From NCBI RefSeq assembly GCF_963675165.1, contig NC_087377.1, positions 15,372,198-15,436,197 on the forward strand: 64,000 nucleotides of DNA, given 5' to 3'. Positions 1 through 64,000 of this stretch are shown here, one piece after another (within the stretch, counting starts at the first letter, position 1; every line of letters begins with the position of its first letter). The position numbers were made by a program, and so were the translations under genes. The notes below the pieces were generated by a model, which worked only from the letters and a program-made list of their open reading frames with translations, made no database searches and was not told the DNA's origin. Source of the DNA: Halichondria panicea (Eukaryota; Porifera; Demospongiae; Suberitida; Halichondriidae).

Positions 1-172
1 GTCCAAAACATTCCTTAGCATCCACACAGTAGTCGCCTAGATCTCAATCCCATTATAGCTGTATTTATGAAAGTCGTTCCTTCCTTTAGTTATGGCCGCT
101 CAAAACTGATAAGATGTCAAATTTTTAACAGTAATCACAATATCAATGTTATCTTTTCCTTCTATGTTGTAG

Positions 173-3100
173 GAGATGAGGATTATATTTTAGTGGATGT
201 AGTTCTTGAGTGGCACCAAGATTCTGACCTCACTCAGTGTGTGAGTGTGGCCATCATCAATGACGAGTGTGTGGAGGAGAAAGAAGAAGTGTTCACTGTC
301 TCTCTGTCCACAGAGGAGGAGTGTGTTGACATCGGATCAGACAACCAAACTACTGTCACCATTCTGGATGATGATCGTGAGTCTAGTCTACAGTTATTTC
401 TCCCTATAATTATGTATTTAGACTCTAGGTAGAACTTGGCAGCTAAACCAGTGACGGTGTTTATGACAGCATTTTTGTCTCAGGGCTGCTTGTGGATTTC
501 AGAGATCAAGATATGGTAGAGGAATCTGCTGGCAATGTCACCTTGTGTGTGTACATCTGTGATGGAGTGCTTAAAAGAAATGCAAGCATCACATTAGCTA
601 CAAAGGAGATGACGGCACTTTGTGAGTTACACATGTACTGTACTGCATGAGCATGTTGTGATTGTAAGCCACTAGTTCGTGTACTGTCTGTGCATGTACA
701 TGCATGCTCATTAAAATAAAATCAACCAAGTTTAAACCCAAGAAAGCTACAAAAACACATATTACACAATATATCAGTTCAGTTCTAGTCTTTCACAGTG
801 TATGTAGTAAAACAATAGGAAAGGTAGATGGGTAAAGACGGAATCTTGCTATAAGTGATTCTGAGTCAGTAAATTAATGTCCCCCTCCCAGCTCCTGCAG
901 ACTTCAGTGACTCTTCCTACGAGTTAATCTTCACGCCAGAAAACGCTGATCAGGACTTGTGTGTGATAATCTATATCGTCAATGACACCATATACGAACT
1001 GACTGAGCAGTTTATGGCTGTTCTGACCACCAACGACTCGTGTGTAGAGTTCAAGCAAGAGTCCACACCAATCTCAATACTAGATGATGACTGTAAGTTG
1101 TGTATAGTATGTAATTATAAGGTGTGTGTGCATGTAGCAGTGAAAATCGAGAGATCTAGATACACATAGCGAGGACTATAAATGCTATATACACAGATAA
1201 GTACACATTGTATACCTATAATAACTGCTTCTGAATCAACTATCATGCTATAATATGCAGTCTCACTTATAGACCCAGTGTGCGTGTACATCAAGTCTGC
1301 ATATCTACTTTAACTCAGTTTGTTTAGATTGTCATGATGGTCTTAGCATATAACTGTGCCGCCTTCCTCAATTTTGTTTCAGGTGTAACTCTTGATCTAC
1401 AACCAGAATTGGAAATGGTAGCAGAATCGGACGGAGTGATTGAGGTGTGTGTCTCTCTGTCTGGAGAGCTGGAGACCAGTGTCAATGCCATGGTCTTTAC
1501 TGTCCCTGGAAATGCAAACGGTGAAGATTTATAAAATTAATAATGACACTTTTACTGGAGCATGCACTGTACACAAGAACTGAATATTTGTTTGTGGAGT
1601 CTGGAAAAGTTATTTGTTGGTGTACTCAAATTTATGCTGTCTTCACTCTGTAGCTGAGGATGACTTCTCATTTGACTCCGTCATGAATGGTACTGGAAAC
1701 AGTCCAGTAATATTAACCTTCACCGAGGCTGGGGAGCAATGTGTCAACATCTCCATAGCAATGGACAACTTGCTAGAGACCTCCGAACATTTCTCTGTAG
1801 TGATGGGCTCTCAGGATGACAGAGTGAAATTGAAGAACCGCATCTCACGAATCTACATCATTGACAGTGGAAGTGAGTTCATGCAACGTACACACCAGTG
1901 ACCTGTATGTACTGTAATGACATCACTAACTTTCATGTAATTATTATACCCAGAACTAAACGTATCCAATCCAAAAGCGTAAATAATAGTATCAACTTTG
2001 GCAGAACATTCTTGAACAGCTAGTTTTTGCGTAATATTTATCCCCCCCCCCTTCACTCCTTTATCGGGCCCCCTATATCTATCCCCTTACCAGCGGTGAG
2101 GTTTGGGTTCTCTCAGAGTGTGTACCCAGTCCCTGAGGAGGACGCCAGTGGAGAGGGTTACATCTTGGAGGTGTGTGTGGAGCTCTTCTCTGGAGAGCTG
2201 GACAGAGAGGTTGTCATCATTCTGGAAGATCAGGATGGATCAGCTATTGGTAAGTAGGTGTACATGCATGTGGGTGTGTTTAGTTTAGATATAGCTCCAT
2301 GCAATCCTATAGCTCATGAAATGAATGTTGTTAACAATGCATACCTCATTTTTTAGGAGGGAAAGATTATGTAGAAATTGAGGAAGATATTACAAGTGTG
2401 GACATTGTATTTGCACCTGCACCGGTACATCCTCACTGGGGAAGAAGGAAGCGAGCAGCAGCAGCACTACCTCGGTGTGTGAATGTGACCATTCTGGCCG
2501 ATGATCTGGTGGAGAATGATGAGTTATTTAGTCTGGTATTGAGCAGTGTAGACCCTGGAGTTACTCTCATGCCAGCCAACGCTACTGTAGTCATCTTAAA
2601 TAATGACTGTGAGTATATAGTGTTTAGTTTTACTTAAAAGCATTCCAGCTGAGTAACTTACTACGTGCATTTTTGGATACTAGCTATCCGGTTAATGAGA
2701 GTAACTTGTATAATGTATATAGTCTTACAAACGTTTTGGATTCATCAAATATAATTATTCTGAGGCTCTTATGTACTATCCAGTGTTAAACTAATGAAAG
2801 TATCTTATTGCGGAGTATCGTTGTAATAAGGTCAGTCTCTTCACGCTCTGTTTTCTGCAGATGCTAACGTGAGTCTGGCCCTAAACGCCTACCATGTGGC
2901 CGAGAGTGATGGCAATGTGTCTGTGTGTGCTGTTCTGCTCGGAGGGGAACTAGCCCGGGAAGTGGCCGTCAATATCACTACCACTGACACCGTAGGAACA
3001 GCTACTGGTGCGTGTGTTCTCTCTAGTTTTTCAGATCGAGAGGTTGTTGTGTATGCTATAGAGTGAATAAAGTTGGTAACCAAACACTTGCTGTAGAAAC

Positions 3101-6100
3101 TTATTTCTACTACTGTTGTTTCACCATCACAATTTTGTTCGGTGCATGAGTTGTGTTCTTCTGAGTCATTCGATTAAACCTATGTCATATTGGTTGTCAT
3201 GCATGGTGATATGTTATTTCCCACAGCTGGCTCTGACTACACCTCAGTGACGGACTACACCCTGAGCTTTGCCGCTGGCTCTCCAGTGAACTCCATGTCA
3301 TGTGTGGACATTGTGATCCTTGAAAACAGTGCAGTGGAGGACATTGAAGTTTTTGTTGTGGAGCTGTCCACCAGTGACCCTGTGAACATCCTGTCACCTG
3401 ACAATGCTCCAGTGATCATCTTAGACAATGATGGTAGGTATCTATAATTCTCTCAGTAGTTTGTATATTAATTGTTGTGGATGCCCCCATGAAGTGTGGT
3501 GCTTATATGTTATCTGTTGACCTGAGTATGCCACCATTTACAGCGTCCAATAACGTACTGTGGAGTGTATATAAATTATAACTTGACATAAATTGTTTCC
3601 CCCTCCTCCTCATTCCAGTCCTTAGAGTCGGGCTCGTTAATTCCAGTTTCACTGTGAATGAAACTGATGGCTATCTGACAGTTGGAGTTCAGATTCTGGG
3701 TGGCAGTTTGGAGTTGGAAAAGATTGTGTTGATATTCACAACAGCTGATACTGCTACTCCAGGTACGTGTGTTTTGGACTATTGAGTGGTTGGAACTATT
3801 GTATGGGCCTTGGTCTATAGAGGCCACTGTTTAAAATTATATCGTATGCCGGCATGCAAGCGTGGTTAGCATATCTCTATGGTAATACCCTACTTTATCA
3901 GTGCAATTATATTACAGTTTTTTACTTTGATTTGCAGGCCGTGACTATGTGGAGCTTTCGAATAAGATTTTGAGTCTCCCGAGTGGACTGGGGGTTGGAG
4001 ACGTGGTCTACTTCAATGTGAGCATCCTCAACGATGATGCAGTGGAAGAGATGTTTGAGAACTTCACTGTCCACCTGAATGACACGGTTCGTGTGTCTGT
4101 CATTGGAAATCGCTATGCTGTTGTCGATATCATGGAAGATGAAACAGATAGTAAGTTTATTTTTCTGTCTAACTATAACCCCCCCCCCTCTATGCATGTA
4201 CTTCTATACGTACGTACTCAATATCAAAAATGGACATTGATGCCTATTATTCTTAGGCACCTATATTATGCTAAAATTATTCGTATGAGTGCTTATATAT
4301 ACGTCTCAGAATGTTCACAAATAAAACTTAGCATATATACCCTGTCACAAAACTAGATCAGAGTCAAGGTCAGCCTACCCGTAACTCATAATTTGTAACT
4401 TTAATCCCCCCCCTCATTCCAGTGCTTGGAGTCGGACTTGTTAGTTCCAGTTTCACTGTGAATGAAACTGATGGCTATCTGAGAGTTGGAATTGAGGTTT
4501 CGGATGGCAGTTTGGAGTCGGAACAGACTGTGTTGATATCAACACAAGCTGGTACTGCTACTCCAGGTACGTGGGTTTGAACTATTGAGTGGTTGGAACG
4601 CATTGTGGCCAAAAATGTGGTTTGATTTTATAGAGGCCACTATATCAAGAGCACCCGTACATGCCAATTGTGGTTGACATAATTATACATTAACCACCAT
4701 GATTTTCAGGCCTGGACTATGAGGAAATCCTGAGTATGATATTGATTCTCCCGAGTGGACTGGGGGTTGGAAACGTGGTCTACTTCAATGTGAGCATCCT
4801 CAACGATGGGGCAGTGGAAGAGATGCTTGAGAGCTTCACTGTCCACTTAAATGACACGACTCGTGTGTCCGTCATTGGAATTCGCTATGGTGTTGTTGAT
4901 ATTGAGGAGGATGAGACAGATGGTGAGTTTGAGCTACAAAGGTCTTTCTTTTGGAGCTGATTCTGTCTCAGAAATTGCGTTCTGAAGCTACGTAGTATAT
5001 ACATGCATGCCTAGTTATTCGATGATAAATTGGCTTGCCAAACATGCATTGATGTTCTTTTGCTGTTCAATTACCACAAATTCATATGATATCTTAATCC
5101 CACACCAGTTGTCATGGTAACGTTTGGTCAGGCTGAAGTGTTAGTGAATGAGGGCGACAGTAGCAGCGTGTGTGTCAACATCACTGGTCAACTGGAACGA
5201 CAGGTGGCTATCAGTGTGTCCGTCTCCGGAGGCTCTGCAAGCACGGGTTCAGACCATGATTTCCCGGCTTCTACTTTTTTCAGTTTTAGCTCCTCCCCTG
5301 ACACTTACTGCATCTCCTTCAACACCACTCAAGATGCCATTTATGAAAATGATGAGACCATCTCTGTTCGTGTTGACTCCTCTGACCCTCAAGTCAATAC
5401 TGGTGCTATCAGTACAGTCAGCATTCTTGACAATGATAAAGGTAATTTAAGTATAGTACATAATTATGTTGATTGCCACCCACTGATGCATGAGTAGTGC
5501 TGAGCTATTAAAACGAAGAGTCGGAATTACATACTAAGGGAATGTGTGCAGTCCTATAGGATTAATATTATATTCATCCAGATATATTATAGCTACATTT
5601 AGTATCTGCCATTTTGGTGTGTATTTTCTTTTCTATTTTCAGTTTTGTCCTTCCCCAGGTTTATATATAGAGACAGGAAATTTGTAATCGTATAGCTGTT
5701 TTGTTTTACATTAAATGCAGTCTTTGAATTGCCCATTATTTTCCCCTTTCTCCATTAGTTGAGTTTCAGATGGTGATAGTCAATGAGACGGTGTGTGAGA
5801 GTGACGGTTCTGCCATGGTGTGTGTACAGCTGATGACAGTCACTGAGAGAGAAGTCATGGCCAGTGTGCAGCTGTCTGATCTCAGTACTCAGAGTGAGTG
5901 CTGTATTGCTTTCTGGACAATTGTGCCATGCATTATTGATTGCTTGCAACACCAGTCAATTTACACTCTCCATATGTATGCATGCATGTTATATTAATTC
6001 TACTGTGTCATTGCACTCATGATTATCTTACACTTCCGAGCATTTTATGTGCCAGTTAATATTACGGCAGCTAATACTGTCATTGCATTCACTACTTCCC

Positions 6101-7165
6101 AACAGGTGGATTGGACTACACTACTTCCACAGTGACCTTCAGTTTCCCCAACCCATCTGCTGCTGACACAATGCAGTGTGGATTTGTACCTATAATGGAT
6201 GACACCAATGTTGAGCCTTGTGAAGCTTTCTACCTGAACCTCACCTCCTCTGCTGATAGGAGCTGTATTGTCGACGATGACCTGCCTAATACTGTGATCA
6301 TCTATGATGATGAAGGTGCGGTTCAGTATACTGTAAATTTCCCTGGGTTATCAAATAAAAAGAAATAGTTTGCTATTATTATAGTATGCACTTTTCTTGC
6401 AGATGTGGATGAGTTGCTTCTTTTCAACGACTCTCCACAAATCGTTGGTAGGAGCCTCACTGTGGACTACACCATATCCGGGTGTGCTCAAGTTTTGTGT
6501 CAAGTTATATCAAGAGTAGACGAGGTTGACTGTGAGTATAATAACGGTTTATAGTATGTGTTTGCCGACTGATGAGTGTTATATAATTATAGCTAGATGC
6601 ATGAAAGAAAACATATAGGCTGCATGCATGTATTATTTTAGCTATCTACAGTATATAATATACTCTCGCTATATTCCGGCTTTCTAAAGTATATACGGCC
6701 ACCTCGATATATACCGGCCATTTGGTTTGGCACGGATTGCTATAATTATAGCTACATGTATAGTACAAAACTCACCCTGAAATGTGGCCGTGCACTCGCT
6801 ATTCCGTATACATATATTGGCCATTACTGCATGGCTGGCTCCAAACTATAGGTTTTCAATATACGTTTGGATATAAAGTTTTAGGTATGGTTTGGTAGAT
6901 TACTTAAATAGATTAAATAGAGCGCAGAATCATTCGTTATCCTTGAGACAGAACCGCAAAATGAGTAATGAGATTCGAGGTAAGGTCATGTTTTAGTCGC
7001 GGCTATTTTCTGCAGCCACCTCGCTATTCCGGCCAAGCTGCACTGTCCCAAGGGTGACCGGACGAGAGTCTATATATACTGTATATAAATTATGTGTGGC
7101 TATGAACAATTCTGTGCCGTGTTGATAATGAACGATTTTCTATATCTTTAATTCTTTGCTCCTCT

Positions 7166-7221
<56 letters not shown>

Positions 7222-9171
7222 TCTCCCCCTACTGGTAGCCTCACTGGACAATGGTTCCAAGAGTCAGTCACAACCAGGAGAACTATCAATAGGCTTCTTC
7301 TTACTGCTGTGCCACGCTGTCCCAGTCAGGTTGTTCCTGTAGGGTTTGAAGAAAGACGTTTCCGTATAGGTATCTGATGCATAATTTATATTGTTATAGT
7401 ACATGCATGTATCAATCAGGAGAATTTATTGAATTTTCTTACTATAATTATCCGAACACATGCACTGACCATTGTAGAGTGCACTATAGCTGTGCACTGT
7501 ACATAATATAGCTACGTATAATTATAATTATGTATGATGTGTTATAATTATGAAACAATTCTCTATTATTTAAACTCCTGCAGATATCCCACAGTGTGGT
7601 GTGGTATTCACTGACCAGCAGTACGAGGTTGACCCTGTATCTGGTGACGTGACTGTGGAGTGGGCCGGAACTGGACCAACTGCTGAAGTCAATGTCAGTG
7701 AATTCACGTGTCGTCTGCCCGATGGAACATCTACAGATTGTGAGTTTAACTACTTATATACATGCATGTATATATATACCACTAAAATGGCACCACCTCG
7801 CCATAATAATTATTAAGACATTAGCCTGCCTACAATGATATTTATAGCCGCTCGAGGGATACGATAAATTAAGACAGAGGAAATACGACATATGCATGAA
7901 TCACTTTTTCACAAAATTTTTTTTCACAATTTCAGTGCATTATTTCATTGCCAGGGGCGTAGGCAGGGGAGGGGCTCATGGTGCTCAAGCACCCCCTTTC
8001 TATCTGAGAATTGTACACAAAGTGTACCTGATTGTCTAGCTGAGCACCCCCTTCTCTTCCAGATCTTGCTGCAATTAGCTAGCTATAGTAGGCAAGCAAA
8101 ACGAATTGGTCTTTAAACTGTTAACTATTCTGGCTTAGATCTATAGACTAGTTCTCTTTTGTAGCAAAATAGGCTTCTCTATGCAAATAAAAGATTGGGC
8201 TACGCCCAACTATTAATTATTACGTCATTAATAAGAGGTGTGGCTTCCGGTCAACCAAATTTCGGCGCTTTGCACCCTCTTTCGTCGTGGTAGCACCCCC
8301 TTCCTCAAAATCCTGGCTACACCCCTGATTGCGGTCACGTGATAACGTTCAAGCCAGTACACAAGCACTTGTAGTGATTCGTGCACACATGTCAGGCCTC
8401 TTCTGTCAGCTCAATAACTGCTCAACGATTGCATGCGAAACTAACCGCTTCTAATTATAGGCTCTATCCCCATTCTTGGATTTTGATTCGTGGATTTGCA
8501 AACTAACTACATTTACTAACAGTGAAGGCTGTTGCATGCAGAATCTTTTGTAGCACTATCAGAAGTAGCAGCCATTGTGAACTCTGACCTCTTTGCATAT
8601 CCTTATTCGCTGACACTTCACAGAAAAAATTTAATGCAAAATACTTATCAAATTATGTAGATCTACATGCTTCTTCTCTTAAAGATATTTATCAAGTCAT
8701 CAGATCGATGTAGACTTCTGTTCCATTAAGCTCCTCTAAAAAATAAGGTATAATTATATGGAATTCAATTTGTTCATTGTCAAATGTAAGCATTTATTGT
8801 AACAAAACAAAGCAAATTAATATAATTATATCTCTTCCTATAATTATAATACTCTAATACTTTTTGAGAGAAGCATGCAAACATGTCGAGAGGCATTAGC
8901 ACAGCGCAGCTTGCAACATTCAGGACTTGATTTTATTACACACCACCTCCCACACACACACACACCTGCACACACACTTGCATTTAATATACACCCCCCA
9001 CCCACACACCCACACACATATACAGGCACCAGTCCATTTGTGATCACTGGTCTAGCTCAAGGTGTTTCCCACACCTTCTCAGTAACACCTCGGCAAATCA
9101 GTAATTCTAGCCTGCCTCAATGTGCCAGTAGGAGAGGATTAATTGGTTCCGTCCTTACCATCCAACTCTAA
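173..9171 (+). CDS. Gene 1: multi-Calx-beta extracellular protein, 3' part (5' end outside window)
   Basis: Twenty exons join in frame with GT-AG introns, all phase 1: 173-376, 484-621, 892-1092, 1383-1520, 1654-1872, 2094-2249, 2357-2608, 2861-3007, 3227-3433, 3619-3762, 3938-4150, 4423-4566, 4710-4922, 5109-5441, 5759-5893, 6106-6315, 6403-6531, 7220-7369, 7584-7739, 9026-9171. They give about 1211 visible residues ending in TAA. Bases 1-172 are read as intron. The protein is a row of Calx-beta domains (half of one plus eight whole) followed by a cysteine-containing C-terminal module. No membrane segment is seen after the last domain, so the product is probably secreted or matrix-bound. Calx-beta domains are beta-sandwich repeats, often calcium binding, found in integrin beta-4, Na/Ca exchangers and sponge aggregation factors. 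Gene 2 at 31.7-47.2 kb is a clear paralogue with matching exon order. Confidence 0.85.
2427..2478 (+). other. Polybasic RRKR motif inside a gene 1 Calx-beta domain
   Basis: Exon 2357-2608 encodes the string HWGRRKRAAAALPR between two core strands of the fourth whole-or-partial Calx-beta domain. RRKR followed by A fits the R-X-K/R-R consensus of furin-type proprotein convertases. The neighbouring domains have a short acidic loop at this place, and this exon (252 bp) is longer than its siblings (about 210 bp), so the motif sits in an inserted surface loop. Cleavage is inferred, not shown. Confidence 0.5.
3619..4922 (+). repeat. Tandem duplication of one Calx-beta domain in gene 1
   Basis: Exon pair 3619-3762/3938-4150 and pair 4423-4566/4710-4922 have identical exon lengths (144 and 213 bp) and close sequence similarity. 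The similarity extends into the start of the intron after the first exon, where both read ...CTCCAGGTACGTG and then share the motif ATTGAGTGGTTGGAAC. This is a domain-sized genomic duplication of about 0.8 kb. A third, broken copy of the same segment lies at 13389-13554. Confidence 0.8.
7167..7218 (+). repeat. (CA)n microsatellite abutting a splice acceptor
   Basis: About 26 CA units run directly into the acceptor AG at 7218-7219 of the exon starting at 7220, replacing the usual pyrimidine tract. The intron before it (6532-7219) otherwise holds AT-rich sequence with several short CCGTAT/ATTCCGGC motifs that look like decayed inverted-repeat elements, and no coding exon that I can see. Confidence 0.9.
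7952..8327. mobile_element. Short inverted-repeat element (hAT-like MITE) in last gene 1 intron
   Basis: The ends CAGGGGCGTAGGCAGG and CCTGGCTACACCCCTG are inverted repeats with three mismatches over 16 bp. Flanks share ATTGC on both sides, consistent with a decayed target duplication. Inside are two AGCACCCCCTT motifs. The element lies in intron 7740-9025, which is only 146 bp long in gene 2, so the insertion postdates the duplication. The rest of that intron is AT-rich and CA-rich, with nothing coding. Confidence 0.65.
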
Positions 9172-9800
9172 GAACAATTTCCTGTTAATGCTTTTCTCAT
9201 AATTATGGTTAACTAGTTCCGTCTTTTTTAATCTGTAGTGAATACAAGTAGACTGAACAACTTCATGTATGACATTATAGTAATTTTCATCTGTATATAA
9301 TTATACCATGCATGCATGTAATTATAAATAATACATATCAACTGTCAGTGCATGCATGCATGAGATATAATTATGATTACTAAGTCAATCCGTTCTTATC
9401 TCAATCGGCACTCTTGACTCATTTTCTCGTTCTCACTGCATTACATGGCCCTAGCTATACTGATTTACGATTTGTACTGCTGCATGTGGGGTGCATGTGT
9501 GTGAGGGTGTCAGTTAGGGTATATATAATATTTATAGTATAACCACTTGGGATTAATAGACTTATAATTGGACTAACAAATCACAGATTTACGCTGTGGG
9601 TGTCTCTGAGCTACACATGCATGCATGTTAATGTCCCACTAAAACGTTAAGGTCAAAAGGCAACAAAGCATTATTATAATTATAGCTACCATTATAATTT
9701 ATGACAATTAAGAGACTTGAACTGCATACATGCATGCATGCATGGGTGAGACAATTGTAATAGCTATAGGTTTCAACAGTGAAGTACTTTTTCAGTTTTT
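9172..9800. other. Intergenic region between gene 1 and GT61 copy A
   Basis: This is a tail-to-tail gap of about 630 bp. I see only AT-rich sequence with several GCATGCATGC and ATAATTATA motifs typical of the spacers in this window. No gene, RNA or intact mobile element is visible. Confidence 0.6.
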
Positions 9801-11270
9801 TCAGCACCTCATCAATTTTGACAGTAACATCTTCGACGTTCCTAAAATTCTTTCTGACATATAGTTCCTGCCACTTATTTTTGTAAGCATCTTGAAGGAG
9901 GGATTGCCAGCCTCAAAACTTGGCTCTAATTCCAGACCTAGTGCCTTGTCTCTGAGCCACCAGAAGTGGATCAAACCTGCTCCATGGACTCCCAGCATCA
10001 CATCTGCTTCCACTGCGTATCTCACTTGCTCACAGATGTTGAGATCTTCCATGTGAATTATGTCCACAGTGACCTTTGGGAAAGCTTGTTGGATCTTTAA
10101 AACCATTTCACATTCGTTACTTAAAATCCGCTGAAAATTCTTCGGTTCATCACTAGTCCACCTCTTGTAGAACTTTCTCGAAACGACCACGATACGAGAA
10201 GTATTGGAACACTGGTCTGTGATGTTGCATGCCTTCAGTACCCTAGTGCGAAATGTGTACAGTGGGGAGCCCGTTAGATCTTTACCGCTGCACTCAAAAC
10301 AACGTGATCTTAAGGTGCTCTCCATCTTTGACCTAAACGGTACTGACTGGTAACTTCTGGGAGATAAAAATACCTTCTTAAAACATATAGTACTGTTCTG
10401 TGGCAGATCCTTAAGAGTCAGTGCGCCTGGAAATAGTGCCTTGTCAAACTCCGGAAATCTGTAATTGCTGCTCATACTTCCGACTCTCAAAACTAGGCTG
10501 TCTGCTAAGTTAAGATCAAACAATGTTTTGTGGACACTGTACAAGTCGTTAAACCTGAAGTAAATGTGGAGAGCATTAGACACATGGAAAATGGTCGTCT
10601 TGTTGATCCAAACGTCGCAAACTGATGGCGCTAACTTTTCTGACTCTAAGAGATGCCGAGCCAGCCTAATTTGTATGTCGTCGAAGTCTGTCTTCTTTGA
10701 AAGTTGGTTTACTGACGGAGATTGACAACTTGCATCTAAGCTCTCCAACAAATTTATAGTCCTCTCTGCCGGCTTTTTCCAACTCGTATCACTAGGTATG
10801 ACATCAATCATATTTTGTGGATTTAAGGCTAAGTTCTCAAATGAACATTGTGCCATGTGGTTAGTGTACACAGTACCAGAACACTTTACCTGATCCATTT
10901 TAGTTACTTCTTTACCACACATAGGGAGAGCATCGTGAAAGGTATTAACCAGATAGTCGTAGCAAAATGTCTTCTTTTTCCAGGTAGGTCTTTCCTCCTC
11001 ATGTTCTCGCTCGCTCAGTACAGGCCTCGGTACAATACCTTCAACACCACCTCTCTTCAAGGCAGAGGCAGTTATATATATAGCTGTTCTGTTAGCTGCT
11101 TGCAAGGCATGAATGGGCTCAGCTACTGACACCCATGAGTTCTTTTCCGCTTTGTTCTGGAGATAAGTACGACCAGAGTGCCTGAACAACACACTTAGCT
11201 GGATGATAATGAGCAAGCTGGTTAGCACCACCAGAAGCACAGCTCCTAGTTTGATCATTTTACTATCCAT
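9801..11270 (-). CDS. GT61-family glycosyltransferase, copy A (type II membrane protein)
   Basis: A single uninterrupted frame of 489 residues. It has a short cytosolic end, one hydrophobic anchor at about residues 8-30, a stem, then a catalytic region with the DUF563/GT61 hallmark GVHGAGLIHFWWL near the C-terminus. GT61 includes EOGT, POMGNT2 and plant xylosyltransferases; members act in the ER or Golgi lumen on glycoproteins or glycans. The acceptor cannot be told from sequence. The frame is open up to 11411, but I chose the ATG at 11270 because copy B (48858-50327) starts at the aligned Met and the upstream part overlaps a repeat hairpin. Relative to copy B, about 2 nt are missing near the end, so the last residues differ (MLLSKLMRC instead of a lysine-rich tail). 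No intron is seen, so an old retrocopy is possible. Confidence 0.85.
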   Translation of the reverse strand: MDSKMIKLGAVLLVVLTSLLIIIQLSVLFRHSGRTYLQNKAEKNSWVSVAEPIHALQAANRTAIYITASALKRGGVEGIVPRPVLSEREHEEERPTWKKKTFCYDYLVNTFHDALPMCGKEVTKMDQVKCSGTVYTNHMAQCSFENLALNPQNMIDVIPSDTSWKKPAERTINLLESLDASCQSPSVNQLSKKTDFDDIQIRLARHLLESEKLAPSVCDVWINKTTIFHVSNALHIYFRFNDLYSVHKTLFDLNLADSLVLRVGSMSSNYRFPEFDKALFPGALTLKDLPQNSTICFKKVFLSPRSYQSVPFRSKMESTLRSRCFECSGKDLTGSPLYTFRTRVLKACNITDQCSNTSRIVVVSRKFYKRWTSDEPKNFQRILSNECEMVLKIQQAFPKVTVDIIHMEDLNICEQVRYAVEADVMLGVHGAGLIHFWWLRDKALGLELEPSFEAGNPSFKMLTKISGRNYMSERILGTSKMLLSKLMRC

Positions 11271-13388
11271 GGCAACAGGATCCCAATGCAATGTAATGCT
11301 GGTTTTCTGCCTCTGTGTGCATGCGCAAGTAGTGTATTTCATCTCTAGCTTCGAGACCAGGCCGAGTATTTTAATCGGCCTGGATTCGAGGCTACTGCAT
11401 CTCTTAGTCAAATTTCAATTGCGTGTTACCTGCCAAACACAAGCACTGGGATATTTTTAGCAGCAAAGAGTCTGATTCGTGCATTGTTTGATCTAGGTTA
11501 TAGCTATCTGTAGCTAAGAAGCCCGCGAGCATTTTTGCAGGCTACGCAATTCTACTTAACCTCACGCAATTTTTGGATCAAGGACTATCTTGGTAGCCAT
11601 AGAATGTTTTCATAGGGAGAGAAAAGGCCAAAGATGTCCTGCTAAAGTTTGGAACTTTGTCACAACATTTATATAGATAGTTTGGCTATCTTATAAAAGG
11701 TTCAATATTGTTTAAATATCTACACATCCTCCACAGTGCTCAAAATTGCTAGTTTTTAGTGCTGTTTCGGTTAGGGAGAGATTTGAAAGATCTTACGGCT
11801 AAGGTCCAAAATTACACGGAGTAAGCTTGTCTAACGAAAATTTGTCCAGAAATACTTTAGTTCCGAAGATAATTGATGTTACACACATATCACCCTGATG
11901 AGAACGTTCTAAAGTTTACCATGCACGCATAATTCATGATAAACCTACATGCAGGCAAGACTGTGATAGGATTTGTGAGGGTGGTGTATTATGTTGGTAG
12001 TTGAACTCGTTACGAAGGGTTGTCTTCAATTGGTGCCAATTCCTCTAATGCACCACAAGGTCTCTGATTTGGCGGTATCTAATAGCCATTGATTTACCTT
12101 AGTGACATAGTGCCTGCATGGACCTCAGTAGGAAGCTCAGATGCAAGCACATGCACGCACCAGTATGTATTATTATGGTGATTTCAGTCGTATGTTTGGT
12201 GAAAACATTTATATCGAACGAAAAAAAGGTTTACAATGTGAACGTTGCTAGGATTGCCAGGAAAAGGGCGAAAAAGCGAAGAAACAAGAAATTTGGCAAG
12301 TGCATATAACTCCAATCCGTTAAACGTCATTCACATGTATATACTGTTTCAAGCAATATTTTTTTGTTTTTATGCTTTTCCTGGCCAATCCTTCAGTAAT
12401 TAATTATAGTGACTTTTTTGCAAGCTATAATTATAATGTGTTTGTGCATGCCTATAATTATAGTGGTGGGCCATGGGCTGCAGAGGGTGTTGTCTCACCA
12501 TTGTACAGCTGCATGCATGCACAACATATAGCAGTACAGTGCATGGATGCATGGGATGCAATGGTCACAAGATGAAACAGAAGCCATGCAGACTAAAATT
12601 ATAAGACTCCATGGCATGCATGCACAATGTAGCAGTATACAGTGCATGGTGGGATGCAATGGCCACAAGATGAAACAGAAGCCAGACTAAATTAATTGAG
12701 CTAGTGCATTGCAAGTGCATGATAGTTGATACTACTGTGCATGGTGATCACAAATCAGAAGTATATATAGATTCCAAATACACACATTTTGCTGGGTGTA
12801 TAATACTAGAGATATCCGCCATAATTTACCAGTATACGTATTATAGCCATAACACTGAGGTGCTAATCATGCATTACCATCACATACTAACTCCATGCAG
12901 GCTTGAAGTGTGAATCATAATCATTACCGTATTATACTAGATGTTTTGCGAGCATTAAACATTTTGCGAACTGTGCGAACGGTTGATCAATTTGCAACAC
13001 TGAATAAAATCCGTAAAATATTACTATAGTAAATACACACTGTCACGATCCTTGCCAGAACACAATAGTTAGATCGCAAAGGTAATAATAACTGATTTGG
13101 CTCATTCGCAAAGGTTTTTCACCTGCAAAATATTCTAGTATAATACGGTACAATCATGCATGCATGCATGCCATGCAGTATATAATTATCATAATTATAA
13201 TATAGATAAGGAGTAAACGAGGAGCACTTACATCAGACACAGTATGTTTGCAGGTCGGCAGGGTCAGGGGTGGCTCTTGTTGACCACCCAAGAGTATAGG
13301 GCTGCATGTGCCAAATATTCACCTATCAGTTATTACTCACTTGACCAGCCTGTTATTCAAATTGATGACGACACCTATATTATTCAAA
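11271..13388. other. Intergenic spacer with repeats between GT61 copy A and sulfotransferase
   Basis: About 2.1 kb without a convincing gene. It contains a hairpin at 11343-11394 (AGGCCGAGTATTTTAATCGGCCT core), an imperfect tandem duplication at about 12508-12597 and 12611-12693 (CACAAGATGAAACAGAAGCC in both), and a MITE at 12927-13148. A 63-residue frame at 12118-12309 is lysine/arginine-rich at its end, with no recognised family or splice partner. Confidence 0.5.
12927..13148. mobile_element. CCGTA-ended MITE
   Basis: The ends CCGTATTATACTAGATG and CTAGTATAATACGG are inverted repeats and the element is flanked by TA on both sides. It is 222 bp with no coding content. It shares the CCGTA terminus and TA target with elements at 16368, 18215, 21079 and 24947 (the last begins CCATA at its left end), which suggests one Tc1/mariner-like superfamily of non-autonomous elements. 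Confidence 0.7.
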
Positions 13389-13554
13389 TTGGAGTCGGAC
13401 TCGTTAGTTTCACTGTGAACGAGATTAATGGCTAAAGTTGAGATTCAGGAGGGTATAGTTTGGAATCGGAACAGAGTGTGTTGATATCAGCACAAGCTGG
13501 TACTGCTACTCCAGGTACGCACATGGGTTTGGACCATTGAGTGGTTGGAACTAT
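13389..13554 (+). pseudogene. Broken fragment of a Calx-beta exon and adjoining intron
   Basis: The stretch matches gene 1 exons 3619-3762 and 4423-4566, from GGAGTCGGACT through GGTACTGCTACTCCAGGTAC and on into the intron (CATTGAGTGGTTGGAACTATTG). It therefore came from genomic DNA, not mRNA. Small deletions and the change GGCTATCTG to GGCTAAAG put a stop in frame. It lies beyond GT61 copy A from gene 1 and has no second-half exon downstream. Confidence 0.8.
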
Positions 13555-13686
13555 TGCATGCATGGGATGCATGGGCCTTGGTCTATAGACATAAATTATT
13601 GAAGCCATGCATAAAAACTTAATTTAGGGCCAAACCCAACACAAAATTAGAGGCTTCGACTGTACGATCACATAAATAAATAATTA

Positions 13687-16600
13687 TTACGATAAATATT
13701 CTTCAATATTCAGTGTGTCGCCATGGTTATATTCTCTCAAATAAGACAGTGTTTGTTTAATTATTGATCTAACAAAATTCTTCTGTTCAGCAGTGAAGTG
13801 ATCCACAGTCACACCATTGTGTTTCCTAGAGGGAGGAAAATAATAAATGAACTATAATTATGACTGATTTAGCTGTGAACAGAGTTTTATTGTTTGCACC
13901 TAACACATTGTAGTCAGTATTATAGATATAATTATAGAGGGTGGCCTGCTATGAGACCTTGGGACCTATTATAATTATAACCTGTATTATAGTGGGTGTC
14001 CTGCTGAATTACGCTATATATGGGGGTGCCGACCACATGCAATACTTGTGGAAATGATTATCGCAAATCTCTCTAAGTAGTAAACATGAAACTATAGACT
14101 CACCTCTTAAACTTAGTGAAGTCCTTGGTCAGGTGGTTTTCCAATTCTTGATGATCGTAGGGAAAGCTTAGAAAGTCAAGCATCTTTTCTACATTTGAGA
14201 CCAAGTCAACTTTCAAATCCTCGTACCTGAACGGGTATATGATAAGGGTAATAGACAAGTTTTACTATAATTATAGAGCCATATATACAGTAAGTTTTGA
14301 GGTATGCAATGAGGTTAAGCACATGCATGCATGCAGACAAGTACAGCGGGCACGTATATATATAATTATATAGGATCTATATACGTATAATTTTTACAAC
14401 GAACAACTTAGTTTGGTGAACAAAGTTTTGGCCATTATAATTTGTACATGCAGCCTTTGTGTAGGGGCTGTTTTTGTATACGGGACCTGTTATTTATATC
14501 GCAGTTGGCCATTAAGAGAAGTTTCATTATACACATCATCCATTGTTTACCTGACCAACATGGTGGGGTGGTCGTGAGACTCAACCATCCACGTTCTGAA
14601 ATACTTGCTCCATTGTTTGGACTCTCTCCTAACAAAAGTGTCCCAATTTTTATTAGTACCTATAATAAGATAAATGCATGTATAAAATTAAACGTACACA
14701 ATACAGTGGCGTAGGAAGCAATTTCTCAATGGGGGGGGGGCTCTATAGCTTTTTGGAATGGAAAAAAGTACGGTTATATCTACATATAATATAGAGCAGC
14801 TTGATAAGTCATCTCTATATAGGCTAGAAAGATGGGCTCCAGCCCCTATAGAGCCCCCCCCCCCCCCCACTTCGTACTCCACTGCAGTATAAAGAATTAA
14901 GTAGTAGATCCAGTCTATACATAGAGAGTATAGAGACCATATGCAGTGACAAATTTGTGAGTATAATAGTTGTACTTAAAAGTATGATCTGAGAAAATAT
15001 GCTGGTATACCATTTTGTGAGTGAATTAATAAGCTACAACATATTATATATCCATGGCAACATAAGGTGGTGTGTTTGTGGTGATTAGTAGAACAGTATA
15101 AAAAATTGCATAGGTATAATCAGTTATGAAAGGTTCGATGTTGCTTACAATGTCATGATTATACACATCCTTCGCAAGGCTCAAATTGCCGAGAGATTTG
15201 AAATATAACAGCTAAGGTCCAACATTTACACGGATTGAATAATTGTATAACTTTTTATAAGAAAACTTAGCACCCTCGATCGTTATTACCTCAATGCATG
15301 ATGGATTTCCCACTATAGACATGCGGAAATTTTTTGTTACGATATTCATTCACCTATACACAATGCATGGTATCAGCACTGAAAATTTGTTAATATACAT
15401 GCATGTTTGTGCCTGGCCCGTATCCTATACTCTCTAGAGACTGGATGCACTGTACTGCAATCGTTCGATATATACCACCTAAATTTTCTTCGTAATTTGT
15501 GAGTAAGAGGCATAATGAAATGAACAAGAAGCTATATATATATAGGTATATATGCGTACTCTAAAAATATATATATATCTCACTGAAATATTTGGGATTG
15601 GTGGCACCGGTATGGCTGTGTGATCTTTTCCTGGTCCATTCTGAAACTAACGCATCAAAAGGGTTTCGGACTATCAGAATAGCACTTCCATACCCGGACT
15701 TCATGCACGGAAAGAAAATAATTATAAGTGTACAATTCCTATAGTATTGCAATTAAGAACAACCATAAAAAGGTAAACTCACACATGCATGTATTGCTAT
15801 ACATAGTTTTACAAGTAAAAACCTTTGCAACTATAATAAAACTAACAGAACTTTGCTATCTAATTTTTGCGGCATGGATCGTGATATCCAGTATAATTAA
15901 GTCTTTATTGCTCACAAAGCTTCGTAGTGAAATATCGCCCGAACTGTTGGTCCATGGTACAGCTTTGTCAGTGAAATGAGTCTTTACCAGTGAAATATCG
16001 CCCGAACTGTTGGTCCATGGTACAGCTTTGTCAGTGAAATGAGTCTTTACCACACACACCACTCCCGTTATCATCCTCTCCCCGTTAAAACCACTCTCGC
16101 GCAGTTTTCTATCCATGTATACAGATCCTGGGGAGACGGACATTTACAACATCACCACCTATAATTATATACATGCAGCTAATAATATCGTATATTAATT
16201 ATTCCAGCATCAATATTTTAACTTACAATTATACGTACATGAATATAGTGCTAACACATGCATGCATGCGTGCATTTGCATGCAGTGGTGTTGTGCCCAG
16301 AATTTTGAATTGGTGTGGCTGTTTTAAATCGTGCTCGAATCTCATTTTTGTCTAATACTATTATATACCGTATAGCGCGAAATTTTCGAGGGGCTTAATT
16401 TTCGCGGATTTCGTGGGTTAGAATTCTACACGAAAATAAGTCCACGAAAATTGTTAAATTACCTGCTATAACGTGCAAAGATTTAAGGCGTGGCTTCCGG
16501 TTAGCAGTCATTCCGCGAACATTGTGCAACGAAATGGCTTTTAGAGGCCAATCCACGAAATATAAGTACGGTGGCCCTGAGCGTTACTATTAGTTCACCT

Positions 16601-19600
16601 TAGCTACTTGATACTTCGCCTACCTTAGCTACTGGGTAGTTCACCTACCTTAGCTACTGGGTAGTTCTACTTGATAGTTCGCCTACCTTAGCTACTGGGT
16701 AGTTCACCTACCTTAGCTACTGGGTAGTTCTACTTGATAGTTCGCCTACCTTAGCTACTTGATAGTTCACCTACCTTCGCTGCTTGATAGTTCACCTACC
16801 TTAGCTACTTCGCAATTGACCTTTGAACTGCATGTTAATTCTATTTAATGCTGCTGTAGCCGTACTGTACATAGCGACTAGAGATCAATAATGAGAGCTA
16901 CATAGCACGTATACAGGTACTGAGGATTATCTAACAGCAATGCAAGACTAGAGTACCACACCAGAACCATTGTAAGTACAGAATTCTTGTGCTGCAATGG
17001 GATTAGGAGATATAAACGTGAACAACTTGAACTGCATGTGTTGTATTAGTCTAGGGCCAGACCTTTTCTCAGAGGGGAGGGGGAAGAGAAGAAAAAGGTC
17101 TCTTAATCCTAGCTCTATTGCCCCAAGCTATTAGACTAGCTAGTATTGTGAATAACATGTAACTTCCAAATGAATCAAGTGTGGTACTCTCATCTTGCAT
17201 TGCTGTTACCCATAGGGTAGCACTAACTGGCTGCAGATAATCCTCAGTACCTGTATATATACATGGAGCTCTCATTTATATTGAGTTGCATGGCTCCAGC
17301 AGCAGCATTAACATACAGTTCAAAGGTCAACTTCGAAGTAGCTAAGGTTGGCGAACTACCCAGTAGCTAAGGTTGGCGAACTACCCAGTAGCTAAGGTTG
17401 GCGAACTACCCAGTAGCTAAGGTAGGCGAACTACCCAGTAGCTAAGGTAGGCGAAGTATCAAGTAGCTAAGGTGAACTAATAGTAACGCTCAGGGCCACC
17501 GTATATAAGTGCCTCAAAAATTTCGCGCTATACGGTAACCATGCACATGCACCGATCAGTGTGGGCATAATTATATCCCTGGATAAATTGCCGGCCGCGG
17601 ACATGCAGATATACTTTATGCATAATAATAATTATATATATGCCCCTTACCTGTACACACTCCAGTAGCCTTCTCCAGTAACCCCCTAGTCCAGGTGTTC
17701 CCAGACCCAGGGAAACTAGCCAGAGCCACTGCTGGGCGATTGCTGCCATTCATAAAGTGGCAAGGCCCGTTAATCGATGAGGCTTGAGCGATCTTTGAAT
17801 CGGATGACAAATCAGAACTACATGGACGATATAAATTATGGCATTCATTGCATGCACAAGAGGATATAAGTTAAACATCACATCACATTACACCCAACAC
17901 ACAAGCTCACAGTATTTTTGTGGTATCCGCCTTGTACTTTCTCATGTTTAGTGGTTTCAGGAACTCAGAGCACATGCTATCTCTGCAAGCAAAGCAATGA
18001 GGAAACAAAAGAAGATTGAAGCTGTATAACATGCACACACACACTATACTCCATTTGAGTTATAATAAGTGGAATCCCTCTGGCCGGCCACCCTTGCAGA
18101 AAGGCCCTGTGATAAGAGGCAAGGTCTAGTTTGGGAAAAAATTTTTTATGCAGTAAGAGGTACAAAACAGCCTCTCAACACAAATTAATCATAACAGCCA
18201 AAACTTTGGTCCTACCGTAAACGTTGAAATTTTCGACGCATCAAAATTTCGCACTTTCTGCACTAGGCCCACAATTCTTAAATTTCGTGCGCATAAATTT
18301 TCATCCATTATATTAACGTAGGTGTGGCTACCACGTACACGTACACCCACGTATATGTTTAATTTCGTGCATTGAGTCCAAGGACGAAAAAAACGAAATT
18401 AAACACCCGTCGAAAATTTCAACGTTTACGGTATATAAACATGTAGTAAAAACGGTTGCCGTTTTTTTATGACGCGTTTTTTGATGTAATAACTATAGCT
18501 AACCATGCATGGATCACCATTATTTTTTAACTTGGTATAGTTTATAGGAAAATGTTCACCAACTGAACTTTCTGCTATGCATACGGTCTTACTGGCAAGT
18601 GTAGCCGTTGATGGTGGGTGGGGGATAGTTGCTCTTAAAGAGTGTGCTTTGGTTAATAATCGATAGTGACACTGACGGTGGTTGCTTCTTCTTGTGAGGA
18701 CTTGCTGCCTTACGCTTTGATGATGGAGCCAAAGACCTAAATTCTGTATGTGGTTGGTTTATGCATGCTTGTTGAAACAATAATATGTACAATGTCATTG
18801 CATGCAGTTATGCATGAAGCCTGCATGCCAGCCTCTATAATAGGTAAGACCAATTACAGTGACTATAATAAACACATGCTATAAAGAGACTTTGGGGCCC
18901 ATTTGGATTAACTTGACTGGAGGATGACCAGTTCATAGGTCATAAGTGACCACAATAAATGCATGATGCATGTTACTGTCCTTATTGTAAACATGCAGCG
19001 CTGCAAAAATTTTATTTGTTACCAGTGTATGGGGAGAGAAACAAATGCTCTAAGCTGCTCCAGTTTTCAATGCCTTTGCTGTAAAACTGCTCTATATATA
19101 TGGTTTCTATTTTGTATGCATGGAATTTTATAGCTTCTATAAATAGGCTCTTAGCCACGATATTCAATTTTGACTAAAGTTTCGTACAGTATTATCGGTA
19201 AATAACATTGTCATCTACATATCTCGTAATACTTTTACAGCGCAGGTTTTGTTTTTGCACTTTTTCTCTGAAAACTGTGTAAAGGCACCTCTCCCAATAA
19301 TTTCTTTTGGGGGGATACAGAAATCAAATCTTCAGTCGTATTAATTAGGCAGATGTGCATGGTGTTCCATTTGGGGCATTTAAAGTAAATTAAAGAGTTA
19401 TAATGCTCATGCAATATTGGATGACGGAACACACCATATCTATATTCTGCAGATGCCTATATTATTATGTAACTGTGTATGGTGTTCCGTCATCTTCGAG
19501 CATTAGTTTACCTCTAAGATCTACAACTATATAATTATACAGCTGCACTGACTGCATGGTGTATAATTATACCCTGCATGTGTATGCAACAGGGGTATAG

Positions 19601-20277
19601 AGTCATTGGTGTGTGTATATGCATGTGTGTGCATGTGTCGGTTTGTGTGTGGACAAAAAACTGAGCTACTAATAGTTGAAACTTGGAAGTGATTTCAAAG
19701 GCGACAAAAAACACAAAAAAACGTCTATCGATCTATAATACGTGCATGATCATTCCCCGATTCACGATCATATATAGGACAAAAAGTTAATTGCGTGTCC
19801 GTTATGTCAACGCACGGGGTGAATGCTCTCTGAGCATCCTATATATATAGGTTCAAGAGACCTGCATGTGGCCAGCTCACTAACAGTTGACAACCACTCC
19901 CTGGGCAGACAAGGCACATGCAGAGGAGGTCCGACATGCGTGCACGAATCACTTAAAAAGACTGAGGCTGGAATTTGAGACTATAAGCTTAAGATCACTA
20001 GATCTAGCTCATGAATATATAAATTAATGAGCAAACAGTTTACGTAACCTTAATTAAGTAGTAGTGTACCTTTATGAAGATGTTCTTGAGTAGCCATTTC
20101 TGTTTCTTTGCTGACCCCAATCGTCACACTGATCTCAGTAGGAACCATCTTTGTTCCTACGTCTTCCGTATCAAACTTTAAATCATTTCTCAAATTTACA
20201 TGATATAGTCCAAACGAAACCATGGTTCCTAATACAGCCAGGACAGCAATAAAAAATGAACGTCTGTATTTGCTCAT
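13687..20277 (-). CDS. WSCD-like carbohydrate sulfotransferase (nine exons)
   Basis: Exons on the minus strand, in transcript order: 20277-20070, 18743-18593, 17982-17911, 17817-17651, 16127-15916, 15698-15584, 14659-14551, 14226-14104, 13825-13687. All junctions are GT-AG, the phases close, and the sum is 1296 nt (431 residues plus TAA). Residues 8-26 form a signal anchor, so this is a type II Golgi-type protein. The 5'-PAPS-binding loop SFPGSGNTW is near residues 178-186 and the 3'-phosphate motif [11 protein letters not shown] near 281-291. Next come a W-rich strand ([10 protein letters not shown]), then YEDLKVDL and a C-terminal HFTAEQ segment. The layout resembles the sulfotransferase half of WSCD1/2; no WSC domain is evident in the stem. 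Sulfotransferases of this class move sulfate from PAPS to glycans. Exon 5 carries a 21-residue tandem duplication. The exon 2 and 3 choices are the least certain. Confidence 0.82.
14704..14884. mobile_element. Short inverted-repeat element with G-run/C-run arms in a sulfotransferase intron
   Basis: Left end CAGTGGCGTAGGAAG and right end (reverse complement) CAGTGGAGTACGAAG face each other, followed inwards by a run of G on one side and C on the other. It lies within intron 14660-15583 and has no coding content. The ends recall the hAT-like element at 7952-8327. Confidence 0.5.
15926..16051 (-). repeat. 63-bp in-frame tandem duplication inside the sulfotransferase exon
   Basis: Units 15926-15988 and 15989-16051 are identical over their full length apart from the end where the exon continues. 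On the minus strand each encodes 21 residues beginning [14 protein letters not shown]. The frame stays open through both units and the donor TTT|GTGAGC follows at 15916. In WSCD-type enzymes the VKTH strand precedes the RNPFD motif once, so one copy is extra. Identity between units points to a very recent event, an allele, or an assembly artefact. Confidence 0.9.
16368..17535. mobile_element. 1.17-kb foldback-type element with inverted subterminal minisatellites
   Basis: Ends CCGTATAGCGCGAAATTTT and AAATTTCGCGCTATACGG are inverted and flanked by TA on both sides. Inside the left end, about 16590-16830, the unit TTCACCTACCTTAGCTACT(GGGTAG) repeats many times. Inside the right end, about 17330-17480, the reverse complement (GTAGCTAAGGTNGGCGAACTACCCA) repeats five times. 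The middle has a second inverted pair (GAGGATTATCTAACAGCAATGCAAGA against TCTTGCATTGCTGTTACC...GATAATCCTC). There is no transposase, so it is non-autonomous. It sits in the sulfotransferase intron 16128-17650. Confidence 0.8.
18215..18431. mobile_element. CCGTA-ended MITE in a sulfotransferase intron
   Basis: Termini CCGTAAACGTTGAAATTTTCGACG and CGTCGAAAATTTCAACGTTTACGG are near-perfect inverted repeats and TA flanks both sides. It is 217 bp, non-coding, in the intron between exons 18743-18593 and 17982-17911. Confidence 0.8.
18744..20069. other. First sulfotransferase intron
   Basis: This 1.3-kb intron contains a short palindrome (arms ATGACGGAACACACCATA at 19421-19438 and TATGGTGTTCCGTCAT at 19478-19493), GCATGCATGC runs and AT-rich DNA. 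No additional exon with a phase-compatible open frame was found. Confidence 0.5.
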
Positions 20278-20936
20278 TCCTCAGAGCTATATAGAAGCTT
20301 CAAGTTTAGCGATCGATAAGTTACTTGAGCTGATAACTGCATGAGCAGACTTGACTTTTGATGTTTTATCAAATCTCTCTATACTATACTTTTATTGCCA
20401 AACTCACACAACTGCATGCATGGTGACACAAGAATGTTTATTAATAAACGTGCATTCTATAGTAGCTAACGAATTGTGAAATGGCTTTAGCTGTTGCTAT
20501 GTTATCTCAGAGAACCCATATAACCAATATGCAAGCATATACAAGAGATAAAAATACGGGTACAAGTAATTTGGTTTTGATACTATTTTACATGATTATA
20601 GCGAACCCAAAGAATAGCGTATTCTTCAAGTTTGCATGTATATGTGTGATTGCATGAAAGTATACCCTTTAACCTGTTGGCCACTGTTATGACAGTGGAA
20701 ACGAGCTGCTCCTGCTCAGTGGTCTTCTCTCGATCCAGGCACAAAACGCCCGAGTTTACTAATTGATTTTATATTGACAACCCATTATACTAGGAAAAAA
20801 TTTTAATCGCATTACCTATACCTATATATATAGCTACAAAAACAGAAAGTTGTCCGGGCAAAAATTTGCCTCGTATCTAGGTCATTTAATCGGCCTGGGA
20901 TCGAGGCTATAGGCCAAAACCGGACCAGCCGGGACA

Positions 20937-22430
20937 GTCCGGGCCAATATGGCATTATGTACACATGCATGCAGGGGTGTAGATTTGTTGTTTCCTAGTT
21001 TAGTTTCCCCTAGCTTGCTCCAAAAATGCATGGATGGAGCTAATCACGTGTGCATGCGCAATAATGGCTGGAAGTATACCGTATAGCTAGAAATTTCTGC
21101 GGCCTATAATTCTGCGAATTCTGCGAATGAATGAGTAAACGCAGAAATATTATCAGCAAATGCTTATTAACCATGCCTAATTTAACAGTTGAAAGTTCAA
21201 TTCGCAGAAATATTATCCGCAGAACTGAAGGTCTTTTTAGAATTATGACCATTGCTTACAAACAGAACACCTATAATTATATGAGCATTCCTATAATCAT
21301 CACTTGTCTTAATTGGCATCCAGTCAGGCATCATTCCAGGTGATAGCTATTCGCAGAATTTTTGGGCTGCAGAAATGTCTAGCTATACGGTAGAGTAGTT
21401 TGCGTGGGCGGATAATTATTGCTCATAAGCTTAGCTAGCCTCGACTCCAGCCCCTTGATTTCTCAGCGGCTTGGAATCGAGGCTAAAGCTTAGCCTATAG
21501 TTTACATTATAAGATGTGAAATTAGGTCCAAACTGAAAGAGTGAGTAATGATCGACCATTATTGTTGTTAAAAACGATCGATGCCAAAAGTCTAAGTCTC
21601 TTTTGTGTGCGCATGTGTCAATTGTTGTTTTTTGTTTATGATGACCAAAAATTCGTATCTGGAACTGGCAGTCGCCAAAATACATCAGGTAACAGTCACT
21701 GGGACAAGTATGCTGGAGCTTATTAGTGGAAATTGATCTATACTCTTGTTCCATTCTCTTGTAATTGTTTGTTTACTAGCCTCGATCCCAGCCGAACAGC
21801 CCGGGGCCAATATGGCATTATGTACACATGCATGCAGGGGTGTAGATTTGTTGTTTCCTGGTTTAGTTTCCCCTAGTTTGCTCCAATAATGCATGGATGG
21901 AGCTAATCACGTGTGCATGCGCAATAATGGCTGGAAGTATACCGTATAGCTAGAAATTTCTGCGGCCTATAATTCTGCAAATTCTGCGAATGAATGAGTA
22001 AACGCAGAAATATTATCAGCATATTAACCACGCCTAATTTAACAGTTTTTAATAAATTAGTTTGCGTGGGTGGATAATTATTGCTCATAAGCTTAGCCTA
22101 TACATTATAAGATGTGAAATTAGGTCCAGACAAAGTGAAAGAGTGAGTAATGATCGACCATTATTGTTGTTAAAAACGATCTATGCCAAAAGTCTAAGTC
22201 TCTTTTGTGTGCGCATGTGTCAATCGTTGTTCACTTTTTCTGTACATGTATTATTATGGGTTGTAAGCTGTTTTATGATGACCAAAAATTCGTATCTGGA
22301 ACTGGCAGTCGCCAAAATACATCAGGTAACAGTCACAGGGAAAGTATGCTGGAGCTTATTGGTGGAAATTGGTCTATACTCTTGTTCCATTCTCTTAACT
22401 TGTAATTGTTTGTTTACCTGAAATAATTGC
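20937..22430. repeat. Tandem duplication of a 0.65-0.85 kb non-coding unit
   Basis: The segment from CCAATATGGCATTATGTACAC at about 20943 to about 21770 recurs from about 21803 to 22430. Shared landmarks include GCAATAATGGCTGGAAGTATA, GTTGTTAAAAACGATCNATGCC and CTGGAACTGGCAGTCGCC. The second unit lacks the right half of the embedded MITE. It is not coding: frames across the two units are broken at different places. Confidence 0.8.
21079..21390. mobile_element. CCGTA-ended MITE
   Basis: Inverted ends CCGTATAGCTAGAAATTTCTGC and GCAGAAATGTCTAGCTATACGG are flanked by TA on each side. The 312-bp interior has paired TCTGCGAATTCTGCGAATG-like strings. A left-end-only copy starts at about 21942 in the duplicated unit. 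Confidence 0.75.
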
Positions 22431-24840
22431 TAGGTTTCGTATGAGTCCCAAAAATGTTGTGTTATATAAGTCTTATTCCCTATTATATATGTGTCCACAG
22501 TGCATAATTATAAATGTTCTGACTGGTCACAGTGCGTAACTGTTCTGACTGGTCACAACCACTACTATTAATACGTTAACTATGGCATTCATGCACATTA
22601 ATTTTGCTGAAGGCACTTAGACTGCATGCATGCATACAAACATGCAGGTGCCTTATCAATTGTACATTTACAATGCTTCTTACATGTAGCAGTGTTGGAG
22701 ATCGATTGGTTGCAATTTAATAGTCAGAGAACAAATCGGTCGACAGAAAATTGTTCGACTGGCTTTACTGAGTGCATGTGCATGCATGGCTGGCCACTGA
22801 GTGGTTATGTACTGTGAGTGGCCTAGATCTATATAATTATATAGTCTAGATCTAGCATGCATGCAAGCTCGCAGCACAAAATAATAAAAATGCTAACAGC
22901 AATAAATTAATTATATATGAACGATAAGAATTGTAATCCACGTTCACTTCTAATATATATACATAATTATGGTGTGTGCCTGATTGACTTATAAATCGTA
23001 GACCTGAAATTTTTTGAAGCATCGAGAATAAATATTTTACCATGCATGCACATGCAGGTATAACTATAAATATTGCATGCTTGTTTTCAAAACAACAATT
23101 AAGGCACTACTTTATTAAGTTACTGTATGGCCTCTGCATGCTGTATGGCATGTTGCATCACTATAGCAACCATATATTGCACTGGGATTTTGTATGCACT
23201 AAATGCAGTAGATTTTGAGAAAGATATCTATACTTTTGGGGGGCCACCCAACCACCCAATAACTCATTTGGTCCCTTTTATAGGCTATACTATATACGTA
23301 CCTTTCATGTGGGAACAAAACCTAAGAAATTTACTATGTAATTCAACAAAACTATTGAAACACATGTCTTTTATTACAGGAAAAAATTGACTAATCATTG
23401 ACGTCATTGGGTAACAAGTTAGTTATTGCAGGCGCCCTCATGCAACATGCTATATATTGCACTGGAGCAATAATATAATGCCCAAGGGCCGCTCGTGCTG
23501 GATAATAACTAGTACATGTAACAAAACGTTAGCATGCAGTTAAAGTTTCACATATCAAGTTTCACATATATTCGTGGATACCCTTGATCCACTCTCTATA
23601 GTAATTGTTTGTTTACCTTAATTGGTTCGGTATGAGCTCCCCAAAAATGTTGGTAAGTCTTATTCTATGTGTGCATACTATAGATGTGTCTGTGCACGTT
23701 TATTTTGCTTAAGGCACTTGCATGACTACATGCATGCATACATACAAGGTGCTATTATTGTAGCTACATTCACTTTTACTGTAATGCTCTTAGCAACATT
23801 GGAATATTGGTTGCAATCTATACAAATTAGTCATCATGGCATACAGTTCTGACTTTATAGTGCATGTGGCTGGCCAGGAAGGGATCGATTTTCCGACCAT
23901 TGCGAGACCCATGCATTAAACACTATAAATCTATACATTAGTCGATCTAATGCAAGCTCCTGCGCAACCCAAATATTAGCCGAGAGACCAGTCTTGTTCA
24001 TCACTCTCATATATTGGTGGTTTGAATTATCACAGATTTGAGCTCCTGGCTCAGCTTAGCTACATTAGGCTAACAGCCATATAAGCCATAACAATTGTTC
24101 TGTTTCCTGAAATACCTAAGAGAGCCCTTCGTAGACCGGGAATCCAAAAAAAGTGACATAATAATTATAAGACGAAGACATAAACACAACACACAACTGA
24201 CACATGACGTAATTTATCATGATTCTCAGTGTTATCATTATCTTGCTGACATAATATTCACCTTCAGTATTATTTTTTGCCATGTAAGATTATTTCCGAT
24301 TATTGTTAGACACTTATTAAATTTTATATGCTAAAATTATTTTGAGCACAATATTTATCAGGGCCTATAATAATTATTATATAATATACGTCTTTCACGG
24401 GACATTCCCCTGGAATCTGTTCGCAGATTTCGCAATTTAGACTAATTCATGTGTGGTTTTCACACATAGTGCTGGCTATTGTGGCAAATGCATTTCCTGC
24501 ATTTTCCTGCATGATAGTTGCCACTAGTCACGCACTTGAGTGAAAACTATGCACATAATTATAATAGCTGCATGGTGTATGGCGGTGTAATCGTCTGTAT
24601 CTATGGTGTAATGAACACAGAACTCCTATATATGCCTTGATGCACATGCGCTACATGCTTCATTTGTGTTAGTCTATATGAATGTCTGCATGCAATTGTG
24701 TTATTTTCATTTGTGAAAGCTACTGTCCATCCAAGCCTTGAAGTCTGCATGGTATCCTGATTAGATCACTATATAGCTACTCACAGTTGCAAAAAGAATT
24801 AGATATCTTGTATCTATCACTTCAGTGCACAGCGGATGCC

Positions 24841-24910
24841 ATGTCTGCGATTCTACTGAGAACTTTTGCTCTTTGCCTGTTTATACAAGCAGTCAAGTCG
24901 TCTGAATATG
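24841..24910 (+). CDS. Signal-peptide exon, probable first exon of gene 2
   Basis: ATG at 24841 opens 23 codons plus one base, then GTACGT. The product starts MSAILLRTFALCLFIQ, followed by AVKSSEY, a typical cleavable signal peptide with a likely cut after VKS. It ends in phase 1, matching the acceptor at 31685 (next codons EITSHPMD). The exon has the same size and phase as the first exon of gene 3 (70 bp) and nearly that of gene 4 (67 bp). It could instead belong to an unseen gene within the following 6.8 kb. Confidence 0.65.
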
Positions 24911-27900
24911 GTACGTATAAAAAATTATATAATTATATCCATAATACCATATAGCGGGTAATTTTCGTGGGGCAAAATATTCGTGGTTTTCGTGGTTGAA
25001 GGTCTGACTACGAATATATTACCCACGAATGAAACAACCTTGTCTACCTTTACCTGCAGTGCATGCAAGCAGCAACCACGAAAATATTATCCACGAAATG
25101 ACTAAATACTGCTCAATCACGAATATTTTGTCCCCCGAAAATTACCCGCTATACGGTATAACTTGTGGTGTTGTCATGCTGTTCTTAATTCAGCATGCAT
25201 GCATGCATGCATGTTACATGTATAGGTAGTTTGTCATGCATGTCGGCATAGCAAAGTACGTATATATACGAAATACTATTATAGTGATATGCTCTCAGTA
25301 TGATGTTGTATAATTATTATATAATTATCGCAATATTGTATGTGGCTCTCTCAGTCAAATGATGATGTTATAATTATGGTTTATAGGTGAGGAAATGATT
25401 CCTTGCAGGCTTTAAATGTTTATGATTGGCTGTACTGTATATAAGTGAACGAAGAGCTGCAACATATATAGGTGCATGGTTATTGTTAATTAAGATTGCA
25501 TGGGTGATCGAGAAAAGACTAACGTGTATCCTTTGGGACTTTGTCAAACATTTATATATAGATACCGTGTAGCTGGTAATTTCTGGGGGGCAAAATTCGT
25601 GGTTTTCGTCGTTGAAGCCCCCACGAATTAATAAAGTGACCTTGCTTACCTTTACCTGCATGCAGTGCAAGCAGCAACCACGATAATATTACGAATCAAT
25701 ATTGCTCAATCACGAATGTTTGCCCACATAAAATACCTGCTGAGTTAGTACCAAAATCATGTGGGCGTGACAACTTGTCATGCTGCAGGAACAGAGAGGT
25801 TGGACACGCATCATCATGATGCGTTCAGTCATGTGACCTTTATAGAATTCCTTTGAGGTCAAAGGTGAGAATGTAAAAGCTTATCAGTGCAAGCAAGCAA
25901 AGGCGTATAAAAGTATTAAGAGAGAGGAATGCAATAGCAACAAATGAGCACAGAGTTCAAACGTTGGCAGATTGTGCACGATTGTGCTAAAAATATTTTT
26001 AGCACTTCATGCAAATTCACACATTCATCCACCCATGCACGTTTGAATTCTGCTAGCTACATGTACTATAGATAGTGAGTTGCATGCCTCTTCCTTTGGT
26101 GCAATTCAAGCTAGAGAACGCTAAATCATTTAGCATTCTATCAAGGGTGTATAAACGCCCTTAGTTCTAGTATTTGGTAATGATCGTTTCTCACACTTCA
26201 TTCTACCTCTAGGCGTAGCCGCACGAGGGATACCAGAGAAGGTGGTACGACAGGCGCGGTGGCAGCTCAAGTAATAAAAAAAACAAAAAAAACAGGCATC
26301 AGTGTTGGGAGTGGGTGCTTTTTCAGTCTCTTTTCCTGTTTTCTGATGCTCTGTATCACTTCTGTGCTCTTTTTGCAGTGAAGCTGAGGGTCAGGAGGTT
26401 GTCAGTGTTCATATTTAATGCATCAAACAGGCATCAGTGTTGGGAGTGGGTGCTTTGAGCAGAGTATTGCATATGTAGAAGTGTACTGCACCACCATAAT
26501 TATAAGCCTGTTCAGGCTTGTATAAAGTCGTTTTGGTTTCAAAAACGGTTGTCACACTTTTCTTCAGTTATAGCGGTGCATGTTTCCTCTTCTGATACAC
26601 TGGAACATGATAGAAAGCAAGCACATGCTGTTTATCCTTCAGAACTATCCATTTTCAAAACGGGTTGCTGGTTGTCAACGTTTTTCTTGTCTTTTTTTCT
26701 TGTCTGTTCTCTACAAAATCTTTAAGTAGCCTTCTGCAAGCTCTCTTGGTGTTCTAGAGTCTTATTTCTTTGTCTTTCTAGCTGTTTTCTTTCTCTTAAA
26801 CTCGTCTTCAACTGGGATAACTCAATTTTGTTGCTACGCATTCTTCTGGTTGATAAAGCAACCGCATGTTGCGCATGCGCAGATTCAACCTGCATTTTGG
26901 TTGCCAAGCAATAAATGCATTATCCCATGGATACTGATGATTATCACTTGTTCGTGCCTAGTAACTGTCACTCGTGCAGTTACTGGCACAGACTCGTGAT
27001 AATCTTCAGTATCCATAGGGATAATATCATATTATTGCTTTTTAATAAGTGCTGACATCAGCGTTTTACATTCAAATTGCACAGGAAGCAACTCATCACC
27101 GATATTTTTCCTTATTTACTGATTCAGTCCGTATCCTAGGTGATGTCCAGTAATTATATTATATAATTACTTCCCCCAGGCACTATTCTTATAATCTACT
27201 TCCTCAGCAGATTTGAATTGATATGATGCATCTTGACAAAATTTGGTAACTAGCTGAAGCCTGTAGTCAAATTCTTGCTCTGTGCTTTCTCAGTAGTCAA
27301 GGCTGTGGCTCAGAAGTAGAGGATTACAAGTAGACTGTGGTGTTGTTGACAATAACAGACTAGTTCAGAGCTACAGTACAGTAACAGCTACAGTACAGGT
27401 AGCTAGCTAGCTAGCTACATGTACAAACCTCGCAGCTGCATTTAGTGGTGGGCGGGTCTGGTCAAAGTTTATGCATGGCTTCCAGCTAGCTGAACCTATA
27501 GCTAGCTCATGTAGCTCCACAGTAGTACTGCTAGTTCTATGCCTGTAACTGTTCTCTAACTGCATAATTCTGAGGCTGTGAGAGCAAGTTTGACTGTCTC
27601 CACTGATGTTCAAATGACTGTTTTGCTGTTTTTGCAGTAAATAAATCAGTTGTTGACTGGTTGCCTAGTAATTATGGTTTATAAACAACCTCAGCCTCGG
27701 GCTGCGCCCTCGGCATTGGTTGTTTATAAGCCATAATTACTAGTCAACCAGTCAATAACTATAACATATCGCACACCCGGAAGTATTATTGCACACTTGT
27801 TATTGCACACTAGGAAGTGATTCTTATTTGGAATAAAACGTTTTCAGCAGTGAGAGAACAAGAAAAACATAGTTTACACACTTACAATCATGCATTGCAA

Positions 27901-30900
27901 TGTTTATCAGTCTCTTTTCTTGTTTTCTGATGCTCTGTATCACTTCTGTGCTCTTTTTGCAGTGAAGCTGAGGGTCAGGAGGTTTTCAGTGTTCATATTT
28001 AATGCTAGCCTACCAGGCCGATTAAAATACGGCCTGGTCTCTATTGCATGGGTGATAGTGCACATGCACAAACTGAGTTCCCCAGAATCTAGGGAATTCG
28101 TTCACGTTAGTAAACCTTTGTAAAATTATACCGTAAACTAGTTTGTTTACTAGTTTCTTTCCGTATTATTTTTAAAGGGTTTCTGACAGACTATGGCAAG
28201 TCTTTGACTTTGTGCTTCCAACTGCAACCATAGGACCATCGTAGAGAGCCTCTTCTGGCTTTAGACAAGTGTGTAAGCCTTCTTGACAACACAATAGAGG
28301 GCATAAAGCCACAGGAGACAAGTATTTGTTAAACTCTCTCTCCTGTGAAGCTGTGGCTTATATTCTTTATAATATTGTGTTGTCGAGAAGGTTTGCACAC
28401 TATTATGAAACCAGAAGAGGCTCACATCTACCTCTACGATGGTCCTATGGTTGCAGTTGGAAGCACAAAGTCAAAGACTTGCCATAGTCTGTCAGAAACC
28501 CAGTTCAAAACATCACGACCATCCAATCATCATAGAGGTAGATGAGAGCCTCTTCTGGCTTCGTGTGCAAGCCTTCTCAACACAACACCATAGAGAAGGC
28601 CACAGCTAGCTAGCTAGCTAGGCTATAAAAAGCTTCATATAATAGTAGTTAGTACATGGGCGTGGACTGCCACGCCTATAATTAATTACACATGCAATAG
28701 GTACCAGGCCGTATTTAAATCGGCCTGGATTCGAGGCTAATTTAATGCATCAAACAGGCATCAGTGTTGGGAGTGGGTGCTTTGTCGCACATGTAGAAGT
28801 GTACTGCACCACCATATAAGCCTGTTCAGGCTTGTATAAAGTCGTTTTGGCTTCAAAAACGGTTGTCACACTTTTCTTCAGTTATACCGGTGCATGTTTC
28901 CTCTTCTGATACACTGGAGCATGATAAAAAGCAAGCACATGCTGTTTATCCTTCAGAACTATCCATTTTCAAAACGGGTTGCTGGTTGTCAACGTTTTCT
29001 TGTTTTTTTTCTTGTCTGTTCTCTACAAAATCTTTAAGTAGCCTTCTGCAAGCTCTCTTGGTGTTCTAGAGTCTTATTTCTTTGTCTTTCGAGAACTCAA
29101 TTTTGTTGCTACGCATTCTTCTGGTTGATAAAGCAACCGCATGTTGCGCATGCGCAGATTCAACGTGCATTTTGGTTGCCAAGCAATAAATGCATTATCC
29201 CATGGATACTGATGATTATCACTCGTCCGTGCCTAGTAACTATCACTGTGCCTTGCAGGCACTCGTGCAGTTACTGGCACAGACTGTGATAATCCATAGT
29301 CATAATTATTACTGATTTAATTTCTACGTGAATTGCTGCGCATGAGCAAAAGACAGGTACCCAGACAAGACACAGAGACTCTTGAGGCCACAGGCACGCC
29401 TACAGCACTATAGCAGGCCAGAGGAGCTCAGATGGGGACCTTCTGAGCCTGAGATCACACAGGCACGTCTTTTGCAGGAGGTCACAGCAACTTCTTGCAT
29501 GGATAGGACAGTAAATCACTGAATACTTGTCTACTTGCGTTCAGCATGGTCTTGACAATGTATCTCGTGATAATAAACCAGGACAACACAAAGACCAGAC
29601 ACTACGGCAGGTCAGAGCAGCTCAGATGAAGACGTCTGAGGTCACACAGGTACCCTTAGTTACAACATTAACAGGTCAGAGCAGCTTACATGCTAAGGAT
29701 TGTTCAGTGCTTGTTAGCCTTGTAACTTGGGTCCAGCAAGAAACAGTATAGTATTGTGATAATATCTCCTTCCTCCTAACCTTGCTCCTCGAGTCCTGTT
29801 GGTTTGTACAGACACACCTTTTCCCATGCTGTGTAAAATGATGGGCCATGTTGATAACATTATGTTGCTCATATAGATAGGTTTAACTCTATAAGTACCT
29901 CATCGTTGGATGTAACTTCGGTTAGAGCAGTTCAAGAAAGGCTGCCTTGTTAGATGAGTTGGAATCTATCATACTGCAAGCTGATTTCTGGGCTGGAGCT
30001 ATCACCATTGTAAAGCAGGCAACAGCCTAAAAACATTTCGTCAGTGCAACTGCATGAGCAACATTCATGGCAATGTGATGCAATTACACACTACGGCTCA
30101 AACGATTTCTTGTAATTTTTTTTAATAAACATGTAATGAATAATTATTGTGAGTGACTGAGGCTGAGGTATAGATATGGCAGGGTAATGTGAAGCTATAA
30201 TTATTCAGAGTTTAGACAGAGAGGTTGGAGTCCGCAGTGGTGAGGTCCACGGAAGCAGCTAGATGGCCGTTGAAGGATGACTTCGAAGAACTAGCGCCTC
30301 TCAGACACATGATGGAGGATCTGAGTAGTAAGAATGATATTCTACATCTTAGCCAGCCAATGGTGGTGCTGTATGGTTGCTTCCATTTGTCCGAGAGCAT
30401 GCTGGCCAGGCGTTTGTAGAAGGCTCCAGCTGCTGGGCCAAGGCCACCTGTGGTAGCGAAGACCAGGGGGGTAAAAGAGGAGTGCTCCACTTCTCTTATA
30501 CGCTGTTTGTAGCGCCTCTTTTTCAGGTTCTCATGGTGGCAATAAGATGCGGTTAGAGAGGAGTGTCTGTTCAAGGGAGAAAATGGGTTGAAAACCCTAA
30601 CGTTAAAGAACGCTCTCTCGAAAGAACTTCCCCAAAAACCATTAGCCACTACATCAAGACGGGCACCGTTCTGTCGATCTGCTGTGGTTCTGTTGAATCT
30701 TTCGCTTGTGATGGGTTGTAGAGACGGTTCAGTGGCCATTCCATGGCAAGTTTCTTTTAATAGCGATGCTGTGATATCTCTCAGCTCGTTGTATTCTACT
30801 TGGCTATAATTGAAATGGCTAGCATTGATTACCCTGATACACAATTTGCGCACGCTCGCCCCAAACATGCTCTGCATGCTCCTAGTTTATAATTGGGGCT

Positions 30901-33900
30901 TACCTATATAGTGTGCAACGTTGAGATTTTATCTGTCTGTCTGTGTTGTCTGGATCGGCACGATATTATTAGTTTTTTTGTACTTGTGACCCTTTACCAA
31001 ACTTTTACATGAATTATTGCGAGCTACACCATAGATAGTATACAATGTAGAAGCAGAGGATGTTATAGCCTCTCACTCGGGGTCCATACTGTATACGAAC
31101 TGCATGATTGAACTTATATTGTATATGGCAGCGAGACTATATAGCCTCTCACCTGCTCACGTTCTATAATTATAAAATTACCTTATAAGGTGACATACTT
31201 TCACAGGTAGTGCGATTTTTCACTGTATAGCTCTGTGTAGTGATAATAAACGTTGCTTGGTCTACAAGCCAAACTATATACTTTACATTAATTTAACAAA
31301 TCCATATCTCGGCTATGAACTGTATCAAACAATCATGAACTTAACCGCTTAATTCCGCTCGCCCCATGACACCTTGTGTCACTCTAGTAAAGAATTTCAG
31401 TGAAACAGACAGTAGTGATGACTCAGTACGAGTAGTACTCATTAGCCTCTAATAGGCTGCTACCTTTTGCACTAGTTGTGGGAATAAAATGTAAGGGGAT
31501 TCTTACATTCTGCAAAAACTAATAAATTCACTCAAAACACATGTCTTTTAATAGGGAAAAATTAAAAGAGTTTCACATCATTGGGCAACAAGTTAGTTAT
31601 TGCAGGCGCCCTCGTGCAATATGGCATATGCCTTCAATAACTATAACGATACATGTATATAATCTGTGTTTCTCCTATATCCCAGAAATTACCTCTCATC
31701 CAATGGATATGCTGAATGTCGATGCCGGTATCGATGTCACTTTTATTGTCGAAGTTAGTCCCACTATGACTGGCAGTGGCACTGGCAGTGGCGCAGTGCC
31801 AGTAATGGTACCGGTTAGAAAACGGAGTGTGGCCTTTGATGATCCAAAACTATTATCACCACTAAGTCTTGGTGAAGATGGTGGAGCTAGATCTAGACGT
31901 GATGCTGACGATGTTCTTTATCAGTGGAGGAAAGATGGAGTTGACATTGTAGACACTACATTTAAATACGTCGGTACGAATACTAGTAATCTGACAGTGC
32001 TCAGTGTGAACGATCCTGATGATGAGGGGGCTTACTCGGTGGTTATAGGTCAATCCCCCTCGTGTGACACCTCAGATGATGCTTTTCTCTCAATAAGTAA
32101 GCTATAGTTACACTTAAACAGTTTAGTGAGAGTGTTTCACATGTGTTTGATCGTGATGTGGTTTTCAGATGTATTTTTGAGTGAGCTGATACTGTAGTTA
32201 TATAGCATTGTTAAGCACAATGTTTGGGGTGTGTGGCATTTTTTATATTTGATATATATACGGGTTGTGTTGGTTGACCAGTCAGTGAGTGCCTTACAAT
32301 TAGGAGTCTATAGTATAGCCTACGGAGAGCTCTGTGTTCTGTAGCCATGGCTATAGTGTATACTGTGGAATTCTTCTGTCCAGGTGACTGTAATCCACTG
32401 GATCGTCCTACTGATGGTGAGATAGAATTCTCTTCTAGTCCCCTTAGCAATGGTAACTACACGACTGGAACAGTAGCAGACTACAACTGCGAGGGTGGAC
32501 TTGAGCTATTTGGAGACGCCACAAGGCATTGTCTGGCTGGGGGTGCTTGGAGTGGAAGCGAACCAATTTGCTCAGGTAATATTGAGGGGCATAATTTTTG
32601 CAGTTTTCAGACCTTGAACCTGTACGTTGGCCTAGATGTAGCTGTAGACTAGCTGTAGACTAAACCTAACCCCAAATTAACGCCGAGGGTTTGCACTTCA
32701 GCTAGTGCTCTGGTTATAAAAAAAAAGTGCTGTGATATAAAAATGATCACAGAGCAATCCACGAAATATTAATTTCAAAAATGTGGTGCTATAATTATTG
32801 TAGTGCTGGTTAGACTAAGTTTCTATATATAGCTACATTGTAAACATGTCTTTCTAGGAATTGGATTGGTCAGTATCCTAACCTATTTTGGAGAGTCACT
32901 TTCAGATAATGTGAATAATTAATTCAGAAATGTTGTATTTATTTATTCTTACAGATCCCTGTCCTGAACTTAGTTTGGAAGGTGGTTCAATAACCTATTC
33001 TAATGACCCTAACATGTTTGGAAATTTTTCCAATGGAACGTCAGCTTTGTTCGTCTGTACTGCTAATGGTGATGGTTTGGTCGGTGCCGCCATGCTTTTC
33101 TGTTTTCAGGGATTATGGAATAAAATGACACCACCACCGACACCAACATGTGAACGTGAGTTCCAGTTACTTGACCCTGAGTGCATGCTATAATTATCCA
33201 TACACCCTAAGGTCATACACACTGAGTGAGTGGTTTGTAATTATACTTTAATCCCTCTCTCTTCAGCCATAACCTGCCCTGCTCTGACAGACCCAAGTGA
33301 CGGTAGTATTGACTATAATGGAAACTCACCTGATGAAAGCGGCAACTACACCTTTGCTGTGGTGGCTACCTACAGATGTGACACTGGGTTTGTTCTGGTT
33401 GGTGGCAACAGAAGGACCTGTACTGGAGATGGGACAAGCGTCAATGGTGCTTTTGATGGAGTAGCTCCAACTTGTGACCGTGAGTGACCGTCACACTGGA
33501 TATATTATTCGCACTAGCCAGGGGTATATGACAATATTTTGCAATTATTTATATATACTGCTTTCTACATAGCTAATTATAGTTTTACTCACGTTCAAAT
33601 CCCATATCCATCCTACACCGTATCGTGTAAATATGTCTTACTATATATATATCTTGATCATTTGAGATACTTGTGCAAATAGACTTCTTGTTCTAATCAA
33701 CCTTGAGTGCTTGTACATAAAACATCTTGCAACGAGGCATGTTGTGCTTGTCGACAAATTGTGCACTCTCACAATATGGCCGTAAAACTCAATTAATGTT
33801 GACTTTATCTCCAGCTATCCAGTGCTCAGAGTTAACTGGTATTGCCAATGGAACCATCAGCTACAACCCTACTGGAACTGGATCGTTTGGATTTAACACT

Positions 33901-36900
33901 GAAGCCATTCACACTTGTGACAATGGCTTCTTCCTGAGTAATGGTAGTGATGTGAGGGTGTGTGGAGGCGGCTTTATTATTAATGGAACATGGAGTGGCG
34001 ATATTCCCACGTGTACAGGTGAGAGTCTGCTTCAGTACTAGGTCTGTATTATTTTACGTACATATACTTTTTTGTATGCTTGTACTTGTGTTTAACTTTG
34101 GCTACCCAATTTTGTTACCTAATTATAGCAATAACCTGTCCTGCTCTGGATCTAATTGCCGGTGGTAGACCTGTGGATTATGGCAGCGACTCACTTGATG
34201 GGAACGGAGAGCTTCCCTTTAGTGCCATGGGGACTTACAGGTGTGACATTGGGTTTGCCCCTGAAGGCGGTGCCGGTGCCATGGTGACCAGAACATGCAG
34301 TGCAGACACGAGTAGTAATTCTGGAGGATCTTTTAGTGGAGTTGAAGCAGTTTGTGTCTGTAAGTAATTTATATAATTATTATAACAAATATTTACTAGG
34401 TGTTTTGAGCTAACCCAGAGTGAGTGTAAATTGTTCACCCTCTGCAGCCATCATGTGTCCCGATCTGTCGGACCCAACTAACGGAAGAGTCACCTTCTTA
34501 GGAGACAGTATAGCTCCGTTCATTTTGGATACCATGGCAACTTACAGTTGTGAAGCAGGATATGGACTGAATAGTACAGTCCCAAGAACTTGTGTGGATG
34601 AATCTGATGAAACAGATCCTGTCGGTGCATGGGATGGTGATGCCCCTACTTGCTCCGGTTAGTGTACTTGGTAAACTGAAATAATTATTGAAATGCTTAT
34701 GTTCTTTTACAGCTATCCAGTGCTCGGATTTACCTGACATCAGCAACGGAACCATCAGCTACAACCCTACTGGGACTGGACCATTTGGATTCAACACTGA
34801 GGCCACTCACACTTGTGACACTGGCTACTTCTTGAGCAGTGGGAGTGATGTGAGGGTGTGTGAAGGAAACGACTCTAGTACTGATGGAATGTGGAATGGC
34901 TTTGCTCCCACATGTACAGGTGAGAGTCTGCTACTGGTGCCCATGATAGTTGTATAGACATACGTATAGTGTTGTATAAATATATATGATTTCCTGGACG
35001 AATACATATTTTTAAAGCAAGTTCTCATGCATTTCAGCCATAACCTGCCCTGCTCTTGCATCAATTGCCAATGGTGGAGTTGTGGATTACGGCACCACCG
35101 ACTCACCTGATATGAATGACATGCTTCCCTTCGGTGCCATGGGGAACTATACGTGCATCACTGAGTATGCTCCTAGGGACGGTGTCACAGTGACAAGGAC
35201 ATGCCGTGTAGACATGACTAGTGATTCTGGAGGCTCGTTTGATGGAATTGAAGCAGTTTGTGTGTGTAAGTAAATTCGATGATTGCCGTATAGCGGGTAA
35301 TTTCAAGAAGACCAAATATTCGTAGTTGAGCAATATTTTGTTAGTTCCTACAGTTGATAATGTTTAACATGCATTTTTTTTAGCATTCACGTTAGTTAAT
35401 CTAACCCAGCCTGGTTGTTCACCCTATGCAGCCATCATGTGTCCTGATCTGCCGGACCCAACTAACGGAAGAGTCACCTTCTCAGCAGACGGTCTAGCTC
35501 CGTTCGTGTTGGCTACCGTGGCGACCTACAGTTGCGAGCCAGGTTATGGACTGAGTAGTACAGACACAAGAACTTGTGTGGATGAATCTGATGAAACAGA
35601 TCCTGTCGGTGCATGGGATGGTGATGCCCCTACTTGCTCCGGTTAGTGTACTTGGTAAACTGAAATAATTATTGAAATGCTTATGTTCTTTTACAGCTAT
35701 CCAGTGCTCGGATTTACCTGACATCAGCAACGGAACCATCAGCTACAACCCTACTGGGACTGGACCATTTGAATTCAACACTGAGGCCACTCACACTTGT
35801 GACACTGGCTACTTCTTGAGCAGTGGGAGTGATGTGAGGGTGTGTGAAGGAAACGACTCTAGTACTGATGGAATGTGGAATGGCTTTGCTCCCACATGTA
35901 CAGGTGAGAGTCTGCTACTGGTGCCCATGATTGTTGTATAGACATACGTATAGTGTTGTATAAATATATATGATTTCCTGGACGAATACATATTTTTAAA
36001 GCAAGTTCTCATGCATTTCAGCCATAACCTGCCCTGCTCTTGCATCAATTGCCAATGGTGGAGTTGTGAATTACAGCACCACCAACTCACCTGATATGAA
36101 TGACATGCTTCCCTTTGATGCCATGGGGAACTATACGTGCATCACTGAGTATGCTCCTAGGGACGGTGTCACAGTGACAAGGACATGCCGTGTAGACATG
36201 ACTAGTGATTCTGGAGGCTCGTTTGATGGAATTGAAGCAGTTTGTGTGTGTAAGTAAATTCGATGATTACCGTATAGCGGGTAATTTCAAGAAGACCAAA
36301 TATTCGTAGTTGAGCAATATTTTGTTAGTTCCTACAGTTGATAATGTTTAACATGCATTTTTTTTAGCATTCACGTTAGTTAATCTAACCCAGCCTGGTT
36401 GTTCACCCTATGCAGCCATCATGTGTCCTGATCTGCCGGACCCAGCTAACGGAAGAGTCACCTTCTCAGCAGATGGTTTAGCTCCGTTTGTGTTGGCTAC
36501 CGTGGCGACCTACAGTTGCGAGCCAGGCTATGGACTGAGTAGTACAGACACAAGAACTTGTGTGGATGAATCTGGTGAAACAGATCCTGTTGGTACATGG
36601 AATGGTGATGCCCCTACTTGCGTAGGTGGGTTAATCACAATCCAACCATAAATTATGCGCTGAAATATTGAAATCTTTGTTCTACTCTGCAGCTATCCAG
36701 TGCTCGGCTTTACCTGACATCGACAATGCAGACATCAACTATAATTCTGGTAACATTACAGGACAGCTTGAGTTTAATGCTGAAGCCACTTACACTTGCG
36801 ACACTGGCTACTTCCTGAGTAGTGGGAGTGATGTGAGAGTATGTGGGAAAAACGACTCCAATACCATCGGAGTTTGGAGTGGTACTACTCCAGAATGTTC

Positions 36901-39900
36901 AGGTAATGTCTGAATAGTGTAGACATTAATTATGTTTTCAACTTAGACAAGAAATCAACCTTTGTCTGTAGTAATTTACTTTTGCTTGTTGTTTTAGTTC
37001 CTCAGTTCTAGTCTTGTGTGATTCTCCATACTGCATGGCCATTGCCGGTCAGGGCATTAATTTATTTCTAATCAGAGTTTTCCATCTGTATAACAGCAGT
37101 TGAAAAGGTTCGGTGATAGAGAACCCTCTTTGAACTGTAAGACTAAGTTTACCTTCAATTAGACAGTAGTCAACAAACTAACTCTCCTCCAATCAGAGTT
37201 GCCTGCGTACAGTAATTAGATCATGCAAGATGCCCTTTATAAAAGATCCACCTTGAATGATTAATCAAGCCAATAATTATTACTACATCTCTCTTGTTTT
37301 CTAAATGCAGCCAATCTCCCAATAATCACCAGTGAGCCCAGTGACGTCCTCTTAGTTGTTGAAGAGGCTAATGTTATGTTCTCTGTGACTGCTGAAGGTG
37401 TTGGTTTGACTTACCAATGGATGAATGGAGCTGGAGAGCTTTCTGACATTCTCAACAAAATATCGGGTGCTACCTTGCCAAATTTGACAATCACAAATGT
37501 TGGCTTGTCTGATGTCAGTGGCTATTCAGTCCGAGTTAGAAACAGTGCTGGTGACGTTAATTCATTGACAGCAAATCTAATCACAAGTAAGACTGTTTAC
37601 GGTTTTTACCATTACTTTATATACATGTACAATTCCTTTTTGCAGCGTCTAGTTACCAGGTGACCCTAAGCGGTGACTCAGACCTGGAAACTATAGAGAG
37701 TACTCAGGCTGACATTCCATATCAAGTTACTCTGTCGAGAATCAACGGAGCATCAATTCAGCAATTACCTGCCCCAGTCAGAGTCTCACTGGTTGCAGTG
37801 GGGACACCCTCGAACACAATTTCTGGTAATAATTATTATCAGAGTCCGAGTTTTGATATCTGTTGTATATTATGCTAATTTAAAATTGTCTTTTTTCAGA
37901 GGAAAGTGTTGATTTCAGCATTGGACCTCTCCTGGTTACGTTTGGTCCGTGTGACCCTTGCACCCCAGACCACCTGCAGAGGGAGGCACAGCTGTGTGTG
38001 AAGGATGATAATGATTTGGAGTTTGAGCATGGGCTCAATATTAGTGTTGATTTAGCATCAACGAATCCTGCTGGGATAACCGCAGGAAACCCCCTGCAGA
38101 TCACTATTACTGATGATGGTAAGTTTCATGTATCAACACATGCACCTCTGCTAGAATCGTTATCTTTGTTCTCAGAGCAATCGACAGTCGGTGTAACATT
38201 TGACAAAGCTAACTACAATGTTGCTGAGAACAGTAGCCTCACTGTGACTGGAAGACTAACTGGACTAACAGGAGAGCTGCAAAGAAACTTCTCTCTCAAA
38301 CTAAGTGTTGATTTCTCAGTTGATGCATGTACATCAGCAGGTAAGCCACTATAGCTAACACTTGACTTGCTTATCATGAGTGTTTTTTTACAGATACTAG
38401 TGATGTCACACTCACCCCTGCTGATTTCATCATCAATTTCGATGCCTTTAAAAACCCAACGTTTTCTTTGATTATTGATGCTATCGATGATACTGTCTTT
38501 GAAGGGTTCCACTCGTTTATGATATCTCTACCGACTGACTCTGGCTACATTGCTCCTCTAGACAGTGACATTGCCGTTATCAACGTCACTATCAGTGATT
38601 TTGATGGTGAGATTAAATGGATCTGTGTGTATTTCGTATAGTACATGTCAAGTACTCTGCAAAAGGCTACTATAAATTACACAGACACAGCGTTCTTTAA
38701 CAGCGTGCTTCACACACTGTTAAAATGATATGTGGTTTTAACGCATATCAGAAAAAAACACATTTCCCACAATAGACACACTCAGCATCAAAACCACACA
38801 TCAGCTACAGTATTATTAGTATTATTAGTATTATTATTAGTATTATTATTAGTATTATTATTAGTATTATTATTAGTATTATTAGTATTATTAGTATTAT
38901 TAGTATTATTAGTATTATTAGTGCATTGTACATGTAGTTTCTATATATTTATTCTCTTAAGAGATAATTATTGTGTCACCATCTTCATGTCAAAGTCAAT
39001 ACTCCTCCCCCCAACTACAGTTCTGTCAGTGAGCCTCAACTCTGATCAGCTGATTGTGATGGAGTCTGATGAAGTAGCGAGTGTGTGTGCCACCATCTCT
39101 AATGTGCCTGGGGGTGGACTGGATTGTCCAATCATTCTCTCTCTGTCTGCAGCACCTGGGAACAACAAATCAGGTAACTTCAGATTGAAGCTGATGTTGT
39201 ACATGAAGCCTGTCATTGCAACAATAGAAGATTGCATGTACGTGTGTATCATCATTAGAAGGTCTAAACGTATAACGCTTTCGTGCCACCAATTCCCTTC
39301 CTATGTCTTTAATGTTTGCTTCTCCCCTTACCCAGCAACCAATGGAATGGACTACTCTCTTCCGGGGGACTTTCAGATTGAGTTTGGCTCTAGTTCATTG
39401 TCCGGGGACGCAGAGTGTGTGAATGTAACAATCAGCAATGATGACTTTGTAGAGGGCAAGGAAGAGTTTGTTGTCACAGTAACTAGTGTGTCACCGCAGG
39501 TGGAGCTGTCTGTAATAAATTCAGTGACCGTCACCATTGTTGATAATGACTGTAAGATAATCTATATAGTAATTGTGTCAATTTAAGTGGCCATATAGTT
39601 ATACTAAAGTCAATATTAATTCTGTACAGCGAGCTCTTTCAGAGCATTATTATTCTCCGACATGCACGAACACGTTTTGTTGCCCGTTTTTGCCACCCAA
39701 ACGGCTCATTAAGAGCTAGCTTTCAGAAATCAGTTGGGAAATCTCTGTGGCCGTTCAAATATCTCCCCTCCACACACGCACACACGCACAGCTGCAACGG
39801 CCTCCTTCTCTCCCGGCAGTGTAACAGTGACTGAGTCTGACTTTGTCAACAGCAGTATGTGTGTGGTGCTGACTTCTCTGCCAGCTGGAGGTGCACTAGA

Positions 39901-42900
39901 GTGTGACATTGACATCACCTTGACTCCCCTTCAAGACACGGCAGGTCAGAAAGAATAGACTACAGCTAATTATATACGGCAGGTCAGAATGCTCCTGGAC
40001 CAATTACTATACAATGTATATATAGCTACTTGCAAGTATATAGATGCCGTAATAATAATGGCTTCTCATTTCAGATATCTTTTAGTACCAATAACTTACA
40101 CATGCAGTATTGAACGAAGACTTTGAATATTTCGAGACTGTATTGACGATTCCTGCTGGGACCGCCGTAAACCAGCCTGTATGTGTCTACGGACTCCAGT
40201 TTGGAATAGTGGACGATCAGATTGTGGAGGACTCCCAATCTTTCAGTGTTGTGTCCTCGAGTGTGTCCCCTGCCAACACTTTGACTGTTTCTGATTCCTT
40301 CACTGTTACTATTCAGGACAATGACTGTGAGTCCATTACTTTTTAGTCAATTATAGTTCGGATAGTTCGATATGATTTTTATGGTGGCAATTTACACTTG
40401 AAATGAATTTAGCCATACAAACCATAGCCACTTTATCACAATACTGTCCTTTTGTTAGATGTTGGAGTGGATCTGGAGAGGTCAGAGTACAATCTGGACG
40501 AGGGGACCTCACAGTCGGTGTGCGTTCTCTTCTCTAGACAGCTGCAACGGCCGCTCTCATTGAGCAGTGACTTTGAGGAACTCAGAGGGTTGCTCAGAGG
40601 TGAGACAGAAGTGCTCTTTACATTGTATATCTATACAGTAATTATTTCCCCCAATAATGTATGCATAGTTTTTCCAATTAACCGTTACATGACTGGGTTT
40701 TTCACTCTAACACATTTTTTGGTGTGGCTTGTATATACGCAATAACTCATTCTTTATTCCATAATCATAATTATATACTCTCCCCTCCCCCCTCTAGGTG
40801 AACAGAGGTTAGGAGTTCCTGGTCCGTCTTATGTGATTGGGGTCAGTGCAAATGCCTCCAACACAGTGGAGCCAGGGAGTGTGTGTATGTCTGTAGACAA
40901 CGTGGATGACTCAGTGAAGGAAGGCAACAGACTCTCTCTGCTCAGACTGAACAGCTCTGAGACGGCCGTGATGATTGGGGGGCGGCAGGCACTGTTCATT
41001 GAGACTGCTAATGATGGTTAGTAATTGATGAGCACATGCAATACCTAAAGCAATGAAATTACCTAGTATAAGCAATGCTGTATGTTTCCTCAGTTATTGT
41101 GGCCTCTCTGACATATTTGAGTCGAATGGTGGATGAAAGTGATGGAGCAGTGGAAGTGTGTGTACAGCTGAACCACAGGCCCATGGACACCATTGTCACG
41201 GCAACACTCACAACACAACCTCTCACGGCAACAGGTGACCAATAGCCAACTCTTCCTAAAATCGCAAAAAATGTGCAGCCCGAATACAAGTAGCATAATT
41301 ATGATTAATATACGTGTATTGTGCAATCCTACAAACATAATATTATATAGAATCGAATGTTTCTCTGCAGAAGGAGAAGACTTTGTGCCACTGAATGTCA
41401 CCCTGGTGTGGCACTACGACTCTCCTAGCCTCACTCAGTGTGTGAGTGTGGCCATCATCAATGACGAGTGTGTGGAAGAGAAAGAAGAAGTGTTCACCGT
41501 CTCTCTGTCCACAGAGAAGAAGTGTGTTGACATCGGACTAGACAACCAAACTACTTTCACCATACTGGACAATGATCGTGAGTCTATAGTCCACAATTGT
41601 TGAACTGTATAATTATGTGCAGCGGTAATGTCTTAATTCTTGACTGAGCAGTGCAACCATTGAAGGTACTGTTTTTTGTCTCCGGCAGGGCTGCTTGTGG
41701 ATTTCAGAGATCCATTTGTGGAAGTGGAGGAATCTGCTGGCAATGTCACCTTGTGTGTGTACATTTGTGATGGAGTGCTTAAAAGAAATGCAATCTTCAC
41801 ATTTGCTACAGAGGATGTTATAGCAACTTGTGAGTCCAGAGATTTGCAGTATAGATTTGAAATGATGTGGATATTCAGTACAATTGTACCAAAAATTATC
41901 TTGCTATAGACCTGAGGAATAACAGCTTGTGTAATATGCAATATGTAAAAGATCACTGTTTACAGACAACACAGACGCTTTGTTAGACAGTGATTTAGAG
42001 CCAGCAAAGGTCACCCTTAACCGACCACCACCACTATACATGCACATGTACCTCTTCAACAGCTGTAGCTCCTGCAGACTTCAGTAGCTCATCCTACAAA
42101 CAAACCTTCACGCCCGACAATGCTGATCAGGACTTGTGTGTGACCATCAATATCGTTGATGACGCCATCTACGAACAGACCGAACAGTTTATGGCTGTTC
42201 TGACCACCAACGACTCATGTGTAGAGTTCAAGCAAGAGTCCACACCAATCTCAATACTAGATGATGACTGTGAGTGTACAGTGTGTGTCGTAGTCAAAGT
42301 CAAAGTCAAAGTTTCTTATTATATATAAGCTATACGATTGAAATGGCTCTAATATAATTATAATATCGTTTGCATGTATGTTACCTAAAACTCTAAGCTA
42401 AGCATATACATATTTTAAATGTTGCGGTGGCCGTAACATTATATTTATGCTGCTTTCATAATAATTATTTCCTCTATCATTCTTCAGGTGTAACACTTGA
42501 TCTGCAACCAGAATCGAAAATGTTAGCAGAATCAGAGGGAGTGGTTGAGGTATGTGTCTCTCTGTCTGGAGAGCTGGAGACCAGTGTCAATGCCATGGTC
42601 TTCACTGTGCCTGGAGATGCAAAGTGTGAGGAACCTATTGGCTGTAGAAATGATGACACGTGTAGCTTTATACTGAGTTGTAAAAAGCAATACTAACTAT
42701 GCATAATTATGACCAACTGTACATTATAGTCATAATTATGTAAGAGCCGTCCGAATAAAATACAATCCCTTAATTCATTTAACCTGCATGCAACCAAATG
42801 ATATGCAACGGAGTGAACCACTCTGAAAGACTGTGTTTCGAATACTCCCAACTGCTGACTGAACTCTTTTACCTTATCTGGTTTTGCTTTATTCTAAAGA

Positions 42901-45900
42901 TGATGATGACTTCTCATTTGACACTGGAATGGATTCTATTGTTCTCACCTTTACCGAGTCCGGGGAGCAATGTATCAACCTCTCCATAGTGACAGACAAC
43001 TTGATGGAGACCTCCGAACATTTCTCTGTAGTGATGGGCTCTCGAGATGACAGAGTGAAATTGAACAACAGTATCTCACGAATCGACATCATTGATGATA
43101 GCGAAGGTGAGTTCACGTAACATTTTGATAGTGGTCTCTGCAGTTCTTATAGTAAAACCTCTGTATAAATTGATCTCTTTCACCTTACCACTCACCTATT
43201 AGCATGTGTGGAGAGTAGTCACGCATTATTATTACGATCACGCTCTAAGCATGCATGCAGATCACCCTCTCTATATTATGTCATGTTTATAGGCCCCCAT
43301 CCAACTGTTTTTGAACAATTTAGCTTGCCCTGTGCTGAAAATCAATCGACAGGTTTCTCTTCGTCCCATCCCATGTACAGATATTGTGGTGACGTTTGGC
43401 CTGGAAGAAGTGTTACTGAATGAAGGTAACAGTGGCAGCGTGTGTGTCAACATCACTGGTCGACTGCAACGTCCGGTGGCTATCACTGTGTCCATCTCCA
43501 GAGGCTCTGCAAGCACGGGTTCAGATCATAATTTCCCGGCTTCTACTTCGTTCAACTTTAGCTCCTCCCCTGACACTTACTGCATCTCCTTCAACACCAC
43601 TCAAGATGCCATTTATGAAAATGATGAGACCTTCTCTGTTCTTCTTGACTCCCCTGACCCTCAAATTGTTATTGGTCTAAATTCAAGCAATTCAAGCATG
43701 GTCATGATTCTTGACGATGATGAAGGTAAGTAGATTTGATTGCCATGTATATAGCGTTTGCTAGTCTACACTTTGCATGACCTTCATATTCAATAATTAT
43801 TATCCACCATCCTCATTAGTTGAGTTCCAGTTGGTGGTAGTGGATGAGACGGTGTGTGAGAGTGCTGCTTCTGCCACGGTGTGTGTGCAGCTGAGGACAG
43901 ACACTGAGAGAGAAGTCACTGCCAGTGTGCAACCGTCTGATCTCAGTACTCAGAGTGAGTCATGCTTGGTGGTGATGCAGTATACTTATTATACTCTACG
44001 TAGTATGTTATCACTCGACTGCATCATTACTGGATGCGTCATTGCACTTACAATACTTTCTGCATGTACCTCCAACAGATGCAAGTGACTACAATACTTC
44101 TATACTGACCTTCAATTTCCCCAACCCATCTCCTGCTGACACAAGGCAGTGTGGATCTGTGCCTATAGTTGGTGACACCATTGTTGAGCCTTGTGAAGCT
44201 TTCTACCTGAACCTCACCTCCTCTGCTGAGAGGAGCCGTATCGTCGACGATGACCTGCCTAATACTGTGATCATCTATGACGATGAAGGTACGAAATAGT
44301 GAACTGGTGACTTCTCTTAGTTTATAACTTTTCTTGCAGATGTCGATGAATTTCTTCTCTTCAACAACTCTCCACAGATTTTTGGTAGGAGCCTCACTGT
44401 GGACTACACCATATCCGGGTGTGCTCAAGTTTTATGTCAAGTCAGAGCGAGAACGAACGAATTTGATTGTAAATATAATTATACATCTGATGTTTGTTTG
44501 TTCTGTGTGTTAAATGAAAACAATTTGTTTTGCATGGCATGGGCCAAATATTATTGTTCAGTGTTTGCCACATAAGAGTGTGCATGACTATATAGGACTA
44601 TTAATAATTATCTCTCCCTCCTCCCCACACACACACACACAGGCTCTCCCCCTACTGGTAGCCTCACTGGACAATGGTACCAAGAGTCAGTCACAAGCAG
44701 GAGGTCTATCAGTACACTGTTAAAAATGGGGTGTTACGTAGCACACTAATTTTAGTAGGTAAATGTCAGTGGTGTGTTAATGAACACACTCGTGTGTTTG
44801 TCGTGCTCAACAACACACTTGGAGTGTAATAGAACACACTTGGGTGACACAACAGAATGGTGTGTTACTGAACACACTGACATCCATACAGTGGTGTAAA
44901 GTAGCACACGATATATAAGATATTAAGAAGGTCTTTTTACTTTTCAGATACCAGAATTAATATTTATGTTCCACTTAGTACAGTTAGATCACCAAGAGTG
45001 CTAAGTATGTGCAAGTGAAATAAGAGTTGAAATGCTGCAGTCCCTGCAAATGCGGAAAACAACTTGCTATCACTCTCAAAGGAAGCTTTATACTTTGCAA
45101 ACCCAGAAATCCAGGTCCTAAAAGTATGGCTATAGTATATAGAAGCCTGCAATGCATGTAGAATCTCTACATGCATGCTATATAGAGCTAAGTGGCTAAG
45201 TCCAGACCTTCTGTGTGCGCATGCGCATTGAGGCTAGAAGCACATGTAGTGTGCTTTAATTAAAATCAACAAAGACTCAAGAACTGGAGAAGAACTCAAT
45301 TTAGCTCTATACTAACTGCACTGAGTATTTAGCTTTCCTGAAGAACATACACTACTGCAGCACTTCATGGAGCTTCCAAAGGCCATTCATGTGGTAAGCT
45401 GGTGCAATACTATGTGTGATATGATCATATAAATTATATATAGCCTTTCTCACAACTCAGCCCAGAACTTGACCTCATTTTTGACTTGAGCACTGGTTTG
45501 GGTACAGAAGTGACTATTCTCTGGGACATACTAACTGCTATAAATGTGCAGAAAAGTATCCAGGTACGTGGAGTAATAGATATGCTTACCAGACATAATT
45601 ATATTTATTATTTAGGACAAGACAAGATGACAAGATGACAAGATGACTTCAATCAAAATGTGCTACTGCTGCTGTGCGCTCTTTCGTCAAAAAGGGAACA
45701 TGTGATGTGCTGTCATTAACAGTAATGTGTTGTAATAATCCGTATAACATTTAAATAGTCATTCGTTGTATAGATGTGTTTTTAATTTGTGTTAAATGAC
45801 TTGTACATTTCGTTGAAATTGCAACAGCACCAAGCTAACTAACATAGAGCAACTACACTATACCGTCCTGAAAATAACCAAGTTACGAGGTGCACATGCA

Positions 45901-47241
45901 CTGTATGCATGTGCTAGACAACCATTATTAGTGTGCTTGAACGCACTGTATGTATGTGCTAGACAACACATTTACCATTATTAGTGTGCTTGAAGGCACT
46001 GTATGCATGTGCTAGACAACACTTTACCATTATTAGTGTGCTTAAAGGCACTTATGCATGTGCTAGACAACACTTTACCATTATTAGTGTGCTTGAAGGC
46101 ACTGTATGCATGTGCTAGACAACACTTTACCATTATTAGTGTGCTTAAAGGCACTTATGCATGTGCTAGATAAAACACTTGCCAATGTGTTCAGCGACAC
46201 ACAACAGTCTATGTGTTACAAAACACCTTTAGGGGTGTCAAATTTAAAGTGTCATACCAACATCCCAAAAGTGTGTTCCAGAACACATCATTTTTAACAG
46301 TGTAGGCTTCTTCTTACTGTTGTGCCATATTGCCCCAGTCAAATTGTTCCAATATTTGAAGACAGAGCTTTTCGTACAGGTATGTAAGACACAGTAACTA
46401 CTCAAACCGTACGGATAGAAAATTTCGAGGTGTTTTTAATTTCGCGTTTTTCGTGGGTGGCTGCAGAACACGAAAATTAAAACCCGCGAAAGGCTTTGTT
46501 TACGCATGCGAGATAGTGACACACCCTAACTCCACGAAATTTACTACCCACGAAATTTTCCAAATAAGACAGAATATTGAATTGCACGAAAATTTACACC
46601 CTCGAAATTTTCGACCCGTACGGTAACTCATAATAACATGCAGGAGAGATACTTATGCGGCTATACCCTATACTTATAATTATTAGAGTGTGTACGCACT
46701 AATAATAAACGCATAGTATATATTATATACTATGCGTTTACGTAGCTCCAGCAGATAACGATAGCAATCCTCTATATTGTTTCAACTCTCCTGCAGACAT
46801 CCCACAGTGTAGTGTGGTATTCACTGACCAGCAGTACGAGGTTGACCCCGTATCTGGTGACGTGACTGTGGAGTGGGCCGGAACTGGACCAACTGCTGAG
46901 GTTAATGTCGACAAGTTCACGTGTATTCTGCCCGATAGAACGTCTACAGATTGTGAGTTAACCATCACCGCAAACCACCTCACCAAACACTGATACCTTA
47001 GTCTTCTTACACTAATAAGTGTGTAATAAATTGTCACATTTCCGCACCACTTCCCACACACACACGCATTACTTCACATACCCCTACACACAATGCAGGC
47101 ACCAGTCCATTTGTGCTCACTGGTCTAGCTCCAGGTGACCACACATTCACAGTAAGGCCTCAACACGTCAGTGACTCTAGCCTGCCTCAATGTAACAGTA
47201 GGAGAGGATTGATTGCTCGATCCATTATCATCAGATTGTAA
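24841..47241 (+). CDS. Gene 2: signal peptide-Ig-CCP(13)-Ig-Calx-beta(10) extracellular protein, interrupted by a transposon
   Basis: Exons: 24841-24910, 31686-32096, 13 CCP exons (32384 to 36902), 37311-37586, 20 Calx-beta exons (37646 to 44288, less one fused), then 44340-44468, 44643-44714 plus 46305-46379, 46797-46952, 47099-47241. Every junction is phase 1. Without the insertion at 44715-46302 the parts sum to 2562 codons with no stop. With it, the frame meets TAA at 44747-44749, twelve codons into the change, and loses the end of the C-terminal module. The link from the first exon to 31686 spans a 6.8-kb, transposon-filled intron and rests only on phase and the need for a signal peptide. 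CCP modules mediate recognition in complement and adhesion proteins. With Calx-beta repeats this suggests a large secreted adhesion or recognition molecule. An AATAAA lies at 47393. Confidence 0.8.
24947..25156. mobile_element. CCATA/CCGTA-ended MITE
   Basis: Ends CCATATAGCGGGTAATTTTCG and CGAAAATTACCCGCTATACGG are inverted repeats flanked by TA. It is 210 bp, directly downstream of the signal-peptide exon. A more decayed relative occupies about 25565-25740 (AGCTGGTAATTTCTGGGGGGC against GCCCACATAAAATACCTGC). Confidence 0.8.
27649..27759. repeat. Long hairpin palindrome
   Basis: Arms 27649-27690 and 27718-27759 pair over 42 bp with about three mismatches; the shared core is TAGTAATTATGG...TTATAAACAACC. 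The loop is GC-rich (CAGCCTCGGGCTGCGCCCTCGGC) and itself forms a small stem. It is probably a hairpin MITE. Confidence 0.75.
28006..28739. mobile_element. TAGCCT-ended foldback element with 9-bp target duplication
   Basis: Left end TAGCCTACCAGGCCGATT and right end (reverse complement) TAGCCTCGAATCCAGGCCGATT are related inverted repeats. ATTTAATGC stands on both sides (27997-28005 and 28740-28748), and the uninterrupted target ATTTAATGCATCAAAC occurs in the sister unit at about 26413. The interior has a long palindrome at 28177-28501 with arms of about 150 bp. It is non-coding. Lone end-hairpins of the same kind occur near 11343, 21434 and 50600-50700. Confidence 0.75.
28177..28501. repeat. 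Long inverted repeat inside the foldback element
   Basis: The left arm starts GGGTTTCTGACAGACTATGG and the right arm ends CCATAGTCTGTCAGAAACCC. The arms pair for most of 150 bp (landmarks AACTGCAACCATAGGACCATCG and GATGGTCCTATGGTTGCAGTT). Part of an arm is repeated again at about 28525-28605 (GAGAGCCTCTTCTGGCTT). Such a structure could form a cruciform or hairpin RNA. Confidence 0.8.
30212..30877 (-). CDS. Retroelement-derived C-terminal fragment (5'-truncated)
   Basis: A 221-codon open frame. The segments GARLDVVANGFWGSSFERAFF, NVRVFNPFSP, REVEHSSFTPLVFATTGG and ATTGGLGPAAGAFYKRLASML match my recollection of a conserved C-terminal region seen downstream of reverse transcriptase in animal mobile-element proteins, where it may be a PD-(D/E)XK-type nuclease. 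In those I recall FFDVRVFNP; here an asparagine stands in place of the aspartate, so activity is doubtful. No reverse transcriptase precedes it, so this is the 3' piece of a dead insertion. It lies antisense inside the presumed first intron of gene 2. Confidence 0.55.
   Translation of the reverse strand: MQSMFGASVRKLCIRVINASHFNYSQVEYNELRDITASLLKETCHGMATEPSLQPITSERFNRTTADRQNGARLDVVANGFWGSSFERAFFNVRVFNPFSPLNRHSSLTASYCHHENLKKRRYKQRIREVEHSSFTPLVFATTGGLGPAAGAFYKRLASMLSDKWKQPYSTTIGWLRCRISFLLLRSSIMCLRGASSSKSSFNGHLAASVDLTTADSNLSV
30878..31685. other. Spacer or intron end before gene 2 Ig exon
   Basis: AT-rich, non-coding. The part at about 31540-31628 (ACATGTCTTTTA...GGGCAACAAGTTAGTTATTGCAGGCGCCC) repeats 23360-23455, so the same element flanks both sides of the signal-peptide exon region. 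The acceptor CTATATCCCAG at 31675-31685 opens the next exon. Confidence 0.6.
31686..32096 (+). other. Gene 2 first Ig-like domain with two polybasic sites
   Basis: This exon encodes about 137 residues with an I-set-like pattern: ITSHPMDMLNVDAGIDVTFIV at the start, a YQWRKDG strand, and LTVLSVNDPDDEGAYSVVI near the end. The usual first cysteine is not evident. Between strands is an insert rich in G, S and V that contains VRKRS and ARSRRDADD, both fitting furin-type R-X-K/R-R-like sites. It follows the signal peptide directly, so cutting here would release or trim the N-terminus. That is inference. Confidence 0.7.
32384..36902 (+). other. Gene 2 array of 13 CCP/sushi modules
   Basis: Each module is one phase-1 exon: 32384-32575, 32955-33155, 33267-33479, 33815-34018, 34129-34359, 34448-34657, 34713-34919, 35038-35265, 35432-35641, 35697-35903, 36022-36249, 36416-36625, 36693-36902. 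Each has the pattern C-P/S-x-L...G...Y......F...ATYxCdxGyxL......RxC......G.W.G..PtC with four main cysteines. Three types alternate: the ITCPAL type (about 228 bp, ending CVC), the IMCPDL type (210 bp) and the IQCS type (204-210 bp). This shows growth by duplication of a three-exon block. Spacers between exons are 54-390 bp and hold nothing else apart from a decayed MITE after modules 8 and 11. Confidence 0.9.
34448..36415 (+). repeat. 984-bp tandem duplication of three CCP exons with introns
   Basis: Exon starts 34713, 35038 and 35432 recur at 35697, 36022 and 36416, each exactly 984 bp later. Exons and introns are nearly identical, including the remnant CCGTATAGCGGGTAATTTCAAG at about 35286 and 36270. 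The near identity of non-coding parts indicates a recent duplication or gene conversion. The preceding exon 34448-34657 is a more diverged member of the same series. Confidence 0.9.
37311..37586 (+). other. Gene 2 second Ig-like domain
   Basis: The exon encodes about 92 residues: PIITSEPSDVLLVVEEANVMF, then LTYQWMNGAGEL, LPNLTITNVGLSDVSGYSVRV and NSAGDVNSL. This is the I-set pattern with the core W and the D.sgYsv strand but without the canonical disulfide cysteines. It separates the CCP array from the Calx-beta array. The region 36903-37310 before it is a 408-bp intron with no visible feature. Confidence 0.75.
37646..44288 (+). other. Gene 2 array of ten Calx-beta domains
   Basis: Exon pairs: 37646-37825/37900-38118, 38176-38340/38394-38606, 39021-39173/39336-39551, 39792-39944/40108-40326, 40459-40599/40798-41016, 41094-41234/41371-41577, 41689-41829/42069-42269, 42488-42625/42900-43106, the fused 43381-43725, and 43820-43954/44079-44288. 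Domains end in acidic loops (ITDDG, VDNDC, ILDDDC, YDDEG) that could bind calcium. From 41371 on, the exons align one by one with gene 1 exons 173, 484, 892, 1383, 1654, 5109, 5759 and 6106. Four gene 1 domains between 2094 and 4922 are missing here. Confidence 0.88.
38811..38922 (+). repeat. (ATT/AGT)n trinucleotide repeat in an intron
   Basis: About 112 bp of ATTATTAGT-type triplets in intron 38607-39020. It keeps a long frame open and yields a leucine/valine string, but this is not coding. Confidence 0.9.
44715..46302. mobile_element. 1588-bp DNA transposon inserted into a gene 2 exon
   Basis: Ends CACTGTTAAAAATG and CATTTTTAACAGTG are perfect 14-bp inverted repeats. TA stands at 44713-44714 and 46303-46304. 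Gene 1 carries the intact site (CTATCAATAGGCTTC near 7290), so this is a TA target duplication of one event. Subterminal stretches are rich in GTGTGTT/AACACAC motifs on both sides. I find no transposase frame, so it is non-autonomous. An interior minisatellite lies at about 45893-46170. Confidence 0.9.
45893..46170. repeat. Minisatellite inside the transposon
   Basis: About five units of 50-60 bp share TGTGCTAGACAACACTTTACC and ATTATTAGTGTGCTT. Units differ by small changes (GAAGGCACTG or AAAGGCACTT). Confidence 0.85.
46407..46623. mobile_element. CCGTA-ended MITE in a gene 2 intron
   Basis: Ends CCGTACGGATAGAAAATTTCG and CGAAATTTTCGACCCGTACGG are inverted repeats. It is 217 bp, in intron 46380-46796, and absent from the corresponding gene 1 intron. 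Confidence 0.75.
46707..46739. repeat. 33-bp near-perfect palindrome
   Basis: AAACGCATAGTATATA, one central T, then the exact reverse complement TATATACTATGCGTTT. It lies in the same intron as the MITE at 46407 and ends about 57 bp before the acceptor at 46796. Function unknown. Confidence 0.85.
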
Positions 47242-48857
47242 AGAACACAATGATCAGTCCTTAATTTATATTCATAGGTAGAAAAACATTTTACAATCAG
47301 TTTCTAAAGAACAAATCCTGAACTATTTAGTAATTAGCATTGTTGATTGATATTTTGATACGGTATATCTCAATAGCAAGTCACGTTTGTAAAATAAATC
47401 ATCAACATTTCCTGATTGCGCATGCACATGCAGCACAATTATAGCAACCTCTTTTATTTCTGTGTTTCAATAATTCGTGAAGGTGCATGAGAACCAGATT
47501 GAGAGTATAGTGCTGCATGTGACTGAGTCTATTGAGGCGCAAGTAATAAAGATCACAACAATCATGCAGGCAATTATACCCTCAAGTGTTTTTTTTTCAT
47601 TGTGGTTTTGGCAGCCATCCAGAGAGAGCAGGGGGCCAGGTCCCTCCACGACATCACAACCAGGGAGAGAGCAGGGGGCCAGGTCCCTCCTCCACGACAT
47701 CACAACCAGGGAGAGAGAGCAGGGGGCCAGGTCCCTCCTCCACGACATCACAACCAGGGAGAGAGAGCAGGGGGCCAGGAAAGACCTCGCTGTACAGAAT
47801 TAATATTGACTTTAGTATAACTATGGCAGCAACCAGCCAGATAAAACAACTAGACGGTGTGACTGTCTAGACCAGCGCGCTCTCTTCGGCTATGCCATGC
47901 TATAGGCTAAGCTTAAAATAGCCACACTCCAATATATTATTATTAAACTGGCTTCTTTTTCTTTGAATAAGGTAAATGTTGGTATAATGAATCACCTAAG
48001 CTTAATTATAAATTTCTCTGGAGATAATTGTTGGATAAATGTAAAATTTACGGTATATATACGAATTAATCAATTTAACCACTAATTGACCACAACCATG
48101 CATTCTCAACGTGAATTATGGGAAGCATCAAAGAGACCCATAATACCCCCCGACTTATAATACAGGTATCTACCTTACAGAAGCTCAAAGGCCTAGTGCA
48201 GTGCGTACAGTATATACTAGTGCTAGTGAGCAAGGCTCAGCTCAGCCTGACCCCTAGTCCTCTCCCAGTGTCTCAAGCAGCTCATTCTGCAAGCACACAG
48301 CAGAATTTGATGAACTAGTCTACAGACTACACCCTCTGACTCATTTATGGACACCTATAATCCGGGTCAGTCGAACTAATTGCATTTGCGCAAACATTGG
48401 CTGATAGGAAGCTATAGGCTTACTCTAGAAACACCCACAAACATGTACAACACTTCAGAATTAGCTCTTCGTGTTTACTTACAGCTAAACTGCTTCTGAC
48501 ACATTACACGAACACATAATCCGGATTCCAACCCGGATTAAAGGCCTGGTGTAAACGGGGCTTCTGGCTCATTTATGACACTTTGTTCTCATGCAAGACA
48601 TTTAATTCATCTTCAATGAAGATGAATGTTTTCGATGAATGAAGACTTCATTCATCATAAAACACCATTATTTATATTTTTGCTGCATATGCTTGAGGTG
48701 CCAATTTATGAGCCATATTTTCCCTTGTAGCCCGACAGTTAAACCCCACTATACTACATGGCAAAAGTGTATAGTACATATAGATGGGGAAATAATCAGC
48801 TGCCTAAGGTTAATTGTGTCCTCCTTCCTCTAGCTCTGCCTCTCTGCAGTCGTGGCC
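47242..48857. other. Intergenic region between gene 2 and GT61 copy B
   Basis: Contains a polyadenylation hexamer AATAAA at 47393, a minisatellite at 47620-47781, and AT-rich DNA. A frame of 108 codons spanning the minisatellite is a by-product of its roughly 50-bp period. No gene is supported. Confidence 0.55.
47620..47781. repeat. GC-rich minisatellite of four units
   Basis: Unit of 45-50 bp: AGAGAGCAGGGGGCCAGG, TCCCTCCTCC, ACGACATCACAACCAGGG. Four units, the last partial, with length differences from AG and CTC slippage. Its high GC content stands out against the AT-rich surroundings. Confidence 0.9.
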
Positions 48858-50327
48858 ATGAATAGTAAAGTGTTTGAAATAGGAGCTGTGCTTCTGGTGC
48901 TAACCAGCTTGCTCATTATCATCCAGCTAAGTGTGTTGTTCAGGAAGTCTGACCTTGTTTATCTCCAGGACAAAGTGGAAAAGAACTCGTGGGAGTCAGT
49001 AGCTGAGCCCATTTTTGCCTTGCAAACAGCTAACAGAACAGCTAAGAGAGGTGTTGTTGATTGTATTGTACCGAGGCCTGTACTGAGAGAGCGAGAACAT
49101 GACGAGGAAAAACCTACCTGGAAAAAAAAGACATTTTGCTACGAATATCTGGTTAATACTTTTCACGATGCTCTCCCTATGTGTGGTAAAGAAGTGACTA
49201 AAACGGACCAGGTAAAGTGTTTTGGTACTGTGTACACTAACCGCATGGCACAATGTTCATTTGAGAACTTGGCCTTAAATCCACAAAGGACAATTGATGT
49301 CATGCCTAATGAAAGGAGTTGGAACCAGCCGGCAGAGAGGACTATAAATTTGTTGGAGAGCTTAGATGCAAGTTGTCAATCTCCGTCAGTAAACCAACTT
49401 TCAAAGAAGACAGAACCCAATGACATACAAATTAGGCTGGCTCGGCATCTCTTAGAGTCAGAAAAGTTAGCGCCATCAGTTTGCGACGTTTGGATTAACA
49501 GGACGACTATTTTCCATGTGTCTAATGCTTTCCACATTTACTTCAGGTTTAACGACTTGTACAGTGTCCACAAGACATTGTTTGATCTTAACTTAGCAGA
49601 CAGCCTAGTTTTGAGAGTCGGAAGTATGAGCAGCGATTACAGATTTCCAGAATTTGACAAGGCACTATTTCCAGGCGCACTGACTCTTAAGGATCTGCCA
49701 CAGAATAGTACTGTATGTTTTAAGAAGGTATTTTTATCTCCCAGAAGTTACCAGTCAGTACCGTTTAGGTCAAAGATGGAGCGCACCTTAAGATCACATT
49801 GTTTTGAGTGCAGTGGTAAAGATCTAACGGGCTCCCCACTGTACACATTTCGCACTAGGGTACTGAAGGCGTGCAACATTGCAGACCAGTGTTCCAAGAC
49901 TTCTCGTATCGTAGTCATCTCGAGAAAGTTCTACAAGAGGTGGACCGATGATAAACAGAAGAATTTTCGGCGGATTTTAAGTAACGAAGGTGAAATGGTT
50001 TCAAAGATCCAACAAGCTTTCCCGAATGTCACTGTGGACATAATTCACATGGAAGATCTCGACATCTGTGAGCAAGTGAGATACGCAGTGGAAGCAGATG
50101 TGATGCTGGGAGTCCATGGAGCAGGCTTGATCCACTTCTGGTGGCTCAGAGACGAGGCACTAGGTCTGGAATTAGAGCCGAATTTTGAGGCTGGCAATCC
50201 CTCCTTCAGGATGCTTACAAAAATAAGTGGCAGGAACTATATGTCAGAAAGAATTTTAGGAACGTCTAAAGGTAGTGTTACTGTCAAAATTGATAAGGTG
50301 CTGAAAAAACTGAAGAAGTACGTATAG
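48858..50327 (+). CDS. GT61-family glycosyltransferase, copy B (type II membrane protein)
   Basis: An intronless frame of 489 residues from the first ATG. The anchor GAVLLVLTSLLIIIQLSVLF is at about residues 8-30. The stem contains NSWESVAEPI. Then come paired cysteines (FCYEYL, PMCGKE, AQCSFENL, CFECSG) and the GT61 motif GVHGAGL at residues 418-424, followed by IHFWWLRDEALGLELEP. The C-terminus is lysine-rich (KVLKKLKKYV). It is very similar to copy A throughout; differences include a few indels in the stem. GT61 enzymes transfer a sugar in the secretory pathway; the donor is unknown. It follows gene 2 by 1.6 kb in the same direction, whereas copy A converges on gene 1. Confidence 0.87.
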   Translation: MNSKVFEIGAVLLVLTSLLIIIQLSVLFRKSDLVYLQDKVEKNSWESVAEPIFALQTANRTAKRGVVDCIVPRPVLREREHDEEKPTWKKKTFCYEYLVNTFHDALPMCGKEVTKTDQVKCFGTVYTNRMAQCSFENLALNPQRTIDVMPNERSWNQPAERTINLLESLDASCQSPSVNQLSKKTEPNDIQIRLARHLLESEKLAPSVCDVWINRTTIFHVSNAFHIYFRFNDLYSVHKTLFDLNLADSLVLRVGSMSSDYRFPEFDKALFPGALTLKDLPQNSTVCFKKVFLSPRSYQSVPFRSKMERTLRSHCFECSGKDLTGSPLYTFRTRVLKACNIADQCSKTSRIVVISRKFYKRWTDDKQKNFRRILSNEGEMVSKIQQAFPNVTVDIIHMEDLDICEQVRYAVEADVMLGVHGAGLIHFWWLRDEALGLELEPNFEAGNPSFRMLTKISGRNYMSERILGTSKGSVTVKIDKVLKKLKKYV

Positions 50328-50771
50328 TTCAAATATGCTATCACGATTGTGTCTCACCATGCATGCATGTATGCAGTTCAAGTCTTATAATTGTCATCTA
50401 TATAATATAGCGGGAATTTTTCGTGAGGTGCAAAATTTCACGTTTTTGAGGGCAGAGCAGTTAATGTGAAAATTAAGAGTGCATGGGATACCTACCACGC
50501 AGCACCGGTATTTCCCGCTACAAAAATTTCTGCGTGTATACAGTACATAATGGTAGGCCAATGCAGGCCTGATAAACTATTCCTTGAGAGTAACTCCGTT
50601 AGAGGCTAGGATGGCTTAGGCCTGGGATCGAGGCTAGGATTGGCTTAGCCTCGGTTTCAGGCTGATAAAATTAATACGCCTGGATTCTCGAGGGTAGGAT
50701 TGGCTCTGATTAACCGCCGCGTCATTGGAGTTAATTAAAAGGGCGTGGTCTCTAGTCTTAGCAATAAAGGC
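50328..50771. other. Spacer with MITE remnant and TAGCCTCG hairpins
   Basis: A decayed inverted-repeat element occupies about 50409-50519 (AGCGGGAATTTTTCG against CGGTATTTCCCGCT). The motifs GGCCTGGGATCGAGGCTAGG, TTAGCCTCGGTTTCAGGC and GCCTGGATTCTCGAGG between 50600 and 50700 are ends of the same foldback family as 28006-28739. Confidence 0.55.
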
Positions 50772-51461
50772 ATGATTGTTTCTAGTTCTATTGCTGGTGC
50801 CAGTGACTGTCGAAAGAGAGTGGAAGCATGCATAATTGAGAACTTAAGTGAGCCCAAGACCCTTGATGAAATCAAAAATGAACTAACAGATGTGCCTCAT
50901 ACTGACTTAAAGACCATCTTGCAGCACCTGACGAGCGAAGGAACTATTATCTATAAAGAAATTCTTGACTGCTCAGTCTACTGGAAAAAAATCCAAGATG
51001 AAACAATTAGAGCCACACCCCAAAAAACGGTAATCTCTAAATCAGAAAGAAAATTCACGTCTCCGTTATCAACCTCAATACCGAGAAAACCCTCTCCGAG
51101 AGTTAGTCTGCCGTTTAAATCTCCTGCTCTGTCCCTCACATGTACCCCTTCATCCATCTGCACACATCCCAAAGCCAGTGCCAGTACTAGTTCATCCCGT
51201 ACATGTAACAGAAACGAGGCAATACCAACGTTTACTACTTATATCCAAGGATTGGAATCAGAGCTAGAAGAAATCGAAAAGGAAATTTCTGATCTAAGGG
51301 TTATTTACAGTGTTGAGGAACTAAAAACTCATATTGATACATTACATGAGTACAATGAGATGAAGGATACTGGACAGGTTCTGCTCGGAAAGCTGGCCGA
51401 GGTCGAGACTACCACTACAGCTCAGCTCTACTCAAGATATGGTTTAAAATTGGACAGTTGA
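50772..51461 (+). CDS. SWI5: Swi5-like recombination-repair protein with N-terminal extension
   Basis: An intronless frame of 229 residues from the first ATG. The C-terminal 70 residues carry the Swi5 pattern: a coiled coil (LESELEEIEKEISDLRVIY) followed by EELKTHIDTLHEYNEMKD, GQVLLGKLAEVETTTT and QLYSRYGLKLD. Swi5 pairs with Sfr1 to stimulate Rad51/Dmc1 strand exchange in homologous recombination in the nucleus. The N-terminus (VEACIIENLSEPKTLDEIK, then LKTILQHLTSEGTIIYKE and VYWKK) reads like a small winged-helix fold. A serine-, proline- and threonine-rich linker joins the two. I do not know that N-terminal fusion as standard for the family. Lack of introns suggests a retrocopy or intron loss. 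The frame could be extended upstream only by a non-ATG codon. Confidence 0.8.
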   Translation: MIVSSSIAGASDCRKRVEACIIENLSEPKTLDEIKNELTDVPHTDLKTILQHLTSEGTIIYKEILDCSVYWKKIQDETIRATPQKTVISKSERKFTSPLSTSIPRKPSPRVSLPFKSPALSLTCTPSSICTHPKASASTSSSRTCNRNEAIPTFTTYIQGLESELEEIEKEISDLRVIYSVEELKTHIDTLHEYNEMKDTGQVLLGKLAEVETTTTAQLYSRYGLKLDS

Positions 51462-51763
51462 TTATAAATACGTACAATTATTACAGTCATGTGTAATTAT
51501 GTATGCTCTGTGAGTCTAATAATAATGATTGTAAAACAGCAGGTAATTTTGTGTGAATTCAACTTGTTTATTTAACGACCATTTTGTGTTAGGTAAAACA
51601 TCAATGTACCCCTGATTCAACTTTGTTTAGTTAACGACCATTTTATCATTTCCCATGCACACATTTTTTGTAGTGACGTACTACATGCACTGTACAGATA
51701 TATAAAACAGCCTGGCCCTGCATGCAAAACTCACAACGTGCAACAGTCTGTATCAAGGGTACA
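51462..51763 (+). promoter_or_regulatory. Probable promoter region of gene 3
   Basis: A TATATAAAA box at 51699-51707 lies about 57 bp before the ATG at 51764. A TGACGTA (CRE-like) motif lies at about 51674. Two TTAACGACCATTTT strings between 51570 and 51650 are an imperfect direct repeat (TTTATTTAACGACCATTTTGT and TTTAGTTAACGACCATTTTAT). The assignment rests on position and motif only. Confidence 0.4.
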
Positions 51764-54700
51764 ATGGCAGCTAAGAGTTCCTTGATTGGATGCATTGCTT
51801 TTCTATTTCTCTTGTGTGCTACTACAGTGCAAGGTTAGCTGCACTGAAATACATGAAGCTATAGCTACAAAAGCTTCATGGAGTGCAGTGAAAGTACTGT
51901 TTATGTTCTACATCTATAGGTGGAAACGTAGAGGTGAAACTATCTGAAAATGATTACAGAAGTTCTGAAGCTGAAGGCATGCTCAATGTAGCAATAGTTG
52001 TGTCGGACGCTTCTGATCAAGAGTTCGGAGATCTGCTATTCAATGTGACAGCACTAACTAAGCAGCAATTCAATGAATTTGGAAGCCAACTTTGCAACAA
52101 TGGTCTTGTGCTGCAAACCAGTTCAAGCACCAGACCCGCAGAAGGTAAGCAGGCAGCCACAGTAATCATTGTAAATCTGCTGGCCTGTCTGCATGTCCCT
52201 TTCTTTCTTTTTTTATAGAGGCTGATTTGGAGTCAATGAGTGTGACATGCATAAGACATCTTCTCACACCTACTGAGGAGATCCTTTGCTCATTTATTAT
52301 CACACAAGACACTACTCTTGAATCAGATGAAGTTTTTGCACTTGTTCTTAAAGTTGCTGATGATGCTGGGAATTTGATTGCTCTCGGTGATAATTGTGCT
52401 GTCGCTACCATCTCTACTGGAACAAGCAAAGGTGCAAATTATTCTATAGATGTCACCTATTGCTACCATTTATGTGTTAAATATGTTTACAGGATATTTG
52501 CAAGTAATAGACGAAGTGCGTAAAGTGACCGAAGGAGATTTAACTGTTCACTACATCACCATCAGGAAGAATTTTACTGCTGAATTTCCGGTCGTATTGG
52601 ATATACAGACAGGAGGTTTTGGTGAATTCAATGGACCAAAAGATGGTTTGTATATACATGTATATTGTATACATTGTATATATAGGTACCCTTCAATTAA
52701 CAATTTATATAGTATAAGAGTGGGAACTGAAGTGTTCGGGGGAGAAGCTTCCCCAGGGCCCCTACCTCCCCCCCCACATTGTACAACCCAGTATATACAG
52801 TGGAACCTCTCTATAACGGACACCTTTGGGGAACAATGTTTTGGCCTTTATACAGAGGTGGCCTTTGTTGAGAGGTTGTTTTGTACACAAACTGTTCATT
52901 TGGGACCTGGGTGCCTGGCCGTTATATAGCAACTGGCCTAATTTATTCGTAAGTGGTTGTTAACAAAGCTAGGTTCCACTGTACATGCATGCACATACAC
53001 AGGGAAAGACTACATCTTCAATGGTGGAATTACTAATGGAATTGTCTTTCCCGCTGATGTAAGCACTCTCGAACTTCAACTGGAGATTCTAGATGATTCT
53101 ACAATCGAGGATGATGAATCTGTAACAGTCGTCTTTAACGGTGCAGTGGATGTACCAGGACTAGACATCGTTATTATGCCACCTTCTATCACTGTCACAA
53201 TCAGTGATAATGATGGTACGTTTCAACATAATTATAAAATAGTTACTTACTTTTCACATGCACAGTTGTGACAAGTGGATTTGAAGAGACAAGGGACACC
53301 ATAACTATTATCGAAGGAGGAAGAGTAAGCGTTTGTGTTGAGCTAAAAGGATTCGATCAGTCTAAACTAGAAAGAGGTATTGAGATCGGTATTGAGGCCC
53401 CTCCAAGTAAGCAAAAAAACAAACAAAGGTGTGCAAAGTATTATTGTAAAATATTATTACATTCTGTGTAGGTAGAGACTATTTCTTGAGCGCTCCCCGG
53501 GGTCAGAGTTTGACTGCGTACCTGGAGGTTGAAAGTCCACATTGTGTTGATATTTTCACTTTCTCAAATAAGGCCCCAGAGTTGTTAAAATCGTTTCAAG
53601 TAACGTTGGTTGATCAAAGGCTTGCTCTGATAACTGATAAAGCGAAAAGAGAGCGACATCAGCTGTTGAATATTATTGAGCCACACACACTGACCATCAT
53701 CATAGAGGATGATGATGGTATGTTTATCGTTATGCTAAATAAATTACGTAAATCGATTCGAAATTTTATTTGAGGAAGCCCATGCAGGTTGATTGCACAA
53801 TTGTGTAGCAAGAGTAGACGTCTATATACATTTATTGATTAAAATGTTGATTGCACAATTGTGTAGCAAGAGTAGACGTCTATATACATTTATTGATTAA
53901 AATGTTCGCATAAGTTATGTGAACAGTGAGTATAATTATAGCCTCCAATACACAAGTCATAATGAGGGACATACCAGGAATTACTGAGTTAATTAGTCCA
54001 CGGAACACACACAGAGGCCAGCCACGACTCAAACTTGCTACCATATTTGAGCAACTTTGTGTCACGTTTCCCATGCATCTTAATTCCTAGCCAAGAATTA
54101 GCAATACCACTAATTGTCAGCACTAATACTATATTAGTTGCATGCTAACAATGTGTATGTCCTTATCTTGACACCCAGGTACTCCAAATAGACCTACCAT
54201 TACTGAGCTGGACGTTGTAGAGAAAGACTTAGCATTCGAATGGAGTATAAGAGAAGAGGATGGTCTACGCCCTGTCGACTGTTACTTCGGCAACATAACG
54301 ATTCGAAATCACTACTGGTTCAGTGTACACATTTGATCTTTGTAGTACTAGCAGCCCAAAAGACTTGCAGCATCGGTTCTCTGGTAATATTAACGACACA
54401 AAACAGTACATAGTTGTAGTATGCGCCAGAAATCAGCTCGGTGTGAACTGTTCGGATCCAGTGGTGTATCCGACAGAGATTACGCCTACCCCTATTCTAA
54501 TAGGCACTCCAAATAGACCTACCATTACTGAGCTGGACGTTGTGGATAAAGACAACTTAGCATTTGAATGGAGTATAAGAGAAGAGGATGGTCTACGTCC
54601 TGTCGATTGTTACTTCGGCAACATAACGATTCGAAATCACCAAGGAATAGACGGTTCTGATTCAGGTGGTGATGAAACTACTGGTTTGCTGTACACATTT

Positions 54701-56824
54701 GATCTTTGTAGTACTAGTAGCCCAAAAGACTTGCAGCATCGGTTCTCTGGTAATATTAACTACACCAAACAGTACATAGTTGTAGTATGCGCCAGAAATC
54801 AGCTCGGTGTGAACTGTTCGGATCCAGTGGTGTATCAGACTGACATTACGCCCACTGTCCCTATTCTAATAGGCACTCCAAATAGACCTACCATTACTGA
54901 GCTGGACGTTGTGGAGAAAGACAACTTAGCATTCGAATGGAGTATAAGAGAAGAGGATGATCTACGTCCTGTAGACTGTTACTTTGGCAACGTAACAATT
55001 CGAAATCGCCAAGGAATTGACGGTTCTGATTCAGGCGATGATGAAACTACTGGTTCAGTCTACACATTTGATCTTTGTAGTACTAGCAGCCCAAAAGACT
55101 TGCAGCATCGATTCTCTGGTAATATTAACGACACAAAACAGTACATAGTTGTAGTATGCGCCAGAAATCAGCTCGGTGTGAACTGTTCAGATCCAGTGGT
55201 ATATCAGACTGAGATTACGCCTACCCCTATTCTAATAGGCACTCCAAATAGACCTACCATTACTGAGCTGGACGTTGTGGAGAAAGACTTAGCATTCGAA
55301 TGGAGTATAAGAGAAGAGGATGATCTACGTCCTGTAGACTGTTACTTTGGCAACGTAACAATTCGAAACCGCCAAGAAATAGACGGTTCTGATTCAGATG
55401 GTGATGAAACTACTGGTTCAGTCTACACATTTGATCTTTGTAGTACTAGCAGCCCAAAAGACTTGCAGCATCGGTTCTCTGGTAATATTAACTACACCAA
55501 ACAGTACATAGTTGTAGTATGTGCCAGAAATCAGCTCGGTGTGAACTGTTCAGATCCAGTGGTGTATCAGACTGAGATTACGCCTACCCCTATTCTAATA
55601 GGCACTCCAAATAGACCTACCATTACTGAGCTGGACGTTGTGGAGAAAGACTTAGCATTCGAATGGAGTATAAGAGAAGAGGATGATCTACGTCCTGTAG
55701 ACTGTTACTTTGGCAGCGTAACAATTCGAAACCGCCAAGAAATAGACGGTTCTGATTCAGATGGTGATGAAACTACTGGTTCAGTCTACACATTTGATCT
55801 TTGTAGTACTAGCAGCCCAAAAGACTTGCAGCATCGATTCTCCGATAATATTAACTACACCAAACAGTACATAGTTGTAGTATGTGCCAGAAATCAGCTC
55901 GGTGTGAACTGTTCGGATCCAGTGGTGTATCAGACTGAGATTACGCCCACTGTCCCTATTCTAGTAGGAACTCCAAATAAACCCACCATTACTGAGCTGG
56001 ACGTTGTGGAGAATAACAACTTAGCATTTGAATGGAGTATAAGAGAAGAGGATGGTCTACGCCCTGTCAACTGTTACTTCGGCAACATAACGATTCAAAG
56101 AAGTCAAGAAATTGGCAGTTCTGATTCAGGCGGTGATGAAACTATTAGTTCAGTCTACACATTTGATCTTTGTAGTACTAGCAGCCCAAAAGACTTGCAG
56201 CATCGATTCTCTGGTAATATTGACGATACCAAACAGTACATAGTTGTAGTATGCGCCAGAAATCAGCTCGGTGTGAACTGTTCAGATCCAGTGGTGTATC
56301 AAGCTGAGCACCCGCCCACTGTCCCTATTTTGAGAGCTGGTCCAGGAGTGATCATAGGAGCGATAGTTGTTATGGTGTTGATTTTGTGTTGTTGTCTCAC
56401 TCTGCTCCTGTTGATTATCATATTTTACTGTGGGTGGAGCAGAGAAAAGAGATACTTTCCACAAAGAAGAGGTGAGTGATAGATCTAGTAGTAGCTTTAT
56501 TGAAATAAGAGTACTGCATGTCTATTATATGTGTGGTATACGGGTGTATACTATCTGGAGATGAAATTATTGTGGAAACAGCGAATCATGCATGCAATTA
56601 TTACTAGTATAAGCCAATTGTTGATACATAATTAATTGTTTCCAAACACAGAGAAGAAATTTGCTAAGGAAGCCGCCTACAGGTATGTGCATGATATACT
56701 TAAGAGAGTAATTTATCTGTCTGCATGCATGAACATATTGTTATACCACACATGCAGGCACGGATCAGATGATTCGTTGTCAGAATATGAAGAAGAATTT
56801 GACTTAGAGAAGTCATCGCTTTAA
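51764..56824 (+). CDS. Gene 3: Calx-beta/FN3-like single-pass membrane protein (frameshifted in assembly)
   Basis: Exons 51764-51833 (signal peptide MAAKSSLIGCIAFLFLLC), 51920-52144, 52219-52431, 52493-52645, 53003-53215, 53266-53406, 53472-53717, 54179-56471, 56652-56682 and 56758-56824. Exons 2-7 form three Calx-beta-type domains ending in STGTS, SDNDG and EDDDG loops. Exon 8 holds FN3-like repeats and a membrane segment (VIIGAIVVMVLILCCCLTLLLL). The basic juxtamembrane motif SREKRYFPQRRGE then leads to a short acidic tail SEYEEEFDLEKSSL. The first FN3 unit lacks 38 bp, so the frame meets TGA at 54334-54336, which would give a secreted product of about 472 residues. The later units, membrane segment and tail are intact. 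Gene 4 is the paralogue. A cell-surface adhesion or recognition role is inferred. Confidence 0.8.
52798..52981. mobile_element. CAGTGGAACC-ended MITE, copy 1
   Basis: Ends CAGTGGAACCTCTCTATAAC and AGGTTCCACTG are inverted and TA flanks both sides. It is 184 bp. A second copy is at 59182-59364. It lies in the gene 3 intron 52646-53002. The ends resemble pogo/Tc1-type non-autonomous elements. Confidence 0.85.
53788..53903. repeat. 58-bp perfect tandem duplication in a gene 3 intron
   Basis: GTTGATTGCACAATTGTGTA at 53788 and again at 53846, each followed by the same 38 bp. It is in intron 53718-54178. The rest of that intron shows nothing notable. Confidence 0.9.
54179..56330 (+). repeat. Homogenised FN3-like repeat array of gene 3
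   Basis: One truncated and five whole units, starting at 54179, 54504, 54873, 55239, 55602 and 55968, each 363-369 bp (about 122 residues). The pattern per unit is P.RPTITELDVVEKD.LAFEWSI, then DCYFGN.TIRN, YTFDLCSTSSPKDLQHRFS and QYIVVVCARNQLGVNCSD, which is an FN3-like sandwich with two cysteine pairs. Units differ at few positions, mostly in the acidic loop GSDSGGDE. All sit in one exon, although each unit starts after CTATTCTAATAG, which still looks like a splice acceptor. The first unit lacks 38 bp between AATCAC and TACTGG. Confidence 0.9.
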
Positions 56825-56948
56825 TGAACAACTTAACACATTTCACAGCTGCTAAATGCATAACAAACAACATGTGTTACTGTAACAATTATCATTGTTT
56901 TGTAATGATCTTTACCAAACCCAAGTCAATTAAGTTGTGCGTAGCCTT

Positions 56949-58425
56949 ATGGGGGGTGATCAGTGCCAAAACCTCCAGCTCTTTTTATTTAGTACTAAAA
57001 TCATTTGCAAAGTGAAGTTCTACATACAAATGACGCGCTCTCTCTTATTTGCATGGTGAAGTTCTACATACAAATGATACTCTCATTTGCATGGGGAAGT
57101 TCTACATACACAAATGATACTCTCATCTGCATGGTGAAGTTCTACATACAAATGATACTCTCATGTGCATGGTGAAGTTCTACATACAAATGATACTCTC
57201 ATCTGCATGGTGAAGTTCTACATACAAATGATACTCTCATTTGCATGGTGAAGCTCTACATACAAATGATACTCTCGCATTTGCATAGTTAATTTGCTAA
57301 ACTGGAAACTACTCCTTTTCACCTAAGAAAAGGCTCAGGGGAGAGAGTAATTTTTTTAAACTCCGTTATTGGACACGTCCACTTATGTGACCAAAAAGGA
57401 TTGCCACATGAGCGGGCGTATCCAACACGTAGTTGATATGTTAATTAAAATGTCCGTCTATACTAATTGTGTCCTCCTTCAATATGCCACTATAAATTTA
57501 CAGTTGTCCTATAGGGGCATGCGTGAAGAATGTCACACTCCCACAATGTTAACGTCCTAACAACTTGCGTGCCACCACTCATGCATGTACTATTTCTGTT
57601 GCTATATAGCCTCGAGTATAAAATACATTTCTGACGGTCTGGGATTAAAGCTGAATTAACACCCACACATTATGTAGTTATAGTGGTTTGTTCTAATTGT
57701 ATTCCAACCTTCCCTTTTTAATCCGAGCCCTTCCTTATAGATGGAAAAGGGAGTGGTTTCAAGTCAATGCAAATATATATGAGAGTGTCATTGTAAAACT
57801 AACAAAGCTTATCATTTGCCATGCAGCGTTATTTGTATGTAGAACTTCTCATTTGTATGTAGAACTTTCATTGTATGTAGAACTTCACCATGCAAATAAG
57901 AGCATCATTTATATGTAGAACTTCACCATGCAAATAAGATTATCATTTGTATGTAGAAAATCACCATGAAAATAAGAGAGAGCGTATCATTTGTATGTAG
58001 AACTTCACCATGCAAATGAGAGTATCATTTGTATGTAGAGCTTCACCATGCAAATGAGAGTATCATTTGTATGTAGAACTTCACCATGCAGATGAGAGTA
58101 TCATTTGTATGTAGAACTTCACCATATGCATGCAAATGAGAGTATCATTTGTATGTAGAACTTCACCATGTAAATGAGAGTATCATTTGTATGTAGAACT
58201 TCACCATGCAGATGAGAGTATCATTTGTATGTAGAACTTCCCCATGCAAATGAGAGTATCATTTGTATGTAGAACTTCACCATGCAAATGAGAGTATCAT
58301 TTGTATGTAGAACTTCACCATGCAAATAAGAGAGAGCTCGTCATTTGTATGTAGAACTTCACTATGCAAATGATTTTAGTACTAAATAAAAAGAGCTGGA
58401 GGTTTTGGCACTGATCACCCCCCAT
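56949..58425. mobile_element. 1.48-kb foldback-type element with inverted subterminal minisatellites (hAT-like)
   Basis: Terminal inverted repeats of about 65 bp begin ATGGGGGGTGATCAGTGCC on the left and end GGCACTGATCACCCCCCAT on the right. Flanks GTAGCCTT (56941-56948) and ATAGCCTT (58426-58433) match at 7 of 8 bases, fitting an 8-bp target duplication. Inside the left end about seven 38-bp units (GCATGGTGAAGTTCTACATA plus CAAATGATACTCTCATTT) run to 57285. Inside the right end about fourteen units in reverse complement run from 57830 to 58372. The middle, 57290-57830, has no transposase. It lies between genes 3 and 4. Confidence 0.9.
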
Positions 58426-58433
58426 ATAGCCTT

Positions 58434-59927
58434 GCCAAATTTCTGCATGCCTTAGTGAAAGGTTGCCTCATAAAACTAGTGAAAAATCATCTTCATTTTT
58501 TGTGCTCTGTGACCACTTTAATTTTATAGACCTTGAAGGAACACATGCAGTGTCTCAGTGATGATTGCTTAACATATTGATTAAAGTGCAATACACCATA
58601 AAAGCACAGAGCGTTAAGTGTTCCTTGTATGGAATATAAATTATGCACGTGCACTGAATTACTGTATGTGGTCTGTTTTACTATGCACAGCCTCAGTCCT
58701 GGCCTGTGCATGCTTAACTTAATTTGATTTGTGTGTTACAAACTAAGATTCTGCGAACTCCAGTACATGTATCAAAATTCAAGAGCCTATAATTATTGCT
58801 GAAAACGAACACACTCACACTGAAAAACCTCAAGGACATGTGCTACTAAGTATAACTTAATATAGCCCTTGCACTGCTTACACTTATGAACCTAGCTATA
58901 TAGCTATAGCTATATATAGTATACATTGTATTAAAGATCAATGACATTTCCATAAATTATTGACAGAGTTGAGTTAATATACAGTATTAAGCTCCTTGTG
59001 TGGTATTATTGCTATGGATACAGCTACCCAAGATTTGCTAATTTCCTGTGCATCATAATAATGGTTGTGTACTGACTGCATGTAGTTGCTGGGTAACTGA
59101 CAACACTTCATAGGTATGGAATGTCAAGTTCTTTTGATGTTGGGAGTAATCACTAGGATGTGGATGACCTCAATACTGTAACAGTGGAACCCCTCTATAA
59201 CGGACACCTTTGGGGAACAATTTTATTGCCTTTATACAGACACTGAGGTGGCCTTTGTTGAGAGGTTGTTTTGTACACCAACTGTTCATTTGGGACCTGG
59301 GTGCCTGGCCGTTATATAGCAACTGGCCTTTATTCTGAGGTGGTTGTTAACAGAGGTTCCACTGTATAAAAACCAAGTGATCCCTCCACCCAAACTCATG
59401 CACACACTTCCTTCTATCTAGATCTACAGTCTGTAGTAACATAATATGAAATTAGAGATAAGTTATGACTGCCCATGATCAGACAGAGAATCGATGTTTT
59501 CTAACTTTTAGTATCGTATTTAGCGGGAAAATTACCCGCTATTATAGATCGGATGCATCTAGTATATTATAGATCTCTAAATTGTATACATTTCAATTCA
59601 TTTCCCTTAAAGGTGAAGAGCCAGTCTTCAAGCAAACAGCTAATAACATTTCCCCTATAGACCTAGTAGCTTGTTGTATACGTATAATATTGCTTGATGC
59701 CAAATAATAATTAAAGGACCTATAGGTTACATTCTCCCATGCATGATGCAGATAATTGAAATGTCCATGCAAATTAAAGGCAGCCCCTCCCCCTAAGAGA
59801 ATTGCAACAATTATGATTGACAAATTAGTGCAAATCTACGTCCTGTGGTAACTACTTAATGCTTCGATATTAGAATTTTGACTGTGAACAACTGGAAATA
59901 TCTAACAGTAACAGTAGCGCTTGAGGA
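58434..59927. other. Intergenic region before gene 4
   Basis: Non-coding, AT-rich. Contains the second CAGTGGAACC MITE at 59182-59364 and a short palindrome at about 59523-59553 (TAGCGGGAAAATTACCCGCTA). No gene or clear promoter element was found beyond AT-rich stretches. Confidence 0.5.
59182..59364. mobile_element. CAGTGGAACC-ended MITE, copy 2
   Basis: Begins CAGTGGAACCCCTCTATAACGG and ends CAGAGGTTCCACTG. It is closely similar to 52798-52981 along its whole length (shared GGGACCTGGGTGCCTGGCCG). Right flank TA; the left flank reads TAA, so the target duplication is imperfect. Confidence 0.85.
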
Positions 59928-62900
59928 ATGGCATCAGCACTATTGATTGCTCTTTCTGTTTTGCTTGCAACAGCTACATGTGTGCAAGGTCAAGGTAAGC
60001 AGGCTATAAACTTACTTCTAGATCTAGTATAGACTATACAAAATGGCCAGCAACCAGCTAGCTAGGTCCAGCACTGAGCTGCATGTACAGATATATAGTT
60101 CTGAATGTCATTGTGCATGCATGTAGCTACTGCATGTGTTTCTGTTGTCAATGCAGCATGGTTTGCTCCCTGCAGGTGGTAGCTTGACAGTGAAGCTATC
60201 AGAAGCTGACTTTGCAAACCATGAAGAAGATGGCAACCTGAATATAACACTGACTGTCACCATAGCTGGTATTACACCAGGAACAAACCAGTTGGAGTTC
60301 AGCTTTGAAGCTCTCACTCAAGCTCAATACAATGCTAGATTGGCCTCACCTGAAAATTCGTTTGAGTGTAGCCCGCTGTCTCCACAAGGGGATGACGTTG
60401 CAGAGGGTGAGAGGAGCCGGTTATTATACTGTAGCCGAATAGATACAGCCTAGCTTATTATCACTATGATAATTTGCCTCCTTTTACTATAATTCTATTG
60501 TAGAGGATGATTTGGTCATGACTACCGTCACCTGCTCTGGAGATCCTCCCACGGCACAGGATAACGCTGTCACTCTCGTGTGCTCTATTCCAATCACACA
60601 AGATGGAGTGTATGAGGGAGACGAATATTTGGTGCTCATAATGACAGTCTCAAACGATGGCGGAAACACCGTTGAAGTTGATAGAAACTGTGCAATAGGA
60701 AGAATTCTTGCCAACAATAATCCAGGTACTGTAATCACTACATTGCACAAAACTTTATTAAATTGGTGCAGCTGATTTTTTTGACTTCACACTGACGACA
60801 CTAAGTGGGCCACTAGTCGTGACGGAGGGAGATACATTGAATGTCGAAATCACTAGAAATTTCCCCACGGAGCTACCTATTGAGGTGTCTATTCGCGGAG
60901 ATGGAATAGCAAATTCAGACAACCAAATTCCGTTTGAAGGTACGTATGTAAAAACTAATGGTATACAAGTAAGCATGTATATAATCACGATTATGTCAGC
61001 ATTATAATTATTGCATGATCGTTATCTTATAGGAGAAGATTTTAGTTTGGAGCAACGAAACATCATGTTTCAACCAAATCAAGACACACTGATTATACTG
61101 TTTGAGTTTTTTGAAAATATGGCTCCTGAGTTAACAGAAAATCTGAGAATTTCTATCACTGCAACAATCCAGACGGCAAGTGGTAATGCCATCGATGTTC
61201 CCATTCAACCACCCACCATTGTTGTGTCCATCCTCGATAATGATTGTAAGTCAAATCGTAGCAAGGTGTATTATCGTACATGAGTATAATATGCTTATCA
61301 GGTTTCAAATGCATAGTTAATTGTGAAGTATAATACATGCACTGTATAATACAATTGTATGCGCTATGCATGCACTCTACTTAGCGAGTCTTTCGATTGT
61401 TTTCCATCAGTATGCAAAAACCCTCAGTTTGCCATCGAAATTAAGAGTCTCGTATTTGAAACCCGGTATATATGGTATTTATTCTTAGTATTTCAAAGCC
61501 TGTGTCAAAGAGAAGAGGGTATGATGCGCACTCACTATCTACCCTATATGTAATCACCAAACTTTGAGGCCGATGGGATATAGAATCCAGTAGTGGCAAA
61601 AATCTAGCATTCGGCCCACGCTGTATGTCAAATAATAGTAACTGAGAACAGCTTGAGGTGCATGCCCTCTGTTCTTTACAAGCCAAGCCCTTGACTGTTA
61701 TCACGATTATATATAACAGTTCATGCAGTTTAATTGTGTCCTCATCTCTTCTTGTTTTGTGCAGTGCTTACCAGTGGTTTTGAGAGGAATGAGACTGCCA
61801 TTACTGTCACTGAAGGAGACTCAATTCAACTGTGTGTCGAATTTAAGGACTTCAATTTGTTTGGAAATGAATTTCTCGAGAGACCCGTGGTGATAAATTT
61901 GACCACCACCACCAATGACAATTCGGCTACCAGTGAGTTGGAGTCGCTATAATAAACCATACGTAGGTCTCCTGCATGCGTATTATAAGGATGAAGTTCT
62001 ACTGTTTAGTTTGTAGCAGGAAATTAATGCGTGCACTTATCTTGTTTTCACAGTTGGAACAGATTACACTGTCATGTATCCAGAAGTGATAGACATTCTG
62101 CAATCATTTGCATTCCCATGCTATACAATCCAAACCGCTGGTAACGATCAGGCCGAGAGAACAAGAACGTTTCAAGCCGTACTAGTAGACGAACGGCTTG
62201 CTCTGATAACTGACCCCGGTGAGAGGCAGGCACACATGCAGCTCAACGTTATAAACCCTGGAACTATCACCATCAACATTGAGGATGATGATGGTAAGTG
62301 CTACACTCCCGCATGGTGTTAGTATAACTATAATGCATGCATGACATCATATATAATATATAGTCGGTACACAATTGTATACGCGCATGTATACAATTGT
62401 GTTTTTAGTTTATGTATACATGCAGTACATATAACAGATACCCATGCACTGAGATTGTGAAATAATAGAAGGATAATTATATAAGTATGTCGAGAACACA
62501 CTCCAGAAACTAATTTTATACCATTATAATTGTTATGATAAATGCATGTTATGTACTTACAATTATACTGTGATTGGAAGTCAACCAGCCAATGAACGTA
62601 ACTATACGCCCATGAACTATCATAGGCATAATAGGCATTTTTAAAACTCTTTGAAGCTTAGCCACCCACTCTGTCAACATCATGAATATACATAACATTA
62701 TAATGCCGCCCTTGTCAGAATAGCAAGGCAAAATGACAACATTCTGTACAATATTAATTACGATATACTAAGTTTTATCGCCTTGCGAGTCTATCAGGTT
62801 TAATAGTTCAAAATTGTTGATGCCATTGCACAAGTATCAAGTGCTGCATGAAAACTTAAATCATTTGTATTCCCATATGCTCTACAATCCAAACATTCCA

Positions 62901-63729
62901 AGCAAAATAGGTGGTAACTATGTTCTGCAGTATTCACAAGTTGTCAAAATATGAATTCAATACAATTATCACCTTATGAGTCATTGATAGGAACCCACAG
63001 AGTCCATAGGTCTGTGATAATTAAGGATTGTTAAGTACAGCTGTTAATATGTGTTAATTGACTTGACCACATGTCAAATGAAAAGATTTCCCAGTAGTAA
63101 AGGTTTCTTATACCAAACTGCATAGCAACTCTTCGCTAGAACACACTATATGGCCAGATACTCTCTCCATGCACTTATGCACCCACATGCACACAAATGC
63201 ACGCACATACACACGCACACAGGCACCCCAAACACGCCAATAGTCGTATTTGGCAATGGCCCCACTTTTCAATGGCAGACAGACGAGGAAGACGAGGCTC
63301 GTCCTGTGAACTGTCACTATGGCAACGTCACTGTCCGAACACCAGAAGGCAGCGAAAATGTCGTACAGTTCGACTTCTGTGACGGTTTCGACGGGCCAGG
63401 CTCCGAATTTGACCTACCAGATTTCGATACATCCAACATGTACACGGTGATAGTGTGTTCCCAAAATCGGCTAGGAACTTCTTGTACTGAACCTTTGATC
63501 CATACACCACCACCCCCCACCATAGCCCCGCCCACTACCACAGCTCAGCCCACTATTATAGCCATACCGGGTATGACAGGCCTTCAAAGTGGAGCAATTA
63601 TCGGCATTGTTGTTGGCGGCGTGTTGCTAGGATGCTGCCTCTTATGGTTGCTACTACTACTCTTGTTGTTGCTACTGTGTTGCTGTTGTAAGCGGAACAG
63701 AGAGAAAAGATACTTTCCTCAAAAACGAG
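59928..63729 (+). CDS. Gene 4: Calx-beta/FN3-like single-pass membrane protein, 3' end outside window
   Basis: Exons 59928-59994 (signal peptide MASALLIALSVLLATATC), 60176-60406, 60504-60725, 60772-60939, 61033-61245, 61765-61932, 62054-62293 and 63223-63729, all phase 1. Three Calx-beta-type domains (exons 2+3, 4+5, 6+7) end in LANNNP, LDNDC and EDDDG loops. One FN3-like unit follows (PIVVFGNGPTFQWQTDEEDE, then VNCHYGNVTV and YTVIVCSQNRLGTSC), then a P/T-rich stalk and a membrane segment (IIGIVVGGVLLGCCLLWLLL). The juxtamembrane motif CCCCKRNREKRYFPQKRG is almost that of gene 3. The acidic tail exons should lie just past 64000. The introns 61246-61764 and 62294-63222 hold only AT-rich DNA and GCATGC-type motifs. 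Confidence 0.85.
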
Positions 63730-64000
63730 GTGAGTATCTGTATGTGTGTGTGTGTGATTATAAATCATACTGTGAATGGTTGTGCTTTTTACGGTGTGCA
63801 TGACTGCACTGTTTGGTAGCTACAGTGTTTGAATTTGCATGCTCATTATGCCACTTAAGAGAAAAGCGTTTTGTCTCAGAGCCTCAAATTATTGGACCAA
63901 CTGTACTATCTAGTGGGTGCAAATTGAGTTGAATGTAAACCCTCGAGAGACATGTGAAAGGTGACCACAACAATGTATACATAACAACCACAGCTAACAT

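Follow-up and report, generated by a model that had tools for sequence, protein, structure and literature searches.

Giant Calx-beta genes stand next to glycosyltransferase and sulfotransferase genes at this sponge locus, and the question it raises is whether the proteins and the enzymes are coupled in function or are neighbours only. The window, by which we mean the whole stretch of 64,000 nucleotides (C1:15372198-15436197, in an assembly of 131.5 Mb and 39 contigs), was analysed together with its flanks, and negative window coordinates refer to the upstream flank. The gene content described in an earlier note was confirmed by Pfam matches and gene models, with corrections: between and beside two large Calx-beta genes, A and B, lie two GT61 glycosyltransferase genes, one WSCD-like sulfotransferase gene, two genes for type I membrane Calx-beta-like/FN3-like proteins (C and D) and a Swi5 gene (Table 1). 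The models come from a small purpose-written gene finder for which the open exons of the window served as the training set, its output being trimmed and split by hand; they are home-made and without transcript support. Gene B, GT61-2, Swi5 and gene C, which an automatic model had run together as a single gene, were separated by hand, and automatic exons inside or across the insertion in gene B were discarded.

Table 1. Coordinates of the features of the locus, numbered from the first nucleotide of the window.
Feature	Position	Strand	Remarks
Gene A, 3' part in window	1..9171	+	whole gene window -15390 to 9171
Gene A CTM exons	6403-6531, 7220-7369, 7584-7739, 9026-9171 (stop)	+	gene model
GT61-1	9801..11270	-	intronless coding region, 489 aa; ATG at 11270; PF04577 E 1.5e-14 (match 9804-11414)
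WSCD-like sulfotransferase	13687..20277	-	at least 6 exon pieces; composite, no complete spliced model
Gene B	31686..47239	+	gene model; 5' end provisional
Gene B Ig exons	31686-32096, 37311-37586	+	Ig_3 E 1.1e-9 on piece tested
Gene B sushi exons (n=13)	32384-36902	+	Sushi E 1.1e-29 on piece tested
Internal tandem duplication of sushi-exon stretch in gene B	34431..36904	+	91.5% identity, introns included
Gene B Calx-beta exons	37646-44288	+	one exon run through Pfam, E 5.1e-9
Gene B CTM exons	44340-44468, interrupted exon from 44641, 46797-46952, 47099-47239 (stop)	+	
Insertion	44715..46302	.	1,588 bp, CACTGTTAAAAATG terminal inverted repeats, TA flanks; inside second CTM exon of gene B
GT61-2	48858..50327	+	intronless coding region, 489 aa; PF04577 E 1.8e-16 (match 48834-50324)
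Swi5-like gene (open frame)	50739..51461	+	PF07061 E 7.6e-19
Gene C	51764..56824	+	signal peptide 51764-51833; Calx-beta-like exons 51920-53717; FN3-like repeats 54179-56471; last exons uncertain
Gene D	59928..63729	+	signal peptide 59928-59994; Calx-beta-like exons 60176-62293; FN3-like + TM exon 63223-63729

Both large genes proved to be longer or richer in domains than had been described. Only the 3' part of gene A is inside the window, the gene starting 15.4 kb upstream of it, and its model comprises 49 exons and 2,932 aa with canonical splice sites and no internal stop. Its Calx-beta domains are mostly split over pairs of phase-1 exons, and Pfam returned nine and ten passing stretches in the two pieces searched (E 8e-50 and 6.6e-119). 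In gene B, two Ig exons and 13 sushi exons had been missed; the architecture is Ig, 13 sushi, Ig, Calx-beta and a C-terminal module (CTM), and 35 exons encoding 2,409 aa are readable without a stop as far as the first CTM exon. The two proteins had been called large and secreted. Large Calx-beta proteins they are, while secretion is suggested for A by a signal-peptide exon at its start (a hydrophobic start in a simple scan); for B the same kind of scan found one candidate start only, a distant one at 24841. N-glycosylation sequons are in excess in both: 63 in gene A against a shuffle mean of 29.5 and maximum of 42, and 44 in gene B against 25.0 and 39 (500 shuffles each).

Gene B also bears marks of turnover. 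The open frame at its second CTM exon (44588-44746) stops shortly past the start of the insertion, and gene B could therefore be without most of the CTM unless the insert is spliced out. The sushi-bearing duplication in gene B and the FN3-like repeats of gene C (363 bp, 54179-56308, about 93% matching, mostly in one long exon) both stem from recent duplication.

The CTM, of about 190 aa and common to genes A and B, found no Pfam match at E<=0.1 as a whole and none over cut-off. In three of four members the final 100 aa do match Kre9_KNH, an Ig-like domain, each time below cut-off (best E 8.7e-4; 17.2 bits against a cut-off of 24.6 in the first member), and comparison with the PDB gave nothing useful, the best values (E 0.63 and 0.034) being taken as chance. 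A whole-genome search returned 55 CTM exon matches, from which 19 positions of CTM exon 3 were picked by hand, 17 on C1 and two on C4; among these are two short matches and two pairs whose members, separated by 2.4 and 5.7 kb, may each belong to a single gene. By this count genes A and B belong to an expanded family.

Part of that family lies to the left of the window as a mirrored arm. On the minus strand, A' extends from about -37.3k to -68.4k and B' from about -72k to -101.9k; A' consists of three gene-finder pieces and B' of two, each joined by hand from its match to A and B. On the B' side NIDO exons (E 1.5e-49) lie upstream of the sushi exons, and we read them as the probable start of B', which would give the architecture NIDO-sushi-Ig-Calx-CTM. 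On either strand A comes before B, the two pairs face apart around a WD40 gene whose resemblance to coatomer alpha is weak (E 1.2e-8 to the COPA/B second propeller, under the cut-off for that family), and A, B, A' and B' all fall within 150 kb. Over the eleven Calx/CTM exons that they share, the six possible pairs have a dS of 0.207-0.300. At E<=0.1, searches of the minus arm (80 kb), the middle (30 kb) and the right flank (10 kb) turned up no match to GT61, to the sulfotransferase or to the FN3/TM exon of gene D. Directly upstream of A', also on the minus strand, is a TMTC-type gene (window -36.6k to -32.9k; C1:15.3356-15.3393 Mb), with a TMTC_DUF1736 match (E 5.9e-15 at C1:15337401-15337595) and TPR repeats in other exons. 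TMTC enzymes O-mannosylate the beta-strands of cadherins. The gene is not special to the A/B locus, because the exon match beside A' is one of 13 in the genome.

The two GT61 genes, near-identical according to the earlier note, have 88% aa identity and PF04577 in both (54.9 and 61.1 bits, cut-off 27); the last ~14 residues of GT61-1 differ from those of GT61-2 through a small length or frame change at 9801-9850. That a GT61 gene follows each large Calx-beta gene also holds. Gene A ends at 9171 and the stop of GT61-1 is at 9801, tail to tail, and gene B ends at 47239 with the ATG of GT61-2 at 48858 on the same strand, such that the copies point opposite ways relative to A and B. The nearest solved structures are those of the GlcNAc transferases EOGT (9wjk, E 5e-6) and POMGNT2 (E 0.004). 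The likeness consists of the PF04577 domain, an HGAGL stretch aligned with EOGT and, in GT61-1, a hydrophobic N-terminal anchor (by eye); the similarity is nevertheless remote, and the coding regions here are intronless. An AlphaFold model built from two sequences had a mean pLDDT of 31.9 and was not used, comparison with NCBIfam yielded no lead, and the portions of the literature on GT61 in sponges that were consulted held nothing on point.

In the 131-Mb genome only two GT61 places were found, both at the A/B locus (two matches among three candidates with the Pfam model at E<=0.001, two of three at E<=10 and two of five with the full protein), a number that is a lower bound, as the searches could have passed over a GT61 gene whose coding region is split by introns. 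By a post hoc estimate, about 0.26% of the genome lies within 10 kb of a CTM position, and since the only two places found both lie there, their placement by chance is unlikely a priori. Calculated on the first 470 codons of their alignment, the pair has a dS of 0.090 and a dN of 0.058 (ratio 0.64); the luminal part has a dN/dS of 0.44, and 62 anchor and stem codons have one of 1.77, a value that depends on just three synonymous differences. At synonymous sites the copies have diverged less than A from B (Fisher p 8.5e-6) and B from B' (2.6e-4), so that the GT61 copies either arose later than the Calx pairs or were homogenised.

An origin of the GT61 genes by horizontal transfer or retrocopying, with their position an accident, would accord with the intronless coding exon, with the finding of only two copies and with a similarity between them that reaches only about 6 bases ahead of the ATG and some 80-110 bases past the stop. 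We nonetheless think it rather doubtful, given that GC and GC3 (0.43/0.47) are like those of local genes, that no poly-A is seen by eye past the 3' end of the similarity, and that the nearest solved structures, EOGT and POMGNT2, are animal-type enzymes. A recent bacterial origin found no support, as no bacterial relative was confirmed among 11 pattern matches in a search that finds close relatives only.

The sulfotransferase of the earlier note was likewise recovered, as a hand-spliced composite that passes the Sulfotransfer_1 cut-off (E 3.6e-8; 33.6 bits against 22), its exon matches running from 13690 to 20277 on the minus strand. It resembles WSCD-type sulfotransferases in this match and in its PGSGNTW and RNPFDAL stretches, and differs from them in that no WSC domain was matched in the composite tested here; the WSCD label and the roles of the two motifs are putative. 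At the edge of one exon is a 63-bp exact tandem repeat (15926-16052); the junction of its copies resembles, by eye, a possible splice donor, and the second copy may be intronic. Genome-wide, 29 exon matches were grouped by hand into about 12 places (13 were counted, of which C1:4292858 and C1:4296097 are probably one gene), the closest relatives clustering at C1:4.28-4.31 Mb. The window's own is the one place within 20 kb of a CTM position and the other 11 lie elsewhere, a distribution on which a specific tie of the sulfotransferase to Calx-beta genes was rejected.

What had been proposed from the gene content was a locus coupling core proteins with their modifying enzymes. Of this there stands a sequon-rich, probably secreted Calx-beta cluster, and next to it lie both of the GT61 places that the genome searches found, their location here being the one result that favours coupling. 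A repeated core-plus-enzyme unit does not stand: GT61 is near two of the 19 CTM positions. A duplicated unit of Calx-beta plus GT61 was rejected, because the mirrored A'/B' arm is without enzymes, the dS of the GT61 pair is lower than that of the Calx pairs and the GT61 copies face opposite ways. Linkage of core and modifying enzymes is thus plausible but weakened by these internal tests of linkage. Literature on clusters of sulfotransferases or glycosyltransferases with aggregation factors offered, in the parts consulted, nothing on point. A further form of coupling would be a dedicated O-glycan module, in which the genome's sole GT61s, the sulfotransferase and the TMTC gene by A' act on the beta-strands of the core, and core and glycan are inherited as one recognition haplotype; the presence of the TMTC gene feeds this reading but proves nothing, and we hold it to be very improbable.

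Genes C and D had been described as two membrane Calx-beta/FN3 proteins. Both have hydrophobic starts in the simple scan and a hydrophobic TM-like segment (by eye), in exon 54324-56471 of gene C and exon 63223-63729 of gene D; gene C ends in a short tail after this segment, the tail of gene D runs on, perhaps past the window end, and the two tails have a KRYFPQ(R/K)RGE stretch in common. The Calx-beta part of the description is weaker than it had seemed, the PF03160 matches being below the Pfam cut-off (E 0.0014 and 7.9e-4; 19.1 and 19.9 bits against 27), and the FN3 part is one of predicted fold. The composites of genes C and D gave no fn3 match in Pfam; the repeat exon of gene C alone matched fn3_4 (E 9.7e-8) as well as several improbable families, and none of its stretches passed individually. 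The modelled fold of the gene C repeat resembles FN3 (mean pLDDT 68.5; two of five models near 68 and three near 40; best FN3 match in Foldseek E 5.6e-4, with seven matches at E<=0.001), and the corresponding region of gene D was aligned to the gene C repeat only, at 42% identity. We have moderate confidence that both genes carry FN3-like domains. Between them, at 57001-58373, a 38-bp repeat forms two arrays that are inverted relative to each other. The Swi5 gene, which the earlier note had not reported, sits between GT61-2 and gene C and has no evident tie to the proposed function. Further neighbouring TM proteins with FN3-like domains, at least one of them with Calx-beta-like exons, are encoded at C1:17836000-17845999, with no CTM or GT61 match adjoining.

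Genes C and D enter into another version of the coupling idea, namely that this is a sponge aggregation-factor locus: A and B would supply the proteoglycan cores, the glycans on them would be made by GT61 and sulfated by the sulfotransferase, and the products of C and D would serve as their receptors in the membrane. Von Willebrand domains are not known to be universal in aggregation factors (AFs). The defining features of the sponge AF gene family are reportedly those set out by Grice et al. 2017, and with these features A and B agree in being large, clustered, probably secreted and rich in sequons, with many Calx-beta domains; the paralogues A, B, A' and B' lie close together and 17 of the 19 CTM positions share one contig. 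They differ in their Ig and sushi domains, in the NIDO of B', in a CTM of their own and in the domains around them, none of 21 VWD and 29 VWA matches falling between C1:15.26 and 15.45 Mb and no VWD match coming nearer than 50 kb to a CTM position, for all 19 of these. The glycans of sponge aggregation factors are described, in passages of PMC7828597, as sulfated, fucose-bearing and self-binding in a Ca-dependent manner, and the same passages give glyconectins a sulfated GlcNAc-fucose epitope; the solved structures nearest to GT61 are those of GlcNAc transferases. This, the Calx-beta cluster with its sequons, the adjoining TM genes and a GT61 found nowhere else in the genome speak for an aggregation-factor locus. 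We consider it quite unlikely all the same: most CTM positions and the mirrored arm do without the enzymes, 11 of about 12 sulfotransferase places are elsewhere, and 2.4 Mb off, at C1:17.84 Mb, there are more TM genes with FN3-like domains, one or more of which have Calx-like exons. A and B are not filed as aggregation factors, though they may work like them. Another candidate aggregation-factor-like gene is found at C2:272025-277757, where Calx-beta has twelve strong matches, all but one of them spaced at about 405 bp, and where a NIDO match follows at 280549.

The mixture of domains in B and B' also invites comparison with immune proteins. Ig, sushi and Calx-beta in B, NIDO in B', recent duplication inside genes and an expanded family would suit an immune or allorecognition array whose proteins bind microbes or neighbouring tissue, domain turnover then reflecting selection for variety. 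Sushi, NIDO and Calx-beta are among the domains of sponge pattern-recognition receptors according to a figure legend in PMC8242945, and B' would resemble the NIDO/sushi mosaic receptors of sponges in joining NIDO, sushi, Ig and Calx-beta if the NIDO exons are joined as we read them; it departs from those receptors by its giant Calx-beta array and CTM. Over the six pairs, the Calx/CTM exons in common have a dN/dS of 0.38-0.51, with no excess of amino acid change, and we regard such an array as unlikely.

The best explanation, and one that we consider fairly probable, is that the window holds one arm of an inverted-duplicated Calx-beta array and that the enzymes are neighbours of that arm only. 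A-B on the plus strand and A'-B' on the minus strand would form an array, duplicated locally and in inverted orientation, that encodes giant extracellular Calx-beta proteins, a reading supported by an intact gene A with its Calx-beta matches, by A' and B' on the opposite strand, by the spread of the CTM, by the sequon excess, by the near-identical repeats in B and C, by the negative enzyme searches of the mirrored arm and by a GT61 dS below that of the Calx pairs. We infer secretion, calcium binding and a role in adhesion or recognition for these proteins, which most likely are long rods, stiffened by calcium and N-glycosylated, at the cell surface or in the extracellular matrix, with domain numbers that may shift fast via duplication inside genes. 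The GT61 pair and the sulfotransferase would be Golgi-type enzymes that came to adjoin one arm only, and they may or may not modify A and B. Against this explanation stand the presence of both GT61 places at one locus, which chance is unlikely to have produced, and the home-made nature of the gene models, A' and B' above all having been pieced together. The same pattern would also result if the minus arm and the other CTM copies had lost GT61, and the low dS of GT61 could stem from gene conversion instead of later duplication.

The locus illustrates that nearness of genes, taken by itself, can mislead. Should the enzymes in fact modify the cores beside them, cell recognition in sponges would depend on a haplotype in which protein and glycan are linked. 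Even without a link to the enzymes, the expanded family of giant Calx-beta proteins, with its uncharacterised CTM and its NIDO-sushi-Ig-Calx architecture, makes up a candidate adhesion and recognition set.
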